From assembly GCF_000212735.1 (NCBI RefSeq), contig NC_015510.1, positions 868,001 to 932,000 on the forward strand: DNA of 64,000 bases, read 5' to 3'. Each line of letters starts with the position of its first letter. Position 1 is the stretch's first letter. Under the pieces are notes generated by a model, which searched no databases, had not been told where the DNA came from, and worked only from the letters and a program-made list of their open reading frames with translations. Below, piece after piece: positions 1 through 64,000 of this stretch. This DNA comes from Haliscomenobacter hydrossis DSM 1100 (lineage in GTDB: Bacteria; Bacteroidota; Bacteroidia; Chitinophagales; Saprospiraceae). A program made the position numbers and the translations under genes.

Positions 1-1
1 T

Positions 2-1018
2 GCGGCGGGGGAGTTTTTCAGAAACAATGTTTCTTCAAATGAGGATGCCGAGTTGTCAATAGCTTATTTTGAAATTGCTGAGGCTTGGGAGGAATTCGCA
101 ATAGTCTCTTTCCATTTGCAAGACCATTATCAGTTGATTGGTTTTTATCAAAAGGCATATGAACTCAATCAAGCAGTTTTAGCTTGCAACATTGATCAAA
201 AAACCAATGCCAATGCCTACGCTCGATCTGGGGTTATTCTACTATTGTATGGACAATTAGACCAAGCCTTAGAATTACATGAATTATGTCTGGCCATTTC
301 TCAGCAAATCAGTGACCGTCAAGGCGAGGGGGCAGCCTTGAGTAACATCAGCCAAATCTATTGGACCAAGGGTGACTACGACACAGCCTTGCGCTTTTGG
401 GAACAAAGTCTCCCCATTCTGCAGCAAATTGGTGACCGTAAAGGCGAGGGAACCATCTTGAATAACCTTGCGACAATTGCCCATGCCAAGGGTGACTACG
501 ATACGGCCTTACGCTTTTTGGAACAAAGTCTCGCCATATGTCAGCAAATCAGTGACCGTAAAGGCGAGGGGATGGCCTTGAGTAACATCAGCCAAATCTA
601 TTCGTCCAAGGGTGACAACGATACGGCCTTACGCTTTTTGGAACAAAGTCTCGCCATATGTCAGCAAATCGGTGACCGTAAAGGCGAGGGGGTAAGCTTG
701 AATTGCATCAGCCAAATCTATTCGGCAAAGAGCGATTACGACACAGCTTTGCGATTTTTGGAACAAAGTCTCGCTATAATGCAGCAAATCGGTGACATCT
801 CTGGTTTAGCAACAACGTTGAACAACATGGGAGCAATTTATTGGAAGCAAAAAAAGGATGTTGAAAATGCTGTCCAGGCTTTTATGAAATCTTATCAAAT
901 TTTTAAAAAAATAGGGTCTCCGAAAGCAAGTGTACCAGAAAGTTACCTGCATGCCATCATCGAAACCATCGGCGAATCCCGCTTCGAACAAATCCTCGAC
1001 CAACTCAATGCCTCCTAA
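2..1018 (+). CDS. Tetratricopeptide-repeat protein, 5' end outside window
   Basis: The reading frame is open back to the first bases of the window, so the gene starts upstream; a TTG at 53 is only an internal candidate start. The visible part is made of 40-residue TPR units of the kinesin-light-chain type, each with a core like GDYDTALRFLEQSLAI followed by QQIGDRKGEG. At least five near-identical units lie between about 300 and 830 and give a 120-bp tandem repeat in the DNA. TPR arrays are protein-binding scaffolds. No catalytic domain is visible in this C-terminal part, so an N-terminal effector or kinase domain outside the window is possible. Family assignment is firm; function is unknown. 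Confidence 0.85.
   Translation, partial: AAGEFFRNNVSSNEDAELSIAYFEIAEAWEEFAIVSFHLQDHYQLIGFYQKAYELNQAVLACNIDQKTNANAYARSGVILLLYGQLDQALELHELCLAISQQISDRQGEGAALSNISQIYWTKGDYDTALRFWEQSLPILQQIGDRKGEGTILNNLATIAHAKGDYDTALRFLEQSLAICQQISDRKGEGMALSNISQIYSSKGDNDTALRFLEQSLAICQQIGDRKGEGVSLNCISQIYSAKSDYDTALRFLEQSLAIMQQIGDISGLATTLNNMGAIYWKQKKDVENAVQAFMKSYQIFKKIGSPKASVPESYLHAIIETIGESRFEQILDQLNAS
300..790 (+). repeat. 120-bp in-frame tandem repeat inside the TPR gene
   Basis: About four consecutive 120-bp units, with starts near 300, 420, 540 and 660, encode nearly identical TPR motifs. Bases such as GGTGACCGTAAAGGCGAGGG recur in register. Near-identity at the DNA level suggests recent expansion or gene conversion, and copy number could change by recombination without breaking the frame. 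Confidence 0.8.
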
Positions 1019-1142
1019 GCGGCAGCAAGGGGAGAACGGATGTGGCGGGGCAGGGAGGATGTGTGCGGATTTTATGGTGTGCGAAAATCGATCTGCGAAG
1101 ATTTGAGGGGAACCATACTTATGCACGCAGAGTTTTTTAGTT

Positions 1143-1361
1143 TTAAGGTGATTTTTGAATTAATCCCATTGATAATCAAAACAGTGCGACTTCTCCGAAG
1201 TCGTAAAACCACGCTATGCAAATGCTACAAACATGCGACTTCTCCGAAGTCGACCGAATGACCTCGGAGAGGTCACATGTTTGTAGAAAATATTGACAGG
1301 CAGTGATTCCGACTTCGGAGAAGTCGCACAATATTGCCCGGTTAATTCAAAACTCACGTTA
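1143..1361. repeat. Nested palindrome, family A, copy 1
   Basis: First of three copies of an element of about 220 bp. Outer arms (AAGGTGATTTTTGAATTAAT on the left, TTAATTCAAAACTCACGTTA on the right) are imperfect inverted repeats. Inside are paired blocks GTGCGACTTCTCCGAAGTCG and its complement, and then a central hairpin whose arms begin and end with CTACAAACATG and CATGTTTGTAG. Each CGACTTC-TCC-GAAGTCG block is itself a small hairpin. The element fills the space between the convergent TPR and membrane-protein genes. The stop codon of the latter (1354-1356) lies in the right outer arm. The remainder of 1019-1142 shows nothing I recognise. Confidence 0.85.
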
Positions 1362-2037
1362 GTTTCAAGGAGTTTGCTTCCTGCTGTGGCTGGAGTTTAC
1401 TACCATAAGGCCTCACCACCAACGGCAACAAAAAACACTGCACAATCGTCAAAATTACCCCAATCTGATCCGTCAATCCATGTGGCTCACCCGAAGCCAA
1501 AAGAATAGCCTGAATGGGTAAAGGCCCCAATATCAACCAAAGCATTTTTCGGTTTTTTGCACCCCAGGGTATTGATTGTGGAGATGCCCGGCGGTCTGCC
1601 CGGATGGCCAAAAAAATCAGCAGCAGTGCCAAAGCCGACAAAGGCAATACAATCCAAAAAAGAGAAATGCTGACGCCCAGGGTATCCCCCTCAAACGTCG
1701 TATCGCCATTGATCGCAATATCTGCCAACAAGTTGCCAAATATATGCACAAACCACAACAGCAACAAGACATAATACACCTTCCGGTTCTGCACGCGGTA
1801 CATGGAGACGAACAGTGCCACATAAAAAACCAACTGGACGATCAGAAACAAATAACTGGGCGTGATCCCCGCTCCATGCAGTTGAAAGCCAAAATAGTTC
1901 ATGCCCCATTGATAAGAACTGCCATCAAAAACACTGCGTAACAAAGGCAACCATACCATCAAAAAAGTCAAAGAGACAATCAGGCTAAGCCAGGTACTGA
2001 GCCGACTGACGCTGCGGTGTGCAACAAATGATTCCAT
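1354..2037 (-). CDS. Multi-pass membrane protein, unknown function
   Basis: A 227-residue protein with about six hydrophobic segments (near residues 15-35, 60-80, 85-105, 120-145, 165-180 and 190-208) and a short polar C-terminus. I do not recognise a family. It follows the LytTR regulator gene on the same strand with a gap of about 77 bases, so the two are probably co-transcribed and may work together. The last codons and the stop lie in a family-A palindromic repeat, so the C-terminal tail may have been changed when that element arrived. Confidence 0.75.
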   Translation of the reverse strand: MESFVAHRSVSRLSTWLSLIVSLTFLMVWLPLLRSVFDGSSYQWGMNYFGFQLHGAGITPSYLFLIVQLVFYVALFVSMYRVQNRKVYYVLLLLWFVHIFGNLLADIAINGDTTFEGDTLGVSISLFWIVLPLSALALLLIFLAIRADRRASPQSIPWGAKNRKMLWLILGPLPIQAILLASGEPHGLTDQIGVILTIVQCFLLPLVVRPYGSKLQPQQEANSLKLT

Positions 2038-2114
2038 CGTTTTTCAATTTTTGTTTCCCCAAGGACGCCAGAAAATGGGCGCAGGTGATCAAAAATTGCT
2101 GCTTTGGGGTGAAA

Positions 2115-2987
2115 TCAGCCTATTTGGGAAGATTGGGAAACCAGTGCAAAGAGGGAGTCCATGTATTGCCGGGATACAGGTATAGGGTCTTTGACGTGAT
2201 TGAGGAAAACTTTCAGTTTGTTGCGGTTTCCGTGGATTTGTTGCAGGTGGGTCAGGTTGATCAAGTAGGAACGATGACAACGCAACAAGGCCGGATGCAA
2301 GGCTTCTTCCTGGATACTTTTTAAACTCTTGCGGAAAAGTGTTTTCGTAACCCGGGCATCTTGCAGGTGGTGAATGGACACGTAGTTGTCGTCGGATTCA
2401 ATGAACAGCAAGAGCTTTAAAGGCAGGGTAAAGTGGTCTTTTTGATTTTCGGCGGTAAAAACCAGTAAAAATTCATCCTCTCCGGCTCGGTAAGTATAGG
2501 GATGGTCTAATTCCAATGCCTTCCGGAGTTCCCGGATTTTGAGGTACAAGAACAAACCTCCAAGTGGAAATAGGCTCAAAGCACCGATATTGGCCAAAAA
2601 TTCAAAATAACTGCTCAGTCGAAAATCGTGCCATGCGCCTAAATAATTGTAAAAAAGGAAGACCCCACTGCCCAGCCAAAGCATCGACCAGATGATCCAC
2701 GACAGCATTTTTCCCCGCGTGGGCTGTTTGACAACCATAGGAAAAATAAGAAACTCATTAAAAGCCAAAAGCAGACTGACCACCATCCACATGAGCAGCA
2801 TGGCCAAGAGGAATTCCAGTGTAATCGTCTCCTTCGAATTGTAATTGTTTACGCCAAAAGGTTGGAAAAAGAGCAGGAACAAAAATACAAAGCAGCCCAC
2901 CAGTATTACGAAGTAGATTTTTTCCTTTCGACTGAGTAGGGTACTTTCTTCTTTAAGGATATCCTTGAGTTTTGCCCAATCGTTCAT
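2115..2987 (-). CDS. Membrane-anchored LytTR DNA-binding regulator
   Basis: A 290-residue protein with about four transmembrane helices in residues 25-150 followed by a LytTR DNA-binding domain from about 180 to 285. The latter is recognised by the sequence LLFIESDDNYVSIHH, the block LHPALLRCHRSYLIN, and the C-terminal IPVSRQYMDSL. This architecture, common in Bacteroidota, lacks a receiver domain and is thought to sense a membrane signal directly. The gene is first in a likely two-gene unit with the membrane protein downstream. Upstream lies a nested palindrome (3025-3167). The target genes are unknown. Confidence 0.85.
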   Translation of the reverse strand: MNDWAKLKDILKEESTLLSRKEKIYFVILVGCFVFLFLLFFQPFGVNNYNSKETITLEFLLAMLLMWMVVSLLLAFNEFLIFPMVVKQPTRGKMLSWIIWSMLWLGSGVFLFYNYLGAWHDFRLSSYFEFLANIGALSLFPLGGLFLYLKIRELRKALELDHPYTYRAGEDEFLLVFTAENQKDHFTLPLKLLLFIESDDNYVSIHHLQDARVTKTLFRKSLKSIQEEALHPALLRCHRSYLINLTHLQQIHGNRNKLKVFLNHVKDPIPVSRQYMDSLFALVSQSSQIG

Positions 2988-3024
2988 TTTACCTTTGATT
3001 CAAAGTAAACGAAGATAAACGTTT

Positions 3025-3167
3025 AGCACCCGCCTGCGGCGGTTCTTTTTCACCACAGATGGCCACAAATTCACACGGATTTTCATGTCATATCTATAAA
3101 ATCTGTGTGAATCTGTGGCCATCTGCGGTGAAATCATCTCTATCCATTTCCGCCGCAGGCGCGTGCT
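3025..3167. repeat. Nested palindrome with CCACAGAT-type arms
   Basis: Outer arms AGCACCCGCCTGCGGCGG (3025-3042) and CCGCCGCAGGCGCGTGCT (3150-3167) pair with one mismatch. Inner 36-base arms (3048-3083 and 3098-3133), rich in CACAGAT and CACAAATTC words, also pair almost perfectly around an AT-rich loop. The element lies between two minus-strand genes, the permease 3' end and the LytTR 5' end. It could act as a terminator or processing site for the permease transcript. Confidence 0.85.
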
Positions 3168-3227
3168 AGACTTTTACAACGAAGGTAAATAGAATGAGAC
3201 TATAGTGTAGAATTTTCATGTAAAACA

Positions 3228-4721
3228 TCAACTCTTAATCTTCGCGTACCTCCGGCTATACCCAAAATAAATCACCAGCCCAATCAACAACCATACCAGC
3301 AAACGAATCCAATTGTCGATCCCCAGGTTGAGCATCATTGCGCCGCAAAACAAAATTCCCAGAATCGGCACCAGCGGCACCAAAGGCGTTTTGAAAGGCC
3401 GTGGGGTATCGGGATTGCTGCGCCGCATCACCAGAATGCCCACACAAACCAGGATAAACGCAAACAAGGTTCCGATGCTGGTCATTTCACCCACCGTATC
3501 CCGCGGGACAAAGGCCGCAAAAATACCCGTAAACACAAACAAAATCAGGTTCGATTTGGCGGGGGTGCTGAAACGTGGATGGATGTCGGAAAACACTTTG
3601 GGGATCAGGCCATCGCGCGACATCGAAATGAACACCCGGCTCTGCGCCATCAAATTGACGAGGATAACCGAAGTAAACCCGAACAAAACGGCAACCGTAA
3701 TGAAACCCGAAAGCCAAGCATAGCCCTGCATGTACTGATCGATGATGATGGGCAAGGCGGGGGAAATCACCCCAGTGACAATCTCCGTTCCCGGTACTTT
3801 TTGTTGCAAAGCGGTATACGGCGCAATCCCCGTGAGCACATAACTGAACAAAATGTACAAGGTGGTACAAATGACCAGAGAGCCGAGGATGCCAATCGGC
3901 ACATTGCGTTTCGGGTTTTTGGTTTCCCGGGCAGCCGTAGACACCGCATCGAAGCCCAAAAAGGCAAAAAATACAATCCCAGCAGCACTCCACATGCCAC
4001 CCCAACCGCCAAAATCGCGGGATTCAACGCCGGTGCTGGTTTTGAGCAAAATCTTCGCCCCTGCTTGAATATGGTGATTTTCAGCCTGCATGAATTGCCA
4101 GCCCAATCCTATAAACAGCAACACGATGGTCACCTTGACAAAAACGATGATCCCGTTGACCAGGGCCGATTCCCGGATGCCCCGGATCAGCAACATGGTC
4201 ATCAGCAACAAAACCACCAGCGCCGGTACGTTCATGATGCCCGGCTGCGCCAGGTCAAAAGGCGAATGACACCAGGCCTGCGGGATCATCCAGGCTTCTC
4301 CGATGAATTTTTTGATGAACTCGTTCAGATACTCCGACCAGCCGATGCTGACCGTGGCTGCGCCAAGCGCGTATTCGAGCACCAGATCCCAACCGATGAT
4401 CCAGGCCACCAATTGCCCCATTGTGCCGTACGAATAAGTATAGGCGCTACCGCTGACCGGAACCATCGACGCAAATTCGGCGTAACACAATCCCGCAAAA
4501 GCACATCCCAATCCTGCGACCACAAAAGAAAGAGTAACCCCCGGCCCGGCATTCATGGCGATGGCTCGCGCGGTCAGCAAAAAAATACCCGCGCCGATGG
4601 TGGCGCCTACCCCCAGCATGATCAGACTGGTACCGTTCAAGTGTCGTTTTAGCGCATTTTGCCCCTCCTCGTCGGCTTCGTTTAGCATGTCTGACAAGGG
4701 CTTTTTTACAAAAAGATTCAT
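3228..4721 (-). CDS. APC-family amino-acid permease
   Basis: A 497-residue inner-membrane transporter with roughly 12-14 hydrophobic helices. The helix-1 signature GVGATIGAGIF is at residues 37-47 and matches the unwound substrate-binding turn of the amino acid/polyamine/organocation superfamily. The long, soluble N-terminus and the motif ATVSIGWSEYL resemble the cationic amino-acid transporter (CAT/YhdG) subgroup, which suggests import of amino acids by proton symport or exchange. Length is normal for the family. It stands alone on the minus strand, so substrate cannot be deduced from neighbours. Confidence 0.9.
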   Translation of the reverse strand: MNLFVKKPLSDMLNEADEEGQNALKRHLNGTSLIMLGVGATIGAGIFLLTARAIAMNAGPGVTLSFVVAGLGCAFAGLCYAEFASMVPVSGSAYTYSYGTMGQLVAWIIGWDLVLEYALGAATVSIGWSEYLNEFIKKFIGEAWMIPQAWCHSPFDLAQPGIMNVPALVVLLLMTMLLIRGIRESALVNGIIVFVKVTIVLLFIGLGWQFMQAENHHIQAGAKILLKTSTGVESRDFGGWGGMWSAAGIVFFAFLGFDAVSTAARETKNPKRNVPIGILGSLVICTTLYILFSYVLTGIAPYTALQQKVPGTEIVTGVISPALPIIIDQYMQGYAWLSGFITVAVLFGFTSVILVNLMAQSRVFISMSRDGLIPKVFSDIHPRFSTPAKSNLILFVFTGIFAAFVPRDTVGEMTSIGTLFAFILVCVGILVMRRSNPDTPRPFKTPLVPLVPILGILFCGAMMLNLGIDNWIRLLVWLLIGLVIYFGYSRRYAKIKS

Positions 4722-4831
4722 GTGCTTTGGTTTCCGTGGTGAAGAAAAGGCCAGACCGGAACGCCTCCAGTGGCATCACAAAGGAGTGCACTAAAATTCA
4801 TTTCTTCACGCAGGAAAGTTGCTAAACGGGC

Positions 4832-5989
4832 CTATTCCGGGGCTGGATTTTCACCAGAAGAATTACCAGAAAGATTATTTTCGGAGGGATGCAGGTAGGG
4901 CACGATCTTGTTGTGCAGGGCAAAAAGCAAGATCAAGGCAATGTCGTTGCGCAAACCCAACTTCAGGGCGATTTTGGTGAGCAGGTCGTCTACGGTTTTG
5001 CGGCGCTCCGTTCTTGGGTTGGGAAAAAGCTCCCGCATGTCGCCAATCGCGGTTCTGGTTTTTCCAGCAGCCAGATAGCGCAACACCAAAACCTCTTTGA
5101 GTTCGAGGTTCCATTTTTCTTTAATTTCTTCGTCAGACAGCAGGGCTGTTTCTTTCAGGTCTTCGGCGTTTTTGAGTTCATAACTGTACAACAAAATGGC
5201 AAACAAGATGACGAGCAGCGATTTAAAAGAAGTTGCCACCAGGGTGTATAAAATCCAGTATACCTCCAATTTTTCCAGCGGAAAACCCGCCCAGGCAGGA
5301 ATCGTCAATCCAACTTCAGCCAGCAAGGTGATCAGCAAGGTGATGTACACCACCCATACCATGAGTGAGACATGCCGTTTTTCGTCCCTGAAAGCCTCTT
5401 TAAACACCAGCAACAAGGATAAAATGGTAAAAATGGAAAACAGGATGTCCGGGCCGTAAAGCCAATGCCAGCGCAGGTCTGTACTGGCAATAGGGAGTAT
5501 ACTGAACAGCCAAAACACAAATAAAGTGGCGGCGATGGTGCCGAAGCCCAGCAAAATCACCCCCAGTTTGTTCTTCGCCAACGCAACGATTTCTTTTAAC
5601 AGTTGAGAAGAACCCGGTTTGATCTCGATGCTGGGGATGATAAAAAGAATAAACACCGAGTTGATGGTAGACAAACCACTGGTAAACAGGTTTATCCAAT
5701 TCGGCAGTTGAAAATGGAGGGCAAGCAGCCCCGACAAGCCCGAAATACACCACACCGCCAAGGCCCTCGAAAACCACAATATCCCTTCAATTTTGTCCTG
5801 CGGAGCGTTTTCTTTGCTTTTCATTTGCCAGAGCAAATAAAACACGAGGGAAAAAATCCCCCCAGTGAGCATCATCCACAAATTGTAAAATACTTGCAGG
5901 CTATGAACATCCTCTTGACCCGAATGATCTTGTGCAAACAGGGCAACTGGAAAAAAAATCAGGATAAAAAGGAAGTATTTTTTGTGCAT
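4832..5989 (-). CDS. Membrane sensor with C-terminal LuxR-like helix-turn-helix
   Basis: The start is taken at 5989, where a signal-like sequence begins (MHKKYFLFILIFFPVALFAQ). An upstream in-frame ATG at 6034 would overlap the preceding gene. The 385-residue product has about seven transmembrane helices (residues 35-290) and a cytoplasmic tail resembling a GerE/LuxR-type domain (EEIKEKWNLELKEVLVLRYL, then a TRTAIGDM helix). It looks like a one-component membrane regulator. It starts about ten bases after the stop of the serine hydrolase gene, so the two are probably one operon; sensing of a hydrolase product is an inference only. Confidence 0.7.
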   Translation of the reverse strand: MHKKYFLFILIFFPVALFAQDHSGQEDVHSLQVFYNLWMMLTGGIFSLVFYLLWQMKSKENAPQDKIEGILWFSRALAVWCISGLSGLLALHFQLPNWINLFTSGLSTINSVFILFIIPSIEIKPGSSQLLKEIVALAKNKLGVILLGFGTIAATLFVFWLFSILPIASTDLRWHWLYGPDILFSIFTILSLLLVFKEAFRDEKRHVSLMVWVVYITLLITLLAEVGLTIPAWAGFPLEKLEVYWILYTLVATSFKSLLVILFAILLYSYELKNAEDLKETALLSDEEIKEKWNLELKEVLVLRYLAAGKTRTAIGDMRELFPNPRTERRKTVDDLLTKIALKLGLRNDIALILLFALHNKIVPYLHPSENNLSGNSSGENPAPE

Positions 5990-5999
5990 GAACTTTTTT

Positions 6000-7355
6000 T
6001 TAATTGATCCGTTTCCCCGGCATCGCCTGCCCATTCTGAAACAAGGTCATACTTTCCACTTTGCCACTTTTGGCGCTAAAAGTTACTTTTGCCTCCACCA
6101 CTTTCAGGAAAAATTCGGTATCCGTTTTGGCAAACAATTCCACCTTTGGTTGCCCGGTAGCCTGGAGAAATAGACGGGTTCCTTCGCGAGTGATGACCAT
6201 GTTAACAGTAGGCGCAAGCTCATAAGTACCCACGTAGGATTCCAGAATCGATGCGTCAACGGTGACAACCGGGTCTGGTTTTTTGACTTCGATCAGCTTG
6301 GCTGCCGAGTTGAGCAAACGAAAACCAATGTCATCTGCACCTTTGTTCGAGTTGGTCAACACGACTACCCCTTTGCCCGTTTCTTTGACAAAGCCAGAAA
6401 AAGTGCGGTAGCCCCCCGTGCCGCCATTGTGCCAGATCACGTCGCCCTCGGCACCTTTGGAAATGTGCCAGCCCAGGCCAACGCGGGTGCCTCGGCCTGC
6501 TTTGTCGTGTCGAGCCTGGTGGCTCAGCTGCATGGCGGGATAGATTTTACTTTTTTTCAAACCCAGATTGGCCGCCATGTAGATCAACATGTCGTGTAAG
6601 GAACTGCGGATGGCACCAGCACCGGCCAGGGTAGGAATGTCCCAATTGGCCACCTGAGCACCCTCACTATGACCCATCGCCAGATTTTGTTTCATTTTTT
6701 CATCAAAGGTAATTTTGGTTGATTTCATCTTCAGGGGTTTGGCAATCTTGCTGACCATTAGTGCTTCATACGATTTGCCCGCTTTGAGCGAGAGGATATG
6801 TCCCAATAATCCCTGCGCCAGATTGGAGTATTCGTATCCTGCGCCAATGTCCCGGGTTAGGGTATATCCCTTCAGAAAGGTGTACATCTGATCCACTGTA
6901 TAATCGGCATAAGGGTTAGCCGGATCTTTTGGGTCAAAGTTGTTGGGCATGCCTGGAAGTCCAGAACTATGGTCGGACAAATGCCCCAGGGTAATCTGTT
7001 TTCCATCTCTGGTTGGCAAGGTTACGGTTGCAGGCAGGTATTGTTGCGCCGGGTCATCGGTTTTGAGTTGTCCAGCCAACACCATTTGCGCCAGCAGAAT
7101 GCCCGTGAAAGTTTTGGAGATGGAGCCGATTTCATAAATGGTGTGCTCATTCACCGCCTGGCCACCAATGGTTTTGGTGCCAAAGAGATAATATTGCGGC
7201 CCGTCTTTGTCAATGACGCCCACCACAATACTGGGGGAATAGCCGTATTCGATGCGGGTCTGAATGCTTTTGGTTACGTCTTCAGGAAGTGTTTTTTGGG
7301 CTACTGCCAAAATGGAGCATAAAGCGCTTACAACAAGGATGATGAGGTGTTTCAT
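6000..7355 (-). CDS. Exported serine beta-lactamase-like hydrolase
   Basis: A 451-residue protein with a Sec signal peptide (residues 1-20, ending AVAQ). It carries the three signatures of the class C beta-lactamase/DD-peptidase fold: SISK at 78-81 with the nucleophilic serine, YSN at 176-178, and HNGG at 309-312. A C-terminal beta-rich segment of about 100 residues (from about 350) resembles the DUF3471-type tail seen in many Bacteroidota homologues. Such enzymes act in the periplasm as peptidases, esterases or weak beta-lactamases. It is the first gene of a likely operon with the membrane sensor. Substrate is unknown and resistance should not be assumed. Confidence 0.9.
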   Translation of the reverse strand: MKHLIILVVSALCSILAVAQKTLPEDVTKSIQTRIEYGYSPSIVVGVIDKDGPQYYLFGTKTIGGQAVNEHTIYEIGSISKTFTGILLAQMVLAGQLKTDDPAQQYLPATVTLPTRDGKQITLGHLSDHSSGLPGMPNNFDPKDPANPYADYTVDQMYTFLKGYTLTRDIGAGYEYSNLAQGLLGHILSLKAGKSYEALMVSKIAKPLKMKSTKITFDEKMKQNLAMGHSEGAQVANWDIPTLAGAGAIRSSLHDMLIYMAANLGLKKSKIYPAMQLSHQARHDKAGRGTRVGLGWHISKGAEGDVIWHNGGTGGYRTFSGFVKETGKGVVVLTNSNKGADDIGFRLLNSAAKLIEVKKPDPVVTVDASILESYVGTYELAPTVNMVITREGTRLFLQATGQPKVELFAKTDTEFFLKVVEAKVTFSAKSGKVESMTLFQNGQAMPGKRIN

Positions 7356-7470
7356 GATTGGTTTATCTGATGTGAATATGGTGTTCTGGCCATGCTGATA
7401 GACTGCTACAAGCGACCAGCGATGGCGTCCTTATCGCACAAGTTAACTGGTTTGCCGTTTTTTTGCAAAC

Positions 7471-7896
7471 TCACACTGTAACGCGGATAATCCCATTGGC
7501 GATTCCATTTTTTACCAGTTGACCATACCCGTCGTCGGGTAAAAAATGGATGAAAGATTGTGCTAAGTGGTAATTTTTTATGGCCTGATCAAAATCCTGT
7601 AAATCTTCGTACCCCTTGGCAACATTGAGGTAAAGTGAAGGGTAATTTGCTTGCATCGATTCGTCATGGATCTTCAAGGCCGAAATCAAGGCGATTTCAT
7701 CCCATTTTAACTTGTCCTCTACACTTTGTTGATGCCGAGCCACATAATGCGCCGAAGTGAATTTTTCAAAATCATTGCTGGACTCCTCCCAGGCACGCTG
7801 AAACAATTCGGACGCTTCAGCTGTTTTTCCTTCTCCTTCCAGACGCATACCTTCCACGCAGAGCTGAATGATGGGATTGTTTGGGTCGAATTGCAT
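7471..7896 (-). CDS. Small TPR-like cytoplasmic protein
   Basis: A 141-residue soluble protein without a signal peptide. It is predicted to be all alpha-helical with two or three TPR-like helix pairs: GKTAEASELFQRAWEES near residues 23-39 and DLQDFDQAIKNYHLAQS near 98-114. Homologous short proteins are common in Bacteroidota and of unknown function. It lies alone between the serine hydrolase and the MFS transporter on the same strand, with gaps of more than 60 bases, so co-transcription is uncertain. Confidence 0.75.
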   Translation of the reverse strand: MQFDPNNPIIQLCVEGMRLEGEGKTAEASELFQRAWEESSNDFEKFTSAHYVARHQQSVEDKLKWDEIALISALKIHDESMQANYPSLYLNVAKGYEDLQDFDQAIKNYHLAQSFIHFLPDDGYGQLVKNGIANGIIRVTV

Positions 7897-7961
7897 GTGG
7901 TTTGTATTGATGGTTTAAATATAGAAATGGAAAAACAATTTTCTTCTATTTATCCTTCCTT

Positions 7962-9170
7962 CTACTCCTTTCCTTTTAAAAGCCACATCAACGCAATGGC
8001 CAAAATCATCAAACCCAGGCCGATCAGGAGCGAAAATTGGTAAGACCCCGTTTGGTCAAAACCGATCCCAAATAGCAGCGGCCCCAGTGCCGCCCCAACC
8101 GTATACGCCGAAAACACAAACCCGTACACCGTACCCATCGAGCGCATCCCGAAATACCGACTCACCATGTAGGGCATGATGTCCGACTCAGCGCCCATCG
8201 CCAAACCGATCATCACCGTAGCGAGGTAAACGGTAAATCCCGTGGGGTACAACCACAGCAACAAAATTCCAATGGCTGCGCCCGAAAAAATACCCGCAGC
8301 CACCAGTGATGGATGAAAACGATCGGCCAAAAAACCATTGGCGATGCGGCCTAGCAGGGAAGCACCACCGAATAGGGAAATGGCAAAGGCTGCAATTTGG
8401 GGCGACAAACCCCGGTCGGTCAGCATGGCCGCCAGGTGGGTCATGATGCCTGTGCAACTGATGGCTACGCACAAAATGGACAAACTCAGCAGCCAAAAAG
8501 TCCGCGTTGCCGCAGCTGCGCCAATGCTGATGGCGCTACTGGGCTGGGAAGAAATGTCGATGATTCCTAGTGGTTTTAGCCCCAGCTCTTCCGGGGTATT
8601 TTTTAAAAATAAGGACACAATCGGCAGCGCAATCAGCACACAGGCCAAGCTCAGGATGATGTACACCTGCCGCCAATCGGCTGATTGAATGAGGTATTGG
8701 CCTAAAATGGGGATCAACAGTGCGCCCAGTCCCACGCCCGCATTGCCCAGTCCAATCGCCAGCGCCCGGTGTTGATTGAACCAGTTGGCCACGATCCGCG
8801 AATATGCCAAAGGTGAATTACCCGAACCGATGAAACCACCCAGAAAATAAAAAATGTACAAGGAAATGATCGGCCCGTTTACCCTGGATAGTGCAAACAA
8901 ACACAGCGACATGCCGATCAGGGCGTAGGTGATGACTTTTTTACCCCCCAATTTATCGATCAACCTTCCGGCAATGGGGGAACCGAGGGCCACCCCTACA
9001 CTTACCAGCGAAACCGCCAGTGAGATGGAACCACGGTCTGTCTTGAATGCTTCCGCCAAAGGTTTGACAAAAACGCCAAAGCAATACACCAACAAAGAGC
9101 CTACACTCAAAAACTGACCGATCAAAGCAACGAGAACGATGCGCCAGCCGTAAAATATGGTTTGTTTCAT
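7962..9170 (-). CDS. MFS transporter, monocarboxylate/oxalate-formate type
   Basis: I place the start at 9170 (MKQTIFYGWRIVLVAL), giving 402 residues. The ATG at 9215 adds a polar tail unlike the family. The protein has 12 hydrophobic segments. A loop-2 motif of the form GxxxDkxGgk is visible as GRLIDKLGGKK, and the YGWRIV opening is typical of the oxalate/formate antiporter and monocarboxylate-porter branch. It probably exports or imports a small organic acid at the inner membrane. It faces a divergently transcribed PepSY-like gene across about 150 bases with no recognisable operator. Confidence 0.85.
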   Translation of the reverse strand: MKQTIFYGWRIVLVALIGQFLSVGSLLVYCFGVFVKPLAEAFKTDRGSISLAVSLVSVGVALGSPIAGRLIDKLGGKKVITYALIGMSLCLFALSRVNGPIISLYIFYFLGGFIGSGNSPLAYSRIVANWFNQHRALAIGLGNAGVGLGALLIPILGQYLIQSADWRQVYIILSLACVLIALPIVSLFLKNTPEELGLKPLGIIDISSQPSSAISIGAAAATRTFWLLSLSILCVAISCTGIMTHLAAMLTDRGLSPQIAAFAISLFGGASLLGRIANGFLADRFHPSLVAAGIFSGAAIGILLLWLYPTGFTVYLATVMIGLAMGAESDIMPYMVSRYFGMRSMGTVYGFVFSAYTVGAALGPLLFGIGFDQTGSYQFSLLIGLGLMILAIALMWLLKGKE

Positions 9171-9323
9171 GCGATTTGTGGTGATTGCAGGTTGGATTGT
9201 AAGGTAGACTGACAATAATAGCCAATGTAATTGTAAAAACCAAAACTTATTTATTCCTTTGTAAATCTACATTGCATCATCAACAAACGGGAATCAATTT
9301 TTTCAACAAAAGCAATATTTATA

Positions 9324-9839
9324 ATGTCAACCAACAATTCCTTTAGCAACAACATGCGGGTAATTCACCGTTATTTGGGCTTTTTTCTCGCGGGCATCAT
9401 GGCCGTGTATTCATTAAGTGGAGTACTGCTCATTTTCCGGGATACTGATTTTTTAAAGCAGGAAAAGACCGTTGTCTCCATGATCAAACCCAATGCCAAT
9501 GAAAAGGAAGTTGGTGAAATGTTGAAAATGCGGCAATTCAAAGTGGACAAAACCGCAGGAGATGTGCTCTATTTCCGGGATGGAACTTACAACAAAAGCA
9601 CGGGAAAGGCTGAATTTAAAGTTAAAGAACTGCCGACTATTTTGGAAAAAATGACCCACTTGCATAAAGCAAAAACGGAAGACCCTTTATACTTCTTCAA
9701 CATCTTCTTTGGGCTTTCTTTATTGTTTTTCGTGATTTCTTCGTTTTGGATGTTTATGCCCAAAACCTCTGTATTCAAGCGGGGCTTGTATTTCACCTTG
9801 GGTGGCGTTGTATTGACTTTAATTTTGCTTTTTGCCTAA
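9324..9839 (+). CDS. PepSY-associated transmembrane protein
   Basis: A 171-residue membrane protein with one N-terminal helix (residues 12-33, starting with MRVIHRYLGFFLAGIMAVYS), a periplasmic domain of about 85 residues, and two C-terminal helices. The N-terminal helix with the R-x-x-H-R-x-x-G pattern matches PepSY-associated TM proteins, which are often linked to iron or heme reduction. No iron gene lies nearby, so its job is unclear. The reading frame after its stop stays open for another 37 codons to 9956, see the separate entry. Confidence 0.75.
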   Translation: MSTNNSFSNNMRVIHRYLGFFLAGIMAVYSLSGVLLIFRDTDFLKQEKTVVSMIKPNANEKEVGEMLKMRQFKVDKTAGDVLYFRDGTYNKSTGKAEFKVKELPTILEKMTHLHKAKTEDPLYFFNIFFGLSLLFFVISSFWMFMPKTSVFKRGLYFTLGGVVLTLILLFA

Positions 9840-9956
9840 AACAAAACATGCGCAAAAGCGCTACAATTCACGGAAGGATGTATGATGGGCAACAGCAGTG
9901 AAATTCGCGGCATGTACGAAGAATTGAAAGCAGAACTTTTGAAAACGAAATAGTTT
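9840..9956 (+). pseudogene. Possible short coding remnant after the PepSY-like gene
   Basis: Directly after the TAA at 9837-9839 the same frame is open to a TAG at 9954-9956. It reads like coding sequence (GNSSEIRGMYEELKAELLKT), and two adjacent ATG codons lie inside it. It may be the tail of a deleted gene or a tiny separate ORF. I cannot name a family. Confidence 0.25.
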
Positions 9957-9977
9957 AACCCATTTAAACCTACGAGC

Positions 9978-10562
9978 ATGAAATATCTATTGCTCCTCTG
10001 TCTGGCAATGTTCAGCTTATCTGCTTGCCAGAATACGGCAAACAAGACTGATCAAAGCACCGAAGAACCAACGGATTCAGGTGATTCACAGGATGACCCG
10101 GATTTGGTGGCCATCACGGATGTTATTCACGGTTTTTACCAGTGGTACGACGATTCCATGGAAAAAATCCAACACCTTGATTATGTCAAAACCGGTAAAC
10201 ACCTTAGCCTGGACAACAAGAAAGTGGATGCCTACTTTGACCAATTCCTCAAAAGTGGTTTTATCAGCAAAGAATATGTCGACGGGGAAAAAGCTTACCT
10301 TAAAGCGTTGGAGGTCGATTGGAAAAAGACGGAGTATGAGGATGGACCAATTGATGGCCTTGACTACGACCGCTTTTTTTGCGCGCAGGATTGGGACATT
10401 AAAGCTTGGACTGAGTCGTTTGTTGGTGTCGAAGGCTTAGGCACCGACCAGGCAACTGCAACCATGTCCAGTAAAGAAGGTGGCGGTCCAAATGAACAGA
10501 AAATTGAGTTGAAAAAGGAGAACGGGAAGTGGTTGATTAGCAAAATTATTTGCGGAGAATAA
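9978..10562 (+). CDS. Lipoprotein with DUF3828-like domain
   Basis: A 194-residue protein with a lipobox signal peptide (FSLSAC, lipidated Cys at 17), then an acidic linker (about 25-45) and a domain that resembles DUF3828-type proteins. Recognisable parts are IHGFYQWYDD near residue 50 and a C-terminal WLISKIICGE strand. Such lipoproteins are NTF2-like or of unknown fold and are anchored in the outer or inner membrane. It faces the convergent cyclase gene, with a palindrome between them. Confidence 0.65.
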   Translation: MKYLLLLCLAMFSLSACQNTANKTDQSTEEPTDSGDSQDDPDLVAITDVIHGFYQWYDDSMEKIQHLDYVKTGKHLSLDNKKVDAYFDQFLKSGFISKEYVDGEKAYLKALEVDWKKTEYEDGPIDGLDYDRFFCAQDWDIKAWTESFVGVEGLGTDQATATMSSKEGGGPNEQKIELKKENGKWLISKIICGE

Positions 10563-10566
10563 GTAG

Positions 10567-10668
10567 GAATGACGAATTTCTCGAATAACGAATGTCAAAT
10601 TGACGGTCACTGAGCGGAGCCGAAGTGCCGACCAATTCGTCATTCGTTATTCGAAAAATTCGTCATTC
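10567..10668. repeat. Palindrome between convergent genes, overlapping a stop codon
   Basis: Arms 10567-10594 and 10641-10668 (GAATGACGAATTTCTCGAAT and onward) pair in 27 of 28 positions. The spacer contains further short complementary words (CGGTC/GACC). The right arm contains the stop and last codon of the cyclase gene (stop at 10663-10665). It may serve as a bidirectional terminator for the lipoprotein and cyclase genes. Confidence 0.85.
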
Positions 10669-11421
10669 AAAAATAGCTACCGCGCGTGTCCAACCCGCAC
10701 TTCCACCCTTGATTTTTGCCGGAAAACAGGCTACTTTGAACCCAAAAGGCGGCAACTGATCCAAGTTGGCCAGTTTTTCAATCTGGCAATATTCCTTTTC
10801 GCGGCCTACGTAATGCGCGGCACAAATCACCCCCGGACGTGGGTTTTTCAAATAATCCTCCACCTGAATGTGCATGGGAATGTCCCAGCCCCAGCCATCA
10901 GTGCCCATCACCTTGATGCCCTGATCGATCAACCAGTGGGTGGCTTCAGCGGAAGCCCCCACGTGGATCCTGACAAAGTCCTCGTCGTGGAGTCGTTTGT
11001 AGGCATCGCAACGGATCAGGACGATGTCGAAGGGTTTGAGGGTATAGTGGATCGCTGCCAGTTTCTCCTGCAAATCTTCCACCGTAATGCAATAACCATC
11101 GGGTTTGTCGGTAAAATCCAGGACTACACCATCAGAAAAAAACCATTCCAGTGGTAACTCCTCAATGGTGCGGGATGGTTTTCCGGCACAAGTAGGGAAA
11201 TAATGCCAGGGGGCATCGATGTGCGTGCCCGTATGACCAGTCACGTACAAAAACTCACCAGCCGGGCCGTTGCCCTCCAGAAAGGCATCGGTGGGCAAAC
11301 CTTTGAAGAGTTTGGAACCCATTTTTTTGGCACCCTCTTTGTGGTCTTCGTATTCAATGGTGGTGGGTAGTGGTTCTTTAATGTCTGTTGAAATGGTAAC
11401 CGACAAATCGATGATTTTCAT
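10663..11421 (-). CDS. Cyclase/kynurenine-formamidase-family metal hydrolase
   Basis: A 252-residue cytoplasmic protein of the cyclase superfamily. The metal-binding signature HTGTHIDAPWH at residues 63-73 supplies His63, His67, Asp69 and His73. Family members hydrolyse amides or lactones, for example N-formylkynurenine, or act in polyketide and isatin pathways. The gene starts 6 bases after the ABM monooxygenase stop, so the two form an operon, and its substrate may be a small aromatic or lactone. The stop codon sits in a palindromic repeat. Confidence 0.9.
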   Translation of the reverse strand: MKIIDLSVTISTDIKEPLPTTIEYEDHKEGAKKMGSKLFKGLPTDAFLEGNGPAGEFLYVTGHTGTHIDAPWHYFPTCAGKPSRTIEELPLEWFFSDGVVLDFTDKPDGYCITVEDLQEKLAAIHYTLKPFDIVLIRCDAYKRLHDEDFVRIHVGASAEATHWLIDQGIKVMGTDGWGWDIPMHIQVEDYLKNPRPGVICAAHYVGREKEYCQIEKLANLDQLPPFGFKVACFPAKIKGGSAGWTRAVAIFE

Positions 11422-11427
11422 AAAAAA

Positions 11428-11724
11428 CTAGTTTTCAAATTTTAGAGAAAAATGCTCCACCGAGGGTGGTGTTTCGAAATAGGGGCCAATCAGTGCGCGC
11501 CATTCTTTGAACAGCTCAGAACCTCTGAATCCTTCGGTATGGTCTTCCAGGGTAGCCCAACGAATGAGCAAAACATAACGTGTAGGCACTTCGATGCAGT
11601 GCTGAAACTGGTGGCCGAGGTAGCCTTTGGACTGGCTGATGACCGCTTGTGCTGCTTGCAAGTTGGTTTCAAAATCGGCGTTGGTGCCCGGTTTGATGTT
11701 GATGGTGGCAACTTCTAGAATCAT
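11428..11724 (-). CDS. Antibiotic-biosynthesis-monooxygenase (ABM) domain protein
   Basis: A 98-residue single-domain protein of the dimeric alpha/beta-barrel ABM family. It opens with a strand (ILEVATINIKPG) and has the core pattern YLGHQFQHCIEVPTRYVLLIRW at about residues 35-56, here given by its ends. Family members include cofactor-free monooxygenases and heme-degrading enzymes. It is the first gene of a two-gene operon with the cyclase. An inverted repeat lies 50-80 bases upstream. Substrate is unknown. Confidence 0.85.
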   Translation of the reverse strand: MILEVATINIKPGTNADFETNLQAAQAVISQSKGYLGHQFQHCIEVPTRYVLLIRWATLEDHTEGFRGSELFKEWRALIGPYFETPPSVEHFSLKFEN

Positions 11725-11773
11725 GTGTTTGTTTTTTTTGCAAAATAGGGAAAATCAGCTTACCCGATTTTCG

Positions 11774-11804
11774 CTTTACGTTGGTCGATTGATTCAACGT
11801 AAAG
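11774..11804. promoter_or_regulatory. Inverted repeat upstream of the ABM/cyclase operon
   Basis: CTTTACGTTG (11774-11783) and CAACGTAAAG (11795-11804) form a perfect 10-bp dyad with an 11-base spacer, 50-80 bases upstream of the operon start. CTTACC and GGTAAG pair just outside it. Position and form fit an operator or a 5'-leader hairpin. The rest of 11725-11941 shows nothing I recognise. Confidence 0.45.
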
Positions 11805-11941
11805 GTAAGATGATTACGTGGGGTGGATTAGTCGATTTGAGGCGAATCCTATGCAATTTCAATCCACAGTATTGATGCTTGGTTCTTATGGGGGGATTGA
11901 TGGGAAAGATCTGGTTTTGGAATTTGTGATGAATCTAATCA

Positions 11942-12937
11942 TCAAGTCTTCAACTTGTTGGGAGAAAACCCAAATTTCTTCCTAAAAGCATGACTAAAAT
12001 GCTGCACCGAGGAATAGCCCAATTCCGCCGCAATCTGGCTAATGTTCTTTTTGCTGTCTAAAATTTCATTTTTGGCAATTTCAAGCCTGGCCTCAGCCAG
12101 GTAGCCAAAAACCGTATTCCCAAAAACTTCTTTAAAACCCCGTTTCAATTTGTACTCATTCAGGCCAATGATTTTGGCCAGTTCGGACAGACTTGGCGGG
12201 TTTTCTACATGATTCAACAAATACTCCCGGGCGTAATGGATGCACTCCTCGTCATACTTAGTTTTAAGGTGCTGGTATGCTGGCTGCTGAGCCAATGTAC
12301 AAGCCTCGGCTTGTAGCACCAAAAACTCGATGCTTTTGGAAAGCAGGTACATTTTTTTCAAACCCTCCGTATACGCGCAGTTGACAATGTTGTGGATCAA
12401 ATTCAGCATGGCCGCATTCAAGGGCAGGTTTGTGGGGGAAAGCAGGGAAGGGTGGCCATGCAAAACACTGTCATTAAAACGGTTTAAAGACTCGTTTGCC
12501 CCTTGGGTCAGCCGCAAAAAGGCAGCTTTGGTAAACTGGATAAAAAACATGGAAAGCCTTAAGTCATCACATTTCAAAATGCCTTCATTCACATCATCGG
12601 TATTGGCGTAAAAAAGATTGTGCTGTTGATTCCCAAATATTTGCTGAGTCTGCTGCTGGTTGTTGATGAACACCGACCCGTGCAGATTGGCTTGAAAAGT
12701 AATCAGTTCAGCCTTGATGTCGTATTGCCATTCCAACTCGGTAGGTTCCCGACAACGCCAATCCGAGTAGCCCATACGGATGCCGTCGAAGTACCATTCT
12801 GAGAAATGAACCTCTGCAAAATCAAGCTGGAGTTTTTGCACCTGTTCAATGAGTTTGGGACTATCAAAACCCGTGAGGAAGAAATGATTCAGGTGTTGAA
12901 AATTTGGCTCCGCGATGTTTTTGATGGTAAAAGCCAT
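11942..12937 (-). CDS. AraC-family transcriptional regulator
   Basis: A 331-residue regulator. The N-terminal two thirds is a ligand- or cofactor-binding region of a type common in Bacteroidota. The C-terminal 95 residues hold the two helix-turn-helix motifs of the AraC/XylS domain: LSELAKIIGLNEYKLKRGFK at about 250-269, and ISQIAAELGYSSVQHFSHAF at about 299-318. It lies between the ABM/cyclase operon and the divergent DUF4386-like gene and may control either. It is not closely related to the second AraC protein in this window. Confidence 0.9.
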   Translation of the reverse strand: MAFTIKNIAEPNFQHLNHFFLTGFDSPKLIEQVQKLQLDFAEVHFSEWYFDGIRMGYSDWRCREPTELEWQYDIKAELITFQANLHGSVFINNQQQTQQIFGNQQHNLFYANTDDVNEGILKCDDLRLSMFFIQFTKAAFLRLTQGANESLNRFNDSVLHGHPSLLSPTNLPLNAAMLNLIHNIVNCAYTEGLKKMYLLSKSIEFLVLQAEACTLAQQPAYQHLKTKYDEECIHYAREYLLNHVENPPSLSELAKIIGLNEYKLKRGFKEVFGNTVFGYLAEARLEIAKNEILDSKKNISQIAAELGYSSVQHFSHAFRKKFGFSPNKLKT

Positions 12938-13024
12938 TGCTCCTTTTTATGTAACTGATGCTCCGTTTGCTGTAATACCCCTAGCCTGTGCAGTCCTTAT
13001 GTTTGCACAAAATATTGTATCAAA

Positions 13025-13696
13025 ATGAAAAATTCAAACATGTACCGTTGGACTGCTTTTTTTGGAATCACCCTTTTTGTATTGATGCAGGCAGAAGTGC
13101 CCTTGTACTTCACTTACACCCCTACGCCGAGTGGCACGCCACCACCCAACATCATCCTGAGCCGCATCTTGATAGATTTGTTCATTGTGGTGGGCTTAAT
13201 CGGGTTTTTCAGCGGATTCAAACACATCATTACCGAAGCCAAGCCTGCTTATGCCTGGATGGGCACTTTCAGTTTTGCTTTGGGCAGCGCTTTTGCCATC
13301 GCCTCGTTGGTTGCAGATTCCATCCAGGCAGGTGGCCTTTGGCTGGCTGGGGATAATCCAGTTAATCCTACTGCTGTAGGGCAAGGAGCAGATGGGGCTT
13401 TGTTGATTTACGGCCCTATTAATCGCCTGCTTATGGCTGGTTTTTTAATCATCGGAGGTACTGCTGTGCGCAAAATCGGGCTTGCTCCGGCTTGGTTGGG
13501 CTGGCTGGCTTATGTCTTTGCACTGTACAATCTGGCTTTTATCCCCACGCTGTTTTACATGACTACGCCGCTGGATTTTTACAGCGTCAATGGTTGGAAT
13601 ATTCCTATTGCAGCGGGGCTTTTTTTCTTGTGGGTGTTGTTGATTAGCATTTTTTTCCTGCGCAAAAAGGCCAATATGCCTAATGCCTCAAGTTAG
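13025..13696 (+). CDS. DUF4386-like membrane protein
   Basis: A 223-residue protein with six hydrophobic helices and the short motif GPINRLLMAGFLI near residues 135-147. General layout resembles DUF4386 proteins, integral membrane proteins of unknown function that are often next to AraC or MarR regulators. It is transcribed divergently from the AraC gene at 12937, with 87 bases between the starts, so regulation by that protein is plausible. It is followed by a strong hairpin at 13742-13833. Confidence 0.7.
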   Translation: MKNSNMYRWTAFFGITLFVLMQAEVPLYFTYTPTPSGTPPPNIILSRILIDLFIVVGLIGFFSGFKHIITEAKPAYAWMGTFSFALGSAFAIASLVADSIQAGGLWLAGDNPVNPTAVGQGADGALLIYGPINRLLMAGFLIIGGTAVRKIGLAPAWLGWLAYVFALYNLAFIPTLFYMTTPLDFYSVNGWNIPIAAGLFFLWVLLISIFFLRKKANMPNASS

Positions 13697-13741
13697 AATG
13701 AACGTTCAAAAACTTGATCTCCAAAGCGATATTTTTATTGT

Positions 13742-13833
13742 CACAAAGGAAAAAAAGAGGACTCAAAGGACACAAAGCGAAGCGTTGTCAACGTTTAACT
13801 TTGTGTCCTTTGAGTCCTCTTTTTCCCTTTGTG
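13742..13833. terminator. Long hairpin between convergent genes
   Basis: Arms 13742-13777 and 13799-13833 (CACAAAGGAAAAAAAGAGGA and onward) pair over about 35 positions with one indel and a 21-base loop. The element lies between the convergent DUF4386-like and aldo/keto reductase genes and has A/T-rich flanks, as expected of a bidirectional terminator. It has the same CACAAAG wording as other palindromes here. Confidence 0.7.
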
Positions 13834-13893
13834 CTAATTTTTCCTTTAGCCTTTAGTTGAAAATTTGTGATGCTACCTGTTGAATTTTCAGTC

Positions 13894-14772
<879 letters not shown>

Positions 14773-14821
14773 TCAATCAAAATTAGGGATTCTCAGCGCG
14801 ACTTCGAACGCAGCCGAGCCA

Positions 14822-14860
14822 AATCAGTGAAAGTGGTAGACAAACCAGTAGTTTGTATAC
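14822..14860 (+). promoter_or_regulatory. Conserved 39-bp promoter module, copy 1
   Basis: This stretch matches 19471-19509 in 32 of 39 ungapped positions. Shared words are AATCAGT at the left and GTAGTTTGTATAC at the right end, and both copies are followed at the same distance (35 bases between TTTG starts) by CCTTTG. It lies 62 bases before the SnoaL-like gene start. The second copy is beside an AraC gene, so I infer a binding site for that regulator plus promoter elements. Confidence 0.6.
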
Positions 14861-14922
14861 CTCCCCAGAACTGAAATCAGGGCACCTTTGCATCGTGAAA
14901 TTCCACTTAAAAAAACAACTTT

Positions 14923-15357
14923 ATGAAAGCATCAATTCTTGCAATGGTACTTACCGTCTTATGCGTTGAAGGTGTTCTCGCGCAAAACACAGCAGAACAG
15001 GAGATCGTCAACCTCTCCAAAGAGAAATGGCAATGGATGGCCGATAAAAACGTGGCGAAACTGAAAGATCTGTTCGATGAAAAATCAGTTTTTGTGCACA
15101 TGGGCGGGTCCTGGGGCAAAGAACAAGAAATCAATGTTATCGGCAGTGGAGGAATTCATTACAAGAAGGCAGACATTCATGAGGTGTCCGTTCAAATCAT
15201 TGAGAACACGGCTATCCTGTTAAACCGGATAACCTTGTTGGCGGTGGTTGGCGGCAATGAAGTGACCAATCCATTCATGGTGACCGAAGTGTATGTGAAA
15301 GAAAAAGGTTCCTGGAAGCTGGGCTCTTTGTCCTTCACCAAGTTGATGACCCCCTAA
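14923..15357 (+). CDS. Exported SnoaL-like (DUF4440/NTF2-fold) protein
   Basis: A 144-residue protein with a Sec signal peptide (residues 1-20, ending VLAQ) and an NTF2-like domain. The segment KWQWMADKNVAKLKDLFDE near 36-54 is the typical helix pair of DUF4440, which also binds small ligands. It is clearly paralogous to the protein encoded at 17952-18404; both share WQWMADKNV and an NRITL strand. It is the first gene of a likely operon with the flavodoxin (10-base gap) and the carboxylesterase. The role is probably ligand binding or isomerisation in the periplasm, unproven. Confidence 0.8.
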   Translation: MKASILAMVLTVLCVEGVLAQNTAEQEIVNLSKEKWQWMADKNVAKLKDLFDEKSVFVHMGGSWGKEQEINVIGSGGIHYKKADIHEVSVQIIENTAILLNRITLLAVVGGNEVTNPFMVTEVYVKEKGSWKLGSLSFTKLMTP

Positions 15358-15367
15358 CCACAATAGA

Positions 15368-15991
15368 ATGCTTCCTCTAAAACATATCCTGACTGGTTTC
15401 TTCCTATTGACTTTGGCTTGCTCATCCTCGCTGCCAAAGCATGACGATATTAAAGTGCAATCAAAGGTTGATTCCGAGAAAGTATTGATTGTGTATTTGT
15501 CACGCACAAACAATACGAAAGCCATCGCACAAATCATTCAGGAGAAAATTGGCGGAAGACTGGTAGCATTGGAACTGGCAACTCCTTACCCTGAAAACTA
15601 CCAATCAATTGTTGCTCAGGTGGCAAAGGAAAATGAATCTGGATTCTTGCCTCTCTTGAAGACAAAAATCGAGAACATTGAAGAGTACGATCTTGTGTTT
15701 GTCGGTTTTCCTACCTGGGGAATGCAACTGCCACCACCGCTGAAAAGTTTCCTGAGCCAGTACGATTTAAGTGGCAAAACGATTGTACCATTTAACACGA
15801 ATGCGGGCTATGGAATTGGCAGCAGTTTCGAAACGGTCAAGAAATTGTGCGCCAATAGCACCGTGTTGGAAGGCTTCTCCATAAAAGGAGGCATTGAGCG
15901 AGATGGTATCCTTTTCGTCATGGAGGGGGAAAAGGAAAAACAGGCGCAGGAAGAAGTTGAAAAATGGCTGAAAAAACTCAACCTGCAATAG
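15368..15991 (+). CDS. Membrane-anchored flavodoxin
   Basis: A 207-residue protein with a lipoprotein signal (lipidated Cys18 in LTLAC) followed by a flavodoxin_4-type domain. The FMN-phosphate loop SRTNNTKAIA is at 45-54, and the flavin-facing loop has FVGFPTWGMQLPPP near 112-125. An exported flavodoxin is unusual because most are cytoplasmic electron carriers. In Bacteroidota, such lipoprotein versions are linked to AKR and SnoaL genes, as here. Possibly a quinone reductase or electron donor at the membrane. It lies in an operon with the SnoaL-like and carboxylesterase genes. Confidence 0.85.
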   Translation: MLPLKHILTGFFLLTLACSSSLPKHDDIKVQSKVDSEKVLIVYLSRTNNTKAIAQIIQEKIGGRLVALELATPYPENYQSIVAQVAKENESGFLPLLKTKIENIEEYDLVFVGFPTWGMQLPPPLKSFLSQYDLSGKTIVPFNTNAGYGIGSSFETVKKLCANSTVLEGFSIKGGIERDGILFVMEGEKEKQAQEEVEKWLKKLNLQ

Positions 15992-16012
15992 CAAAACCAA
16001 AACAAACTGAAA

Positions 16013-17638
16013 ATGAAAAAAACATCGATCGCAATTTTTTTGCTTTTATTCAACTATAGCCTTATGGATGCACAAACACCTCAGCAAACTGCTCCAGAAG
16101 TGAAGACTGCTACTGGCCTGGTGCGAGGAGCTAAAGAAGGAGATGTTACGGTTTTTAAAGGCATTCCTTACGCAGCTCCACCAGTTGGTGAATTTCGCTG
16201 GCGCCCACCACAGCCGGTGACACCGTGGAAAGGTGTTCGTGATGCCACCAAGTTCTGTGCCGATTGTCCACAGCGTACTTTCCCGGGTTCCACCGCGACC
16301 ACTTCCGAAGATTGCCTTTTTCTGAATGTATGGGCACCAGCAACTGCCACTAAAAAATCAAAATTGCCTGTGATGGTTTGGATTCACGGAGGCGCTTTTG
16401 TAGGGGGTAGCGGCTCCGGCCCCGGCACGGCAGGAAATGCATTCACCAAACAAGGCGTCATCCTGATGACCATCAACTACCGGCTTGGCCGACTCGGTCA
16501 TTTTGCCTTTCCCGCCTTGAGCCAGGAACACCCCGAAGAGTTCAAAGGCAGTTACGCTTATATGGACCAGATTGCTGCACTCAAGTGGATTCAAAAAAAC
16601 ATTGCCGCATTTGGAGGCGATCCGAAGAATGTGACCATTTTCGGGTTTTCAGCAGGGGGAGTTTCTGTCCATTCACTATTAAGCATACCCGCTGCAAAAG
16701 GTCTTTTTCATAAGGTGATCAGCGAATCGGGTGGTGGCCGTGATGGTGTGCTTACTGGCAGACCGATGCGTCAGGATAATGCAGATCCGCTATATTCGGT
16801 TTCAGCAGAAACAATTGGGATAAATTTTGCGCGTAAACATAAGATTGAGAGCACCGACGCAGCCGGATTAGCTAAACTCCGTGCGCTGAGCGTTGAGCAG
16901 ATTGTGGATGGAGGTCAGGAAACGGATGGCCAGGGCGGCCCTCGTACCTACTCCGGTCCGATCCTCGATGGTAAACTGGTGGTAGAAACAGCGGAGAGCG
17001 CCTACAAGGCAGGACGGCAGCCTGGTATTCCCATCATCATCGGGAATTGTAGTGCGGAAATAGGTGGGCCATTTGTCAACACCAGCACTTCAAAAGAAGC
17101 CCTGTTTTCCCTTTTTGGAGAATTTGAAACTGAGGCTAAGGCGGCCTTTGATCCCAATGGTGACAAAGAATTCGCTGAAGTAATCACCAAGTTTAATACC
17201 GATTGGGCATGGGGTGAGCCAGCACGGATGACTGCAAGAGCTTTTGTGGCCAAAGGTGCACCAGCCTATCTATTTCAATTCGGGTACGTCCCTCCCGCCA
17301 TGCAGGCGCGGGCGCGGTTCGGTGCCGGTCACGGATCAGATGTCTCTTTTGTATTCAACACCCTCAATGCCCGCTGGGGCGCCCCTGCTGAGGCAACAGC
17401 GGATGAGAAAGCGTTGGCGAATACCATGAATACCTACTGGGCAAATTTCGCAAAAACGGGCAATCCAAATGGCAAAGGACTGCCAGTGTGGCCGCTTTAC
17501 ACTACCCAAAAAGAAGAGATTCTTGATGTTGAGTTGAGTGGTAAGGTAGTTGGCAAACCCGATCCCCGGAAGGCAAGACTGAATGTGATTGAAAAGGCCT
17601 TTAAGTTAAGGGCTACCCTACAATCACGGGGTATTTAA
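16013..17638 (+). CDS. Exported type-B carboxylesterase
   Basis: A 541-residue protein with a Sec signal (residues 1-20) and a full-length carboxylesterase type B domain. The motif EDCLFLNV is at 99-106, the oxyanion-hole HGG at 125-127, and the nucleophile serine at 213 in GFSAGG. The usual sequence is GESAGG, so the position before Ser is changed from Glu to Phe. A catalytic His is probable in [10 protein letters not shown] near 440. It hydrolyses carboxylic esters in the periplasm. It is last in the operon and is followed by a strong terminator at 17665-17706. Confidence 0.9.
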
Positions 17639-17664
17639 TCAGGATAGGGCCTTCATTGAAAATA

Positions 17665-17706
17665 AAAAAGATCATCAATCGGAATAACCTGCTTGATGAT
17701 CTTTTT
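17665..17706 (+). terminator. Intrinsic terminator after the carboxylesterase gene
   Basis: Perfect 14-bp stem AAAAAGATCATCAA / TTGATGATCTTTTT with a 14-base loop, followed by an ATTTTT tract. It lies 27 bases past the stop codon. Confidence 0.85.
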
Positions 17707-17719
17707 ATTTTTAGTAGTT

Positions 17720-17940
17720 TAACGTGAATTCTGAATTAATTCTGTTGATAATCAAAGCTGTGCGACTTCTCCGAAGTCGTAAAACACTTAGATTGCCAAT
17801 GCTACTACAAACATGCGACTTCTCCGAAGTCGACCGAATGACTTCGGAGAAGTCACACGTTTGTAGAACATATTGATCGTCAGTTGTTCCGACTTCGGAG
17901 AAGTCGCACCTTGCTTTCCGCATTAATTCAGAACTCGTTA
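17720..17940. repeat. Nested palindrome, family A, copy 2
   Basis: Second copy of the 220-bp element: outer arm TAACGTGAATTCTGAATTAA, paired GTGCGACTTCTCCGAAGTCG blocks, and a central hairpin starting CTACAAACATGCGACTTCTC. It sits between the carboxylesterase terminator and the convergent SnoaL-like gene. The right outer arm lacks two bases (AC) present in the other two copies. Confidence 0.85.
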
Positions 17941-17951
17941 GTTTATCAAAC

Positions 17952-18404
17952 CTATTTTTTAATCTGATGCGTGTCCCGCACGCTGCTAAAGGTCAGCGCC
18001 AACATTTTCCAATTTTTACCTTGTTTTTGGTAAACTTCGGTGACAGTAAATTCAGTGATGGCCTCATTTCCCCGGACCATAGCTACCAGGGTAATCCGAT
18101 TCCAGACGATAGCCGTTTTTCCAGAAATTTCTACGGCAGTATCATGGACTTTGGCTTCCTTGTACCAAATGCTTCCGGTTTTGATGATCTCAAGTTCCTC
18201 GGCTTTTTTCCAGGTGCCGCTCATGTGGACAAACTTTGCTTTGTCGTCAAAAAGTGGTTCAAGTTTGTCCACATTTTTGTCGGCCATCCATTGCCATTTG
18301 TCTTTGGAGAGTTGGATGATTTTTTGTTCCTCGGTGGAGGATTGGCACATGGCCGAGGTCATACTCAAGAAAAATAAGCTTAGAGCGATGATTGTGCTTT
18401 TCAT
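17952..18404 (-). CDS. Exported SnoaL-like protein, paralogue of 14923-15357
   Basis: The start at 18404 gives a clean Sec signal (MKSTIIALSLFFLSMTSAMC) and 150 residues. An ATG at 18428 adds a polar extension. The NTF2-like domain repeats the pattern of the 144-residue paralogue (KDKWQWMADKNVDKL, NRITLVAM, FTVTEVYQKQG). It lies 90 bases downstream of the AraC gene on the same strand, so the two are likely co-transcribed. Duplicated proteins in two loci with a shared promoter module point to one regulon. Confidence 0.8.
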   Translation of the reverse strand: MKSTIIALSLFFLSMTSAMCQSSTEEQKIIQLSKDKWQWMADKNVDKLEPLFDDKAKFVHMSGTWKKAEELEIIKTGSIWYKEAKVHDTAVEISGKTAIVWNRITLVAMVRGNEAITEFTVTEVYQKQGKNWKMLALTFSSVRDTHQIKK

Positions 18405-18494
18405 AAATTCTGATTGGTTTTTCAGCACAAAGGCGCTTTGTTACTTTGTGTCTTTGTGGCGAAAAAAATGTATAGTGCTGTGATCGGTGAACCT

Positions 18495-19406
18495 CTAGTT
18501 TAAGTTTCTGTACTCATTCGGGGTACAGCCTACCCGCTGTTTAAACAACCTGCTAAAGTGCTGTGGGTATTTAAAGCCCAATTCGTACGCGATTTCATTC
18601 ACGGTTTTGTCACTCTCAAATACCTTGTTTTTGGCTACTTCAATCATTTTGCCCTGGACGTATTCTTTGGCAGATTGCCCCGTTTCTTTTTTGATTAAAT
18701 CCCCAAAATAGTTGGCAGACAGATGTAGCTCATTGGCGAAATAAGCCACTGAAGGCAGGCCGATGAGTTGTGGTTTTTCGGATGAAAAATAACCATTCAA
18801 CAAGTCTTCAAATTTTTCCAAAATCCCTTTGTTGACATTGTCTCTGGTGATGAACTGGCGGTCATAAAAGCGTTCGCAGTAATTCAGAAACAATTCAATA
18901 TTGGAGGCAATCAGTTTTTTGCTGTGCTTGTCAACGTTTTGTTGAAGTTCAAATTCTATTTTTGAAAAACAGTCCATCACCATCTGCCGTTCCCGGTCAG
19001 ACAAGTGTAGCGCCTCGTTGGATTGGTAGCTGAAAAAATTATAACCATCAATGGTTTTGGCCAGGGCGGTTCCTCGGATCAGGTCGGGATGAAAGACCAG
19101 GGCATGTCCCATCGGTTGGTACACTTCGCCGTTGTTTTCTATTTCCGTTATCTGCCCTGGAGCAAGAAAAACCAGGGTACCTTCCTGATAGTCGTAATAA
19201 TGCCGACCATATTTTAAGTCGCCACAGTTTACCTCTTTCAGAAAAATGCAATAAAAATCATAACGAATTCTAACGGTTTTGGCACCGCCCCAGGACCTTG
19301 GCTTTGCTTTGGACAAATCAATGACACTTACCAAAGGGTGTAAGGTATTGTGGTTGTTCAAATCATTGTATGAACTGATGGTTTCAAATCTGAAGGTACC
19401 TTCCAT
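18495..19406 (-). CDS. AraC-family regulator of the SnoaL/hydrolase regulon
   Basis: A 303-residue regulator with an N-terminal cupin-like sensing region (about 20-165) and a C-terminal AraC domain. Its two helix-turn-helix motifs are VAYFANELHLSANYFGDLIK (about 213-232) and VNEIAYELGFKYPQHFSRLF (about 264-283). It is divergent from the alpha/beta hydrolase gene across 153 bases that contain the second copy of the 39-bp promoter module. The inferred regulon is itself with the downstream SnoaL gene, the hydrolase, and the 14.9-17.6 kb operon with the aldo/keto reductase. Confidence 0.9.
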   Translation of the reverse strand: MEGTFRFETISSYNDLNNHNTLHPLVSVIDLSKAKPRSWGGAKTVRIRYDFYCIFLKEVNCGDLKYGRHYYDYQEGTLVFLAPGQITEIENNGEVYQPMGHALVFHPDLIRGTALAKTIDGYNFFSYQSNEALHLSDRERQMVMDCFSKIEFELQQNVDKHSKKLIASNIELFLNYCERFYDRQFITRDNVNKGILEKFEDLLNGYFSSEKPQLIGLPSVAYFANELHLSANYFGDLIKKETGQSAKEYVQGKMIEVAKNKVFESDKTVNEIAYELGFKYPQHFSRLFKQRVGCTPNEYRNLN

Positions 19407-19470
19407 GTCAATGTTGTTTTCTCTTGCAAATTTAGGGAGTTCCCAAATGGAATAACGATACCGAACTTGG

Positions 19471-19509
19471 AATCAGTAAAAATGGTAGAACATACCGTAG
19501 TTTGTATAC
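19471..19509 (+). promoter_or_regulatory. Conserved 39-bp promoter module, copy 2
   Basis: Partner of the module at 14822-14860 (32 of 39 bases identical, no gaps). It ends in the same 13 bases GTAGTTTGTATAC and is followed by CCTTTG at the same spacing. It lies 50 bases upstream of the hydrolase start and 65 bases upstream of the divergent AraC gene. Confidence 0.6.
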
Positions 19510-19559
19510 TAAAGAGCTGGGGAAATGTAGAGACCTTTGTAAGGTTAACTTCAGACTGC

Positions 19560-20642
19560 ATGAACAATACCAAAAGAAGGAAATCAAATCAAAGCTATTT
19601 ATGGTTAGGAGTTATCCCACTCCTCTTTACCGCTTGTGCATCAAGTAACAAGGGGCTTTTGGTGCTTAAAGAACAAGGCAGTTTTGCAGTGGGAGGTACG
19701 GTTATCACCAACCCAGGCACCTTCGACCCCATCAAAAGAACACCGGAAGGACAAACTTTTCATGGCGACCACGCCTACATTACCTATCAAATACCAGCCA
19801 ATGCCCGGAAACTACCTTTGGTATTCTGGCATGGCATCGGGCAGTTTTCCAAAACCTGGGAAACCACGCCAGATGGGCGAGAAGGGTTCAACAACATCTT
19901 CCTCCGGCGCGGATTTGGGGTTTACCTGATTGACCAGCCGCGTAGAGGCAATGCGAGCAGAAGCACGGTGAAAGCGACGATTACCCCCACGCCCGATGAA
20001 CAAACCTGGTTTGGTACCTTTCGCGTGGGAATCGGAAGAGAATACTTTCCCGGCGTGCAGTTTGCCAAAGACGAAGAAACCCTGAATCAATACTTCCGCC
20101 AAATGGTGCCCAATATCGGAGGTTTTGATACAGCGGTGATTACCAATGCTACGTCCAAACTTTTTGATAAAATCGGCCAAGGAGTACTGGTTACGCATTC
20201 TCACTCAGGAGGTTTTGGTTGGGCGACTGCCGTTAAAAACAGCAACATCAAGGCCATCGCATCATATGAACCTGGTAGTGGTTTCCTTTTTCCCGAAGGA
20301 GAAGTGCCTGCCCCGATAGCGAGTTCTTCGGGGCCAGTATCAGCAATTGCTGTGCCGATGTCTGACTTTATGAAGTTGACCAAAATTCCCATTGTCATTT
20401 ATTATGGAGATTTTATCCCAGAAAAGCCCATCGACAACCCAGGCCAGGATGGTTGGAGGGCACGCCTTGAAATGGCGAAATTGTGGCGGGATGCCGTGAA
20501 TCGACATGGCGGTGATGTAACCCTGATTCATTTACCCGAAATTGGGATCAAAGGAAATACCCACTTCCCCTTTTCGGACTTGAACAACCTCGAAATTGCA
20601 GACCTCTTGTCTCAATTTCTTAAGCAGAAGGGGCTAGATTGA
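19560..20642 (+). CDS. Alpha/beta-hydrolase lipoprotein
   Basis: The start at 19560 begins a lipoprotein signal (lipobox LFTAC, Cys26). Upstream codons of the longer frame are the promoter region. The 360-residue product has an alpha/beta-hydrolase fold, with LPLVFWHGIGQFSKTWE giving the oxyanion strand and a nucleophile elbow THSHSGG near residue 214 in place of the usual GxSxG. A C-terminal His is likely in GNTHFPF. It is an envelope-anchored esterase or amidase-like enzyme of unknown substrate. It is adjacent to its probable AraC regulator. Confidence 0.8.
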   Translation: MNNTKRRKSNQSYLWLGVIPLLFTACASSNKGLLVLKEQGSFAVGGTVITNPGTFDPIKRTPEGQTFHGDHAYITYQIPANARKLPLVFWHGIGQFSKTWETTPDGREGFNNIFLRRGFGVYLIDQPRRGNASRSTVKATITPTPDEQTWFGTFRVGIGREYFPGVQFAKDEETLNQYFRQMVPNIGGFDTAVITNATSKLFDKIGQGVLVTHSHSGGFGWATAVKNSNIKAIASYEPGSGFLFPEGEVPAPIASSSGPVSAIAVPMSDFMKLTKIPIVIYYGDFIPEKPIDNPGQDGWRARLEMAKLWRDAVNRHGGDVTLIHLPEIGIKGNTHFPFSDLNNLEIADLLSQFLKQKGLD

Positions 20643-20686
20643 CGAGATTGTAGTAACTTTAATTCAAAACCTCTGTTTAATGAATA

Positions 20687-20977
20687 ACTCACATTACGCA
20701 TTTTTTTACCACAGAGTTTCACAGAGTACACGCAGAGTTTCACAGAGTTTGATAGTTGTAAAGAGTTTGCCACCTGCGGTGGCTGGAGTTCGGGCTCCAG
20801 TAAGATCTTGTCTAAATCAAGTATAATGCCGGGACTTGATTTAGGGTAACGAACCAAGTTTCAGCAAAGGCGGCCTCCGTGGCCTCTCTGCACCGCAGGT
20901 GCCCCTAAAAACAACTCCGAGAAACTCTGCGTCTACTCCGTGAAACTCTGCGGTTAATTTAAATGAGTAATGTGAGT
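20687..20977. repeat. Large nested palindrome, about 290 bp
   Basis: Outer arms of about 63 bases (20687-20749 and 20913-20977) are imperfect inverted repeats. They start ACTCACATTACGCATTTTTT and carry repeated CAGAGTTTCACAGAGT words. Inside, GCCACCTGCGGTG pairs with CACCGCAGGTGCC, GGAGTTCGGGCTCC is a hairpin, and CTAAATCAAGT pairs with ACTTGATTTAG, so the whole 20643-21012 gap is one nested structure. It separates two plus-strand genes. I see no ORF in it. Confidence 0.85.
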
Positions 20978-21012
20978 GAATAAGCAAATATGTACCATCA
21001 AATTTCTCCGTC

Positions 21013-23268
21013 ATGACAACAGTAAAAACTTCCAACGGCAGACGTTCCTTTTTAAAATCCGCAGCATTGGCAGGTGGTGGCATGATGCTGGGCTTTGAAT
21101 GGCTAACTTCTTGTCAAAGTTCCACTGCAACCATAGCACCAGCAAGTTCCGCCAAAGCCTGGTACAAATTCAACGGTTTCCTGAGTATTGCCGATAATGG
21201 GACGATCACGATCTTATCGCCCAACCCGGAAGGTGGACAAAATGTCAAGACTTCCATGCCGATGATCGTAGCGGAAGAACTGGATGTAGATTGGAAAAAT
21301 GTGGTGGTTGAACAAGCACCACTCAACACCGCCCTATACACCCGCCAATTCATCGGCGGCAGCCAAGGCATTCGCCAAAGTTGGCAAACCCTGCGGATGG
21401 CTGGGGCTTCAGCTCGCCAAATGCTACGTGAAGCAGCAGCGCAAAGTTGGGGCGTACCTGTAGCCGAAATCAGCACCGCTTCGGGTGCATTATCCCACAA
21501 AGCCAGCGGAAAGTCGGCTACTTACGGCGAAATGGCTTCCGCAGCAGCCCAAATTCCAGTACCCAAAGAAGTTGCCCTCAAAGCAGTCAAGGATTTTAAA
21601 ATCATAGGTAGCTCCCGCAAAAATGTAGACGCGACCAAAATCATTACGGGCCAACCCTTGTTTGGCATAGACTCCCGCAAAGAAGGGATGTTGATCGCGA
21701 TGGTCATTCACCCACCCGCTTTCGGCCTGAAATTGAAGTCTTTTGACGATTCAGCAGCGCGGAACATGCCGGGCATCAAAGCCATTTTCCCCATCAAAGC
21801 CGTCAATCCCGAATACGAAAAACAGTTTTTTGACACCCTCACTTTCCCCGATGTGGTGGCCATTGTCGGCAACTCCACCTGGGAAGTCATGCAAGCCAAA
21901 AAGGCCATCAAAATAGAATGTGAACCCATTCCGGAAACCACGGAAACGGTGAATCGTTTGGGATCAAAACAAACGGTGCGAACTCCCGCAGGTCTGGAAA
22001 ACACCCCTACCCATCAAGCTAAAATAGCGGAAATAGCCGCTCAACCAGGACGGGTTCGGCGAAAAGATGGCGACCCAGAAACGGCATTTAAAACCGCTGC
22101 CAAAATTATCGAACGCACCTATACCGCTCCTCACCTGGCGCACAACTGCATGGAGCCGATGAATTTTTTCGCGCATGTAACGACAGAAAAAGCGGAGTTG
22201 GTAGGGCCACTGCAAAAACCGGAATTTACGGAACAGGCATTGGCCGCCAGACTGGGGATGCCCCTGGAAAAAATCGACTTCCAAATGACCCGCCTGGGCG
22301 GTGGTTACGGTCGGCGCTCCTATGCACACTGGGCTCTGGAGGCTGCGCTGATTTCTCAAAAAATGCAGGCACCCATCAAGCTGATGTACACCCGCGAAGA
22401 TGACATGACCTCGGGCATTTACCGCCCGGCCTATCAGGCTACTTACCGGGCGGCGCTGGATGCCAACAATCAGTTGATCGCCTTTCACGTTAAAACGGGT
22501 GGAATCCCGGAAAGCCCGCTCGCCGCGAATGCCTTTCCCGCAGGGGCAATCGACAATTACCTTGCCGAAGATTGGACCATCGACAGCAACATTACGGTAG
22601 GCTCTTTTCGGGCGCCCCGCTCCAATTTTATGGCCAGTGCCGAACAGTCCTTTTTGGATGAATTGGCCGAGGCAATGGGCAAAGACCCTATAGCATTCCG
22701 CCTGGACTTGTTGAATCGCGCCAAAACCAACCCGGTGGGCAAAAACAACGACTACGACCCCACTCGGTATGCCGGTGTACTGGAATTGGTGCGTGAAAAA
22801 TCGGGATGGGGGCAAAGTCAAACCAATGTTCACCGTGGGGTATCCGCTTATTTTAGCCACAACTCTTACGCCGCCCAGGTGCTGGACTTGGTGCTGAAGG
22901 ATGGTAAACCCATCGTTAAAAGGGTGTGTTGCGCCCTGGACTGCGGCATCGTGGTCAACCCAGACGCCGCGATCAACATGACTGAAGGTGCGATTGTGGA
23001 CGGCATTGGTACCGCCCTGTACGGCTCCATCACTTTCAATGAGGGTGTACCTGACAAAAGCAACTTCGACAAGTACCGCATGATCCGCATGGGTGAGGCG
23101 CCACAGACTATCGACGTACATTTTGTCAAAAACGAGATTGCGCCAACGGGGATGGGCGAGCCACCTTATCCCCCAGTGTTCGGTGCCTTGGCAAATGCCC
23201 TGTATAAATCAAGGGGCATCAGGCTTTATCAGCAACCTTATTTGGGGGAAAAGAGAGAGTTTGGATAG
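21013..23268 (+). CDS. Molybdenum hydroxylase large subunit, IorB-like (copy 1)
   Basis: A 751-residue protein with a Tat signal (GRRSFLKSAALAGGG near residues 9-23). It is homologous to the molybdopterin-binding subunit of isoquinoline 1-oxidoreductase and related xanthine-dehydrogenase-family aldehyde oxidases. Recognisable parts are RLGGGYGRRSYAHW near 430-443 and the C-terminal GMGEPPYPPVFGALAN, which holds the active-site Glu. It hydroxylates N-heterocycles or oxidises aldehydes in the periplasm, passing electrons to the 2Fe-2S subunit. That subunit is encoded 119 bases downstream. It is closely related to the large subunit at 24135-26405. Confidence 0.92.
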   Translation: MTTVKTSNGRRSFLKSAALAGGGMMLGFEWLTSCQSSTATIAPASSAKAWYKFNGFLSIADNGTITILSPNPEGGQNVKTSMPMIVAEELDVDWKNVVVEQAPLNTALYTRQFIGGSQGIRQSWQTLRMAGASARQMLREAAAQSWGVPVAEISTASGALSHKASGKSATYGEMASAAAQIPVPKEVALKAVKDFKIIGSSRKNVDATKIITGQPLFGIDSRKEGMLIAMVIHPPAFGLKLKSFDDSAARNMPGIKAIFPIKAVNPEYEKQFFDTLTFPDVVAIVGNSTWEVMQAKKAIKIECEPIPETTETVNRLGSKQTVRTPAGLENTPTHQAKIAEIAAQPGRVRRKDGDPETAFKTAAKIIERTYTAPHLAHNCMEPMNFFAHVTTEKAELVGPLQKPEFTEQALAARLGMPLEKIDFQMTRLGGGYGRRSYAHWALEAALISQKMQAPIKLMYTREDDMTSGIYRPAYQATYRAALDANNQLIAFHVKTGGIPESPLAANAFPAGAIDNYLAEDWTIDSNITVGSFRAPRSNFMASAEQSFLDELAEAMGKDPIAFRLDLLNRAKTNPVGKNNDYDPTRYAGVLELVREKSGWGQSQTNVHRGVSAYFSHNSYAAQVLDLVLKDGKPIVKRVCCALDCGIVVNPDAAINMTEGAIVDGIGTALYGSITFNEGVPDKSNFDKYRMIRMGEAPQTIDVHFVKNEIAPTGMGEPPYPPVFGALANALYKSRGIRLYQQPYLGEKREFG

Positions 23269-23350
23269 ATTAAAGTATTTGAATTTCGTAACTATTGACT
23301 TGATTTTTATAATGTTTTGATGACAGAAGGTGTTTCATTTGTACATTCAA

Positions 23351-23372
23351 TAGACTTGTCACAACAAGTCTA
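23351..23372. promoter_or_regulatory. Palindromic hairpin upstream of the 2Fe-2S subunit gene
   Basis: TAGACTTGT-CACA-ACAAGTCTA is a perfect 9-bp dyad that ends 15 bases before the 2Fe-2S gene start. The same ACAACAAGTCTA word ends the longer palindrome at 44470-44545 and occurs at 57111-57122. It could be an operator, an attenuator hairpin or a repeat fragment. Confidence 0.45.
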
Positions 23373-23387
23373 CATAAACCTAATATC

Positions 23388-23843
23388 ATGGCAGTTTTCA
23401 ATCTGACTATCAACGGGAAAAAGCATCAGGTAGATGTCGACCCCACTACACCCATTCTCTGGGTACTTCGAGACCACCTCAATTTGGTGGGCACCAAGTA
23501 CGGATGCGGCATGGCGATGTGCGGTGCTTGCACCATTCACTTGGATGGTGTGGCCATGCGCTCTTGCTCTCTGCCTGTCGCGCAGGTAAGCAATCAGAAG
23601 ATTACCACCATTGAGGGCCTTTCTGAAAATGGCGACCATCCGCTCCAAAAAGCCTGGCTTGAGCACGATGTACCCCAGTGCGGCTATTGCCAAACCGGGC
23701 AAATTATGAGTGCGGCGGCTTTGCTCAAGGACAATCCCAAACCCAGCGACGAAGAAATTGACGCAGCGATGCACGGCAACATCTGCCGTTGTGGTACCTA
23801 TATTCGGATCAAAGCAGCCATCAAAACCGCAGCTCGTTCTTAA
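23388..23843 (+). CDS. 2Fe-2S subunit of molybdenum hydroxylase, IorA-like
   Basis: A 151-residue protein with two 2Fe-2S clusters. The plant-ferredoxin-like cluster uses Cys40, Cys45, Cys48 and Cys60 (CGMAMCGAC and SC). The alpha-helical cluster uses Cys98, Cys101, Cys133 and Cys135 (CGYC and CRCG). It matches the small subunit of two-subunit, FAD-free enzymes such as isoquinoline 1-oxidoreductase. It has no signal peptide of its own, so it probably rides through the Tat system with a large subunit. It is placed between two large-subunit genes and may pair with either. Confidence 0.95.
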
Positions 23844-23922
23844 AACCAAGTATAAATTATCCCAAGTTTAAAATGCAAAATTGAATCGCTCTACGATCAA
23901 GCCTCGACAATGCATTTTTCTC

Positions 23923-24083
23923 GCAGCTTCGCTGCTCCTTTTGATCTAACCGCGACGACACGACGGCGCGACGGTTTCACGACGCAAGCGTCGTGTGGTG
24001 CGGAGCAAAACGTCGTGCAATCGTCGCGTCGTCGTGTCGTCGTGTCGTCGCGGTTATTAAAAACGATTGGGCGCAGCCCAATC
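23923..24083. repeat. Nested palindrome, family B, copy 1
   Basis: The 161-bp element consists of an end hairpin GCAGC-TTC-GCTGC (23923-23935), 19-bp arms TAACCGCGACGACACGACG (23947-23965) and its complement (24038-24056), an inner hairpin CACGACGCAAGCGTCGTG (23978-23995), and an end hairpin GATTGGGC-GCA-GCCCAATC (24065-24083). It shares about 39 bases of its core in inverted orientation with the element at 39770-39928. It lies in the leader of the second large-subunit gene. The open frame that runs through it is an artefact of its composition. Confidence 0.85.
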
Positions 24084-24134
24084 CAAAATGATTCTTTTTG
24101 CGCAAGAAAAATTCGGGATACCAAATCTAAAAAA

Positions 24135-26405
24135 ATGACAAAGACAAAAATAGCATCGAGCAGACGCTCTTTCCTCAAAAATGCCCTCTTTGCGGGCGGT
24201 GGCATCGTCATCGGATTTGACTGGCTGGCCCAGCAAAACCTCGCTGCCGCCAAAGATTCCCTGGCTTTGCCCAAGGAATGGTACGATTTTAATGCCTTCC
24301 TGAAAATAGGTGACAATGGCCTGGTGACCATTTTTACCCCCAATCCGGAATTTGGCCAAAACGTGATGACCTCCATGCCCATGATCGTGGCGGAGGAATT
24401 GGACGTAGACTGGAAAGACGTGCGGGTAGAAATGGCCATGCACGATCCTGCCAAATTCCCCAATGCGGCCTTTGGGCAGTTTACCGGAGGCAGTAGAGGT
24501 ATCCCTTCCAAATGGGACGCCCTGCGCAAAGCTGGAGCTACTGGTCGGCAAATGCTCCGCGAAGCCGCCGCCAAAGCCTGGCAGGTACCCGTAGAGGAGA
24601 TCACCACTTCCAACAGTGTGTTGCAGCACAGCAGTGGCAAAAAGGCTACTTATGGCGAAATGGCCGCTGCGGCAGCGCAAATCCCCGTTCCGAAGGAAGT
24701 GAAATTGAAAGCGGTCAAAGATTTCAAAATCATTGGCACCTCTCAAAAGAACGTTGAAGGGCCGAAAATTGTAACGGGTAAGCCACTTTTTGGCCTGGAC
24801 TACAAGGTTGATGGTATGTTGATTGCCATGATCGTCCATCCACCCGCTTTTGGCATGAAGTTGAAATCTTTCAACGATGCTTCGGTGAAAGATATGCCGG
24901 GAATCAAGGAGGTTTTTTCCTTCAAAACCTACAATGACGGCCAGGGAAAAGGTGGATTCGATACCAATGCCTTCCCCGAACTGGTCGCCATCGTTGGTAA
25001 TTCGACCTGGGAAGTTTTGAATGCCAAAAAAGCAATCAAAGTCGAGTGGGAACCTTTCGCAACGTATAACGATACAGTAGCTGGCTTTGGAGGAAACACA
25101 AGCCAGGTGAAAGTACCCGCAGGCTTGGAAAACTCAACAGACCACCTTGCCAAAATGAAAGAGTTTGCCAGCAAACCAGGTAGAGTGGTCCGCAAAGATG
25201 GTGACCCTGAAGCGGCTTTCAAAACTGCAGCTAAAGTATTGGAGCGGAGCTATTCTGCACCCCATCTGGCCCACAACTGTATGGAACCGATGAACTTTTT
25301 TGCCGATGTCAAGGGCGATAAAGTGAAGGTAGCCGGACCACTGCAAGCACCGGGCCTCATCGAGCCTACCCTTTCCGCACGATTGGGCATACCTGCCGAA
25401 AACATCGAAATTGAAATGACCCGCATGGGTGGCGGTTTTGGCCGCCGGGCTTATAGCCACTATATGGTGGAGGCTGCAATCATCTCGCATCAGGTTAAAG
25501 CGCCGGTGAAGTTGATGTATACCCGCGAGGACGACATGACCAACGGCGTTTACCGGCCAGCCTACTATGCCACGTATCGTGCTGCACTGGATAAAAACAA
25601 CAACTTGCTCGCTTTTCATGTAAAAGCGGGTGGCATTCCTGAAAGCCCCCTACACGCCAATCGTTTTCCTGCGGGTGCGATCGACAATTACCTGGCCGAA
25701 GATTGGTCCATCGAATCCAACATCACCATTGGCGCCTTCCGGGCACCACGTTCCAATTTTATTGCTGCTGCCGAGCAGTCATTCCTGGACGAGTTGGCGG
25801 AAATGATGAAAAAAGACCCGATTGAAATGCGCCTGGAATTGCTGAGAAAAGCCAAGGCCAGTCCGGTGGGCAAAAACAATGACTACGATGCAGATCGTTA
25901 TGCCGGGGTACTGGAACTGGTGCGTGATAAATCGGGCTGGGCCAACAAGTCTAAAGGGAAAGTACACCGAGGGGTAGCGGCCTATTTTTGCCACGCCAGC
26001 TATGCGGCTCATGTGCTGGAATTGACGGTAGAAGATGGCAAACCAGTGGTACAAAAAGTAACCAGTGCCATCGATTGCGGCATTGTGGTCAACCCCGACG
26101 CTGCCGCCAACATGACCGAGGGCGCAGTTATTGATGGGATCGGTAACGCACTTTTTGGAGAGATGCCCTTCAAAAATGGGGTGCCCGAAAAAACCAATTT
26201 CCACAATTACCGCATGATTCGGATGAGCGAAGCACCCAAAGTGGTAGATGTCCATTTTGTGAAAAATGAAATCAGCCCTACGGGTATGGGCGAGCCGCCA
26301 TTTCCACCTATTTTTGGCGCAGTGGCGAATGCACTGTACAAAGCGACCGGGAAGCGGGTGTACACCCAGCCTTTTTTGGGTGATAAGCAGGAATTGGGGA
26401 TGTAG
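24135..26405 (+). CDS. Molybdenum hydroxylase large subunit, IorB-like (copy 2)
   Basis: The start at 24135 opens a proper Tat signal (SRRSFLKNALFAGGG). An in-frame ATG at 23910 would code through a palindromic repeat and is rejected. The 756-residue product is co-linear and highly similar to copy 1, with the shared active-site segment GMGEPPFPPIFGAVANA and RMGGGFGRRAYSHY. Substrate specificity probably differs, since residues around MTSMPMIVAEELDVDWK are kept but the following loop differs. It is followed by a strong terminator. Confidence 0.92.
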   Translation: MTKTKIASSRRSFLKNALFAGGGIVIGFDWLAQQNLAAAKDSLALPKEWYDFNAFLKIGDNGLVTIFTPNPEFGQNVMTSMPMIVAEELDVDWKDVRVEMAMHDPAKFPNAAFGQFTGGSRGIPSKWDALRKAGATGRQMLREAAAKAWQVPVEEITTSNSVLQHSSGKKATYGEMAAAAAQIPVPKEVKLKAVKDFKIIGTSQKNVEGPKIVTGKPLFGLDYKVDGMLIAMIVHPPAFGMKLKSFNDASVKDMPGIKEVFSFKTYNDGQGKGGFDTNAFPELVAIVGNSTWEVLNAKKAIKVEWEPFATYNDTVAGFGGNTSQVKVPAGLENSTDHLAKMKEFASKPGRVVRKDGDPEAAFKTAAKVLERSYSAPHLAHNCMEPMNFFADVKGDKVKVAGPLQAPGLIEPTLSARLGIPAENIEIEMTRMGGGFGRRAYSHYMVEAAIISHQVKAPVKLMYTREDDMTNGVYRPAYYATYRAALDKNNNLLAFHVKAGGIPESPLHANRFPAGAIDNYLAEDWSIESNITIGAFRAPRSNFIAAAEQSFLDELAEMMKKDPIEMRLELLRKAKASPVGKNNDYDADRYAGVLELVRDKSGWANKSKGKVHRGVAAYFCHASYAAHVLELTVEDGKPVVQKVTSAIDCGIVVNPDAAANMTEGAVIDGIGNALFGEMPFKNGVPEKTNFHNYRMIRMSEAPKVVDVHFVKNEISPTGMGEPPFPPIFGAVANALYKATGKRVYTQPFLGDKQELGM

Positions 26406-26436
26406 CTTTGAGCAAAATTCTAGTTCATTGCACGAA

Positions 26437-26467
26437 CCTCCCCGAAGGTTTTGAACCTTCGGGGAGG
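26437..26467 (+). terminator. Hairpin terminator after the second large subunit
   Basis: CCTCCCCGAAGGTT-TTG-AACCTTCGGGGAGG is a perfect 14-bp stem with a 3-base loop, followed by GATTTTA. It lies 31 bases after the stop codon. Confidence 0.8.
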
Positions 26468-26482
26468 GATTTTAGATTCATG

Positions 26483-26606
26483 TGTATACTGTCCTTCGCC
26501 AAGTTTTGTGCATTAAACCCGTTGAATCTTTTTGCCTTTCAAGGAATTATATCGATGCTTATGCACACGGATGCTTAAGCACAAGTCTTGGTGGAGGACA
26601 GTATAC
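26483..26606. repeat. Nested palindrome with GTATAC ends
   Basis: The ends GTATACTGTCCT (26483-26494) and AGGACAGTATAC (26595-26606) are exact complements. Inner words CCAAG and TTGTGC on the left pair with GCACAA and CTTGG on the right. It lies between the plus-strand molybdenum hydroxylase gene and the decayed minus-strand toxin gene. There is no ORF. Confidence 0.7.
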
Positions 26607-26613
26607 AATTCCA

Positions 26614-26731
26614 TCACCCCTTTCCAGCAACCCTTAATACATGGTCATAAAGCCGTGGATTAATTCTAAAACCTACCTCGACCAATTTGAATAAGATTTG
26701 TAATGGGGGAGGTATCACTAATAACAATCAT
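26614..26731 (-). pseudogene. DUF3368 (PIN-like) toxin, internally deleted
   Basis: An ATG at 26731 directly abuts the stop of the antitoxin gene (TAAATG). It reads MIVISDTSPITNLIQIGR, the typical N-terminus of DUF3368 toxins, with the first catalytic Asp present. The frame then stops at 26666. After one frameshift the remainder reads VGFRINPRLYDHVLRVAGKG, the normal DUF3368 C-terminus. About 120 central residues are missing, so the toxin must be inactive. This reading is from direct translation and family knowledge. Confidence 0.75.
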
Positions 26732-26968
26732 TTACAGTGCCTCTAAATTTACTAAATCTTTCTCTAAGTCCTCGATTTCGAAATGGATGAAAACATCTCG
26801 CTTCGCCAGTTCTTTCTGGAAAGTAATCAAGTCTAGGTCTACGACTTTTCTAGCTTGACCGATAGACAGTATTTTTTTTTCATATAAATAAACGGCGAAA
26901 TCTAGCAGCAGTTCTTCAGAGCTAATTTTGGCGGATAACAAAGCTTGATCAGGGATATTAATTACCAT
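26732..26968 (-). CDS. UPF0175-family antitoxin-like protein
   Basis: The start at 26968 (MVINIPDQALLSAKISSEEL) gives 78 residues; an ATG at 27004 adds a tail unlike the family. UPF0175 proteins are small helical DNA-binding antitoxins. The characteristic helix is LLLDFAVYLYEKKILSIGQA, followed by RKVVDLDLITFQKELAKRD. The partner is normally a DUF3368 PIN toxin encoded directly downstream. Here only a deleted remnant of it remains. The antitoxin may persist as an orphan that represses its own promoter or neutralises a related toxin elsewhere. Confidence 0.8.
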   Translation of the reverse strand: MVINIPDQALLSAKISSEELLLDFAVYLYEKKILSIGQARKVVDLDLITFQKELAKRDVFIHFEIEDLEKDLVNLEAL

Positions 26969-27029
26969 GGAAGTAGAATTTATACACAAATAAAAGTAAC
27001 GCATTTTTTTTAAGTTTACAATAGCGGTA

Positions 27030-27190
27030 TTCCATCATCAAAGCCCCGTCGACTTTTCCATTTGCTCCGTACACCGGCTACCCACTATTTTGAGCGGTAT
27101 CATAAAGGTAACGCCAAGCTCAACGGCGGCGCGTATCACGGCAATCATATCTTGCTTGTCGCCACCAAGCCCAAACGAAAAACAAAGCAG
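27030..27190 (-). pseudogene. Aldo/keto reductase fragment
   Basis: On the minus strand one frame reads SFGLGGDKQDMIAVIRAAVE followed by LGVTF. Another frame then continues YDTA and, after a stop, VYGANGKVDGAL. This matches the N-terminal part of AKR13-like reductases (consensus SFGYGPA.DKQEMI.LIRAAVE and DTAEVYGP). Both ends and the frame are damaged and nothing downstream of VYG survives. A plus-strand frame of 67 codons overlaps it and is a shadow. Confidence 0.6.
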
Positions 27191-27261
27191 AACTTACGAA
27201 AATCAAATATTCCTGAATTTGCGGGGACTCAGCTGGACATGTCTGTAAACTTTACAGGCGC

Positions 27262-28965
27262 TTAAGCCGTTTTTATGCCCGCCGCCCCCTCCAAGCCCAA
27301 TTCCGCAATGCTTTGCTCGCGCATTTCGACTTTGCGGATTTTTCCCGTGACCGTCATCGGAAAACCATCGGTAAAACGCACGTACTGCGGTATTTTGTAG
27401 TGCGCAATCTGGCCCTGGCAATAAGCCTGGACTTCTTCAACCGTCAGGGTCTCACCCTCTTTCACCCGAATCCAGGCCATCACTGCTTCCACGTATTTGG
27501 CATCGGGTACGCCAATCACCTGCACATCGCTGATCTTGGGATGGGTGTACAAAAACTCCTCGATCTCGCGGGGGTAGATGTTTTCTCCGCCCCGGATGAT
27601 CATGTCTTTGATGCGGCCTACGATTTTAACGTAACCTTCCTCGTCCATCGTAGCGAGGTCGCCGGTGTGCATCCAGCGGGCCTTGTCGATGGCGTTGCGG
27701 GTAGCGGTTTCGTTGTTCCAATAGCCGAGCATCACGCTGTAGCCACGGGTACACAATTCCCCGGGGATGCCACGGGGAACAGTGCGCCCGGTTTCGGGAT
27801 CGATAATTTTGACTTCCAAATGCGGGTGAATTTGTCCCACCGTGCTGACCTGTTTTTCCAGCGGTGTGCCCACCCGGGTTTGGGTGCTCACCGGGCTGGT
27901 TTCAGTCATGCCGTAGGCGATTTCCATTTCGGAAACGTGCATCAGGCTTTGTACTTTTTTCATCACTTCAATCGGACAAGGCGAGCCCGCCATGATGCCC
28001 GTACGCAAGCTGGTCAAATCGTATTGATCAAAATTGGGTAAATCCAGCTCTGCAATAAACATGGTGGGCACGCCAAAAATACCCGTTGCTTTTTCTCGTT
28101 CTACCGCCGCAAGCGTACTGGCGGCATCAAAACCCTCACTGGGATAAACCATAGTAGCACCGTGGGTCACGCAGCCCAAATTGCCCATTACCATACCAAA
28201 GCAGTGGTAGAGCGGCACGGGAATCACCAGTCGGTCTTTTTCGGTAAAATTCATCAACTCCGCCACAAAATAGCCGTTGTTCAAAATGTTGTGGTGGCTC
28301 AAGGTCGCTCCTTTGGGGAAACCAGTGGTGCCAGAGGTATACTGAATATTGATGGCTTCATCAAAAGCCAGGCTACTTTGACGGGCGGCCAGGGCTTCGG
28401 GTGTACTTTTTGAGGATTCCTGTAAAAAATCATCCCAGCGCCACATCCCCGGGTGGTCATCTTCCGATAGGCAGATGAGGGTACGGAGTTGAGGTACCTT
28501 TATGGCGTTTAAATGCCCTTTGGGGCAGTCCTCCAATTCAGGCGCCAGCGCATAGAGCATGTCGGTGAAACGCGAAGTTTTGAACGTGTCAGCGCTGACC
28601 AAGGTGCTGCATTCCGATTGTTTGAGGGCATATTCCAGTTCGTGCAAGCGGTAACTGGGGTTGATGTTGACCAAAATGGCCCCGATTTTGGCGGTGGCAA
28701 ATTGGGTGACGGTCCACTCATAGCGGTTGGGCGACCAAATGCCTACCCGGTCTCCTTTCTGAACACCGAGAGTCAAAAAAGCCTGGGCACAGTCGTCTAC
28801 TACTGCTTTGAATTGGTGGTAAGTAAAACGGATGTCCTGATAGTGAACAATCAAGGCGTCGTGGTGGGGAAAACGCGCCGCAGTATCATCAAGCATATCG
28901 CCGATGGTAATGCCGAGCAAGGGTTTGGTACTGGTACCGCTGATGTAGGAGAGTTGCGTAGACAT
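27262..28965 (-). CDS. AMP-forming acyl-CoA synthetase
   Basis: A 567-residue cytoplasmic enzyme of the ANL superfamily that activates a fatty or other carboxylic acid to its CoA thioester via an acyl-adenylate. The P-loop-like core [18 protein letters not shown] lies near 206-223. The A5 motif [10 protein letters not shown] lies near 350, the A7 aspartate segment [15 protein letters not shown] near 430, and the C-terminal catalytic lysine region [10 protein letters not shown] near 545. Overall it resembles FadD/FcsA-type medium- to long-chain ligases. It is a single gene on the minus strand, and the long 5' region (28966-29451) is shared with the divergent SusC gene. Confidence 0.93.
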
Positions 28966-29300
28966 ATCGATAGATTTCGAATAAACACTTAAATTAAGCT
29001 TTCCAGGATTCGGAATATAAAATGTGAATATCTGCTATTTAAAGAAGAAAAACATCTAAAAATATCTTTCAAAAAAATATTGCTTCAAAATAGGAAGTTA
29101 GAAGAATCAATTGTAAGTTTGACAATTAATGAGGCCCAAAAATTTGGACAAGACACAATATTCACTCTTAAAAGGCTTTAAGGCCATTCGGTTCTTTTAA
29201 AGTTCAAGCTAAACTATTGCTTACAAACTCATCATTTCCCTTTGAAATGGGCGCATGGGTAATGACTGGAATGCCTGATTGGTTTTAATTTTTTTGCTAA

Positions 29301-29352
29301 AAATTCAATCGATTTCAAGTATTTTTTAAGCAAAAAAATTCAATCGATTTCA
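29301..29352. promoter_or_regulatory. Direct repeat AAATTCAATCGATTTCA, twice
   Basis: The 17-mer AAATTCAATCGATTTCA is at 29301-29317 and again at 29336-29352, 35 bases apart start to start, about 100-150 bases upstream of the SusC start. Each copy has the self-complementary core AATCGATT. Two identical half-symmetric sites fit a dimeric or tetrameric regulator of the LacI or GntR type. The remainder of the 486-base gap shows no gene or structure. Confidence 0.55.
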
Positions 29353-29451
29353 CGGCGGAAATTCACTGGAGGACAATGGGTTACACCTTGTTCAAGGCTG
29401 GTGATTTATGTCCGCCTTTGATATATTTTCTCATTTAAATCCATTAACCCT

Positions 29452-32400
29452 ATGATGCGACTAAACAAACTCGTTGTTTTAGTCTTGGCTTTTTTTTGCT
29501 GTCACCTAACAGTAATTGCACAACAGGTAACAGGGAAAGTTACTGCCAATGACGGAACTCCTTTGCTTGGAGTAAACATTTCCGTCAAAGAGACCAAAAC
29601 TGGTACTATTTCAGAATCGAATGGAGCATTCCAAATTGCTGCCTCTCCAGGTAACACTTTGGTTTTTAGCTACATCGGATTTGCGACCTACGAAGTTACA
29701 CTTGGCAATGAAAAGAATGTGGATGTCACGCTGAAAGAAGATGCTCAAAGCCTGACGGAAGTAGTGGTAACCGCGCTGGGTGTCCAAAGGGAATCCAAGA
29801 AATTGGGCTATTCCGTAACCGCGGTGAATACAGATCAGCTCACCCAAAACAGAACGACTAACGTGATGGAGTCGCTGGAAGGTCGGGTGGCAGGTCTGAA
29901 TATTACCCCTCCGGCGGCCGGTGCAGGGTCCAGTATGCAGATACGTTTACGCGGGCAAGCTGCGTTTGCAGGAGCAAACAACGCCCCTTTGATTGTCATC
30001 AATGGGCTTCCGATTGATCAGGGTGCTCGGGGTGTGAATGGTTTGGGAACCCCACGTGACCTTGGTGATAACTTGTCAAACGTTAACCCGGATGATATAG
30101 AAAGTATGACCGTATTGAAGGGCGCAACTGCTGCGGCAATTTATGGTGCCAGAGCCGCCAACGGTGCCATCATCATCACCACCAAATCTGGCCGAAAGAA
30201 TCAGGGTATCGGCGTGGAATATAGCTCCAATTACTCGACCCAACACGCACTGAATTTCTTTGATTTCCAGACGGAATACGGTCAAGGTACCGGAGGAAAA
30301 AGACCAACGAGTGGCGCAAACGCGGCGACTACGGGTCATTTTGCCTGGGGCGAGCGCTTGGATGGAGTACCCACGCCCATATTTGATGGTTCTTTGCAGC
30401 CTTACTCGGCTAATCCAGACAATCTTTTTGGCTTTTTACAGACAGGAACAGACTTCACCAATACGATTGCTATGTCTGGTGGCGGAGCGAATGGAAGCTT
30501 CAGGGCTTCATTTTCCAACACGGATGCTGAAGGCATCACTCCAAACAATGAGTACAATAGGAAGATTGCCAATGTAGGGATCAATCACAACATTTCTAAA
30601 AAACTCAAGCTGCAGTTGAACATTAACTACACCAATGAGCAACAGGTTAACCCACCACAAATTGGTACACAAGGGCCAGGAGCTGTAAACTTTTTTACCA
30701 GACTAGCTACGTCCATTCCACTATCAGCTTTGAAAAATAGTGCAATAGCGGCCAATGGAACGGAGACGCTGACTTCCGGTTTTCAGGGTACCTTATTGAA
30801 CCCCTATTATGCTTTAGCAGTGGGTCAACGTTATGAAACGAACAGAGATCGGTTTTTGTCAACCGCTACTTTAAGGTATGATCTGACCGATTGGTTGTAT
30901 GTGCAGGGTAGATACAACTATGACTTTGCTCTGACTTTTACGGAGTCTCACGATCCGGGAGGGATAGGTACCAGCGTGCCAACCAATGCGGATGGTACTT
31001 TTAAAGGAGGATATAATTTGTCGGAGAGTAAAGGAACGGATGTAAATGCTGATTTCCTGGTCGGTGGTGGCAAAGAGTTTGGTAAGTTTTCAGTAGATGC
31101 CAATGTTGGTGGAAACACCTGGAGGGTCAAAAACAACGGCTTTAATCAAAGTTCGTCAAACTTTATCGTCCGTGATCTTTATTCCATCGGAAACGGTAGT
31201 GTTCGCAATCAGGGTTATGGTTTTTCCCAATACAGGGTTAATTCACTGTATGGCTGGGCCGAACTTGGGTACAACAACCTGCTTTACCTCAACTTTACTG
31301 GCAGACAAGATTGGTTCTCCGTCCTGAATCCAGAGGACAACAGCGAGCTTTACCAATCTGTTTCGGGTAGTTTTATTTTCTCCGAGTTGATGAAAAACCA
31401 GACCTGGCTTTCATACGGTAAGTTGAGGGCTTCCTGGGCAGAAGTAGGTAGCTCAAATGGGGTAAATCCCTACGACGGGGTGCTGACTTATGGGATCAGT
31501 CAAAACCAATTCCAAGGCCAAACGACTGCTGGTATTTCAGGAAACTCTGCACCCAACCGGTTCTTACGGCCATTTAGTGTAGAAGAGAAAGAAATTGGCA
31601 TTGAACTGAGGATGTTTGGCAATCGCGTAACACTGGACGTTTCGGCTTTTGACAAAATAACCACCGATCAGGTATTGGATGTTCAATTGTCCAATACTTC
31701 CGGATACAACAGTTCTAAGGAAAATCTTGGTTCCTTAAAGAATAGTGGCTTGGAATTCTTGGTTGAAGTTAAACCCATCCAAACCCCCAATTTCAGCTGG
31801 ACAAGTTCCTGGAATCATGCCTTTCTGGCTACAAAAGTACTTTCAGTTGGTGCGCCAAGTGAGATCATTGTGCTCAACTGGGGGGCTACTGGAAATGAGT
31901 TCATTGGGCAACTACGGTATGTAGAAGGGCTACCCATGAACCAGGTTTATGCAAGAACCTATTTAAAAAATGAAGAAGGCCAGATTCTCCTCACCGACCA
32001 AGGTCGTTTAATTCCAACTACGGACTACGTAAGTTTTGGTAGCTCGATTCCTAAACACACTGGTGGTTGGAACAATGCATTTACCTATAAAAACTTGAGT
32101 ATCAACATCCACTTTGATTACAAGTTAGGTGGGGTCGTCATCTCTTCGACGGCTTTGAATGCGAACAGACAAGGACACTCCAAGCAGTCTTTGGTTGGTC
32201 GTAGGGAGGGAGAAAAGGGTGTTGTATTCCCTGGTGTTTACCGATCAAATGAACAGCCCAATACCACGGCGGTTGATCCAGCTACATTTTATGCAGATTA
32301 CCGCAACAATCAAATGGGCGATATCGTGACCTTTAAGTCTGATTTTGTCAAGCTGAGAAACGTATCGATATCCTATAATCTTACCGATTTGATGCGGAAA

Positions 32401-32592
32401 TCAAATGTCCTTGGGTTCATCAAGGGGCTATCGGTGACTGCTTCTTGTCGAAATGCGGCACTGCTTTACAAGGATATACCTGACCTCGATCCAGAAGCCA
32501 TTCAATCATCGGGAGACTTCAGGTCTGGTTATGAGAACACCTCTCTGCCAACCACCCGCAATTTCAATTTTAGTCTTAATGCCAAATTCTAA
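29452..32592 (+). CDS. SusC-like TonB-dependent outer-membrane transporter (locus 1)
   Basis: A 1046-residue protein with a Sec signal (residues 1-24), an N-terminal carboxypeptidase-D regulatory-like domain (about 25-105), a plug domain beginning EVVVTALGVQ (about 105-230) and a 22-strand barrel to the C-terminal aromatic residue (NFSLNAKF). It imports oligomers or bound ligands in cooperation with the SusD partner, whose start codon overlaps its stop by one base. It is the first gene of the catabolic region that runs to 48.1 kb. The substrate is unknown, but the neighbours point to sugar acids, lactones or phenolic esters. Confidence 0.93.
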   Translation: MMRLNKLVVLVLAFFCCHLTVIAQQVTGKVTANDGTPLLGVNISVKETKTGTISESNGAFQIAASPGNTLVFSYIGFATYEVTLGNEKNVDVTLKEDAQSLTEVVVTALGVQRESKKLGYSVTAVNTDQLTQNRTTNVMESLEGRVAGLNITPPAAGAGSSMQIRLRGQAAFAGANNAPLIVINGLPIDQGARGVNGLGTPRDLGDNLSNVNPDDIESMTVLKGATAAAIYGARAANGAIIITTKSGRKNQGIGVEYSSNYSTQHALNFFDFQTEYGQGTGGKRPTSGANAATTGHFAWGERLDGVPTPIFDGSLQPYSANPDNLFGFLQTGTDFTNTIAMSGGGANGSFRASFSNTDAEGITPNNEYNRKIANVGINHNISKKLKLQLNINYTNEQQVNPPQIGTQGPGAVNFFTRLATSIPLSALKNSAIAANGTETLTSGFQGTLLNPYYALAVGQRYETNRDRFLSTATLRYDLTDWLYVQGRYNYDFALTFTESHDPGGIGTSVPTNADGTFKGGYNLSESKGTDVNADFLVGGGKEFGKFSVDANVGGNTWRVKNNGFNQSSSNFIVRDLYSIGNGSVRNQGYGFSQYRVNSLYGWAELGYNNLLYLNFTGRQDWFSVLNPEDNSELYQSVSGSFIFSELMKNQTWLSYGKLRASWAEVGSSNGVNPYDGVLTYGISQNQFQGQTTAGISGNSAPNRFLRPFSVEEKEIGIELRMFGNRVTLDVSAFDKITTDQVLDVQLSNTSGYNSSKENLGSLKNSGLEFLVEVKPIQTPNFSWTSSWNHAFLATKVLSVGAPSEIIVLNWGATGNEFIGQLRYVEGLPMNQVYARTYLKNEEGQILLTDQGRLIPTTDYVSFGSSIPKHTGGWNNAFTYKNLSINIHFDYKLGGVVISSTALNANRQGHSKQSLVGRREGEKGVVFPGVYRSNEQPNTTAVDPATFYADYRNNQMGDIVTFKSDFVKLRNVSISYNLTDLMRKSNVLGFIKGLSVTASCRNAALLYKDIPDLDPEAIQSSGDFRSGYENTSLPTTRNFNFSLNAKF

Positions 32593-34166
32593 TGTCTATG
32601 AAACAGTTTAAAGGACTTTTGCTGACCAGTGCAATTTTCTTCTTGCTGGGAGGTTGCGATAAGGATTTTGTAGAGTTAAACACGAATCCTTATGCCGTAA
32701 CCGATCTTGATCCAGCGCTTTTGTTTGTTGGTGCTCAACGCTCGCACCTGGGTGGATGGGAAACAGAACACACGATTGTTCAGCACTTTGTGAACCCCTT
32801 CAACTCAGGAGCCACGCTTGGCCCGAATTTTAATGCCGACATCGACAACTTCAACAATGGAAAATGGGACGGTTCTTATCCCAACATCATCAAAAACCTG
32901 GTTCAAGCCCTTTCACTTTTAGAAGGGAGTAGTGGCCGGGTAAACTTACAAAGCATGTTGCGCATCTGGAAGGCCCAGGTATTCATGGGTTTGGTAGATA
33001 CCCATGCAGATATTCCTTACTTCAACGCAGGACAGGCTTTTCTTAAAGGTAGTGAGTATTTCTTCCCAGCCTATGACGATGATGCAGCCATTTACGCAGA
33101 TCTGGAAAAGGAACTCAGAGAGGCTATCGCGGCGCTGAATCCTAGTGGCGACTTTGTTTCAGCTGATCTCTTTTTTGGTGCGAATGGATCTGTTAAAACC
33201 ACTACTGCCACAGCACAGGTGGACAAGTGGAAAAAACTGGGTAATTCGTTGTTGCTGAGATTGGGCATGCGGTATTCAAAGTTGGATGCAAACAAAGCCA
33301 AGACGATTGTTACAGACGCGTTTAACGGCGGAGTGATGAAATCCAATGATGATAATGCCTGGGTTAAGTACGATGGTACCCTCTTTACCAATGGAGCCAA
33401 CGGGGGGCTGGTCAACAACAACCCTTATTTCTACTATGCTGCCGAGCCTTTAGTGGAGCAATTGAAAACAACAGCGGATCCACGTGGGCCATTTATCGTT
33501 GCCACTTATGCCAACCCCTCAAATCCATTGGCTGACCCTGCCCCAAATACTAGCCTGGCAAGCCAGTTTGGTGTGCCTGTAGGGGTAATCAATACCGATC
33601 TGACCAAGCCAGCCTATCGCGGTGCCAAAGGTGGCGGGTACAACTATTCACAAATGAATGTGGGGGTGGTTGCCTCTTTAACTGCTCCTGATTTTTGGGT
33701 GACTTATCCGGAAGTTTCCTTACTCCTCGCCGAAGCTGCACAAAGAGGTTGGATTGCCGGGGGAGAAACCGCTGCCAAACAATATTACGAAGATGGCATC
33801 AAAGCAGACATCAAACGCTATGCACTGTATCCAAAATCTTCCACGGTTTCTGATGCAGACATCGCTACTTTTCTGGCCAGTCCAGGGATCGCTTATAATG
33901 CGGCGGATGCGCTCAAGCTGATCAACACCCAACTTTGGATTGCCTACATAAGAAATGGAACCCAGGCTTGGGCCAATTTCAGAAGAAGTGGCTTTCCTGC
34001 TTTGAGTCCAAATCGCTTCAATAACCTGCTCAACGGTGGATTCGTCAGGCGATTGTCTTATCCTGATTATGAGTTGGCTCAAAATCGGACGAACTACCAG
34101 AATGCAGTCAAGGCCATCGGTGGTACGGATAATTTGACGACAAGGGTATTTTGGGATAAAGAATAG
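32592..34166 (+). CDS. SusD-like_2 substrate-binding lipoprotein (locus 1)
   Basis: A 524-residue outer-membrane lipoprotein with a lipobox (LLGGC, Cys near 22). The N-terminal LNTNPYAVTDLDPALLFV pattern and the TPR-like helices place it in the SusD-like_2 (PF12771-type) branch rather than the classical SusD_RagB branch used by the second pair at 52 kb. It caps the SusC channel and binds substrate. The ATG overlaps the SusC stop codon (TAATG), a sign of translational coupling. It is followed by a bidirectional hairpin terminator. Confidence 0.9.
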   Translation: MSMKQFKGLLLTSAIFFLLGGCDKDFVELNTNPYAVTDLDPALLFVGAQRSHLGGWETEHTIVQHFVNPFNSGATLGPNFNADIDNFNNGKWDGSYPNIIKNLVQALSLLEGSSGRVNLQSMLRIWKAQVFMGLVDTHADIPYFNAGQAFLKGSEYFFPAYDDDAAIYADLEKELREAIAALNPSGDFVSADLFFGANGSVKTTTATAQVDKWKKLGNSLLLRLGMRYSKLDANKAKTIVTDAFNGGVMKSNDDNAWVKYDGTLFTNGANGGLVNNNPYFYYAAEPLVEQLKTTADPRGPFIVATYANPSNPLADPAPNTSLASQFGVPVGVINTDLTKPAYRGAKGGGYNYSQMNVGVVASLTAPDFWVTYPEVSLLLAEAAQRGWIAGGETAAKQYYEDGIKADIKRYALYPKSSTVSDADIATFLASPGIAYNAADALKLINTQLWIAYIRNGTQAWANFRRSGFPALSPNRFNNLLNGGFVRRLSYPDYELAQNRTNYQNAVKAIGGTDNLTTRVFWDKE

Positions 34167-34245
34167 ACTTGAAGTGAGTTGATAATCAAGTCATTGAACT
34201 ATTTTTTAATTGTTTTGACATAGACCCCATTATTTGTTTTTTGAG

Positions 34246-34302
34246 TTAAGTGCTCCCATTACACAGTCCACCTTCGGCGGCTGCGTAATGGGAGTATTTA
34301 AG
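34246..34302. terminator. Bidirectional hairpin terminator
   Basis: Stem CTCCCATTAC (34253-34262) / GTAATGGGAG (34285-34294), extended outward by TTAAG and CTTAA-like flanks. A and T tracts on both sides suit termination of the convergent SusD and dehydratase genes. Confidence 0.75.
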
Positions 34303-34317
34303 AAATTAAACCCTTTT

Positions 34318-35607
34318 TTATTCAAAAAATGGTATCCCCTGAGCGGCATATTTTTTCAAACCTTCTTCATTTACACTCACCCCAATACCTGGCTTGTCCG
34401 ATACTTTGATGAAGCCTTTTTCTACAAATTCTGGACCATCAAAATTGACAATCTCTTTCCACATTACATCTTTGTGGTAATAAATCTGCCATTCCAAAAT
34501 CATAAAATTGGGCACGGAGGCACATACGTGGGCAGCCGCCATTGCGCCCAGATAAGAAGCCACCATGTGGGGTGCAAAAGGCACATAATACAAATTGGCC
34601 AGGTTCGCAATGCGTTGACCTTCACCCAGTCCACCTGCTTTTTGCAGATCCGGCATGACGATATCTACCGCGCCTTTTTCCAACAAGGGTCGGAAGCCAT
34701 AAGCCAAATAATGGTTCTCACCCGCACAAATTGGCGTGCTGGTCGATTTAGTGATTTCCGCGTAAGCATCAACGTTCTCAGCCGGGATGGGCTCTTCCAA
34801 CCACATCAGGTTCAATGGCTCCAATACTTTAGCCGCGCGCTGGCCAGTGGGGAAGTCATAACGCCCGTGCATGTCGGCACAAATGTCAATATTCGGCCCT
34901 ACCGCTTGCCGGGCAGCAGCCATTTGGTCATACATTCTCTGGATTTCAGCGGGCCCGGCGGTCCAGTTGTAGCGGTCGTACTTGTTGGGGTCGTTGCCCT
35001 GATCCAGGTCAAATTTTACAGCAGTCATCCCCATTGCAACGGCCTCTTTTGCAGCGGCAGCAAAGTCTTCTGGCTTAGGCAACTGGTTCTGATACAGTGC
35101 CGTATCCATGTAAACCCGCACCTTATCGCGAAACTTACCGCCCAATAGCTGATATACTGGAACGTTCAGCGCTTTCCCAGCCAAATCCCATAGGGCAGTT
35201 TCAATTCCAGACAACACCGCGATGTACATACCTGCCTGCGCGCCTCCAAAAACCCCACCTTTTCTAATCTGATCGAATATCCGGTGGACGTTAAGTGGGC
35301 TCTGGTCTCTCAGCATCATCCCAAAACGTTTGGCTAAATGATAGGCACCTCCTACTGCATCCACCCCTTCTCCATAACCGACAATATCCTGATTGGTGGT
35401 GATTTTGATGAACATTCTTCCTCCGCCTCTCAGGTAGGCAACTTGGACATCTTTGATTTTTAGATCAGAAGGAGCTGACAACTTAGGGTTGACGTCCACC
35501 GCATTGGTATACCCTTTGCCAAAAGTTTGGGTTAGCCCCGTAAACCCCATTGCACCAACCAAGGCGCTTTTGCTCAAAAACGAACGTCTTGAAGATGTTT
35601 TTTTCAT
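34318..35607 (-). CDS. Tat-exported enolase-superfamily sugar-acid dehydratase
   Basis: A 429-residue member of the mandelate racemase/muconate lactonising branch of the enolase superfamily. A Tat signal is visible (SSRRSFLSKSALVGAMG). The capping N-terminal domain and the barrel with metal ligands can be seen: Asp in ADMHGRYD near 242, Glu in WLEEPI near 270 and Glu in CAGENH near 295, with the general-base His in FAPHMV near 345. Closest in style to galactonate/gluconate dehydratases. Family members are normally cytoplasmic, so export is unusual. It is probably co-transcribed with the RraA gene 34 bases upstream. Confidence 0.88.
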   Translation of the reverse strand: MKKTSSRRSFLSKSALVGAMGFTGLTQTFGKGYTNAVDVNPKLSAPSDLKIKDVQVAYLRGGGRMFIKITTNQDIVGYGEGVDAVGGAYHLAKRFGMMLRDQSPLNVHRIFDQIRKGGVFGGAQAGMYIAVLSGIETALWDLAGKALNVPVYQLLGGKFRDKVRVYMDTALYQNQLPKPEDFAAAAKEAVAMGMTAVKFDLDQGNDPNKYDRYNWTAGPAEIQRMYDQMAAARQAVGPNIDICADMHGRYDFPTGQRAAKVLEPLNLMWLEEPIPAENVDAYAEITKSTSTPICAGENHYLAYGFRPLLEKGAVDIVMPDLQKAGGLGEGQRIANLANLYYVPFAPHMVASYLGAMAAAHVCASVPNFMILEWQIYYHKDVMWKEIVNFDGPEFVEKGFIKVSDKPGIGVSVNEEGLKKYAAQGIPFFE

Positions 35608-35641
35608 GTTTATAGTTTAATAAATGATGATGAACTTGAAC

Positions 35642-36598
35642 CTACCAAGTTCTGGTTTTAAGCAGTTCCTCCACCCGCTCGGGTGATACTGGAAGCTTCA
35701 TTTTGTTGTCCTTCAACCACTGAGAAAAATCTTTCTCAATCTCATCTGACCAGCGGGTATCGATTTGCCCGGCGGTGTATTTTTTCTCCCGCAATCTGGC
35801 GTGACCAAACATGTCTCTTAGCCGAACGATTTCTGAAGATTCAACTACTTGCTGGGCCAGGTGTGCCGGAATAAAAATCACCCCACCATCTCTGGCCAGC
35901 ACCACGTCGCCCGGCATTACCGTAGCTGTCCCGATTCGAGTGGGCGTGTTGATGCCAATCAACGTGGTATTCAATCGGGGAACCCGGTCATTGGGGCCAA
36001 GGCTGCCAAAGTGATGCGAGGGATGGTAAGTTTTGAAGTAGACGGTAAAATCTGCCATTTCTTTCATTCCGTTGACGTCTCTGATTGGCCCATCATAAAT
36101 AAAGCCATTGCCAGATCTACCAAGAATAGAGTTGGCCAGGTTGTCGCCCACGGTTGGGCCATCGATTTCAGCACCGTGGTGGTCTACCACATACACGTCG
36201 CCGGGTTGGAGCATGTCGATGGGCCAGGCATTGGGGGAGAGAATCCGACCATCCTTTTTACCTTTTTCCTGAATGGCCTTGTGGATGTCTGGTCTGCCGG
36301 GAATAAATGTAGCCGTTAAAGCTCTGCCGACCAACACTCCTTCAGGGTGGACTTGCATCCAATTCCCTTCGTATTGATAATTGAAACCAGCGCCTCGACA
36401 GGTCGCCCAAGCTTCCTCCAGCGTGACCGATTTCATCCTTTTTAAAATGTCGTCGGAAACTTTAGGCCTCCCATCAGCCAATCGTTCCCCTTTCCACTCT
36501 GGAGTAAGATAGGCCAATTCTTCTTTGGACATCTGCTGCCCCTGAAGCATTAGCGGGAGCATTGCTAAAAGGCCCCAAAACTTGATCAAGGTTTTCAT
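35642..36598 (-). CDS. Exported RraA-family aldolase-like protein (copy 1)
   Basis: The start at 36598 opens a Sec signal (MKTLIKFWGLLAMLPLMLQG), giving 318 residues. The core is an RraA/dimethylmenaquinone-methyltransferase-like domain. The 4-hydroxy-4-methyl-2-oxoglutarate aldolase signature Arg-Asp (DGPIRDV) is kept near residue 170, and GDVVLARDGGVIFIPAHL near 245-262. Such proteins cleave 2-keto-4-hydroxy acids to pyruvate with a divalent metal; the RNase E inhibitor RraA is a relative without that role here. Signal-bearing RraA homologues are specific to Bacteroidota and a few other phyla. It is the first gene of an operon with the dehydratase. Confidence 0.85.
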   Translation of the reverse strand: MKTLIKFWGLLAMLPLMLQGQQMSKEELAYLTPEWKGERLADGRPKVSDDILKRMKSVTLEEAWATCRGAGFNYQYEGNWMQVHPEGVLVGRALTATFIPGRPDIHKAIQEKGKKDGRILSPNAWPIDMLQPGDVYVVDHHGAEIDGPTVGDNLANSILGRSGNGFIYDGPIRDVNGMKEMADFTVYFKTYHPSHHFGSLGPNDRVPRLNTTLIGINTPTRIGTATVMPGDVVLARDGGVIFIPAHLAQQVVESSEIVRLRDMFGHARLREKKYTAGQIDTRWSDEIEKDFSQWLKDNKMKLPVSPERVEELLKTRTW

Positions 36599-36762
36599 GT
36601 TGAAAAAGATTTTAATGTTTTTTTGTTTGTTCAAAATAGGTTCAAGCAAGGTTAAGGAATTGAACTCAATTTAGCAAAAGAATAACTGTTTTTTTTACAA
36701 TTATTAATCTAAAAATGAAATAAAATTGCTAGATTCATCCCATCAACAAAACATAATAAATT

Positions 36763-38703
36763 ATGAGTGACCAAAGATCCAACAAAATTTTTTTCTATTC
36801 CATTTTGTCTGCTGCGATTGTCATTGCAATGACGAGTTGCACCTCTTCTCCTGAACCAGCGTGGCAGAAGCTCAACCAGGAACTAATTAGTAAACACAAT
36901 TTGAAAGTCCGGAATCTGTCCGGATTACCCACAAACGATATTGAGTCAAACCTGAAAGACGGACAAGTTACCAATCTTGACCAGGTAGACAGTATTGATT
37001 TAGCCCCAGGCGTTAAAGCAAAAATCTTCTGGGGAACTGGCACCATGGTGAGTGTGATTGAACTGGCACCCAATGCAAAAATCCCCGAAGCCGAATTGCC
37101 AGCTGAAAGGTTTGCCTTTGTGCTTGAAGGTTCTATTGAGCAATTGATCAATGGGAAATCGGTTAGCCTGATTTCCAAAGAAAGGGAAGCTCCGGATGGT
37201 ACACATAGCGGTACGCCTCGTGTCGATTTTGTCTATCTGGAAAAAGGAAGCAAAAGTGCCGTGACCGCAGGTAGTGCAGGTGCCAAATTATTGGAGATTT
37301 ACAGCCCCTTCCGTTTAGATTATCTTGAAAAAGCGGGCGTTACGAATCTACCGACAAAAATGGCTGAACTTACCAATCCGGCGAAGCCAAATGTAAAGCC
37401 GAATCAGGTGTACGATTTGTACGATTTTCAACTCACCGAACTTGCCCCTGGCGCTCATTCCAGACTCATTGCGGGGAAGAACACCCAGTTTAGTTTTATT
37501 TCAATGGAACCGGGATCAGTTTTTGGACATCATATCCACCCTGAAGAACAAATGATGATGGTACTCAGAGGTGAATGTGATGAAATTTTGCTGGATACGG
37601 AACAACGCATGACACCCGGTGACGTGGTGGTCATTCCGGGCAATATGGTTCATGGGGCAAAAATGAGCGCGGTAGGATGTGATGCGCTGGACATTTTCTG
37701 GCCAGTCCGCCCAGACTACATGGAAAAGGAGCAAGCCAGAATGGCCGCTTACCGGGCGATTATTCCAGAGAATGCAAAACCTGAATTATTGGTGGATGGA
37801 ACAAAAACCAAGCCCAGTCTGACTTTCAGCGAAGGCCCAAAATGGATGAACGGCAAAGTCTATTTCTCCAATATGTATTTTGATCAAAACTGGACCGCCG
37901 ATCCTTCCAAGAGTTCTACGGTCGAATTAAGCCCTGATGGCACTTATAAAAATATTACTCAAGGCAAAATGCAAACGAACGGGCTCTATCCGTATAAAAA
38001 CGGCAACCTGCTGGTTTGTGATATGATCGGGCATCAGGTGGTGGAGATGACCCCGGCCGGTAAAGTTGTAAAAGTGATTGTAGATCAATACGATGGCAAA
38101 CCCATCGACGGCCCTAACGATATCATTACCGATGCCAAAGGAGGGATTTATTTCACCGATCCTCAGTTTACGATGGAGCCGAAGAAGTCCCAACCCGGTC
38201 GGGCGGTGTATTACGTTGCACCGGAAGGTAAAGTTACCCGACTGACGAAGCCCAACGAATTCGCGATGCCCAACGGGATTGTGTTGTCACCGGATGGTAA
38301 AACCTTGTACATCAACAATTGCTACGATGACGAATCCTGGTTTCCGGTAAATAGTGAGAAGGACAATTACATCTGGGCTTACGATGTGAAGGAAGATGGA
38401 ACCATCAGCAACGGCAGACAATTCGCCAAGTTGTTCCTAACCGGTAATGTGCTGGACAGAAAAGGCAAGTCATCGAGTGCCGATGGAATGGCCATTGACA
38501 AAAAGGGCAATCTTTATGTAGCCACCTACTATGGGGTGCAAATTTTCAATGCCGCAGGAAAATATGTTGGAATGATCAATTTACCGAGCTTCCCGGTGAG
38601 CCTTTGTTTTGGGGGCAAAGACATGAAAACCCTGTACATCGTCAGCTACAGCAAGGTGTATACCATTCGCACCAACATGGAAGGCTTCGTCAATTATTTA
38701 TAA
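36763..38703 (+). CDS. Bicupin-SMP-30 fusion lipoprotein
   Basis: A 646-residue lipoprotein (lipobox MTSC, Cys26). Residues 60-190 form a cupin without obvious metal ligands. Residues 220-330 form a second cupin with the metal motif GHHIHPEEQ near 254-262, and residues 345-646 a six-bladed SMP-30/gluconolactonase propeller. The propeller keeps its Ca-ligand pattern: Glu in TFSEGP, Asn in GPNDII, Asn in MPNGIV and Asp in SADGMA. Function: hydrolysis of sugar lactones in the periplasm, with the cupins perhaps binding or isomerising the sugar. It is co-transcribed with the next gene (21-base gap). Confidence 0.85.
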   Translation: MSDQRSNKIFFYSILSAAIVIAMTSCTSSPEPAWQKLNQELISKHNLKVRNLSGLPTNDIESNLKDGQVTNLDQVDSIDLAPGVKAKIFWGTGTMVSVIELAPNAKIPEAELPAERFAFVLEGSIEQLINGKSVSLISKEREAPDGTHSGTPRVDFVYLEKGSKSAVTAGSAGAKLLEIYSPFRLDYLEKAGVTNLPTKMAELTNPAKPNVKPNQVYDLYDFQLTELAPGAHSRLIAGKNTQFSFISMEPGSVFGHHIHPEEQMMMVLRGECDEILLDTEQRMTPGDVVVIPGNMVHGAKMSAVGCDALDIFWPVRPDYMEKEQARMAAYRAIIPENAKPELLVDGTKTKPSLTFSEGPKWMNGKVYFSNMYFDQNWTADPSKSSTVELSPDGTYKNITQGKMQTNGLYPYKNGNLLVCDMIGHQVVEMTPAGKVVKVIVDQYDGKPIDGPNDIITDAKGGIYFTDPQFTMEPKKSQPGRAVYYVAPEGKVTRLTKPNEFAMPNGIVLSPDGKTLYINNCYDDESWFPVNSEKDNYIWAYDVKEDGTISNGRQFAKLFLTGNVLDRKGKSSSADGMAIDKKGNLYVATYYGVQIFNAAGKYVGMINLPSFPVSLCFGGKDMKTLYIVSYSKVYTIRTNMEGFVNYL

Positions 38704-38724
38704 ATCGTCACAACCACCAAACAA

Positions 38725-39726
38725 ATGAAAAAAATCACGCTGAAGGTGTGCTTGTTTGCACTTTCGATCTGCTTTTGTGGGTTTACGCAGGTGTCCGGTC
38801 AAGAGATCGGCACCATTGAGTTCATTTCACCAGAGCTTTCGAGCCTCATCAAAAAAGAAGCGAAGGTAGAAGTGATTGCCGAAGGTTTTCAATTTACGGA
38901 AGGACCTTTATGGCTGGAGAAGGAGAAAATGCTCTTGTTTTCTGACATTCCTGCCAATACCATTTACAAATGGACCGAAGCCAAGGGCAAAGAAGTATAT
39001 GTGAAGCCAGGGGGGTACACGGGCAGCGAACCCAGGGGTGGGTTCATGGGGCCCAATGGATTGTACAAAACCAAAGATGGTAAGTTGTGGGTTTGCCAAC
39101 ATGGCGACCGCAGAATTGCCGCTATGGATGCCCCTCTCAATGCGCCAAAGTCCAATTTTGTAACCGTCGCAGGATCCTACGATGGCAAAAAATTGAATAG
39201 TCCGAATGACTTTTTTATGTCTTCCAAAGGTGAGCTTTATTTTACCGACCCGGCTTATGGTTTTGAAGGCGGAATGAAAGATCCCAAAAAAGAGCTCCCG
39301 TTTCAAGGGGTCTATAAAATGGACAAAGCCGGAAAGGTCACGCTGTTGATTGATTCCATGCAAGCGCCCAATGGCATTGGCATCCTTCCCGATGGAAAAA
39401 CCTTATTGGTAGCCAACACCCAGGGAAGAGGTAGAGGCTGGTACGCTTATGATATTGCCTCGAATGGTACCTTGGAAAACGCGCGTGTGTTTTACAATCC
39501 AGGAAATATCCGAGAACCTGGAGGCTGCGATGGATTTAAAATCGATAAAAAAGGGAATGTGTTTGCGGCAGGGCCGGGTGGTATCTGGATTTTCACGAAG
39601 GAGGGTAAGTTGATTGGAAAAATCAAGGTGAATAATTTGACTGCGGCCAATTGTGCTTTAACCGCGAATGGCAAAACGCTTTACATTACGGCTACGCAGT
39701 ATTTGTTAAGGGTTAAAATGCGATAG
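38725..39726 (+). CDS. Exported SMP-30/gluconolactonase
   Basis: A 333-residue protein with a Sec signal (residues 1-25, ending VSGQ) and a full SMP-30 propeller. The four metal ligands can be placed: Glu59 (FTEGP), Asn161 (NSPND), Asn216 (APNGI) and Asp269 (GGCDG). It probably opens an aldonolactone produced by the PQQ dehydrogenase at 45.8-48.1 kb, releasing an aldonic acid in the periplasm. It is second in a two-gene unit with the cupin-SMP-30 fusion. Its 3' end faces a family-B palindrome. Confidence 0.9.
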   Translation: MKKITLKVCLFALSICFCGFTQVSGQEIGTIEFISPELSSLIKKEAKVEVIAEGFQFTEGPLWLEKEKMLLFSDIPANTIYKWTEAKGKEVYVKPGGYTGSEPRGGFMGPNGLYKTKDGKLWVCQHGDRRIAAMDAPLNAPKSNFVTVAGSYDGKKLNSPNDFFMSSKGELYFTDPAYGFEGGMKDPKKELPFQGVYKMDKAGKVTLLIDSMQAPNGIGILPDGKTLLVANTQGRGRGWYAYDIASNGTLENARVFYNPGNIREPGGCDGFKIDKKGNVFAAGPGGIWIFTKEGKLIGKIKVNNLTAANCALTANGKTLYITATQYLLRVKMR

Positions 39727-39769
39727 GTTGTATTCAGTGGTGAACACTAGCCATTTTGAATGTGACTTG

Positions 39770-39928
39770 ATTTTGGCTACGCCAAAATGATAATTCACCA
39801 CGACGACACGACGATCACGACGTTTTGCTCCGCACCACACGACGCAAGCGTCGTGTACAAAGCGCGAAGCGCCTAAACGTCGTGATCGTCGTGTCGTCGT
39901 GGTGAATTAATCAAGCAGCGAAGCTGCT
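39770..39928. repeat. Nested palindrome, family B, copy 2
   Basis: The 159-bp element has perfect 32-bp arms (39791-39822 and 39878-39909, starting TAATTCACCACGACGACACG), an inner hairpin CACGACGCAAGCGTCGTG (39838-39855), a small GCGC-GAA-GCGC hairpin (39862-39872), and end hairpins ATTTTGGC-TAC-GCCAAAAT (39770-39788) and AGCAGC-GAA-GCTGCT (39914-39928). Layout and core sequence match copy 1 read in the opposite direction. It lies between convergent genes. Confidence 0.88.
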
Positions 39929-39957
39929 CTTTAGCAGCTCGTGTTTGAAAAGTGTCC

Positions 39958-40302
39958 CTAGTTTTCTTTCTTTACCCGAGCCAATTTCATTTCCCCTCTT
40001 TCGTTTTTGGTCACAATTTCGTCGTCACTCACCAATTCTCCAGTGTTGTTGATGGTCATCTCGTTAAACGAAACGGTGTAAGAAAATTTCTTTCCATCCA
40101 CTTTTCCATTCTCGATTTTCCGTTCTCCAAATTGAGTTTTCCAAATGCCCGTTAAAGTTGTTCCTTCAACTTTAAACGTGTAATTGATTTCCATCGTGCC
40201 GTTTGGCGTTTCACGGGTGCCTTTCCAGTCACCGTCAATGCCAGATTGGGCGTAGGTACTGAGGCATCCAAATAGGAGCAATACTGCGATCAGATGTTTC
40301 AT
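39958..40302 (-). CDS. Small exported beta-sheet protein, unknown function
   Basis: A 114-residue protein with a Sec signal (residues 1-19, ending TYAQ). The rest is a run of alternating beta strands (GDWKGTRETPNGTMEINYTF, then LTGIWKTQFGERKI) that looks like half a lipocalin or a calycin-like barrel. Similar small proteins accompany sugar-degradation genes in Bacteroidota. It lies 42 bases downstream of the second RraA gene on the same strand and so may end that operon. No catalytic residues are evident. Confidence 0.7.
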   Translation of the reverse strand: MKHLIAVLLLFGCLSTYAQSGIDGDWKGTRETPNGTMEINYTFKVEGTTLTGIWKTQFGERKIENGKVDGKKFSYTVSFNEMTINNTGELVSDDEIVTKNERGEMKLARVKKEN

Positions 40303-40344
40303 GTTAAATGAATTGTAGGTTAATGAAATTTTAGATTTTAGTGA

Positions 40345-41271
40345 TTACCATGTTCTTTTGCTCATCACTTTGTCGAGTTCTGCACGGGTCATCTTGCCCA
40401 GCTCGGGATGTTTTTCCAGCCATTTTAAAAACTCCGTTTTGATCTCATCCGTCCACTCGCTGTCGATTTCTCCGGTGCTGTATTTGTTGGTTCTGACCAT
40501 TTCAAAACCAAACTGGTCTTTTCGAATGACAAATTCCGATGTGCTGACCACTTGTTCGGCCAGATGTGCGGGCACAAAAAGTACACCTTCGATGGTCGCA
40601 ATAACCAAGTCTCCGGGAAGAACGATGGCATTGCCGATTCGAATTGGGCTGTTCAGCCCCATCAGCACCATTTGCTCGGTGAAGGAGGGGTGAAAATCCC
40701 GTACAAAAGCATTAAAACCTTTGAGGTTGGTGATTTCCTGCAAATCCCGGCAAGCGCCATCAAAGACTACCCCGTTTCCAGATTTGCTAAAGATGGAATT
40801 GGCCAGGGTAGCACCCATGATTGGGCCGCCGCCGATTTTCCCAAAAGCATCGGCAACGTACAAGTCGCCTTTGGTGAGTACATCGATCGGCCAGGCATTG
40901 GTATTCCCTTTCCGGCCTTGTTTTGCCCCTCTCTCCTTGATGTTTTTTTCAACATCGGGTCGGCTGGGCAGGTACATGGCGGTGACTGCCCGCCCGGTCA
41001 TACTTTGCGTGTTGACCGTTTTCCAGCCACCTTCGTATTGGTTGAGGTAGCCTTCATTTTTCAGCACCGTCCAGGCATCGTCAATCATGATGTGCTTCGC
41101 CCTTTCCAAAAGGGCATCGGAAATTTTTGGCCTGCCGTCCTGAAACCTTTCTCCTTTCCATTCAGAGGTAAGAAAGATCAGTTCTTCTTTGGAAATGGTT
41201 TGCCCATGCAAAGAAGTTTCAATCGATAAGCAGACAACTAAGCCTAAAAAAATGGTGAACCATGCTTTCAT
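40345..41271 (-). CDS. Exported RraA-family aldolase-like protein (copy 2)
   Basis: The start at 41271 (MKAWFTIFLGLVVCLSIETS) gives a Sec signal. The ATG at 41310 would code through a palindrome arm. The 308-residue protein is a paralogue of copy 1 at 35642-36598, sharing EWKGERFQDGRPKISDAL, the AWPIDVL block and the Arg-Asp signature in FDGACRDL near 173. It is expected to be a metal-dependent pyruvate aldolase or a related lyase. The two copies lie in separate operons of one catabolic region, which may reflect two stereochemical substrates. Confidence 0.83.
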   Translation of the reverse strand: MKAWFTIFLGLVVCLSIETSLHGQTISKEELIFLTSEWKGERFQDGRPKISDALLERAKHIMIDDAWTVLKNEGYLNQYEGGWKTVNTQSMTGRAVTAMYLPSRPDVEKNIKERGAKQGRKGNTNAWPIDVLTKGDLYVADAFGKIGGGPIMGATLANSIFSKSGNGVVFDGACRDLQEITNLKGFNAFVRDFHPSFTEQMVLMGLNSPIRIGNAIVLPGDLVIATIEGVLFVPAHLAEQVVSTSEFVIRKDQFGFEMVRTNKYSTGEIDSEWTDEIKTEFLKWLEKHPELGKMTRAELDKVMSKRTW

Positions 41272-41299
41272 AAATGAATAATTTAATGCCCGTTCAAGC

Positions 41300-41649
41300 A
41301 TACCCCACATGGGCAGGGCTGTTAAGTTCTAAAGTAGCGCTAAAATCCAACCTTGAATAAAAGGGAGAATCTTTTAGCTACCAAAAATAAAAGTCGCGTA
41401 GCGACGAACCATTTTGTAGCGGTGGATTTTAACCCGCCGATGAAAATGGTCGATCTTGTTTTTAATAGCGTGCCGTAGGTACGACCAATTTTGACTAATG
41501 TAGGTCTCGTACCTACGGCACTCCATAACCTGATCACGCAACTGACGGCGGGTTAAAACCCGCCGCTACAATATGGGTCATCGCTACGCGATTTGTCGAT
41601 TCAGCGTAATTCATTACTAGAACTTAACAACCCTGCCCGCACGGGGTAT
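41300..41649. repeat. Three-level nested palindrome, about 350 bp
   Basis: Outer arms 41300-41331 and 41618-41649 share GGGCAGGGCTGTTAAGTTCT and its complement. Middle arms 41394-41439 and 41546-41591 (46 bases, starting TCGCGTAGCGACGAACCATT) pair with few mismatches. The inner arms GTGCCGTAGGTACGA (41470-41484) and TCGTACCTACGGCAC (41507-41521) pair perfectly. It fills the gap between two minus-strand genes and ends two bases before the stop codon of the upstream one. No ORF is seen. Confidence 0.9.
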
Positions 41650-41650
41650 T

Positions 41651-43279
41651 TCACTTAAGAATACTTTTAACCGCTGTCGCCCCCAGCCGTTCTCCAAGCT
41701 GGGTAAGGTATAAACTTTGGGGCGTAACATGCCTGTCCATTGCTTCCACGTGGCCATTGGATTTGGTCAAATCCTGTAAGGCGGCATTGAATACAACCGC
41801 ATTGAGCCCGATATGCCCAAAAGAATAATTTTGTGCCGTGGGTGGTTGTTGGACCAAATAATCTCCCTCACAATTCCAAAATACAATATTGGCACCAGCC
41901 CAACCAATGATGAAGTCCCAGAAGCGGGCGGTAAGTGGGGCTTTCACATTGTCGTACAAGACCCCATTAGACCAACGGTTGTGTGGCTCGCTGGAAGAGT
42001 AAGGCTGAATAGCCGCACATTCCAAAAAGACATTTCCACTTGCTTCCGAACCTTGTAATACGAAGGAATGCCGTCCTTTTTCGGAAACACATCTTTGAAC
42101 CAAACAGAACTGGCCATTCATCTGGAAGGTGAATCTCCTTCCGCCCCAGCGCTGCGAAACAGGTTCTCTAGAGTCGCAATCCTGCACAGTAACCCATTTC
42201 GTTCCGGCGTTGGCTTGTACTACACTGCTTCCAAAGTGCAGCGCGGTCATGTTCCTCACCCAGGCATTTTTGACATGGGTAAGGTCGATGAAATTAGCGT
42301 AATGATTTTCATCGGAGAAATATTCCTCCCCCTGATACCGATGTTGGGCACCCAAGTCGTCCCGATCCATGTTCCCATATTCTTTGGTACGTATAGAAGG
42401 GTCATACTCGGAGATTCCACGCAAGTTTTCAATGCCAACCTGTTCGATCCGCTCGTCGTTGTATTTGTAAAGGACTCCCCCACCCCAGCGTTTATCGATC
42501 GCCGTGAAAATCGGTGCGTCCACCGTAACGGTATTTCCACTAATGTCAACAATTGTCCGGTCGAAGTTGATGTCAAAAGGTCTCCAGCGGTTCCTTCCAA
42601 CCGTTGCGGTGTCTAAGCCAATTTTTTTGATCCAATCTTCATTTCCAATGCGGCGTACCAGCACCCGATCTCCCTTTTTAAATGCTTTGGCAGAGGTTAT
42701 TCTGAAACGCAGGGCACCGACTGGTACGTATTCATCAGTAATGCTTTGTTTAGACTCTTCAAGCAGTTTTATACCGGATGCACCACTAATGTTGATCAGC
42801 GCGGGACGTCTAAATCTCGGTCCGCTTCCCTCTGCAGGCTTGGTTATTTTGCCATAAAGAATCGTACCTACATCGCTTCGCCCCTCTCCACGCAGTACCA
42901 CCCCTGATGCCTTGATGTAAATGGGCTTATTCAATTGATACATGCCCATTTTTAGGAGTATGGCTCCTCTAAACCCTGCAGCATTAGGAGGGAGGGCAGA
43001 GACCCGATCAATAGCGGCCTGTATGCTATCAGCGTTATCTCCTAGCACGGGCCAAATGGTTGCTTTTACGGCCACGTAAGGAATGGGCACACCGCCACCT
43101 TTATAGCCAGCATTTGAAAAATCAGGGATCGTATTGCCAAGGCTGTCAGCAACATATACCAGTTTTCCATCAACCCCGGGGAAGACCAAAGAGGTGGTGG
43201 GTAGCATGTCCTGCCCCGCACACACAAAAGTGTGGAGGCAGCATGCTACGATTGCGATCAAGGAGATTTTAATTCTCAT
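41651..43279 (-). CDS. Exported right-handed beta-helix protein, pectate-lyase-like
   Basis: A 542-residue protein with a Sec signal (residues 1-22). The region around 85-125 (DSIQAAIDRVSALPP and ILLKMGMYQLNKPIYI) is the classic entry of a pectate lyase-3/parallel beta-helix fold. The later sequence has typical helix-rung repeats such as VKNAWVRNMTALHF and NGQFCLVQRCVSEKG. It is probably a polysaccharide lyase or hydrolase for a uronic-acid-containing glycan acting outside the inner membrane. It lies 36 bases downstream of the esterase gene on the same strand. The catalytic residues cannot be assigned. Confidence 0.75.
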   Translation of the reverse strand: MRIKISLIAIVACCLHTFVCAGQDMLPTTSLVFPGVDGKLVYVADSLGNTIPDFSNAGYKGGGVPIPYVAVKATIWPVLGDNADSIQAAIDRVSALPPNAAGFRGAILLKMGMYQLNKPIYIKASGVVLRGEGRSDVGTILYGKITKPAEGSGPRFRRPALINISGASGIKLLEESKQSITDEYVPVGALRFRITSAKAFKKGDRVLVRRIGNEDWIKKIGLDTATVGRNRWRPFDINFDRTIVDISGNTVTVDAPIFTAIDKRWGGGVLYKYNDERIEQVGIENLRGISEYDPSIRTKEYGNMDRDDLGAQHRYQGEEYFSDENHYANFIDLTHVKNAWVRNMTALHFGSSVVQANAGTKWVTVQDCDSREPVSQRWGGRRFTFQMNGQFCLVQRCVSEKGRHSFVLQGSEASGNVFLECAAIQPYSSSEPHNRWSNGVLYDNVKAPLTARFWDFIIGWAGANIVFWNCEGDYLVQQPPTAQNYSFGHIGLNAVVFNAALQDLTKSNGHVEAMDRHVTPQSLYLTQLGERLGATAVKSILK

Positions 43280-43315
43280 TGAAAATGGTTTAGTGCTTGT
43301 CTACATTTGGCGATT

Positions 43316-45759
<2,444 letters not shown>

Positions 45760-45813
45760 CTGCGATCTTGTTTGTTTATAGTTTCAAAAAAACGTACGAG
45801 CTTGCTCTTTGCT

Positions 45814-48090
45814 TTATTTGCTAGTCGGAAGCGCATACACTACATAACCACGTGGTAATGCTCCAGGCTTTTTGGAGTAATCATAACTGTCGCGGGTAAA
45901 GTTGGAAGTGGCGTTGATGACCAGGTATTGTTTTCCATTCAGGGTGTACATACTGGGCTGGGCATTTGCCTCATAGCTCAGGGTAGTCTCCCATAAAATG
46001 TTCCCATTGTCCGCATCAAATGCGTACAACTTACCTCCTTTAGCGGTGGCAAAAACTACCCCGGTTGAGGTTACCACCATGCCTTTTCTGAGGGTACCGC
46101 CCGGTGAACCTTTGCTGGGGTCTCCCTTGGCGTACAAGGAATCCAGGCCAACGGGTTTTCTCCACTTGATGGTTCCTTTGTTCAAATCGTAAGCCACAAT
46201 CGAAGACCAGGGTGGTTCCGCTAAACCTGACCATTCAGTTCCATAATCCGTGATGTAACGATCTTTGGGGTGTTTTACTTTAGCGGGATACTCCGTCATG
46301 GGCGCACTCCTTTGTGCATCCGGTTTGATGGTAGCGCCACCAGAAGCGACCACGGGCCCTTTGGGAGGGGCAGTATTGGTTCGACGAGGGAAATTAAAGC
46401 TCCGCGGAGTACCTCCCAGATAGCGGTAAAGCGCTTCAAGGGTTTCCTCACTGACATGCGTGAAGCCAGGCATTGATCCCTTGCCGCCCAGGACAATGTC
46501 TTTAAATTCGGTGTAGATGATGTATTGTCCGGCATTGACCAAAGCTGGGCCAGTCACGCCCTCCATGTTTTTTCCATGACAAGGTTGACAGGTAGAGGCA
46601 TAAAAAGTTTTTACCTGAGCGATTTGATCCACCGACAGGTCCATTTTCGGAGACTCTACTTTTTTCAAGCGATAGGTGGAGGCGTGTTCCTGCGTCAGAA
46701 TGTACATCAATCCATTTTTGGGATCGGAGGCGGTATTGCCATAATTGGCCCCACCCAAGGCACCAGGCATCATGATGGTTTCGTATTGGTCGGAAGGCGG
46801 AATGTACAGTCCTGATTTGGCCGTGGCCAACCTTTTGTGCCATTGTTGTTTGATGCTGTCCGGGAAAAAAGGATTCAGGGTTTCTAAAGTCACTTCATGC
46901 CGGGTGAAATTGGGGAGTGAAGAAATGGGCTGGGTAGGCCAGGCTTTTTCTCCCGGCATTTTGCTGGCTGGGAAGGGTTTTTCTTCGATGGGGAATAGTG
47001 GTTTTCCGGTTTCCCGGTCGAATACAAACAAGAATCCATGTTTGGTAGCCACCGCTACGGCATCAATGTTTTTTCCACCATGATTCACCGTTAACAATTG
47101 TGGAGCACTGGCGAGATCGACGTCCCAAAGGTCGTGATGTACAATTTGATAATGCCACAAGCGTTTCCCCGTGCGTGCGTCCAATGCCACTAGACAATTG
47201 CCGAAAAGGTTACTGCCCAGGCGGTCGGCACCATAAAAATCATAGGTTGGTGAACCAATGGGCAAAAAGGCAATTCCTCTGGTTTGATCCACCGAGATTT
47301 CACTCCATACATTCACTCCTCCAACGTACTTGTAGGCATTCTTTGGCCAGGTTTTGTAGCCAAATTCTCCCGGTTGGGGGATGGTATGGAAAGTCCATTC
47401 CAGTTTGCCACTGACTACATTGTATGCCCGCACAAAGCCCGGTGCCGAGAAAAAACCTTCGCCCGGAGCCGAGCCTACGATCACCAGGTCATCATAAATC
47501 ACGCCGGGCATCATGGCCTGCATTCTGCGGATGGAAGAGGGCTCACGGCCCAGCCCTTCGCGCATGTCCGTATATCCATCATTGCCAAAACTCGTGATGG
47601 TTTTTCCGGTTACTGCATCGATGGCCTGGAGGGAGTTGTTGAGGGTGAAAATCAGGCGTTTGTCCTTTTTGTCTTTGCTCTCCCAATAATTGAGGCCCCT
47701 TCTGCTCAATCCCATGAGATTGGCATGAATCCAGATCTCCTTGCCACTCAGCACACTCACCGCAATCAACGAATTGTTCTTTCCCATCACATACATCGTG
47801 GTATCTACGATAATGGGGCTGAAGAAGTAGGGTTGCTGATCGCCCGAAGGATACGTCCAGGCCACTTGCATTTTGCCAACGTTTTCTTTGGTGATGTCCG
47901 CTGCTGCAAAATACCTCGATTGGTCGGGGCTGCCGCCGTAATGCGTCCAGGTGGTATGGGCTGGGTCGGTATTGTTGTAGCTATAATCCGCTAAGGACAA
48001 CAATCCAATAACTCCCAGCAATAGCAGTACAATAGAAGCGGGTGTAAAAAGGCTTGCTGCCTTTTTGTTTTTGTTGCGATTTTTAATCAT
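45814..48090 (-). CDS. PQQ-dependent sugar dehydrogenase with heme-c insert
   Basis: The start at 48090 (MIKNRNKNKKAASLF, then one hydrophobic anchor) gives 758 residues; earlier ATGs read through an inverted repeat. It is an eight-bladed quinoprotein of the membrane glucose-dehydrogenase type, with typical segments HHDLWDVDLASAPQ near 315 and GGANYGNTASDPKNG near 455. A cytochrome-c motif CQPCH lies near residue 505, inserted between propeller blades. The enzyme oxidises an aldose or alcohol in the periplasm using PQQ and passes electrons through its heme to the respiratory chain. It heads an operon of four or more genes. Confidence 0.9.
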   Translation of the reverse strand: MIKNRNKNKKAASLFTPASIVLLLLGVIGLLSLADYSYNNTDPAHTTWTHYGGSPDQSRYFAAADITKENVGKMQVAWTYPSGDQQPYFFSPIIVDTTMYVMGKNNSLIAVSVLSGKEIWIHANLMGLSRRGLNYWESKDKKDKRLIFTLNNSLQAIDAVTGKTITSFGNDGYTDMREGLGREPSSIRRMQAMMPGVIYDDLVIVGSAPGEGFFSAPGFVRAYNVVSGKLEWTFHTIPQPGEFGYKTWPKNAYKYVGGVNVWSEISVDQTRGIAFLPIGSPTYDFYGADRLGSNLFGNCLVALDARTGKRLWHYQIVHHDLWDVDLASAPQLLTVNHGGKNIDAVAVATKHGFLFVFDRETGKPLFPIEEKPFPASKMPGEKAWPTQPISSLPNFTRHEVTLETLNPFFPDSIKQQWHKRLATAKSGLYIPPSDQYETIMMPGALGGANYGNTASDPKNGLMYILTQEHASTYRLKKVESPKMDLSVDQIAQVKTFYASTCQPCHGKNMEGVTGPALVNAGQYIIYTEFKDIVLGGKGSMPGFTHVSEETLEALYRYLGGTPRSFNFPRRTNTAPPKGPVVASGGATIKPDAQRSAPMTEYPAKVKHPKDRYITDYGTEWSGLAEPPWSSIVAYDLNKGTIKWRKPVGLDSLYAKGDPSKGSPGGTLRKGMVVTSTGVVFATAKGGKLYAFDADNGNILWETTLSYEANAQPSMYTLNGKQYLVINATSNFTRDSYDYSKKPGALPRGYVVYALPTSK

Positions 48091-48105
48091 GTAGGTTCCA
48101 TTTAA

Positions 48106-48156
48106 CATTGCCAATGCGACATCTAATGTTTTGATTAGCAAATCGCATTGGCAATG
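48106..48156. promoter_or_regulatory. Palindrome in the 5' region of the PQQ dehydrogenase gene
   Basis: CATTGCCAATGCGA (48106-48119) and TCGCATTGGCAATG (48143-48156) are perfect complements. Inside them CTAAT and ATTAG pair again. It lies 16-66 bases upstream of the chosen start, so it may act as an operator or as a leader hairpin. Confidence 0.5.
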
Positions 48157-48291
48157 CGATGAAAAACGCCAAAATAATTGTCTAAATTACAATTATTTTG
48201 AATTGTAGGGAAAAAATCAAGAAAAAAAATTCTTCCTTGTAAAGTGTTTTACAAAGTGAAAATTCCAGTGGGTTGATGCCAGCAATTAATG

Positions 48292-48321
48292 CTTGACTAA
48301 ACAGCCTACTTTCTGTATCTT
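48292..48321 (+). promoter_or_regulatory. Candidate Bacteroidota promoter for the VapBC pair
   Basis: A CTTG at 48292 is followed after 19 bases by TATCTTG at 48315, close to the Bacteroidota pattern TTTG-N19-TAnnTTTG. It lies 25 bases upstream of the antitoxin ATG. This is a pattern match only. Confidence 0.35.
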
Positions 48322-48346
48322 GCTGCCATAGTAAATCATTTTCCAC

Positions 48347-48583
48347 ATGGAATTAAAACTGGATTTGAACTATCCGCAAATTCTCAACTTGGTTCGGCAA
48401 CTTCCCGTCAATCAAATAGCAAAACTGCTTGTTGATGCGCAAAGCATTTTGGAAGAGGAAAAGAAAAGTGAAAACGTGGCTTCTTTTCAAGCATTCCTGC
48501 TTTCTGCGCCAGTAATGAGCGATGAACAATATGATTCGTTCCTTGAAAACAGAAAAATGTTTGCGCAGTGGAGAATGGGATGA
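48347..48583 (+). CDS. VapB-type antitoxin
   Basis: A 78-residue acidic, largely helical protein. It begins with a short strand (MELKLDLNY), followed by LVRQLPVNQIAKLLVDAQSI, and has a flexible C-terminal tail. It overlaps the PIN toxin gene by the four-base ATGA at 48580-48583. Such overlapping small genes upstream of a PIN gene are antitoxins. This one belongs to the DUF-type antitoxins of Bacteroidota that have no classical AbrB or RHH signature. It probably binds the toxin and represses the operon. Confidence 0.75.
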   Translation: MELKLDLNYPQILNLVRQLPVNQIAKLLVDAQSILEEEKKSENVASFQAFLLSAPVMSDEQYDSFLENRKMFAQWRMG

Positions 48584-48960
48584 TTTGTTTGGATACCTCT
48601 ATTCTGATTGATTTTTTCAGGAAAGAAAAAAAGGAAAACTCGCTTTTTTTTCGATTGACTCAGCAGTATCGAATTTTTACTGTGTCTGTAATCACGGAAT
48701 ATGAAATTTTTGTGGGTTCTAATCAAGAACAGCAAGAATTCTGGGAAAATTTCTTCTCAAGAATTGTTGTCTTGCCTTTCGATAGTGCTTCGAGTCAAGT
48801 GGCTGTTCAGATTTTTAAGGACTTGAAAGCAAAAAACAAGTTGATCGAAATCCCCGACATTTTGATTGCGGCTACGGCTATAAACAACAACTTGCCATTG
48901 GCTACAACCAACCTGAAGCATTTTGATCGGATTGAGGGGTTGGAATTGGTGAGTATGTAA
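48580..48960 (+). CDS. vapC: VapC-type PIN-domain toxin
   Basis: The start at 48580 overlaps the antitoxin stop (ATGA) and gives 126 residues opening MICLDTSILIDFF. The PIN-domain acidic residues can be placed: Asp5, Glu42 (or Glu40) in TEYEIFVGS, Asp94 in IPDILIAATA and Asp112-like in TTNLKHFDRI. VapC proteins are Mg-dependent RNases that cut tRNA or rRNA and stall translation. It is intact, unlike the toxin remnant at 26.6 kb. Its stop is only 22 bases from that of the convergent HNH gene, and the island is AT-rich compared with its flanks. Confidence 0.88.
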   Translation: MICLDTSILIDFFRKEKKENSLFFRLTQQYRIFTVSVITEYEIFVGSNQEQQEFWENFFSRIVVLPFDSASSQVAVQIFKDLKAKNKLIEIPDILIAATAINNNLPLATTNLKHFDRIEGLELVSM

Positions 48961-48982
48961 GAATCCGTACCCGTTTGGTCGA

Positions 48983-49942
48983 TTAGTCCAAACCAAACTG
49001 ATGACTAATGTCTTTGGTGAGCTTTGAAAGAGGCCGTTTCTGTAATTCTGCGTCATCTACATAATTTGCAGTGATAAATCGAGACAAATCCTTCTCATTT
49101 CTAAAGAGGGTACCTTCAAATTGTTGGTACAGGGAATCCAGGTAATCCCGGTTGTAAATTAAAGCTCGGTTTACTTGCTCATAAACATAATCTATATGCT
49201 CCTCATACATCTCTCTTAGTTTGAAATCGCGGATATTCTTTTTTGCCTTTATCGCCAACTCAGACTCCTCGTCTACAAATAAAAAATCGATTGATCCTGC
49301 CTTTAAATTTCCCGAAAAAAAAGAGGAGTCTTTGATTTTCAAGGTAAATCTAATCTCATCTCCAAATCCCTCGATATAGGGATGGATATGTGTGTCCGTA
49401 GAAAATGGCAAATTACGTTTTAAGGTTGAATTGCAGATATAGCAAGATGGAATAAGGTTGTAAAAGGATAGAGCTAAAAATGGATAGGTAGCTTGATCCC
49501 AGAAATGGTCAAACTGAGGGCGGCTTATTTCTTTTTCTTTGATCACTGTATGCGTGTAAAGTCTATTGCAATATGGACATGTATCCACGCGCAATTGGTC
49601 TGCCAGCCAGTAAGTATTCCAAAGATTTTCTCCTTTCTCACTGAATTTTTCGTAGTTAAATATCTTCTTTAATGTCTCTTTGAGGCCTCCAGTTTCGGTT
49701 TTATAAGCCGAATAAGCTTGGCTCTCCTCGATTAAGCTATTTAGTTCGTGAGGATTGCCAATCAATATTGTTTCGAATTTTGATTCTAAAAATTTCAAAA
49801 AAGCAAGTTTATCTGAAGGCATACCTTGCGCTATCTTTGCTTTAAGTTTACCATATACGTCCCCTTTAGATTGCCCCTTGGCCATATCCAAGTGTTCTTG
49901 AGCAATCAGGGAAATTGGTCTTTTAGTTTGGATTTTAATCAT
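48983..49942 (-). CDS. HNH nuclease of a Septu-like (PtuB) defence pair
   Basis: A 319-residue protein with an HNH/ββα-metal nuclease core. Zinc pairs are Cys122/Cys125 (CPYC) and Cys167/Cys170 (CYIC). The nuclease His is at 146 in QFDHFWDQ and the Asn at 162 in YNLIPSCYIC. The C-terminal 140 residues (from about 185) are probably for binding the ATPase. The start overlaps the 3' end of the ATPase gene by eight bases (ATGATTAA). An HNH nuclease coupled to an AAA15/OLD-like ATPase is the layout of Septu (PtuAB), an anti-phage system, and of retron Ec78, but no reverse transcriptase is present here. Confidence 0.85.
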   Translation of the reverse strand: MIKIQTKRPISLIAQEHLDMAKGQSKGDVYGKLKAKIAQGMPSDKLAFLKFLESKFETILIGNPHELNSLIEESQAYSAYKTETGGLKETLKKIFNYEKFSEKGENLWNTYWLADQLRVDTCPYCNRLYTHTVIKEKEISRPQFDHFWDQATYPFLALSFYNLIPSCYICNSTLKRNLPFSTDTHIHPYIEGFGDEIRFTLKIKDSSFFSGNLKAGSIDFLFVDEESELAIKAKKNIRDFKLREMYEEHIDYVYEQVNRALIYNRDYLDSLYQQFEGTLFRNEKDLSRFITANYVDDAELQKRPLSKLTKDISHQFGLD

Positions 49943-51794
49943 CGTTTAACAGCTTTTTTAGTGACTCATTTTCTAGTTTTAATGCTTCATTCTCCCGTTC
50001 TAACGCATTGATTATATCGTCCTTACGAGTATTATCTTTTGAAGCTTGAAGTAATAATAAATAACGTTTAATAAGTGGTTCTCCTACTAAGTCAACCACT
50101 TTTTGAGCAAAAATTTTCGAGTCATCTATACTCATTTGTTCAATCGGTACTTCCTCTTGGTAAAATTTGATAACCTGATCAATTCTTTTTTTAGCAAAGC
50201 TTCCCATTAAACCATTTTCCTTTTTTAAAAAGAAGGAGTCTGAAAGGAGCGTATGAATATTGGCACCAAAGGTTTGTACTTTTTCGTCCTTATCTTTTTT
50301 ATTTTCAACGACCTCGCAAGCACCCTTATCATTTTTACTTAAGAAAATCACGTTCTCACTTGGCACATCAGAAACTAAAAATGGAGAGTGAGTAGTTAAA
50401 ATAAGCTGAACTTTACTAAAGGAACCAAGAGGATATAAACCAAGAATTACTGGAATATTTTCAATCAGTTTGCTCAAGTATTGCTTTTGAAGTTCTGGAT
50501 GCAAGCCAAGTTCACCTTCATCGATGAGCAGGATAAAACTTTCACCACCAATCCATCTTGAAACTTGGTAGATTCTTGAAAACAAGTTCATTAAGTTATT
50601 GTAACCAGAGCTAAGTGAACCCCTTCCTCCATTATCGAAAATCCATGACAACTGGAAAATATTCCCCACATTAATACCTAGCGTATCAATTTCTCTGAAA
50701 AATTGAGTGATTTTTGGCTCACGTTTTGGCTCACGTTTTGGCTCACGACCAGGAAAAAGTAAATATTTTTCTTTACGCTTAAATGGTTGATTCCAATAAG
50801 GCAGACAGTCATTGTGTAGCCACATCATCATTTTGTGTAAATCCTCCCAACGCCCCGTGTGGGTATTTAAGCAATCTTCTAGAAATAGAATTTTTTCTCG
50901 ATTGTTAGGGAAAGAGTCGATTCTCTCTTTGAAAAAACGAATTTTTTCTTGAATCGAGTGAACAGGAATATTCACGAGGATTGATACAAACAAGGCTCGA
51001 AAAAAATCGTAGATGCTTTCTTTTTCCTCAAAGAAATCCCAAATCATTTTGATACTATTTGGATCAAGTTTTTTTTCATTCCCAAAGGCAATGAATCGTT
51101 CTTTGCCAAAATCTGGATTGATTATAATCTTAAGAAAATTAGGTACAGGAAAGGTCAGAGGTGCGTTTCCGAATTCAGCATAAAATTCTGCCTGGCACTT
51201 GATGTTGTTAAAATAGTACTTTGAGGGGGGTATATATTCGTCCTTGATCACGTTGTTCTGTTGATCTCTTTTCGTCTTTATTCCACGTTCGCTAATATCC
51301 TTGAAATTATCTTCTTCAAATGGCATCCCAAAATTAGAGAAGAAAGTATCTTCGATTGGGGAATAATAAATGATTCTTGCTTCCTCAATGTCACTTACGC
51401 TACGTAAAATTTTATCACTTGCCGGTTTCTTGAAGAAATGAAGCTTTATTTCAAATCCAGAATATGCTGGATCGTGATCAAATAATCCTTCATAAGACAA
51501 AACATGAAGCTCGTTGTTAGTTCTATAAACAATAATGCACTCATTCACAAACCCAATTCCCATCTTGAAACAAGTCCCAATAAACTCTACCAAGTTACTT
51601 TTCCCACTGCCATTTTCTCCAACAATGATAGTTACATTAGAGATTGAAGTGCCAAAAAAATGAGGAATGTAGTCGTTTTGTCGAGTGATATTTAGGTTCC
51701 CAGACTCATAATGAAAATGCCATTCCGAACTAAAGTTGAAACCTTGCTGTTTGATGTTTTTCCAATCTTTGATCCAGATGTATAATAGTTCCAT
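49935..51794 (-). CDS. AAA15-type ATPase of a Septu-like (PtuA) defence pair
   Basis: A 619-residue ATPase of the ABC/SMC-like AAA15 family. The Walker A motif GENGSGKS is at 59-66. A long inserted helical region (about 100-380) follows, then the signature-like LSSGYNNL near 390, Walker B FILLIDEGELGLHP near 418-431, and the H-loop LTTHSPFLVS near 462. The C-terminus (about 585-619) is a coiled coil (ALERENEALKLENESLKKLL). Three REPK repeats near 347-358 come from a 12-bp tandem repeat. Such ATPases hold the HNH partner inactive until phage infection. The promoter region 51795-51960 has no recognisable motif. Confidence 0.85.
   Translation of the reverse strand: MELLYIWIKDWKNIKQQGFNFSSEWHFHYESGNLNITRQNDYIPHFFGTSISNVTIIVGENGSGKSNLVEFIGTCFKMGIGFVNECIIVYRTNNELHVLSYEGLFDHDPAYSGFEIKLHFFKKPASDKILRSVSDIEEARIIYYSPIEDTFFSNFGMPFEEDNFKDISERGIKTKRDQQNNVIKDEYIPPSKYYFNNIKCQAEFYAEFGNAPLTFPVPNFLKIIINPDFGKERFIAFGNEKKLDPNSIKMIWDFFEEKESIYDFFRALFVSILVNIPVHSIQEKIRFFKERIDSFPNNREKILFLEDCLNTHTGRWEDLHKMMMWLHNDCLPYWNQPFKRKEKYLLFPGREPKREPKREPKITQFFREIDTLGINVGNIFQLSWIFDNGGRGSLSSGYNNLMNLFSRIYQVSRWIGGESFILLIDEGELGLHPELQKQYLSKLIENIPVILGLYPLGSFSKVQLILTTHSPFLVSDVPSENVIFLSKNDKGACEVVENKKDKDEKVQTFGANIHTLLSDSFFLKKENGLMGSFAKKRIDQVIKFYQEEVPIEQMSIDDSKIFAQKVVDLVGEPLIKRYLLLLQASKDNTRKDDIINALERENEALKLENESLKKLLNDD
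50719..50755. repeat. 12-bp tandem repeat encoding REPK in the ATPase
   Basis: GGCTCACGTTTT occurs three times in a row, the last copy partly changed to GGCTCACGACC. It adds four residues per unit without shifting the frame, so slippage would alter linker length in the insert domain rather than inactivate the protein. Confidence 0.8.
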
Positions 51795-51966
51795 TGAATT
51801 TATTTCACATTGTTTTCAATCTAAAAATAAAACAGATAGGTTCCAAAAGTAAGCCAAAAGGAAGTAAATAACAAAATTTTATCGGCTTGATGTAATAGTA
51901 CGTAACGAATTATTCTCTGCTGCATTCTACCTGTTATAAGTCAATTTCTTTGGTGCGATAATGGCA

Positions 51967-52001
51967 TAAAAAAAACCTGTGAGACAGAACAATCTCACAG
52001 G
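51967..52001 (-). terminator. Intrinsic terminator after the SusD gene (locus 2)
   Basis: Read on the minus strand, CCTGTGAGA pairs with TCTCACAGG across an 8-base loop and is followed by a run of eight T (51968-51975 as A on the plus strand). It lies about 25 bases after the SusD stop codon. Confidence 0.85.
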
Positions 52002-52027
52002 CTTTACCGAAAAAATCAAGTTACCTA

Positions 52028-53590
52028 CTATTGTGGATACCCCGGATTCTGAGTTTTCAAATTAGGGTTATTGAGCAACTCCTGCTTTGGAATAGGCAGC
52101 AACAAGTGCTTATCCTGCAAAGGCCGATTGGAGCTCAAGTTGATGTGCCCAACAAATTCATCGAATTTTTTAGTGTTTTCGTTAAACACTTTGCGCAAAC
52201 GCACCATGTCAAACCAGGTAATCTGCTCATAGCACAACTCATGCCAGCGCTCTTTCCAAACGGCTTCGCGGAATGAGTTTTGGTTGTAAGTTGCTAATTC
52301 TGGCGTAGTGAGTTTGGCCCGATCTCTGATGCGTTTGAAAGCATCATAAGCCGCTTGGGTAGGTGCGCCCAGTTCGTTTTGCGCTTCTGCAAACAGCAAC
52401 AGCACTTCAGCATACCGGATTTGCGGCACGTTCAGGTTGTTTTGGCGCGTGCCCGCCACTCCAGAAGTACCACTCGAAGTACGATTGAAGTGTTTGAAAA
52501 CATAAGGGGCACCCAGATCAAAACGCGCGCCGTTGCCGTTGGTGAAATAAGTCGTGTAGAAATACCCTTCCTGGTCTTTTGCCCGCAAATCGCCGTCCTC
52601 GTACGATTTGTAAAAAGCTGAGGTAGGCACGCTGCTTCCGGTTCCACCAGGGCCACTAAACGTTACAGGCTTAAAGTTCGGGTAAAAATTCTCCATCGGG
52701 TTGCCCGCCACCAGGGTATGGTATTGCAGCATAAAGAGGTGCTCTACACGGTTTTCGGTGCTTTCTTTGTGCACATCCTCGTAGCTCGTAAACAGATTAA
52801 TGGATCCAGGATTGGCATTGGCATAAGTGATCACCTCTGCTGCCTTATCCGCAGCCAGCTTGTAATGCGAAGCTCCTTTTTTCAATGGGAAGCCGGCCAT
52901 GGTTAAATAAACCTTTGCCAACTGCGCTTTTACGGCAGCCAAATTGACCCGACCAGTTACATCCATCCAGGCCAAACCAGCAGCCTCGGCAGCAAGCAAA
53001 TCATCTACGATTAATTTGTACACTTCTTCCTGTGGCGCACGTGCAGGTAAAAAATCTTCTGAAGCTGCCGTTTGTGGCGCGGTGATGAGCGGAATATCGC
53101 CCCACAATTGAACTGCTGTGAAGTAAGCCGAAGCACGCAAAAAGCGGGCTTCACCCAAGACTTTTTTCTTTTGAGCTTCTGGCATGGGCGTAATCGGTGG
53201 CACTTTGTCAATCACCTGGTTGGCCTGTGCAATCACTCGGTACAATCCGTTCCAATAATTAACCACGTGGGCGGTATTGCCGTCGTGTACCAATCCATAC
53301 AAGTTATTCAAATCCGAGTTTTGCGCTGTTTCGGTAGTTGATGTACCCGTGAGGGCTTCCAACAATTGCCAGTTGCTCGAAAAAATACCTGCACCACCGC
53401 CCATAAAGCGCAAGTCAGCATATACAGCAGCAAGCGCAGCTTCAGCATGGTCAGGAATGGTATAAAAACTATCGGGTGTAAGGTTGGAAGGCGCCTCCTC
53501 GTTCAAAAAATCGGAACAACCCGAGGTCCCCAGCAAGATCGCCCCAACGAGCGTAGCTTTGCCGATATATTTGATGATATTCAATTTCAT
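52028..53590 (-). CDS. SusD/RagB substrate-binding lipoprotein (locus 2)
   Basis: A 520-residue outer-membrane lipoprotein with lipobox GTSGC (Cys near 25). It has the classical SusD_RagB layout with NTF2-like TPR helices and typical blocks: KKKVLGEARFLRASAYFTAV near 135-154, RYAEVLLLFAEAQNELG near 405-421 and KERWHELCYEQITWFDMVRL near 460-479. It binds a glycan or similar ligand at the cell surface and hands it to the SusC partner encoded 33 bases upstream. It has the ARAPQEEVYKLIVDDL block typical of the RagB side. The ligand is unknown. Confidence 0.92.
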   Translation of the reverse strand: MKLNIIKYIGKATLVGAILLGTSGCSDFLNEEAPSNLTPDSFYTIPDHAEAALAAVYADLRFMGGGAGIFSSNWQLLEALTGTSTTETAQNSDLNNLYGLVHDGNTAHVVNYWNGLYRVIAQANQVIDKVPPITPMPEAQKKKVLGEARFLRASAYFTAVQLWGDIPLITAPQTAASEDFLPARAPQEEVYKLIVDDLLAAEAAGLAWMDVTGRVNLAAVKAQLAKVYLTMAGFPLKKGASHYKLAADKAAEVITYANANPGSINLFTSYEDVHKESTENRVEHLFMLQYHTLVAGNPMENFYPNFKPVTFSGPGGTGSSVPTSAFYKSYEDGDLRAKDQEGYFYTTYFTNGNGARFDLGAPYVFKHFNRTSSGTSGVAGTRQNNLNVPQIRYAEVLLLFAEAQNELGAPTQAAYDAFKRIRDRAKLTTPELATYNQNSFREAVWKERWHELCYEQITWFDMVRLRKVFNENTKKFDEFVGHINLSSNRPLQDKHLLLPIPKQELLNNPNLKTQNPGYPQ

Positions 53591-53623
53591 AACAAATGAT
53601 GTTCTTTTGAATTAAAAAAAAGA

Positions 53624-56600
53624 TTATAGGCCAATTTGCAAACCAAGCATGTAGATAGTAGGTTTGGGATAGTTGTGCCAAATCATCCCCTGAGAAAACG
53701 CACTGTTGTTGTTTCCTTGATTGGTAGGGGTTACTTCGGGATCGCCCACAATCTTGTCCTTTACGGCCAAGAAGAAATTTTGAGCTGAGGCATATACCCG
53801 CAGGCGGCCCATTTTGAGCTTATTCAGGACTTGTCCTGGGAAAGTATACCCGAACAATAAATTCCGACCGCGTAGGAAAGAGCCATCCTTGATCCACCAC
53901 GAATCTACGTTGGTTACATAGCCTGCGCGTGTATCACGAATTTCGGCAATCATGGTATTCTGATTCTGTGGAGTCCAGGCATTCAATACCGAAGTGTAGC
54001 TGTTGGCCAGGGCTTGACGGTCTTCACTGGCGTGCAAGTTCATCATCATGACATCATTTCCAAGCGAAAATTGAAGTTCCAAGGTCAAGTCAAAGTTTTT
54101 GTAACGAAACGTATTCGTCATTGCACCCCAGGCGCTGGGACTACCATTGCCGATGATGCTACGGTCGGCGTCGGTAATGGCCTTATCGCCATTAACGTCC
54201 TTATACTTGATGTCGCCCGGCAAAATGGTTAGACCGTTGCGATAACTCGTAAATTTAGCAGCTTCCTCACGCTCGGATTCGCTCCAAATTCCCAGGCGGG
54301 TAAGGCCCCAAAATGAACCCACCGGCTCACCAATCCGAATGATGTTGGTAGGGTTGGTAAAGTTAGGTCCACCTACGTTGAAAATGTCGGAAGGAGTTGC
54401 AAGGGAAAGTACTTTATTCCGGTTTAACGAAACGTTCATATTGGTAGTCCATTGAAAATCACCACGGTCAATGTTGCGCGTGTTCACTGCAAACTCAAAA
54501 CCTTTGTTGTACATCGATCCCACGTTTCTGCGAATGGTGCCATAACCACTGGTTGTAGGCACGGGTGCGTCCAGAAGCATGTCGGTTGTTTTGCGGTAGT
54601 AATAATCTGCTTCCACCGAAATCCGGCCTTTGAACAAAGCGAATTCAATCCCTACATCCGTCTGTGCGGTTTTTTCCCAACGCAAATCGGGGTTGGCCAA
54701 ACGGTTAATACCTGTTCCAGCTATACGTGCATCACTATAAATGGTGGCGAAGTTGGAGCTCAACAACGACAAGGACGAATAAGCGGGAATTTCAGAGTTT
54801 CCGGTTAGGCCATAGCTTGCGCGAAGTTTCAAATTTGAAATAAGCGTATTCCCTTTCAAAAAACCTTCTTCAGACACCCGCCAAGCGACGGCACCCGATG
54901 GGAAAAACGCAAATTTGTGGTTTTCTCCAAACTTGGAAGAACCATCTGAGCGGCCAGTAAGTGTGAATAAGTATTTGTTGGACAAGGTATAATTGAGTCG
55001 TCCGAAATAGGAATTAAACGCAAAACGTGATGCGCCAGAGCTAACGTTAGGGTTGGTGGCACCAGCTCCCAGGTTGTTGAATCCGAAATAGTCAGTGGCA
55101 AAGTTGTTCACACTGGCCCCCATGCCAAAAGTATTGGTTTCTTGCCAGGAAACGCCCAATAAGCCATTCAGCGCGTGTTTGTCGCCCAATTGCTTGTTGT
55201 AAGTCAAGTAGTTTTCCAATGACCAAAAACTTTCCTTATTGCTACTGGTAGAGGCGTTACCATTGCCACCGATGTTGAGGGTGCGGGTTTGAGATTGGTT
55301 GTTTTCTTGCGTCAGAACATTGATACCGAGCACTGTACGCATCTCCAAACCTTGGGCTAAAGTGATGTTTGAATACAAGCTTCCCAATGTTGTTTGGGTG
55401 TTCAGGATGTACTTACGCCCCATCAAACGGTGAACGGAGCTGAAGGTGCCTTCTGCAAACGGGAAATCGCGGTTGTTGGCATAGGTTCCGTCTTCATACT
55501 TCACAGGCAAAAACGGAAAGTCTTCTACAATCTGCCGAGCTATGGCATCATTTTGATCGACAATATTCTCGGTTTGGTTGTTGTAGCTCAAGGTACCCCC
55601 TACTCTTAGCCATCTTTTCACTTGGTCGTCGATCGTAAACCGGCCGGAGTATCTTTTCATGTAAGAAGTCTTCATAAGCCCCTGATCATCGCGGTAACCC
55701 AACGAAATCGAATGCTGGGTACGCTCGTTGCCACCACTAAAACCCAATTGGTGGTTTTGTGAAAGCCTGCTTTGTGAGGTTTCTTCAAACCAATCCGTAT
55801 CGAATTTAGGCGTACCATCACTGTTGAATACCCGTGGGTCGGTGCGGCGCAATCTGGGGTTCAAGTACGCCCATTTGCCTGCTGCCCAGCCTGCGGGATC
55901 GTATTTGGCCATGTTTGCCCAAGCCAAATCTTCTACGGCCATGTATTGTTTGGCGTTCAATACCTCTGGTCGGTTTGGTCCGATGGTGTTGACACTAAAA
56001 TCGCCGTTGTACGTTACCGAACCTTCGCCAGCTTTTCCTTTTTTGGTGGTGACCAAAATGACCCCGTTGGCGCCTCTGGCACCATAAATGGCGGTTGAAG
56101 AAGCATCTTTCAGTACCTCTACCGAAACGATGTCATTGGGGTTGATGTAGTCAATGGCCGAACTGAATTGATTTTGGTTACCCTGGGGAAGCATCACCCC
56201 ATCTACCACGTAAAGCGGGTTGTTAGAAGAGTTGATGGAACTAAATCCACGCACGCGAATGGTCGTTCTACCACCTGGACGGCCCGAGTTGGTGTTTACT
56301 TGCACCCCGGCAATTCTTCCAGACATTGCCTGGGTAAGTGATGATGCGGGGCGTTCCTGGAGTTGGTCAACTTTGATGGAACCAACCGAACCAGTCAAAT
56401 CCGATTTTTTGGCCGTTCCATAACCAATGACCACAACGCCCTCTAACAGCTTTGCGTCCGTTTTTAGGCTGACGGTAATCGTGGTTTGAGCACCTACTAC
56501 GATTTCTTGTGAAAGATAACCAGTGTAGGAGAAAACCAATGTTGCATCCTCCGGTACTTCCAAACTGAACTGTCCGTTTACGTCAGTTACTGTACCATTT

Positions 56601-56830
56601 GTCGTGCCTTTCACCAAAATGCTCACGCCAGGCAATGGCGAATTGGTTTCATCCAGAACTGTACCATTAATAGCTTTTACTAGCCTTAGTTCACTTTTCA
56701 CTTTTCCGAGTGGTCCTCGGTCGGGTGCGGCATACAAAATGCCAGAACAGCAAATCACCAAAGCGATTAGGGGGAGCAGTAACCGGCCAAAATGAGGCCA
56801 TGTTCCGCTTGAGTGTAATTTTTTTTTCAT
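53624..56830 (-). CDS. SusC-like TonB-dependent transporter (locus 2)
   Basis: A 1068-residue outer-membrane transporter with a long signal region (residues 1-35) and a carboxypeptidase-D regulatory-like domain (about 50-130, NGTVTDVNGQFSLEVPEDAT). The plug opens VVVIGYGTAKKSDLTGSV near 132-149, and the C-terminal barrel ends in a short aromatic strand. It is the first gene of the SusCD pair. It differs in plug sequence and partner type from the pair at 29.5 kb. No enzyme lies downstream in the same operon; the next gene is transcribed separately. Confidence 0.93.
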   Translation of the reverse strand: MKKKLHSSGTWPHFGRLLLPLIALVICCSGILYAAPDRGPLGKVKSELRLVKAINGTVLDETNSPLPGVSILVKGTTNGTVTDVNGQFSLEVPEDATLVFSYTGYLSQEIVVGAQTTITVSLKTDAKLLEGVVVIGYGTAKKSDLTGSVGSIKVDQLQERPASSLTQAMSGRIAGVQVNTNSGRPGGRTTIRVRGFSSINSSNNPLYVVDGVMLPQGNQNQFSSAIDYINPNDIVSVEVLKDASSTAIYGARGANGVILVTTKKGKAGEGSVTYNGDFSVNTIGPNRPEVLNAKQYMAVEDLAWANMAKYDPAGWAAGKWAYLNPRLRRTDPRVFNSDGTPKFDTDWFEETSQSRLSQNHQLGFSGGNERTQHSISLGYRDDQGLMKTSYMKRYSGRFTIDDQVKRWLRVGGTLSYNNQTENIVDQNDAIARQIVEDFPFLPVKYEDGTYANNRDFPFAEGTFSSVHRLMGRKYILNTQTTLGSLYSNITLAQGLEMRTVLGINVLTQENNQSQTRTLNIGGNGNASTSSNKESFWSLENYLTYNKQLGDKHALNGLLGVSWQETNTFGMGASVNNFATDYFGFNNLGAGATNPNVSSGASRFAFNSYFGRLNYTLSNKYLFTLTGRSDGSSKFGENHKFAFFPSGAVAWRVSEEGFLKGNTLISNLKLRASYGLTGNSEIPAYSSLSLLSSNFATIYSDARIAGTGINRLANPDLRWEKTAQTDVGIEFALFKGRISVEADYYYRKTTDMLLDAPVPTTSGYGTIRRNVGSMYNKGFEFAVNTRNIDRGDFQWTTNMNVSLNRNKVLSLATPSDIFNVGGPNFTNPTNIIRIGEPVGSFWGLTRLGIWSESEREEAAKFTSYRNGLTILPGDIKYKDVNGDKAITDADRSIIGNGSPSAWGAMTNTFRYKNFDLTLELQFSLGNDVMMMNLHASEDRQALANSYTSVLNAWTPQNQNTMIAEIRDTRAGYVTNVDSWWIKDGSFLRGRNLLFGYTFPGQVLNKLKMGRLRVYASAQNFFLAVKDKIVGDPEVTPTNQGNNNSAFSQGMIWHNYPKPTIYMLGLQIGL

Positions 56831-56861
56831 CTTGTTAAACCCGAAATGGGAGATTAGGGTG

Positions 56862-56974
56862 TTAAAAAATATAATTTTGAAAACTAAGCCAATTTTAGTG
56901 AAAAAATTAAATACCCGGTAAGTTTTTACAATAAAATAATGAATTTGTTTTGCTAAAAAAATATAATTTTAAAA
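56862..56974 (-). promoter_or_regulatory. AT-rich region with a repeated AAAAAATATAATTTT word
   Basis: AAAAAATATAATTTT occurs at 56864-56878 and again, with two or three more bases, near 56955-56972, about 92 bases apart. Both lie upstream of the SusC start on the minus strand in a gap of 293 bases, and the spacing and A/T richness fit a UP-element or a regulator site. The rest of 56831-57123 has nothing else recognisable. Confidence 0.35.
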
Positions 56975-57123
56975 ACAAAAAAATAGAACACCATCTCAGT
57001 CAGCTTCAATTAAGGTATAGCTGTGAGAAAAATTTAGTACTCAATTTTTGTTGTGGAACGTGCGTCTTAAATTATGGACGTATTTGAGTTTAAAAACCCT
57101 GAACTCCCGTTACAACAAGTCTA

Positions 57124-60100
57124 TTAATTTACAAACATCACCCCTTTTTCCTTCGCCATTTGGTTGATTTTGAAAAGGTTGCCATCAATCGTATTTTTCA
57201 GTTTACCCAATTCTTCATCCACCATTTGGCTCAACTTGCCGCGCACTTCTTCCCCTTGCTTGGTCGGTCGGAAGTCGCCTTGCGCTTGTTCCACCATCAA
57301 GTGCGCCAAGCGGTTGTTGAGTTTGATGCCATAGTTGAGCGGATCTTGCACACTTTGGTTTTTGGTTTGGTGGATGTTGTTTTCGATGACGATGAGTTCG
57401 CCTTCAAACTTCTTGATGGCGTCCAGCATATCCTTGTTTTTTTCGTCGCTGCCCAGTTTGTTCTTGAGGTAGTTCAAATCCTCCTTGATTTTGCGCAGGT
57501 TGATGATGCCTTCATTGGCTTCGGTTACCTTGTTGCGCACCTTCATCAAAAAGTCGAATTGCGCCTGGAAATCCTCCGGGGTGGTATTCAAACGAGGGTC
57601 TTTGAGAATTTCAAAATCCTGGGTTTGCACCTGGCCGTTCACGGTTAACCGGACTTGATACTTTCCAGGTACAGCTTTTGGCCCTAAATTCGGTGAGCCA
57701 TAAAACACCATCCCCGGGAAGGTTTTGTAACCCGGGTAACGCATGTCCCACACAAAGCGCCCCCCTCCTGCTTTGACGGTGATTTGGTTTAGCCGATCTT
57801 TGGCTTTGGTACTGAAGCTACGGATCGTATCCCCATTGCTTTCCAAAATGTCGATTTTGACCTCGGCTTTCTCGTCCAGTTTTTTGATGAAATAATGGAT
57901 CATCACCCCATTGGGATGGTTTTCACCTTCCAGTTTAGGGTCACGGCGATTGCTGCCTGCCATGCGGTATGTTGGCATGGGTTGGTACAAAATGACTTCC
58001 TTGGCCGCTAGCTCCGTGTTGAGTTGTTGCAAGGGCGTCAGGTCGTCGATGAGCCAGAAACTCCGGCCATGCGTGGCGGCAATGAGGTTGTCGTTTTTGA
58101 CCGCCAAATCGGCAATGGGTACGGGTGGGAGGTTGAGTTGAAGCTTGGACCAGTTCTCCCCATCGTCAAAAGATAGCCAGACGCCTTTTTCGGTACCCGC
58201 GTACAGCAGTCCTTGGCGTTTTTGGTCAGCGCGTACCACCCGGACAAATTCATCTTTGGGGATTCCTTTGGTCGTCACCGTCCAGGTTTTGCCATAGTCC
58301 AAAGTCCGGTAAATGTAGGGGGTGTAATCACCAAATTTGTAGGAAGTGGCCGCAATGTAAGCTTCACCTTTCACAAAGGGGCTGACCTCTACGGCATTGA
58401 CCATGTTGAGTTTGGGGGACATGGGCGGCGTGACGTTTTTCCAGTTTTTGCCCCCGTCCTGACTCACATAAACCATGCCATCATCGGAACCTGTCCAGAT
58501 TTCGCCCTCGGTAAAGGGCGATTCAGCAGCCGCAAAAATATTGGCGTAATATTCTGCTCCCGTATTGTCTTGGGTAATTGGGCCACCGGAAGATTTGATG
58601 GTTTCAGGATCGGCGCGGGTCAGGTCGGGACTGATCACCTCCCAACTTTCGCCACCATTCAAACTCATGTGCAGGTGGTTGGAGCAGGCGTAGAGTTTTT
58701 TGGGGTTGTGCGGACTAAAAAACACCGGATAATTCCAGTTGAAACGATACTTCATCACTTCGGCACCCGAACCTGCGGGCAGGTCGGGGTACACATTGGT
58801 GGAGCGCTCTTGGCCCGTTTCCAGGTTTTGCATGGTCATATAGCCCTTGTAGTCCCCACCGTAGACCACTTCGCTGTTCAGCGGGTCGGGCGCCAGATGG
58901 GCAGATTCGCCGATGGCCAGGGCAGTCCAGTCTTTTTCCGTCACGGCGTTGCCATTGGTTCGGTGCGGGATGCGCACGCTGGAGTTGTCTTGCTGTGCGC
59001 CGTAGATGCGATACGGAAAATGATTGTCGGTAGATACGCGGTAAAACTGGGCGGTGGGCTGGTTGTGATAAGTCGTCCAGTTGTTGCCCCCGTCGTTGGA
59101 AATTTGTGCGCCGCCATCGTCGGCCATCGCCATCCGTTTGTTGTTGTCGGGGTCGATCCAGAGGTCGTGGTGGTCGCCATGGGGAGCGTTTTTGAGCGCA
59201 AAGGTTTTGCCTCCGTCTTTGGAAATGCCGTAACTCACGTTGAGCACGTACACGATGTCTTCATTTTGCGAGTCGGCATAAATGCGGCAATAATACCAGG
59301 CGCGTTGCAGTAGAGCGCGGTCTTGATTGAGCCGGGTCCAGGTTGCGCCCCCGTCGTCAGAACGGTAAACGCCTCCACCCTCCTTGTTTTCGATGATGCT
59401 CCACACACGATTGGAATTTTGGGGTGAAACCGTCACGCCGATGATGCCGTTGGTACCGCTGGGCATGCCGGGTTTGTCGGAGAGGTTTACCCAGGTATCG
59501 CCACCGTCGGTACTTTTCCAGAGTTTGGAATCCGGGCCACCGCTGTCCATGCGGTAACCATTGCGGCTCATGTTCCAGGTGCTGGCGTAGATGATGCGGG
59601 GGTTATTGGGGTCGAGGATGAGGTCGGCAGCACCTGCTTTATCGTTGATGTAGAGGATTTTTTTCCAGGTTTGGCCTCCGTCCATGCTGCGGAATACGCC
59701 GCGCATTTCATTGGGTTTCCAGAGGTTGCCCAGAGCGGCTACGTAGACTACGTCGGCATTTTTGGGGTGTACCCGAATGCGGGCAATGTGCCGGGAGTCT
59801 TGCAGTCCAATGCTCTTCCAAGTAGCACCCGCGTCGGTGGATTTCCAAAGTCCGGCGCCAGAAGCTACGTTGTTGCGCAGGGTTTGTTCCCCTTCGCCCA
59901 CGTAGATCACGTTGGGATCACTTTCCGCTACGGCAACCGCGCCGATGGAACCACCGTAGTATTTGTCACTGATGTTGTCCCAGGTTTGACCAGCATCTTG
60001 GGTGCGCCATACCCCTCCACCAACGGTGCCAAAATAGTAGAGGTTGGGATTGCCGCGCACGCCCGTGACGGTACAAGAGCGCCCACCGCGGAAGGGGCCG

Positions 60101-60222
60101 AGCTCGCGCCAGCGGAGGCCTTCGTAGAGCGAGGGATCAAAGGTGAGGGACTTATTGGTCTGGGCAAGGCTCAAGATGCTGAATACCAGCATCATGCTAA
60201 AGGAGAGAATGGATTTTTGCAT
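57124..60222 (-). CDS. Large exported BNR/sortilin-like beta-propeller protein
   Basis: A 1032-residue protein with a Sec signal (residues 1-20, ending LAQ). At least ten Asp-box motifs of the form SxDxGxTW can be seen (RTQDAGQTWD, KSTDAGATWK, RSMDGGQTWK, KSTDGGDTWV, RSDDGGATWT and later ones), followed by a C-terminal helical region (about 880-1032). This is the VPS10/sortilin-type ten-bladed propeller found in Bacteroidota as glycosidase- or peptidase-associated proteins of unclear activity. No sialidase catalytic Arg triad can be placed, so I call it a binding propeller rather than a proven hydrolase. Confidence 0.8.
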   Translation of the reverse strand: MQKSILSFSMMLVFSILSLAQTNKSLTFDPSLYEGLRWRELGPFRGGRSCTVTGVRGNPNLYYFGTVGGGVWRTQDAGQTWDNISDKYYGGSIGAVAVAESDPNVIYVGEGEQTLRNNVASGAGLWKSTDAGATWKSIGLQDSRHIARIRVHPKNADVVYVAALGNLWKPNEMRGVFRSMDGGQTWKKILYINDKAGAADLILDPNNPRIIYASTWNMSRNGYRMDSGGPDSKLWKSTDGGDTWVNLSDKPGMPSGTNGIIGVTVSPQNSNRVWSIIENKEGGGVYRSDDGGATWTRLNQDRALLQRAWYYCRIYADSQNEDIVYVLNVSYGISKDGGKTFALKNAPHGDHHDLWIDPDNNKRMAMADDGGAQISNDGGNNWTTYHNQPTAQFYRVSTDNHFPYRIYGAQQDNSSVRIPHRTNGNAVTEKDWTALAIGESAHLAPDPLNSEVVYGGDYKGYMTMQNLETGQERSTNVYPDLPAGSGAEVMKYRFNWNYPVFFSPHNPKKLYACSNHLHMSLNGGESWEVISPDLTRADPETIKSSGGPITQDNTGAEYYANIFAAAESPFTEGEIWTGSDDGMVYVSQDGGKNWKNVTPPMSPKLNMVNAVEVSPFVKGEAYIAATSYKFGDYTPYIYRTLDYGKTWTVTTKGIPKDEFVRVVRADQKRQGLLYAGTEKGVWLSFDDGENWSKLQLNLPPVPIADLAVKNDNLIAATHGRSFWLIDDLTPLQQLNTELAAKEVILYQPMPTYRMAGSNRRDPKLEGENHPNGVMIHYFIKKLDEKAEVKIDILESNGDTIRSFSTKAKDRLNQITVKAGGGRFVWDMRYPGYKTFPGMVFYGSPNLGPKAVPGKYQVRLTVNGQVQTQDFEILKDPRLNTTPEDFQAQFDFLMKVRNKVTEANEGIINLRKIKEDLNYLKNKLGSDEKNKDMLDAIKKFEGELIVIENNIHQTKNQSVQDPLNYGIKLNNRLAHLMVEQAQGDFRPTKQGEEVRGKLSQMVDEELGKLKNTIDGNLFKINQMAKEKGVMFVN

Positions 60223-60406
60223 TTGGTTCGGCTTGTGTTTGTTTCTGGGGATTAAAATAGGGAAAAATGGGGAAGATTTGGGTGTCGGAATTAATTTTCT
60301 AAGAAGGATTGATTACGCTCAAGCATTTAAACACTCTAATTTTCCACCCAAAAAAACCTATCTTTATCCGCACACCCCTCACCATGCGGGTAAAACGATT
60401 ACAACT

Positions 60407-61669
60407 ATGCCTTTGGCCCAACCCATTGCCGCTCTGCGCCAGGAACTAAATAAACTGCTGGCTGATGATGACCTGCCTGCGGGCCTCAAACTCTGTAAAG
60501 GACTGTTGCCCGAAAATGGCGAAAAATTCAAACTCATCTTGGCCATGCAGGCCCAGCTCCAATTGTTGAACAAGGAGAATATCAAAGGCAAAATCACCCA
60601 GGAAGAATACGCCCGCCGCCTGGCCATTATCGTGGATGCCTTCATCACCTTTGTCGCCGAACTGGAAACCCTTGACTTTGATCCACCCGCCATCGATCCT
60701 GATGCTGACGCCCAAAATGGTGCCCAAACCGGCCACGTACTCTACCGTGTGCCGCACAGTATGGCTCTTGGCAAAGCCAGCATTTGTACCATCCGCGTAG
60801 CCATTGACGAAGACGCCATTTTGGAAGACATCATCATTGACAAAGACACTCGCCTGAAGGAAAAAATCGAGGTTTCTGAACGCATGAGCGCCGAAATCCT
60901 GGGTACCGAAAGCGAGGCATTTGACATCCTCGCACTCAATGCCAAAGACCAGCGGGTACACCCCACAGGTTATACCCAATGGTTGTTTCGGGTGACGCCC
61001 CTCCTGGAAGGGGAACACCTGTTGCTGGTGAAAGTCTCCTTGCTGGAGTTTGATCCAAACACCAAAGAGTACGTGCCCCGCGATGTTTCGGTGCTGGAAA
61101 CGGTGGTGGTAGCAAGTGCACCCCAGCATAGCGACGAGGAGGAAGTGCCGCTGAAATCGGTAGGAAAATCTTTTGTGGTGGGACAAAAGGTGGATAAAAA
61201 ACCAAACATCAACATTGATATAGGCACTTTTAACCCCGCCCTGGAAATCACTGGGGCAACGGAGCTCAACCTTGATGATTTAAGCGATATTTTGATCCCC
61301 ATCGTGAAGAACAGTGGGAAAAAAGAAACAAAAACAGGAGCCCAACCTAGCCCCAAAAGTCCCACCCATTCAGCGCACTCCGACCCTTTCCACAAAGAAA
61401 TGGTGTTGGTGAAGGGGAGTGATTTTTACCTCAGTCAATCCGCAGTGACCTTCGCGCAATGGCGGGCGGTGATGGGTAGCAACGCCTCCAGTTTTGACGG
61501 CTGTGACCAATGCTCGATAGAACACATCAACTGGGAGGACATTCAGGCATTCCTCAAAACCCTGAATGCCCAGACGGGGCGGCAATACCGCTTGCCGACT
61601 GAGGCGGAATGGGAATACGCAGTAAGTGTTGGGTACCAGAACAATTTGGGATTTCGGCTTGCGCTCTAG
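60407..61669 (+). CDS. EAD11-like adaptor with collapsed FGE-sulfatase domain
   Basis: The start at 60407 (MPLAQPIAALRQELNKLLAD) gives 420 residues; the longer frame reads back through the upstream gene. Residues 1-85 resemble an effector-associated domain (EAD11 type: two to four helices ending KGKITQEEYARRLAIIVDAF). Residues 100-240 form a beta-rich region of unknown family (TIRVAIDEDAILEDIIID). Residues 310-420 are an FGE-sulfatase/SUMF1-like domain whose core is missing: QYRLPTEAEWEYA at about 392-404 jumps to NNLGFRLAL at the end, skipping about 90 residues. It is probably an inactive or repurposed signalling adaptor. It is divergent from the sortilin-like gene. Confidence 0.7.
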   Translation: MPLAQPIAALRQELNKLLADDDLPAGLKLCKGLLPENGEKFKLILAMQAQLQLLNKENIKGKITQEEYARRLAIIVDAFITFVAELETLDFDPPAIDPDADAQNGAQTGHVLYRVPHSMALGKASICTIRVAIDEDAILEDIIIDKDTRLKEKIEVSERMSAEILGTESEAFDILALNAKDQRVHPTGYTQWLFRVTPLLEGEHLLLVKVSLLEFDPNTKEYVPRDVSVLETVVVASAPQHSDEEEVPLKSVGKSFVVGQKVDKKPNINIDIGTFNPALEITGATELNLDDLSDILIPIVKNSGKKETKTGAQPSPKSPTHSAHSDPFHKEMVLVKGSDFYLSQSAVTFAQWRAVMGSNASSFDGCDQCSIEHINWEDIQAFLKTLNAQTGRQYRLPTEAEWEYAVSVGYQNNLGFRLAL

Positions 61670-61746
61670 TTGCTGAGTTTGAGCGATGTTTGTAGTATCT
61701 CAAAGTAAAAGTTTGAAATATCCCTCATGATTCAAAACCTTAGGTT

Positions 61747-62241
61747 ATGAAACCATCAACTCCAATATTCATTTTGCTCATTTTCCTTGCGCAATTAGGC
61801 TTCGGCCAAACCGCAGATTCCATATTAAATGGTAGTTGGTTAAAACTAAAAGCGGCACTACAATGGAAATCCGGCATTGTAGCAGATTTATTGAAACAAA
61901 ATTTCACCAAATCTCCCAAAATTGATAAAACGCAAATTGGCGTTGCTCAAAATATGGCGTTGGAACTGTATAAAAGGGTGGATACTTTGCAAACAAGGGA
62001 TAAATTTTCGATCTCTGGAGTATATGCGCTCAACACTAGTTTGGCAACTTTAGTTGGAGATATATTTAACGCCCCAAAAAAAACACGAAGGTTTTGGCGA
62101 AGAAATGATGAGGCTTTGCAACTCATGTCGCAACTTGAGGCTTGTGAAAATAGGATAGCGGTTGCAAGGGGCCAATACAATGAGCTTTGCAACCAATACA
62201 AGATGACTGACCTCTTTTTTGGCCCTTTTGAACCGGAGTAG
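61747..62241 (+). CDS. Exported LemA-like protein
   Basis: A 164-residue protein with a Sec signal (residues 1-20, ending GFGQ). The region SILNGSWLKLKAALQWKSGI (about 25-44) matches the pattern of LemA helix 1, and the later ENRIAVARGQYNELCNQYKM (about 133-152) its characteristic helix. The C-terminal NLIAGLF tail of LemA is absent, so the resemblance is partial. LemA proteins are membrane-anchored helical bundles of unclear function. It lies 77 bases downstream of the EAD-FGE gene on the same strand. A family-A palindrome follows. Confidence 0.5.
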   Translation: MKPSTPIFILLIFLAQLGFGQTADSILNGSWLKLKAALQWKSGIVADLLKQNFTKSPKIDKTQIGVAQNMALELYKRVDTLQTRDKFSISGVYALNTSLATLVGDIFNAPKKTRRFWRRNDEALQLMSQLEACENRIAVARGQYNELCNQYKMTDLFFGPFEPE

Positions 62242-62336
62242 GGAGGTCTTGAAAGTAAGGGCTAGCTCTCTACTTGGGTAAAGAGACTATGTATTTTTAG
62301 TTGGTGTTGATTGTTTCATATCAGCGGTTATTATAC

Positions 62337-62554
62337 CACGTGAATCCTGAATTAATCTTATTGGTAATCAAAGAAGTGCGACTTCTCCGAAGTCGTAAAA
62401 AACTGCTGATACAAATGCTACAAACATGCGACTTCTCCGAAGTCGATAAAATGACCTCGGAGAGGTCACACGTTTGTAGAAAACATTGACAGTTCGGGGT
62501 TCCGACTTCGGAGAAGTCGCACATTCTTACCTGGTTAATTCAGAACTCACGTTA
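62337..62554. repeat. Nested palindrome, family A, copy 3
   Basis: Third copy of the 220-bp element, with outer arms CACGTGAATCCTGAATTAAT and TTAATTCAGAACTCACGTTA, the paired GTGCGACTTCTCCGAAGTCG blocks and a central hairpin with CTACAAACATG / CACGTTTGTAG ends. The right arm supplies the stop codon (62552-62554) of the convergent oxidoreductase gene. The rest of 62242-62336 shows nothing recognisable. Confidence 0.88.
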
Positions 62555-63919
62555 CACCTTATTTGGATCCGGATGCACCCAAGGTTTCCGGTATGGGCGT
62601 ACCAGCAAGCCATTGGCTGCTTTGTCGCCTACAATCTGCCGTTTCTTCGGATCATACACCAACTCCCGTCCGGTTTCCATCGACAAATTGGCCAGGATGC
62701 AACTGGCGGTAGAAATGTGCCCTTCTTCAATATCGGCCACGGGTCTGCTTTTCTTGTCAATCGCTTCCAGGAAATCGAGCATGTGCAAGCGGGTGGCTGG
62801 AGCGGCATTCAATTCAATGCGCTCTTCGGTCAGGTCTTCCGGGTATTTTTCTTTTTCGAACACCACGTCTTTGTGAATTTTTGGCCCATCGCCAAAAGGA
62901 ACAAAATCATAGCGCATGGTGCTGGCAATCAAGGTGCCTTTTTCCCCGAAGAGGGTGAAAGACCAGGGATAATCCGGATTGGCAGGAGTACCCCAACTGC
63001 GGTGTTGCCACACACAATTCAGCTCGTCGTACTTAAAAATAGCGGATTGGGTATCCGGAATATTCGATTTGCCTTCTTTTTGCACATAAATCCCTCCGGT
63101 GGATTCGATGGAATTGGGCCAGCCCAATTTCAGCATCCAACGCACGGTATCAAACATGTGTACACACATATCGCCCATGATTCCATTGCCGTATTCCTTA
63201 AACGTACGCCACCAGCGGATGTGGGGCAGGCCATCGTAAGGCCGCATGGGGGCGGGGCCAGTCCACATCTCGTAATCTAAAAAATCCGGAACGGGCTCTA
63301 CTGGCGGATTCCCGTTGTTGCGCATGTGGAAATAACAGCACATCTCAACGTGTGATACTTTGCCCAGCAGGCCAGCATCTACAATGTTCTTTTTGGCATC
63401 AATCAGGTGCGGAGTACTTTTGCGCTGGGTGCCTACCTGCACCACCCGATTGTATTTGCGGGCTGCAGCCACCATCGCTTCCCCTTCCATCACATCTACA
63501 CTGATCGGCTTTTGTACATACACATGCGCGCCCGCTTTTACGGCTTCGATGGTTTGCAGGGCATGCCAATGATCGGGGGTTCCGATCAGCACGATGTCCA
63601 GTTTGTTTTCGGCGAGCATTTTGCGGTAGTCCCCATAGAGTTTGGGCGTCTTTCCGGATTTTTGCCGCTGGCTGACGAGTTTGGCGGCGGCGTTTAACAT
63701 GTTTTTGTCTACATCACAAAGGGCAATCACTTCAACGGGTACAACCTGGATCAGGCGAAATAGATCACTTTTGCCGTACCAGCCCGTGCCGATCAAGCCG
63801 ACCCGCAGGGGCTCCAGCGGATTGATCAGGTCGAGCCCATATAAACCCAAGGTGTTGAGCGCCAGCATTGCGGATGCGCCTTTCAGAAAATGTCTGCGAT
63901 TGATGTTGAAGGTTTCCAT
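62552..63919 (-). CDS. Tat-exported Gfo/Idh/MocA-family oxidoreductase
   Basis: A 455-residue protein with a Tat signal (NRRHFLKGASAML near residues 6-18). The Rossmann motif RVGLIGTGWYG is at about 39-49, and the catalytic-site segment VYVQKPISVD near 133-142 holds the conserved EKP-like Lys (here QKP). The C-terminal substrate domain is of normal length. Such exported members of the family are frequent in Bacteroidota and Planctomycetota and act on sugars with a tightly bound NAD(P). It stands alone at the window edge; its stop codon lies in a family-A palindrome. Confidence 0.9.
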   Translation of the reverse strand: METFNINRRHFLKGASAMLALNTLGLYGLDLINPLEPLRVGLIGTGWYGKSDLFRLIQVVPVEVIALCDVDKNMLNAAAKLVSQRQKSGKTPKLYGDYRKMLAENKLDIVLIGTPDHWHALQTIEAVKAGAHVYVQKPISVDVMEGEAMVAAARKYNRVVQVGTQRKSTPHLIDAKKNIVDAGLLGKVSHVEMCCYFHMRNNGNPPVEPVPDFLDYEMWTGPAPMRPYDGLPHIRWWRTFKEYGNGIMGDMCVHMFDTVRWMLKLGWPNSIESTGGIYVQKEGKSNIPDTQSAIFKYDELNCVWQHRSWGTPANPDYPWSFTLFGEKGTLIASTMRYDFVPFGDGPKIHKDVVFEKEKYPEDLTEERIELNAAPATRLHMLDFLEAIDKKSRPVADIEEGHISTASCILANLSMETGRELVYDPKKRQIVGDKAANGLLVRPYRKPWVHPDPNKV

Positions 63920-64000
63920 GCAGGTGTTGAATTGTGATGATTGTAGACTCCAAATATAATGATCCTGCGTTCAATCCGGCATCTTTTTCTTACCTTTGTC

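Follow-up and report, generated by a model that had tools for sequence, protein, structure and literature searches.

Enzymes of sugar-acid catabolism are normally expected inside the cell. The window (the whole 64,000-nucleotide stretch of Haliscomenobacter hydrossis DSM 1100 DNA analysed here) raises the question of whether such a pathway can instead lie outside the cytoplasm: the original prediction placed a linked series of six exported enzymes, leading from aldose to pyruvate, next to a SusCD importer. We conclude that the cluster probably encodes a non-phosphorylative route for sugar acids, made up of exported enzymes and linked to SusCD uptake, and, as part of the same reading and with the same joint confidence, that its quinoprotein and SMP-30 steps lie outside the core, as a feed added in some lineages, H. 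hydrossis included. Full-text paper search listings yielded no description of a system of exported sugar-acid enzymes.

Gene content and export signals

Open reading frames and Pfam/NCBIfam matches bear out the predicted proteins, in place and in family. The cluster opens with the SusC/SusD tandem of a polysaccharide utilisation locus—a SusC-like TonB-dependent outer-membrane transporter (29452–32592, + strand; Pfam Plug and CarbopepD_reg_2), whose Sec signal ends VIA/QQ, and a SusD-like lipoprotein (32592–34166, +; Pfam SusD-like_2, 3.4e-69) with a lipobox-like GGC. Pfam/NCBIfam scans found two glycan-active candidates in the locus. One is an exported feruloyl-esterase-like protein (43316–44437, −; Pfam Esterase) matching the second half of the NCBIfam xylanase/feruloyl esterase model (1.1e-175; 586 bits against a cut-off of 1200). 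The other is an exported protein, possibly a polysaccharide lyase (41651–43279, −); its predicted lyase-like character is reflected in one partial match to the NCBIfam BT3328 hyaluronan-lyase model (9.3e-14), whereas Pfam gave no match and the PDB no convincing one. An exported double-cupin protein (44545–45759, −; Pfam Cupin_2 in two stretches) had been absent from the predicted gene list.

Export signals were judged on translations by simple rules and by eye, and every protein named in the prediction does carry a Sec, Tat or lipoprotein signal or a membrane anchor. The dehydratase has a twin-arginine SRRSFL motif, and TatC is encoded in the genome. Sec-type signals precede both RraA proteins, the SMP-30 protein, the esterase and the lyase-like and double-cupin proteins; in every one the probable +1 residue is glutamine, in line with the 'Q-rule' of Bacteroidota (PMC5837995). 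The cupin/SMP-30 protein has a lipobox-like MTSC and the quinoprotein an N-terminal hydrophobic segment.

The dehydratase–RraA pair

The Tat-signal putative sugar-acid dehydratase (type A; 34318–35607, −) belongs to the MR/MLE enolase superfamily (Pfam MR_MLE_N/C). Residues D245, H247, E271, E297, D320 and H347 align with E. coli DgoD; D245, E271 and E297 are invariant with it across 10 alignment rows, and H247 and H347 fall on its two histidines. The alignment thereby gives the protein what we take to be the three metal-ligand acids and two catalytic histidines of DgoD, as opposed to the KxK layout of glucarate dehydratases. Its best NCBIfam match, galactonate dehydratase, scores 248 bits, under the equivalog cut-off of 311, so the protein is filed as a superfamily member and not as DgoD; the predicted enolase-superfamily dehydratase stands at that broader level, on family, catalytic residues and Tat motif. 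The enolase-superfamily partners of RraA have generic names only in the libraries used.

RraA1 (35642–36598, −; Pfam RraA-like, 1.6e-17), the dehydratase's partner, and its paralogue RraA2 (40345–41271, −; 1.1e-15) both score above the Pfam cut-off, and an RraA-family profile of 24 rows matched the HMG/CHA aldolase 3NOJ at 7.7e-13. In 3NOJ, R123 is described as the catalytic arginine and D124 as a metal-binding aspartate (PMC5065237). The predicted Arg-Asp signature is indeed present in both window proteins (RraA1 R173 in 128 of 128 rows, D174 in 127), but the two differ at D152 of RraA1 (GDNL motif): this column is aspartate in 119 of 128 rows and alanine in RraA2 (GATL), an exchange common to a four-row clade (support 99).

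Genomic context was surveyed in the best 80 loci of at least 541 RraA relatives; the flanks reach the full 10 kb in 52, and contig ends cut the other 28 short. A dehydratase gene adjoins RraA in 74 of these 80, on the same strand in 70 and directly downstream in 68; a looser cut-off raises these counts to 75, 71 and 69. Of 296 sampled Bacteroidota genomes, the nine with close homologues of one protein are also the nine with close homologues of the other, and the two genes are neighbours in every one. The exported dehydratase and its RraA partner are strongly conserved together and form the conserved core of the cluster. Among 105 RraA proteins from the best 80 loci of the at least 541 relatives, a Sec-like hydrophobic stretch precedes the core in 101 (internal control windows, 100 of 2100), and the glutamine column is Q in 120 of 128 aligned rows. 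An RRx[FLVIM] motif plus hydrophobic stretch marks 96 of 98 clustered enolase-superfamily proteins (control windows, 135 of 1960). Within H. hydrossis, all three RraA-family proteins have Sec-like signals; Tat signals are found on two of five enolase-superfamily proteins, exactly those adjoining an RraA, and the other three begin at the enzyme domain.

The second of these genomic pairs lies near 4.66 Mb, beside the only gene for an SBF/BASS sodium:organic-acid transporter seen in the genome; none was found among the open reading frames scanned in the window cluster. Such a gene is nearby in 35 of the best 80 RraA-selected loci, with the identity confirmed by Pfam in three examples. BASS members are described as transporting pyruvate, 2-keto acids, glycolate and pantoate (PMC10645422). 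Other neighbours of the pair in the representatives scanned are UxuA, GH67, IlvD/Edd, GntP, an FGGY kinase and a 2-keto-3-deoxygluconate-kinase-like kinase.

These neighbours bear on a quite different assignment, an aromatic-acid pathway in which the esterase frees hydroxycinnamates and ring-cleavage products are the substrates of the RraA proteins, working as aldolases of the HMG/CHA type. Gallate/protocatechuate breakdown is indeed where the fold's characterised aldolase belongs (PMC5065237), and a feruloyl-esterase-like gene is present, but Pfam/NCBIfam matched none of the eleven proteins to a ring-cleaving dioxygenase family (the cupins being of unassigned role), the genes nearby in relatives are of the sugar-acid and hemicellulose kinds, and the usual partner of RraA is a sugar-acid-type dehydratase. 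We regard an aromatic-acid role as highly improbable.

Proposed oxidation and lactone opening, and whole-cluster relatives

The membrane-anchored PQQ aldose-dehydrogenase-like quinohaemoprotein (45814–48090, −; Pfam PQQ and Cytochrome_CBB3) has one c-type haem site, a single CQPCH motif, and scores 330 bits against TIGR03074, below the cut-off of 833. Its D, K and W align with E. coli Gcd D466, K493 and W404, the mGDH set, presumably the catalytic Asp and Lys and the PQQ-stacking Trp. At Gcd E591, N607 and D730, which we take to be further active-site positions, its residues are N, L and G, as read from an alignment of four rows with many gaps in this part. PqqE, the one biosynthetic protein searched for, has no homologue over cut-off in the H. 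hydrossis genome (best 70.8 against 381 bits), so PQQ may have to be imported. Lactone opening would fall to a cupin plus SMP-30/gluconolactonase-like lipoprotein (36763–38703, +; Pfam SGL 3e-39, Cupin_2 3.7e-13) and a Sec-signal SMP-30/gluconolactonase-like protein (38725–39726, +; SGL 5.4e-43), whose PDB relatives include 3DR2, named as an exported gluconolactonase.

No homologue of the PQQ, lyase-like or double-cupin protein was found in the best 80 RraA-selected loci, 52 of which have complete 10-kb flanks; SMP-30 homologues were found in seven. These counts (28 of the loci are cut by contig ends) suit a reading in which the dehydratase and RraA alone make up the pathway and work on sugar acids that the imported glycan already contains, while the PQQ and SMP-30 proteins serve something else. 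We find this rather unlikely, because all are kept together in genomes of two different families. In the first (G262), homologues of 10 of the 11 window proteins, at 62–85% identity, lie within about 40 kb (SusC 62%, SusD 62%, cupin/SMP-30 74%, SMP-30 69%, lyase-like 71%, double-cupin 66%, quinoprotein 70%), together with hemicellulose genes (two GH43, a GH51-type arabinofuranosidase, a GH3 xylosidase-like protein and a glucuronoyl esterase) and a GH97. In the second (L139), RraA, two dehydratases, an SBF transporter, a PQQ dehydrogenase and SMP-30 all lie on one strand. PQQ proximity to RraA (within 10 kb) is also above chance, in 4 of 18 RraA-bearing genomes, our own included, against 0.24 expected; and at E ≤ 1e-150 the PQQ protein occurs in 3 of 296 genomes (H. 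hydrossis and two others), all among the nine with the pair. Contig breaks conceal some links, as the PQQ gene and RraA1 of one same-genus genome (G004) are on different contigs; pieces of the whole cluster are spread over separate contigs in same-genus genomes (L036, L041, L044). In a congener of G262 (G126) the pair is present with RraA interrupted, and no PQQ, SMP-30 or RraA2 gene lies in the 20 kb fetched. The predicted six-enzyme linkage survives in part: the check that the prediction itself set, co-occurrence in related genomes, turns out in its favour for the dehydratase–RraA association, and in G262 and L139 for its wider setting, but conservation does not extend to all six enzymes as a single unit.

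A further alternative concerns the substrate and the last reaction, termed by analogy an aldolase step in the prediction; RraA may dehydrate or decarboxylate rather than cleave. If the sugar were a uronic acid, such as the (4-O-methyl)glucuronate of xylan, its oxidation would yield an aldarate that is then dehydrated, and RraA would either dehydrate and decarboxylate the 2-keto-3-deoxy aldarate or cleave it. Consistent with this are GH67 alpha-glucuronidase and UxuA genes near the pair in Spirosoma loci and the glucuronoyl esterase of the G262 cluster. The two-His, DgoD-like rather than KxK layout of the dehydratase argues against it, and the SBF neighbour fits pyruvate, though it is compatible with other keto acids. 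Enzyme precedents cut both ways: the fold's characterised aldolase acts on HMG/CHA, dicarboxylates or tricarboxylates (PMC5065237), and FlDet, an RraA-family enzyme of Flavobacterium sp. UMI-01, converts 2-keto-3-deoxy-D-glucarate by dehydration and decarboxylation to alpha-ketoglutaric semialdehyde, but FlDet came from cell extract, at about 27 kDa, and the available excerpt of its description mentions no export signal (PMC8563752). We consider a uronate/aldarate route unlikely.

Proposed route and its counterparts

In the preferred reading, an exported non-phosphorylative pathway, SusCD with the esterase or lyase-like protein would bring hemicellulose-derived sugars to the periplasm. The anchored PQQ dehydrogenase, judged from its family, would oxidise the sugar at C1 and pass electrons to its own haem c; the SMP-30 proteins, likewise from family, would open the lactone. 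The Tat-signal dehydratase, given its catalytic residues, would remove water to form a 2-keto-3-deoxy sugar acid, which Sec-signal RraA1, with its Arg-Asp site, would split, most likely to pyruvate and an aldehyde. The SBF/BASS transporter, whose gene lies close to the pair in many relatives and, in H. hydrossis, next to the second pair, would take in pyruvate or the keto acid.

The step order—C1 oxidation, lactone opening, dehydration to a 2-keto-3-deoxy acid, cleavage—is that of non-phosphorylative Entner-Doudoroff, Dahms and DeLey-Doudoroff routes, which run their later steps in the cytoplasm and use an aldolase of another family; in the H. hydrossis cluster every enzyme is signalled for export and the lyase belongs to the RraA family. 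Periplasmic Gcd-type sugar oxidation (E. coli, Pseudomonas, Gluconobacter) shares the membrane-anchored quinoprotein with D466/K493/W404 equivalents and stops at the acid, whereas the H. hydrossis protein has a fused c-type haem domain, lacks the E591, N607 and D730 equivalents in the four-row alignment, and its oxidation would lead on to an exported dehydratase and lyase. Polysaccharide utilisation loci share the SusC/SusD pair and exported hydrolytic genes, to which this cluster adds exported enzymes of sugar-acid catabolism. FlDet, likened here by description and not by sequence, is the same kind of Bacteroidota RraA-family enzyme acting on a 2-keto-3-deoxy sugar acid (PMC8563752).

If the proposal is right, a carbon–carbon-cleaving step of sugar catabolism sits in the periplasm, which would change the usual picture of Bacteroidota importing sugars first and breaking them down afterwards; electrons would pass straight to the respiratory chain, the cost of phosphorylation would be avoided and pyruvate would be made outside the inner membrane. 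More tentatively, and in our estimate somewhat short of an even chance as a whole, sugar-acid catabolism outside the cytoplasm may be modular in many Bacteroidota and some Acidobacteriota. Interchangeable exported makers of 2-keto-3-deoxy acids (enolase-superfamily dehydratases A/B, Tat UxuA-like dehydratases, or Tat DgaE-like ammonia lyases with exported RidA) would feed one exported RraA lyase family, and pyruvate would enter through a dedicated SBF/BASS sodium symporter, so that sugars are taken up as pyruvate. The proposal, if true, would further point to a role for a large group of proteins, the RraA relatives, at least 541 in number.

The dehydratase–RraA pair

Families were assigned to the eleven genes of the cluster (29452–48090) with Pfam and NCBIfam, in a genome of 8,771,651 bases on four contigs (chromosome 8,371,686 bases). 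A first search found RraA1-like proteins in 10 of 80 relatives (the window's own genome and its kin). An alignment built from 15 exported RraA proteins, scanned against GTDB genomes, returned at least 541 relatives, of which we kept the best 80 loci; tree labels place six in Acidobacteriota and the rest in Bacteroidota, and some are near-duplicates. Gene presence was counted by tblastn, since in some of the GC-rich loci a simple open reading frame (ORF) caller took shadow ORFs for genes. In 74 of these 80 best loci RraA has an enolase-superfamily gene no more than 600 bp away; the two share a strand in 70, and in 68 the enolase-superfamily gene comes directly downstream. A recount using real match ends (E ≤ 1e-5) gives 75, 71 and 69. 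The six misses at the first count are three Acidobacteriota loci (L053, L065 and L078) and L084, L063 and L100, the contig of the last ending 80 bp past RraA.

Selection on RraA was avoided by drawing 296 genomes evenly across the phylum, the window's own included, and searching each protein separately. RraA is present at E ≤ 1e-40 in 18 of these and at 60% identity or more in nine; precisely those nine hold a dehydratase at 64% identity or more (in genome G295 split between two contigs, the fragments at 76% and 57%), and the two genes are adjacent in all nine. The exported dehydratase–RraA module is real, spread over many Bacteroidota families in a minority of genomes (18/296 with any such RraA). 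Two dehydratase types occur: type A of ~425 aa, as in the window, and type B of ~480 aa, which often shares the operon, next to a second RraA copy. The window's genome has a type B–RraA pair near 4.66 Mb, followed by a transporter of the SBF/BASS (sodium:organic-acid) family.

Export signals and catalytic residues

In translation, the dehydratase N terminus carries a twin-arginine (Tat) signal of textbook form, SRRSFL. The RraA, SMP-30, lyase-like, esterase and double-cupin proteins have Sec-type signals that put Gln where the mature protein probably starts, in line with the 'Q-rule' described for Bacteroidota (PMC5837995); this column is Q in 120 of 128 aligned RraA rows. By simple rules, a Sec-like hydrophobic stretch is present in 101 of 105 RraA proteins (those of the best 80 loci whose core motif could be recognised), against 100 of 2100 internal control windows, and a Tat-like start in 96 of 98 clustered enolase-superfamily proteins, against 135 of 1960. 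These controls, taken inside the same proteins as the tested starts, rule out chance motifs. Two of the four RraA rows failing the hydrophobicity rule have over-extended ORF starts, and the L063 and L113 proteins lacking a Tat start are other enolase-superfamily genes. The window's genome encodes TatC; Sec-like signals are found on all three of its RraA-family proteins and Tat signals on two of its five MR_MLE proteins, exactly those adjoining an RraA, the remaining three beginning directly with the enzyme domain. The export signals originally noted on the cluster enzymes are borne out by the translations and, for RraA and the dehydratase in relatives, by frequencies far above control windows.

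Together, export signals and a catalytic Arg-Asp rule out RNase E regulation as the role of these RraA proteins: R173 is kept in 128/128 rows and D174 in 127/128 (RraA1 numbering), and the family profile matches 3NOJ, an HMG/CHA aldolase structure, at 7.7e-13. These RraA proteins may act by aldol cleavage or by dehydration/decarboxylation. Type A dehydratase aligns its metal acids (D245, E271 and E297) and histidines (H247 and H347) with E. coli galactonate dehydratase; in type B only the second of these two histidines is conserved. Window RraA2 belongs to a small clade (with genomes G262 and G325 and Pontibacter ummariensis) in which Ala replaces D152, as read from the alignment column, and because of this RraA2 may be inactive alone or form part of a mixed oligomer. 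Separately, two genomes hold RraA paralogues with Ser or Ala for Asp152 in tandem with each other (L131:7215–9227 and L077:14223–16169), an arrangement that suggests a hetero-oligomer.

A predicted PQQ and SMP-30 feed

The original prediction had a PQQ dehydrogenase and SMP-30 lactonases supplying the dehydratase and RraA aldolases, in a possible complete extracytoplasmic pathway whose six enzyme genes would be co-conserved. By tblastn, homologues of the PQQ, lyase-like and double-cupin proteins are found in none of the 80 RraA loci, 52 of which extend 9.9 kb or more to either side; SMP-30 is present in 7, esterase in 6, SusC in 37 (40 at E ≤ 1e-5), SusD in 33 and SBF in 35. The PQQ and SMP-30 counts rule out all six enzymes as one conserved unit; co-conservation holds for the dehydratase–RraA pair. 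Contig breaks conceal some gene links: same-genus genomes G001 and G004 carry RraA2, lyase-like and esterase genes on fragments (L041 and L044) at 86–93% identity or more, and G004 fragments also carry double-cupin and PQQ genes at such identities. In four of the 18 RraA genomes of the even sample, the window's own included, a PQQ gene and an RraA are no more than 10 kb apart (expected 0.24; Poisson P = 1.2e-4); for SMP-30 the count is seven (expected 0.36). A strict PQQ homologue (E ≤ 1e-150) occurs in the window's own genome and in two more of the 296, and all three belong to the nine with the pair. Against the feed, a search for PqqE, the pqq gene covered, found no homologue above cut-off in the window's genome. 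A further PQQ dehydrogenase gene there (L152:4282–6483) is split by an internal stop.

More telling than the same-genus fragments is the cluster of G262, a genome of another family, where homologues of 10 of the 11 window proteins lie in ~40 kb (SusC 62%, SusD 62%, dehydratase 84%, RraA1 79%, RraA2 85%, cupin-SMP-30 74%, SMP-30 69%, lyase-like 71%, double cupin 66% and PQQ 69–70% identity). An SBF gene sits between RraA1 and SusD, and an esterase-like gene reaches only 37%. Locus L139 (G185) encodes, on one strand, SusC, SusD, two Tat UxuA-like proteins, RraA, type B dehydratase, SBF, a second type B dehydratase, PQQ with haem, SMP-30 and a kinase, cut by the stretch end, that resembles 2-keto-3-deoxygluconate kinases below model cut-offs. 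Locus L140 (G362) has RraA, dehydratase, SBF, dehydratase, an epimerase-like gene and PQQ on one strand, with an SMP-30 gene beginning at the end of the fetched stretch. Also against the feed, in G126, of the same genus as G262, the pair is present and PQQ, SMP-30 and RraA2 were not found in the 20 kb fetched; its RraA gene is interrupted, giving two overlapping matches of which one contains a TGA (C17:126120–127027), and the dehydratase frame next to it is open.

The dehydratase–RraA module is best explained as a periplasmic sugar-acid pathway. As a set of genes, the full chain from PQQ to pyruvate has support in three lineages (the window's, G262 and G185/G362); its chemistry is a prediction. 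Among the matches listed from the open-licence full-text literature, we found no description of an exported RraA or exported dehydratase pathway.

Candidate substrates, a possible exit and a possible second route to RraA

BASS transporters are described as carrying pyruvate, 2-keto acids, glycolate and pantoate (PMC10645422), a range compatible with an RraA product. G262 holds hemicellulose genes (two GH43, a GH51-type arabinofuranosidase, GH97, a GH3 xylosidase-like gene and a glucuronoyl esterase), and in G126 an L-arabinose isomerase gene lies ~3 kb from the pair. Among representatives scanned, Spirosoma neighbours include GH67 (5 loci) and UxuA (6 loci), and IlvD/Edd (6 loci), FGGY kinase (8) and GntP (4) are also seen near RraA. 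Neighbour genes in relatives point to hemicellulose as the probable source, and we infer D-xylonate, L-arabinonate, other 2R aldonates or acids from (4-O-methyl)glucuronate as candidate substrates. Upstream of the SusC gene by 3 to 8 kb, tandem plus-strand genes (21013–23268 and 23910–26405) encode proteins with Tat-like starts that by eye resemble xanthine dehydrogenase/aldehyde oxidase-type molybdenum hydroxylases, for which an aldehyde product could be a substrate.

DgaE converts an amino sugar acid to a 2-keto-3-deoxy acid. Of 117 loci scanned, some of which overlap, four have exported RraA together with a homologue of this PLP ammonia-lyase family that scores below its model cut-offs (L034:7971–9636, L138:7131–12216, L141:8406–13009 and L144:2976–14812). 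A RidA-like gene is present in L034, L138 and L144, and both an amidohydrolase/deacetylase homologue and SBF in L138, L141 and L144. By eye, proteins of these loci have Tat-like or Sec-like starts, that of the DgaE homologue being Tat-like. Such gene content has the look of an exported route for amino sugar acids, with the same RraA lyase as its last enzyme. Replacement of the dehydratase by a DgaE homologue, which would give the same kind of product, supports action of RraA on 2-keto-3-deoxy acids.

Two defence-type gene pairs were also seen. On the minus strand at 48983–51794, an HNH-like protein and an AAA ATPase match, nearly full length, components B (3.1e-95) and A (1.4e-81) of the PADLOC candidate defence system PDC-M62. 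Elsewhere in the window's genome (~0.75 Mb; L150:1066–2948), a Septu-like PtuA/PtuB pair (1.4e-118 and 1.9e-62) adjoins a non-exported enolase-superfamily gene.
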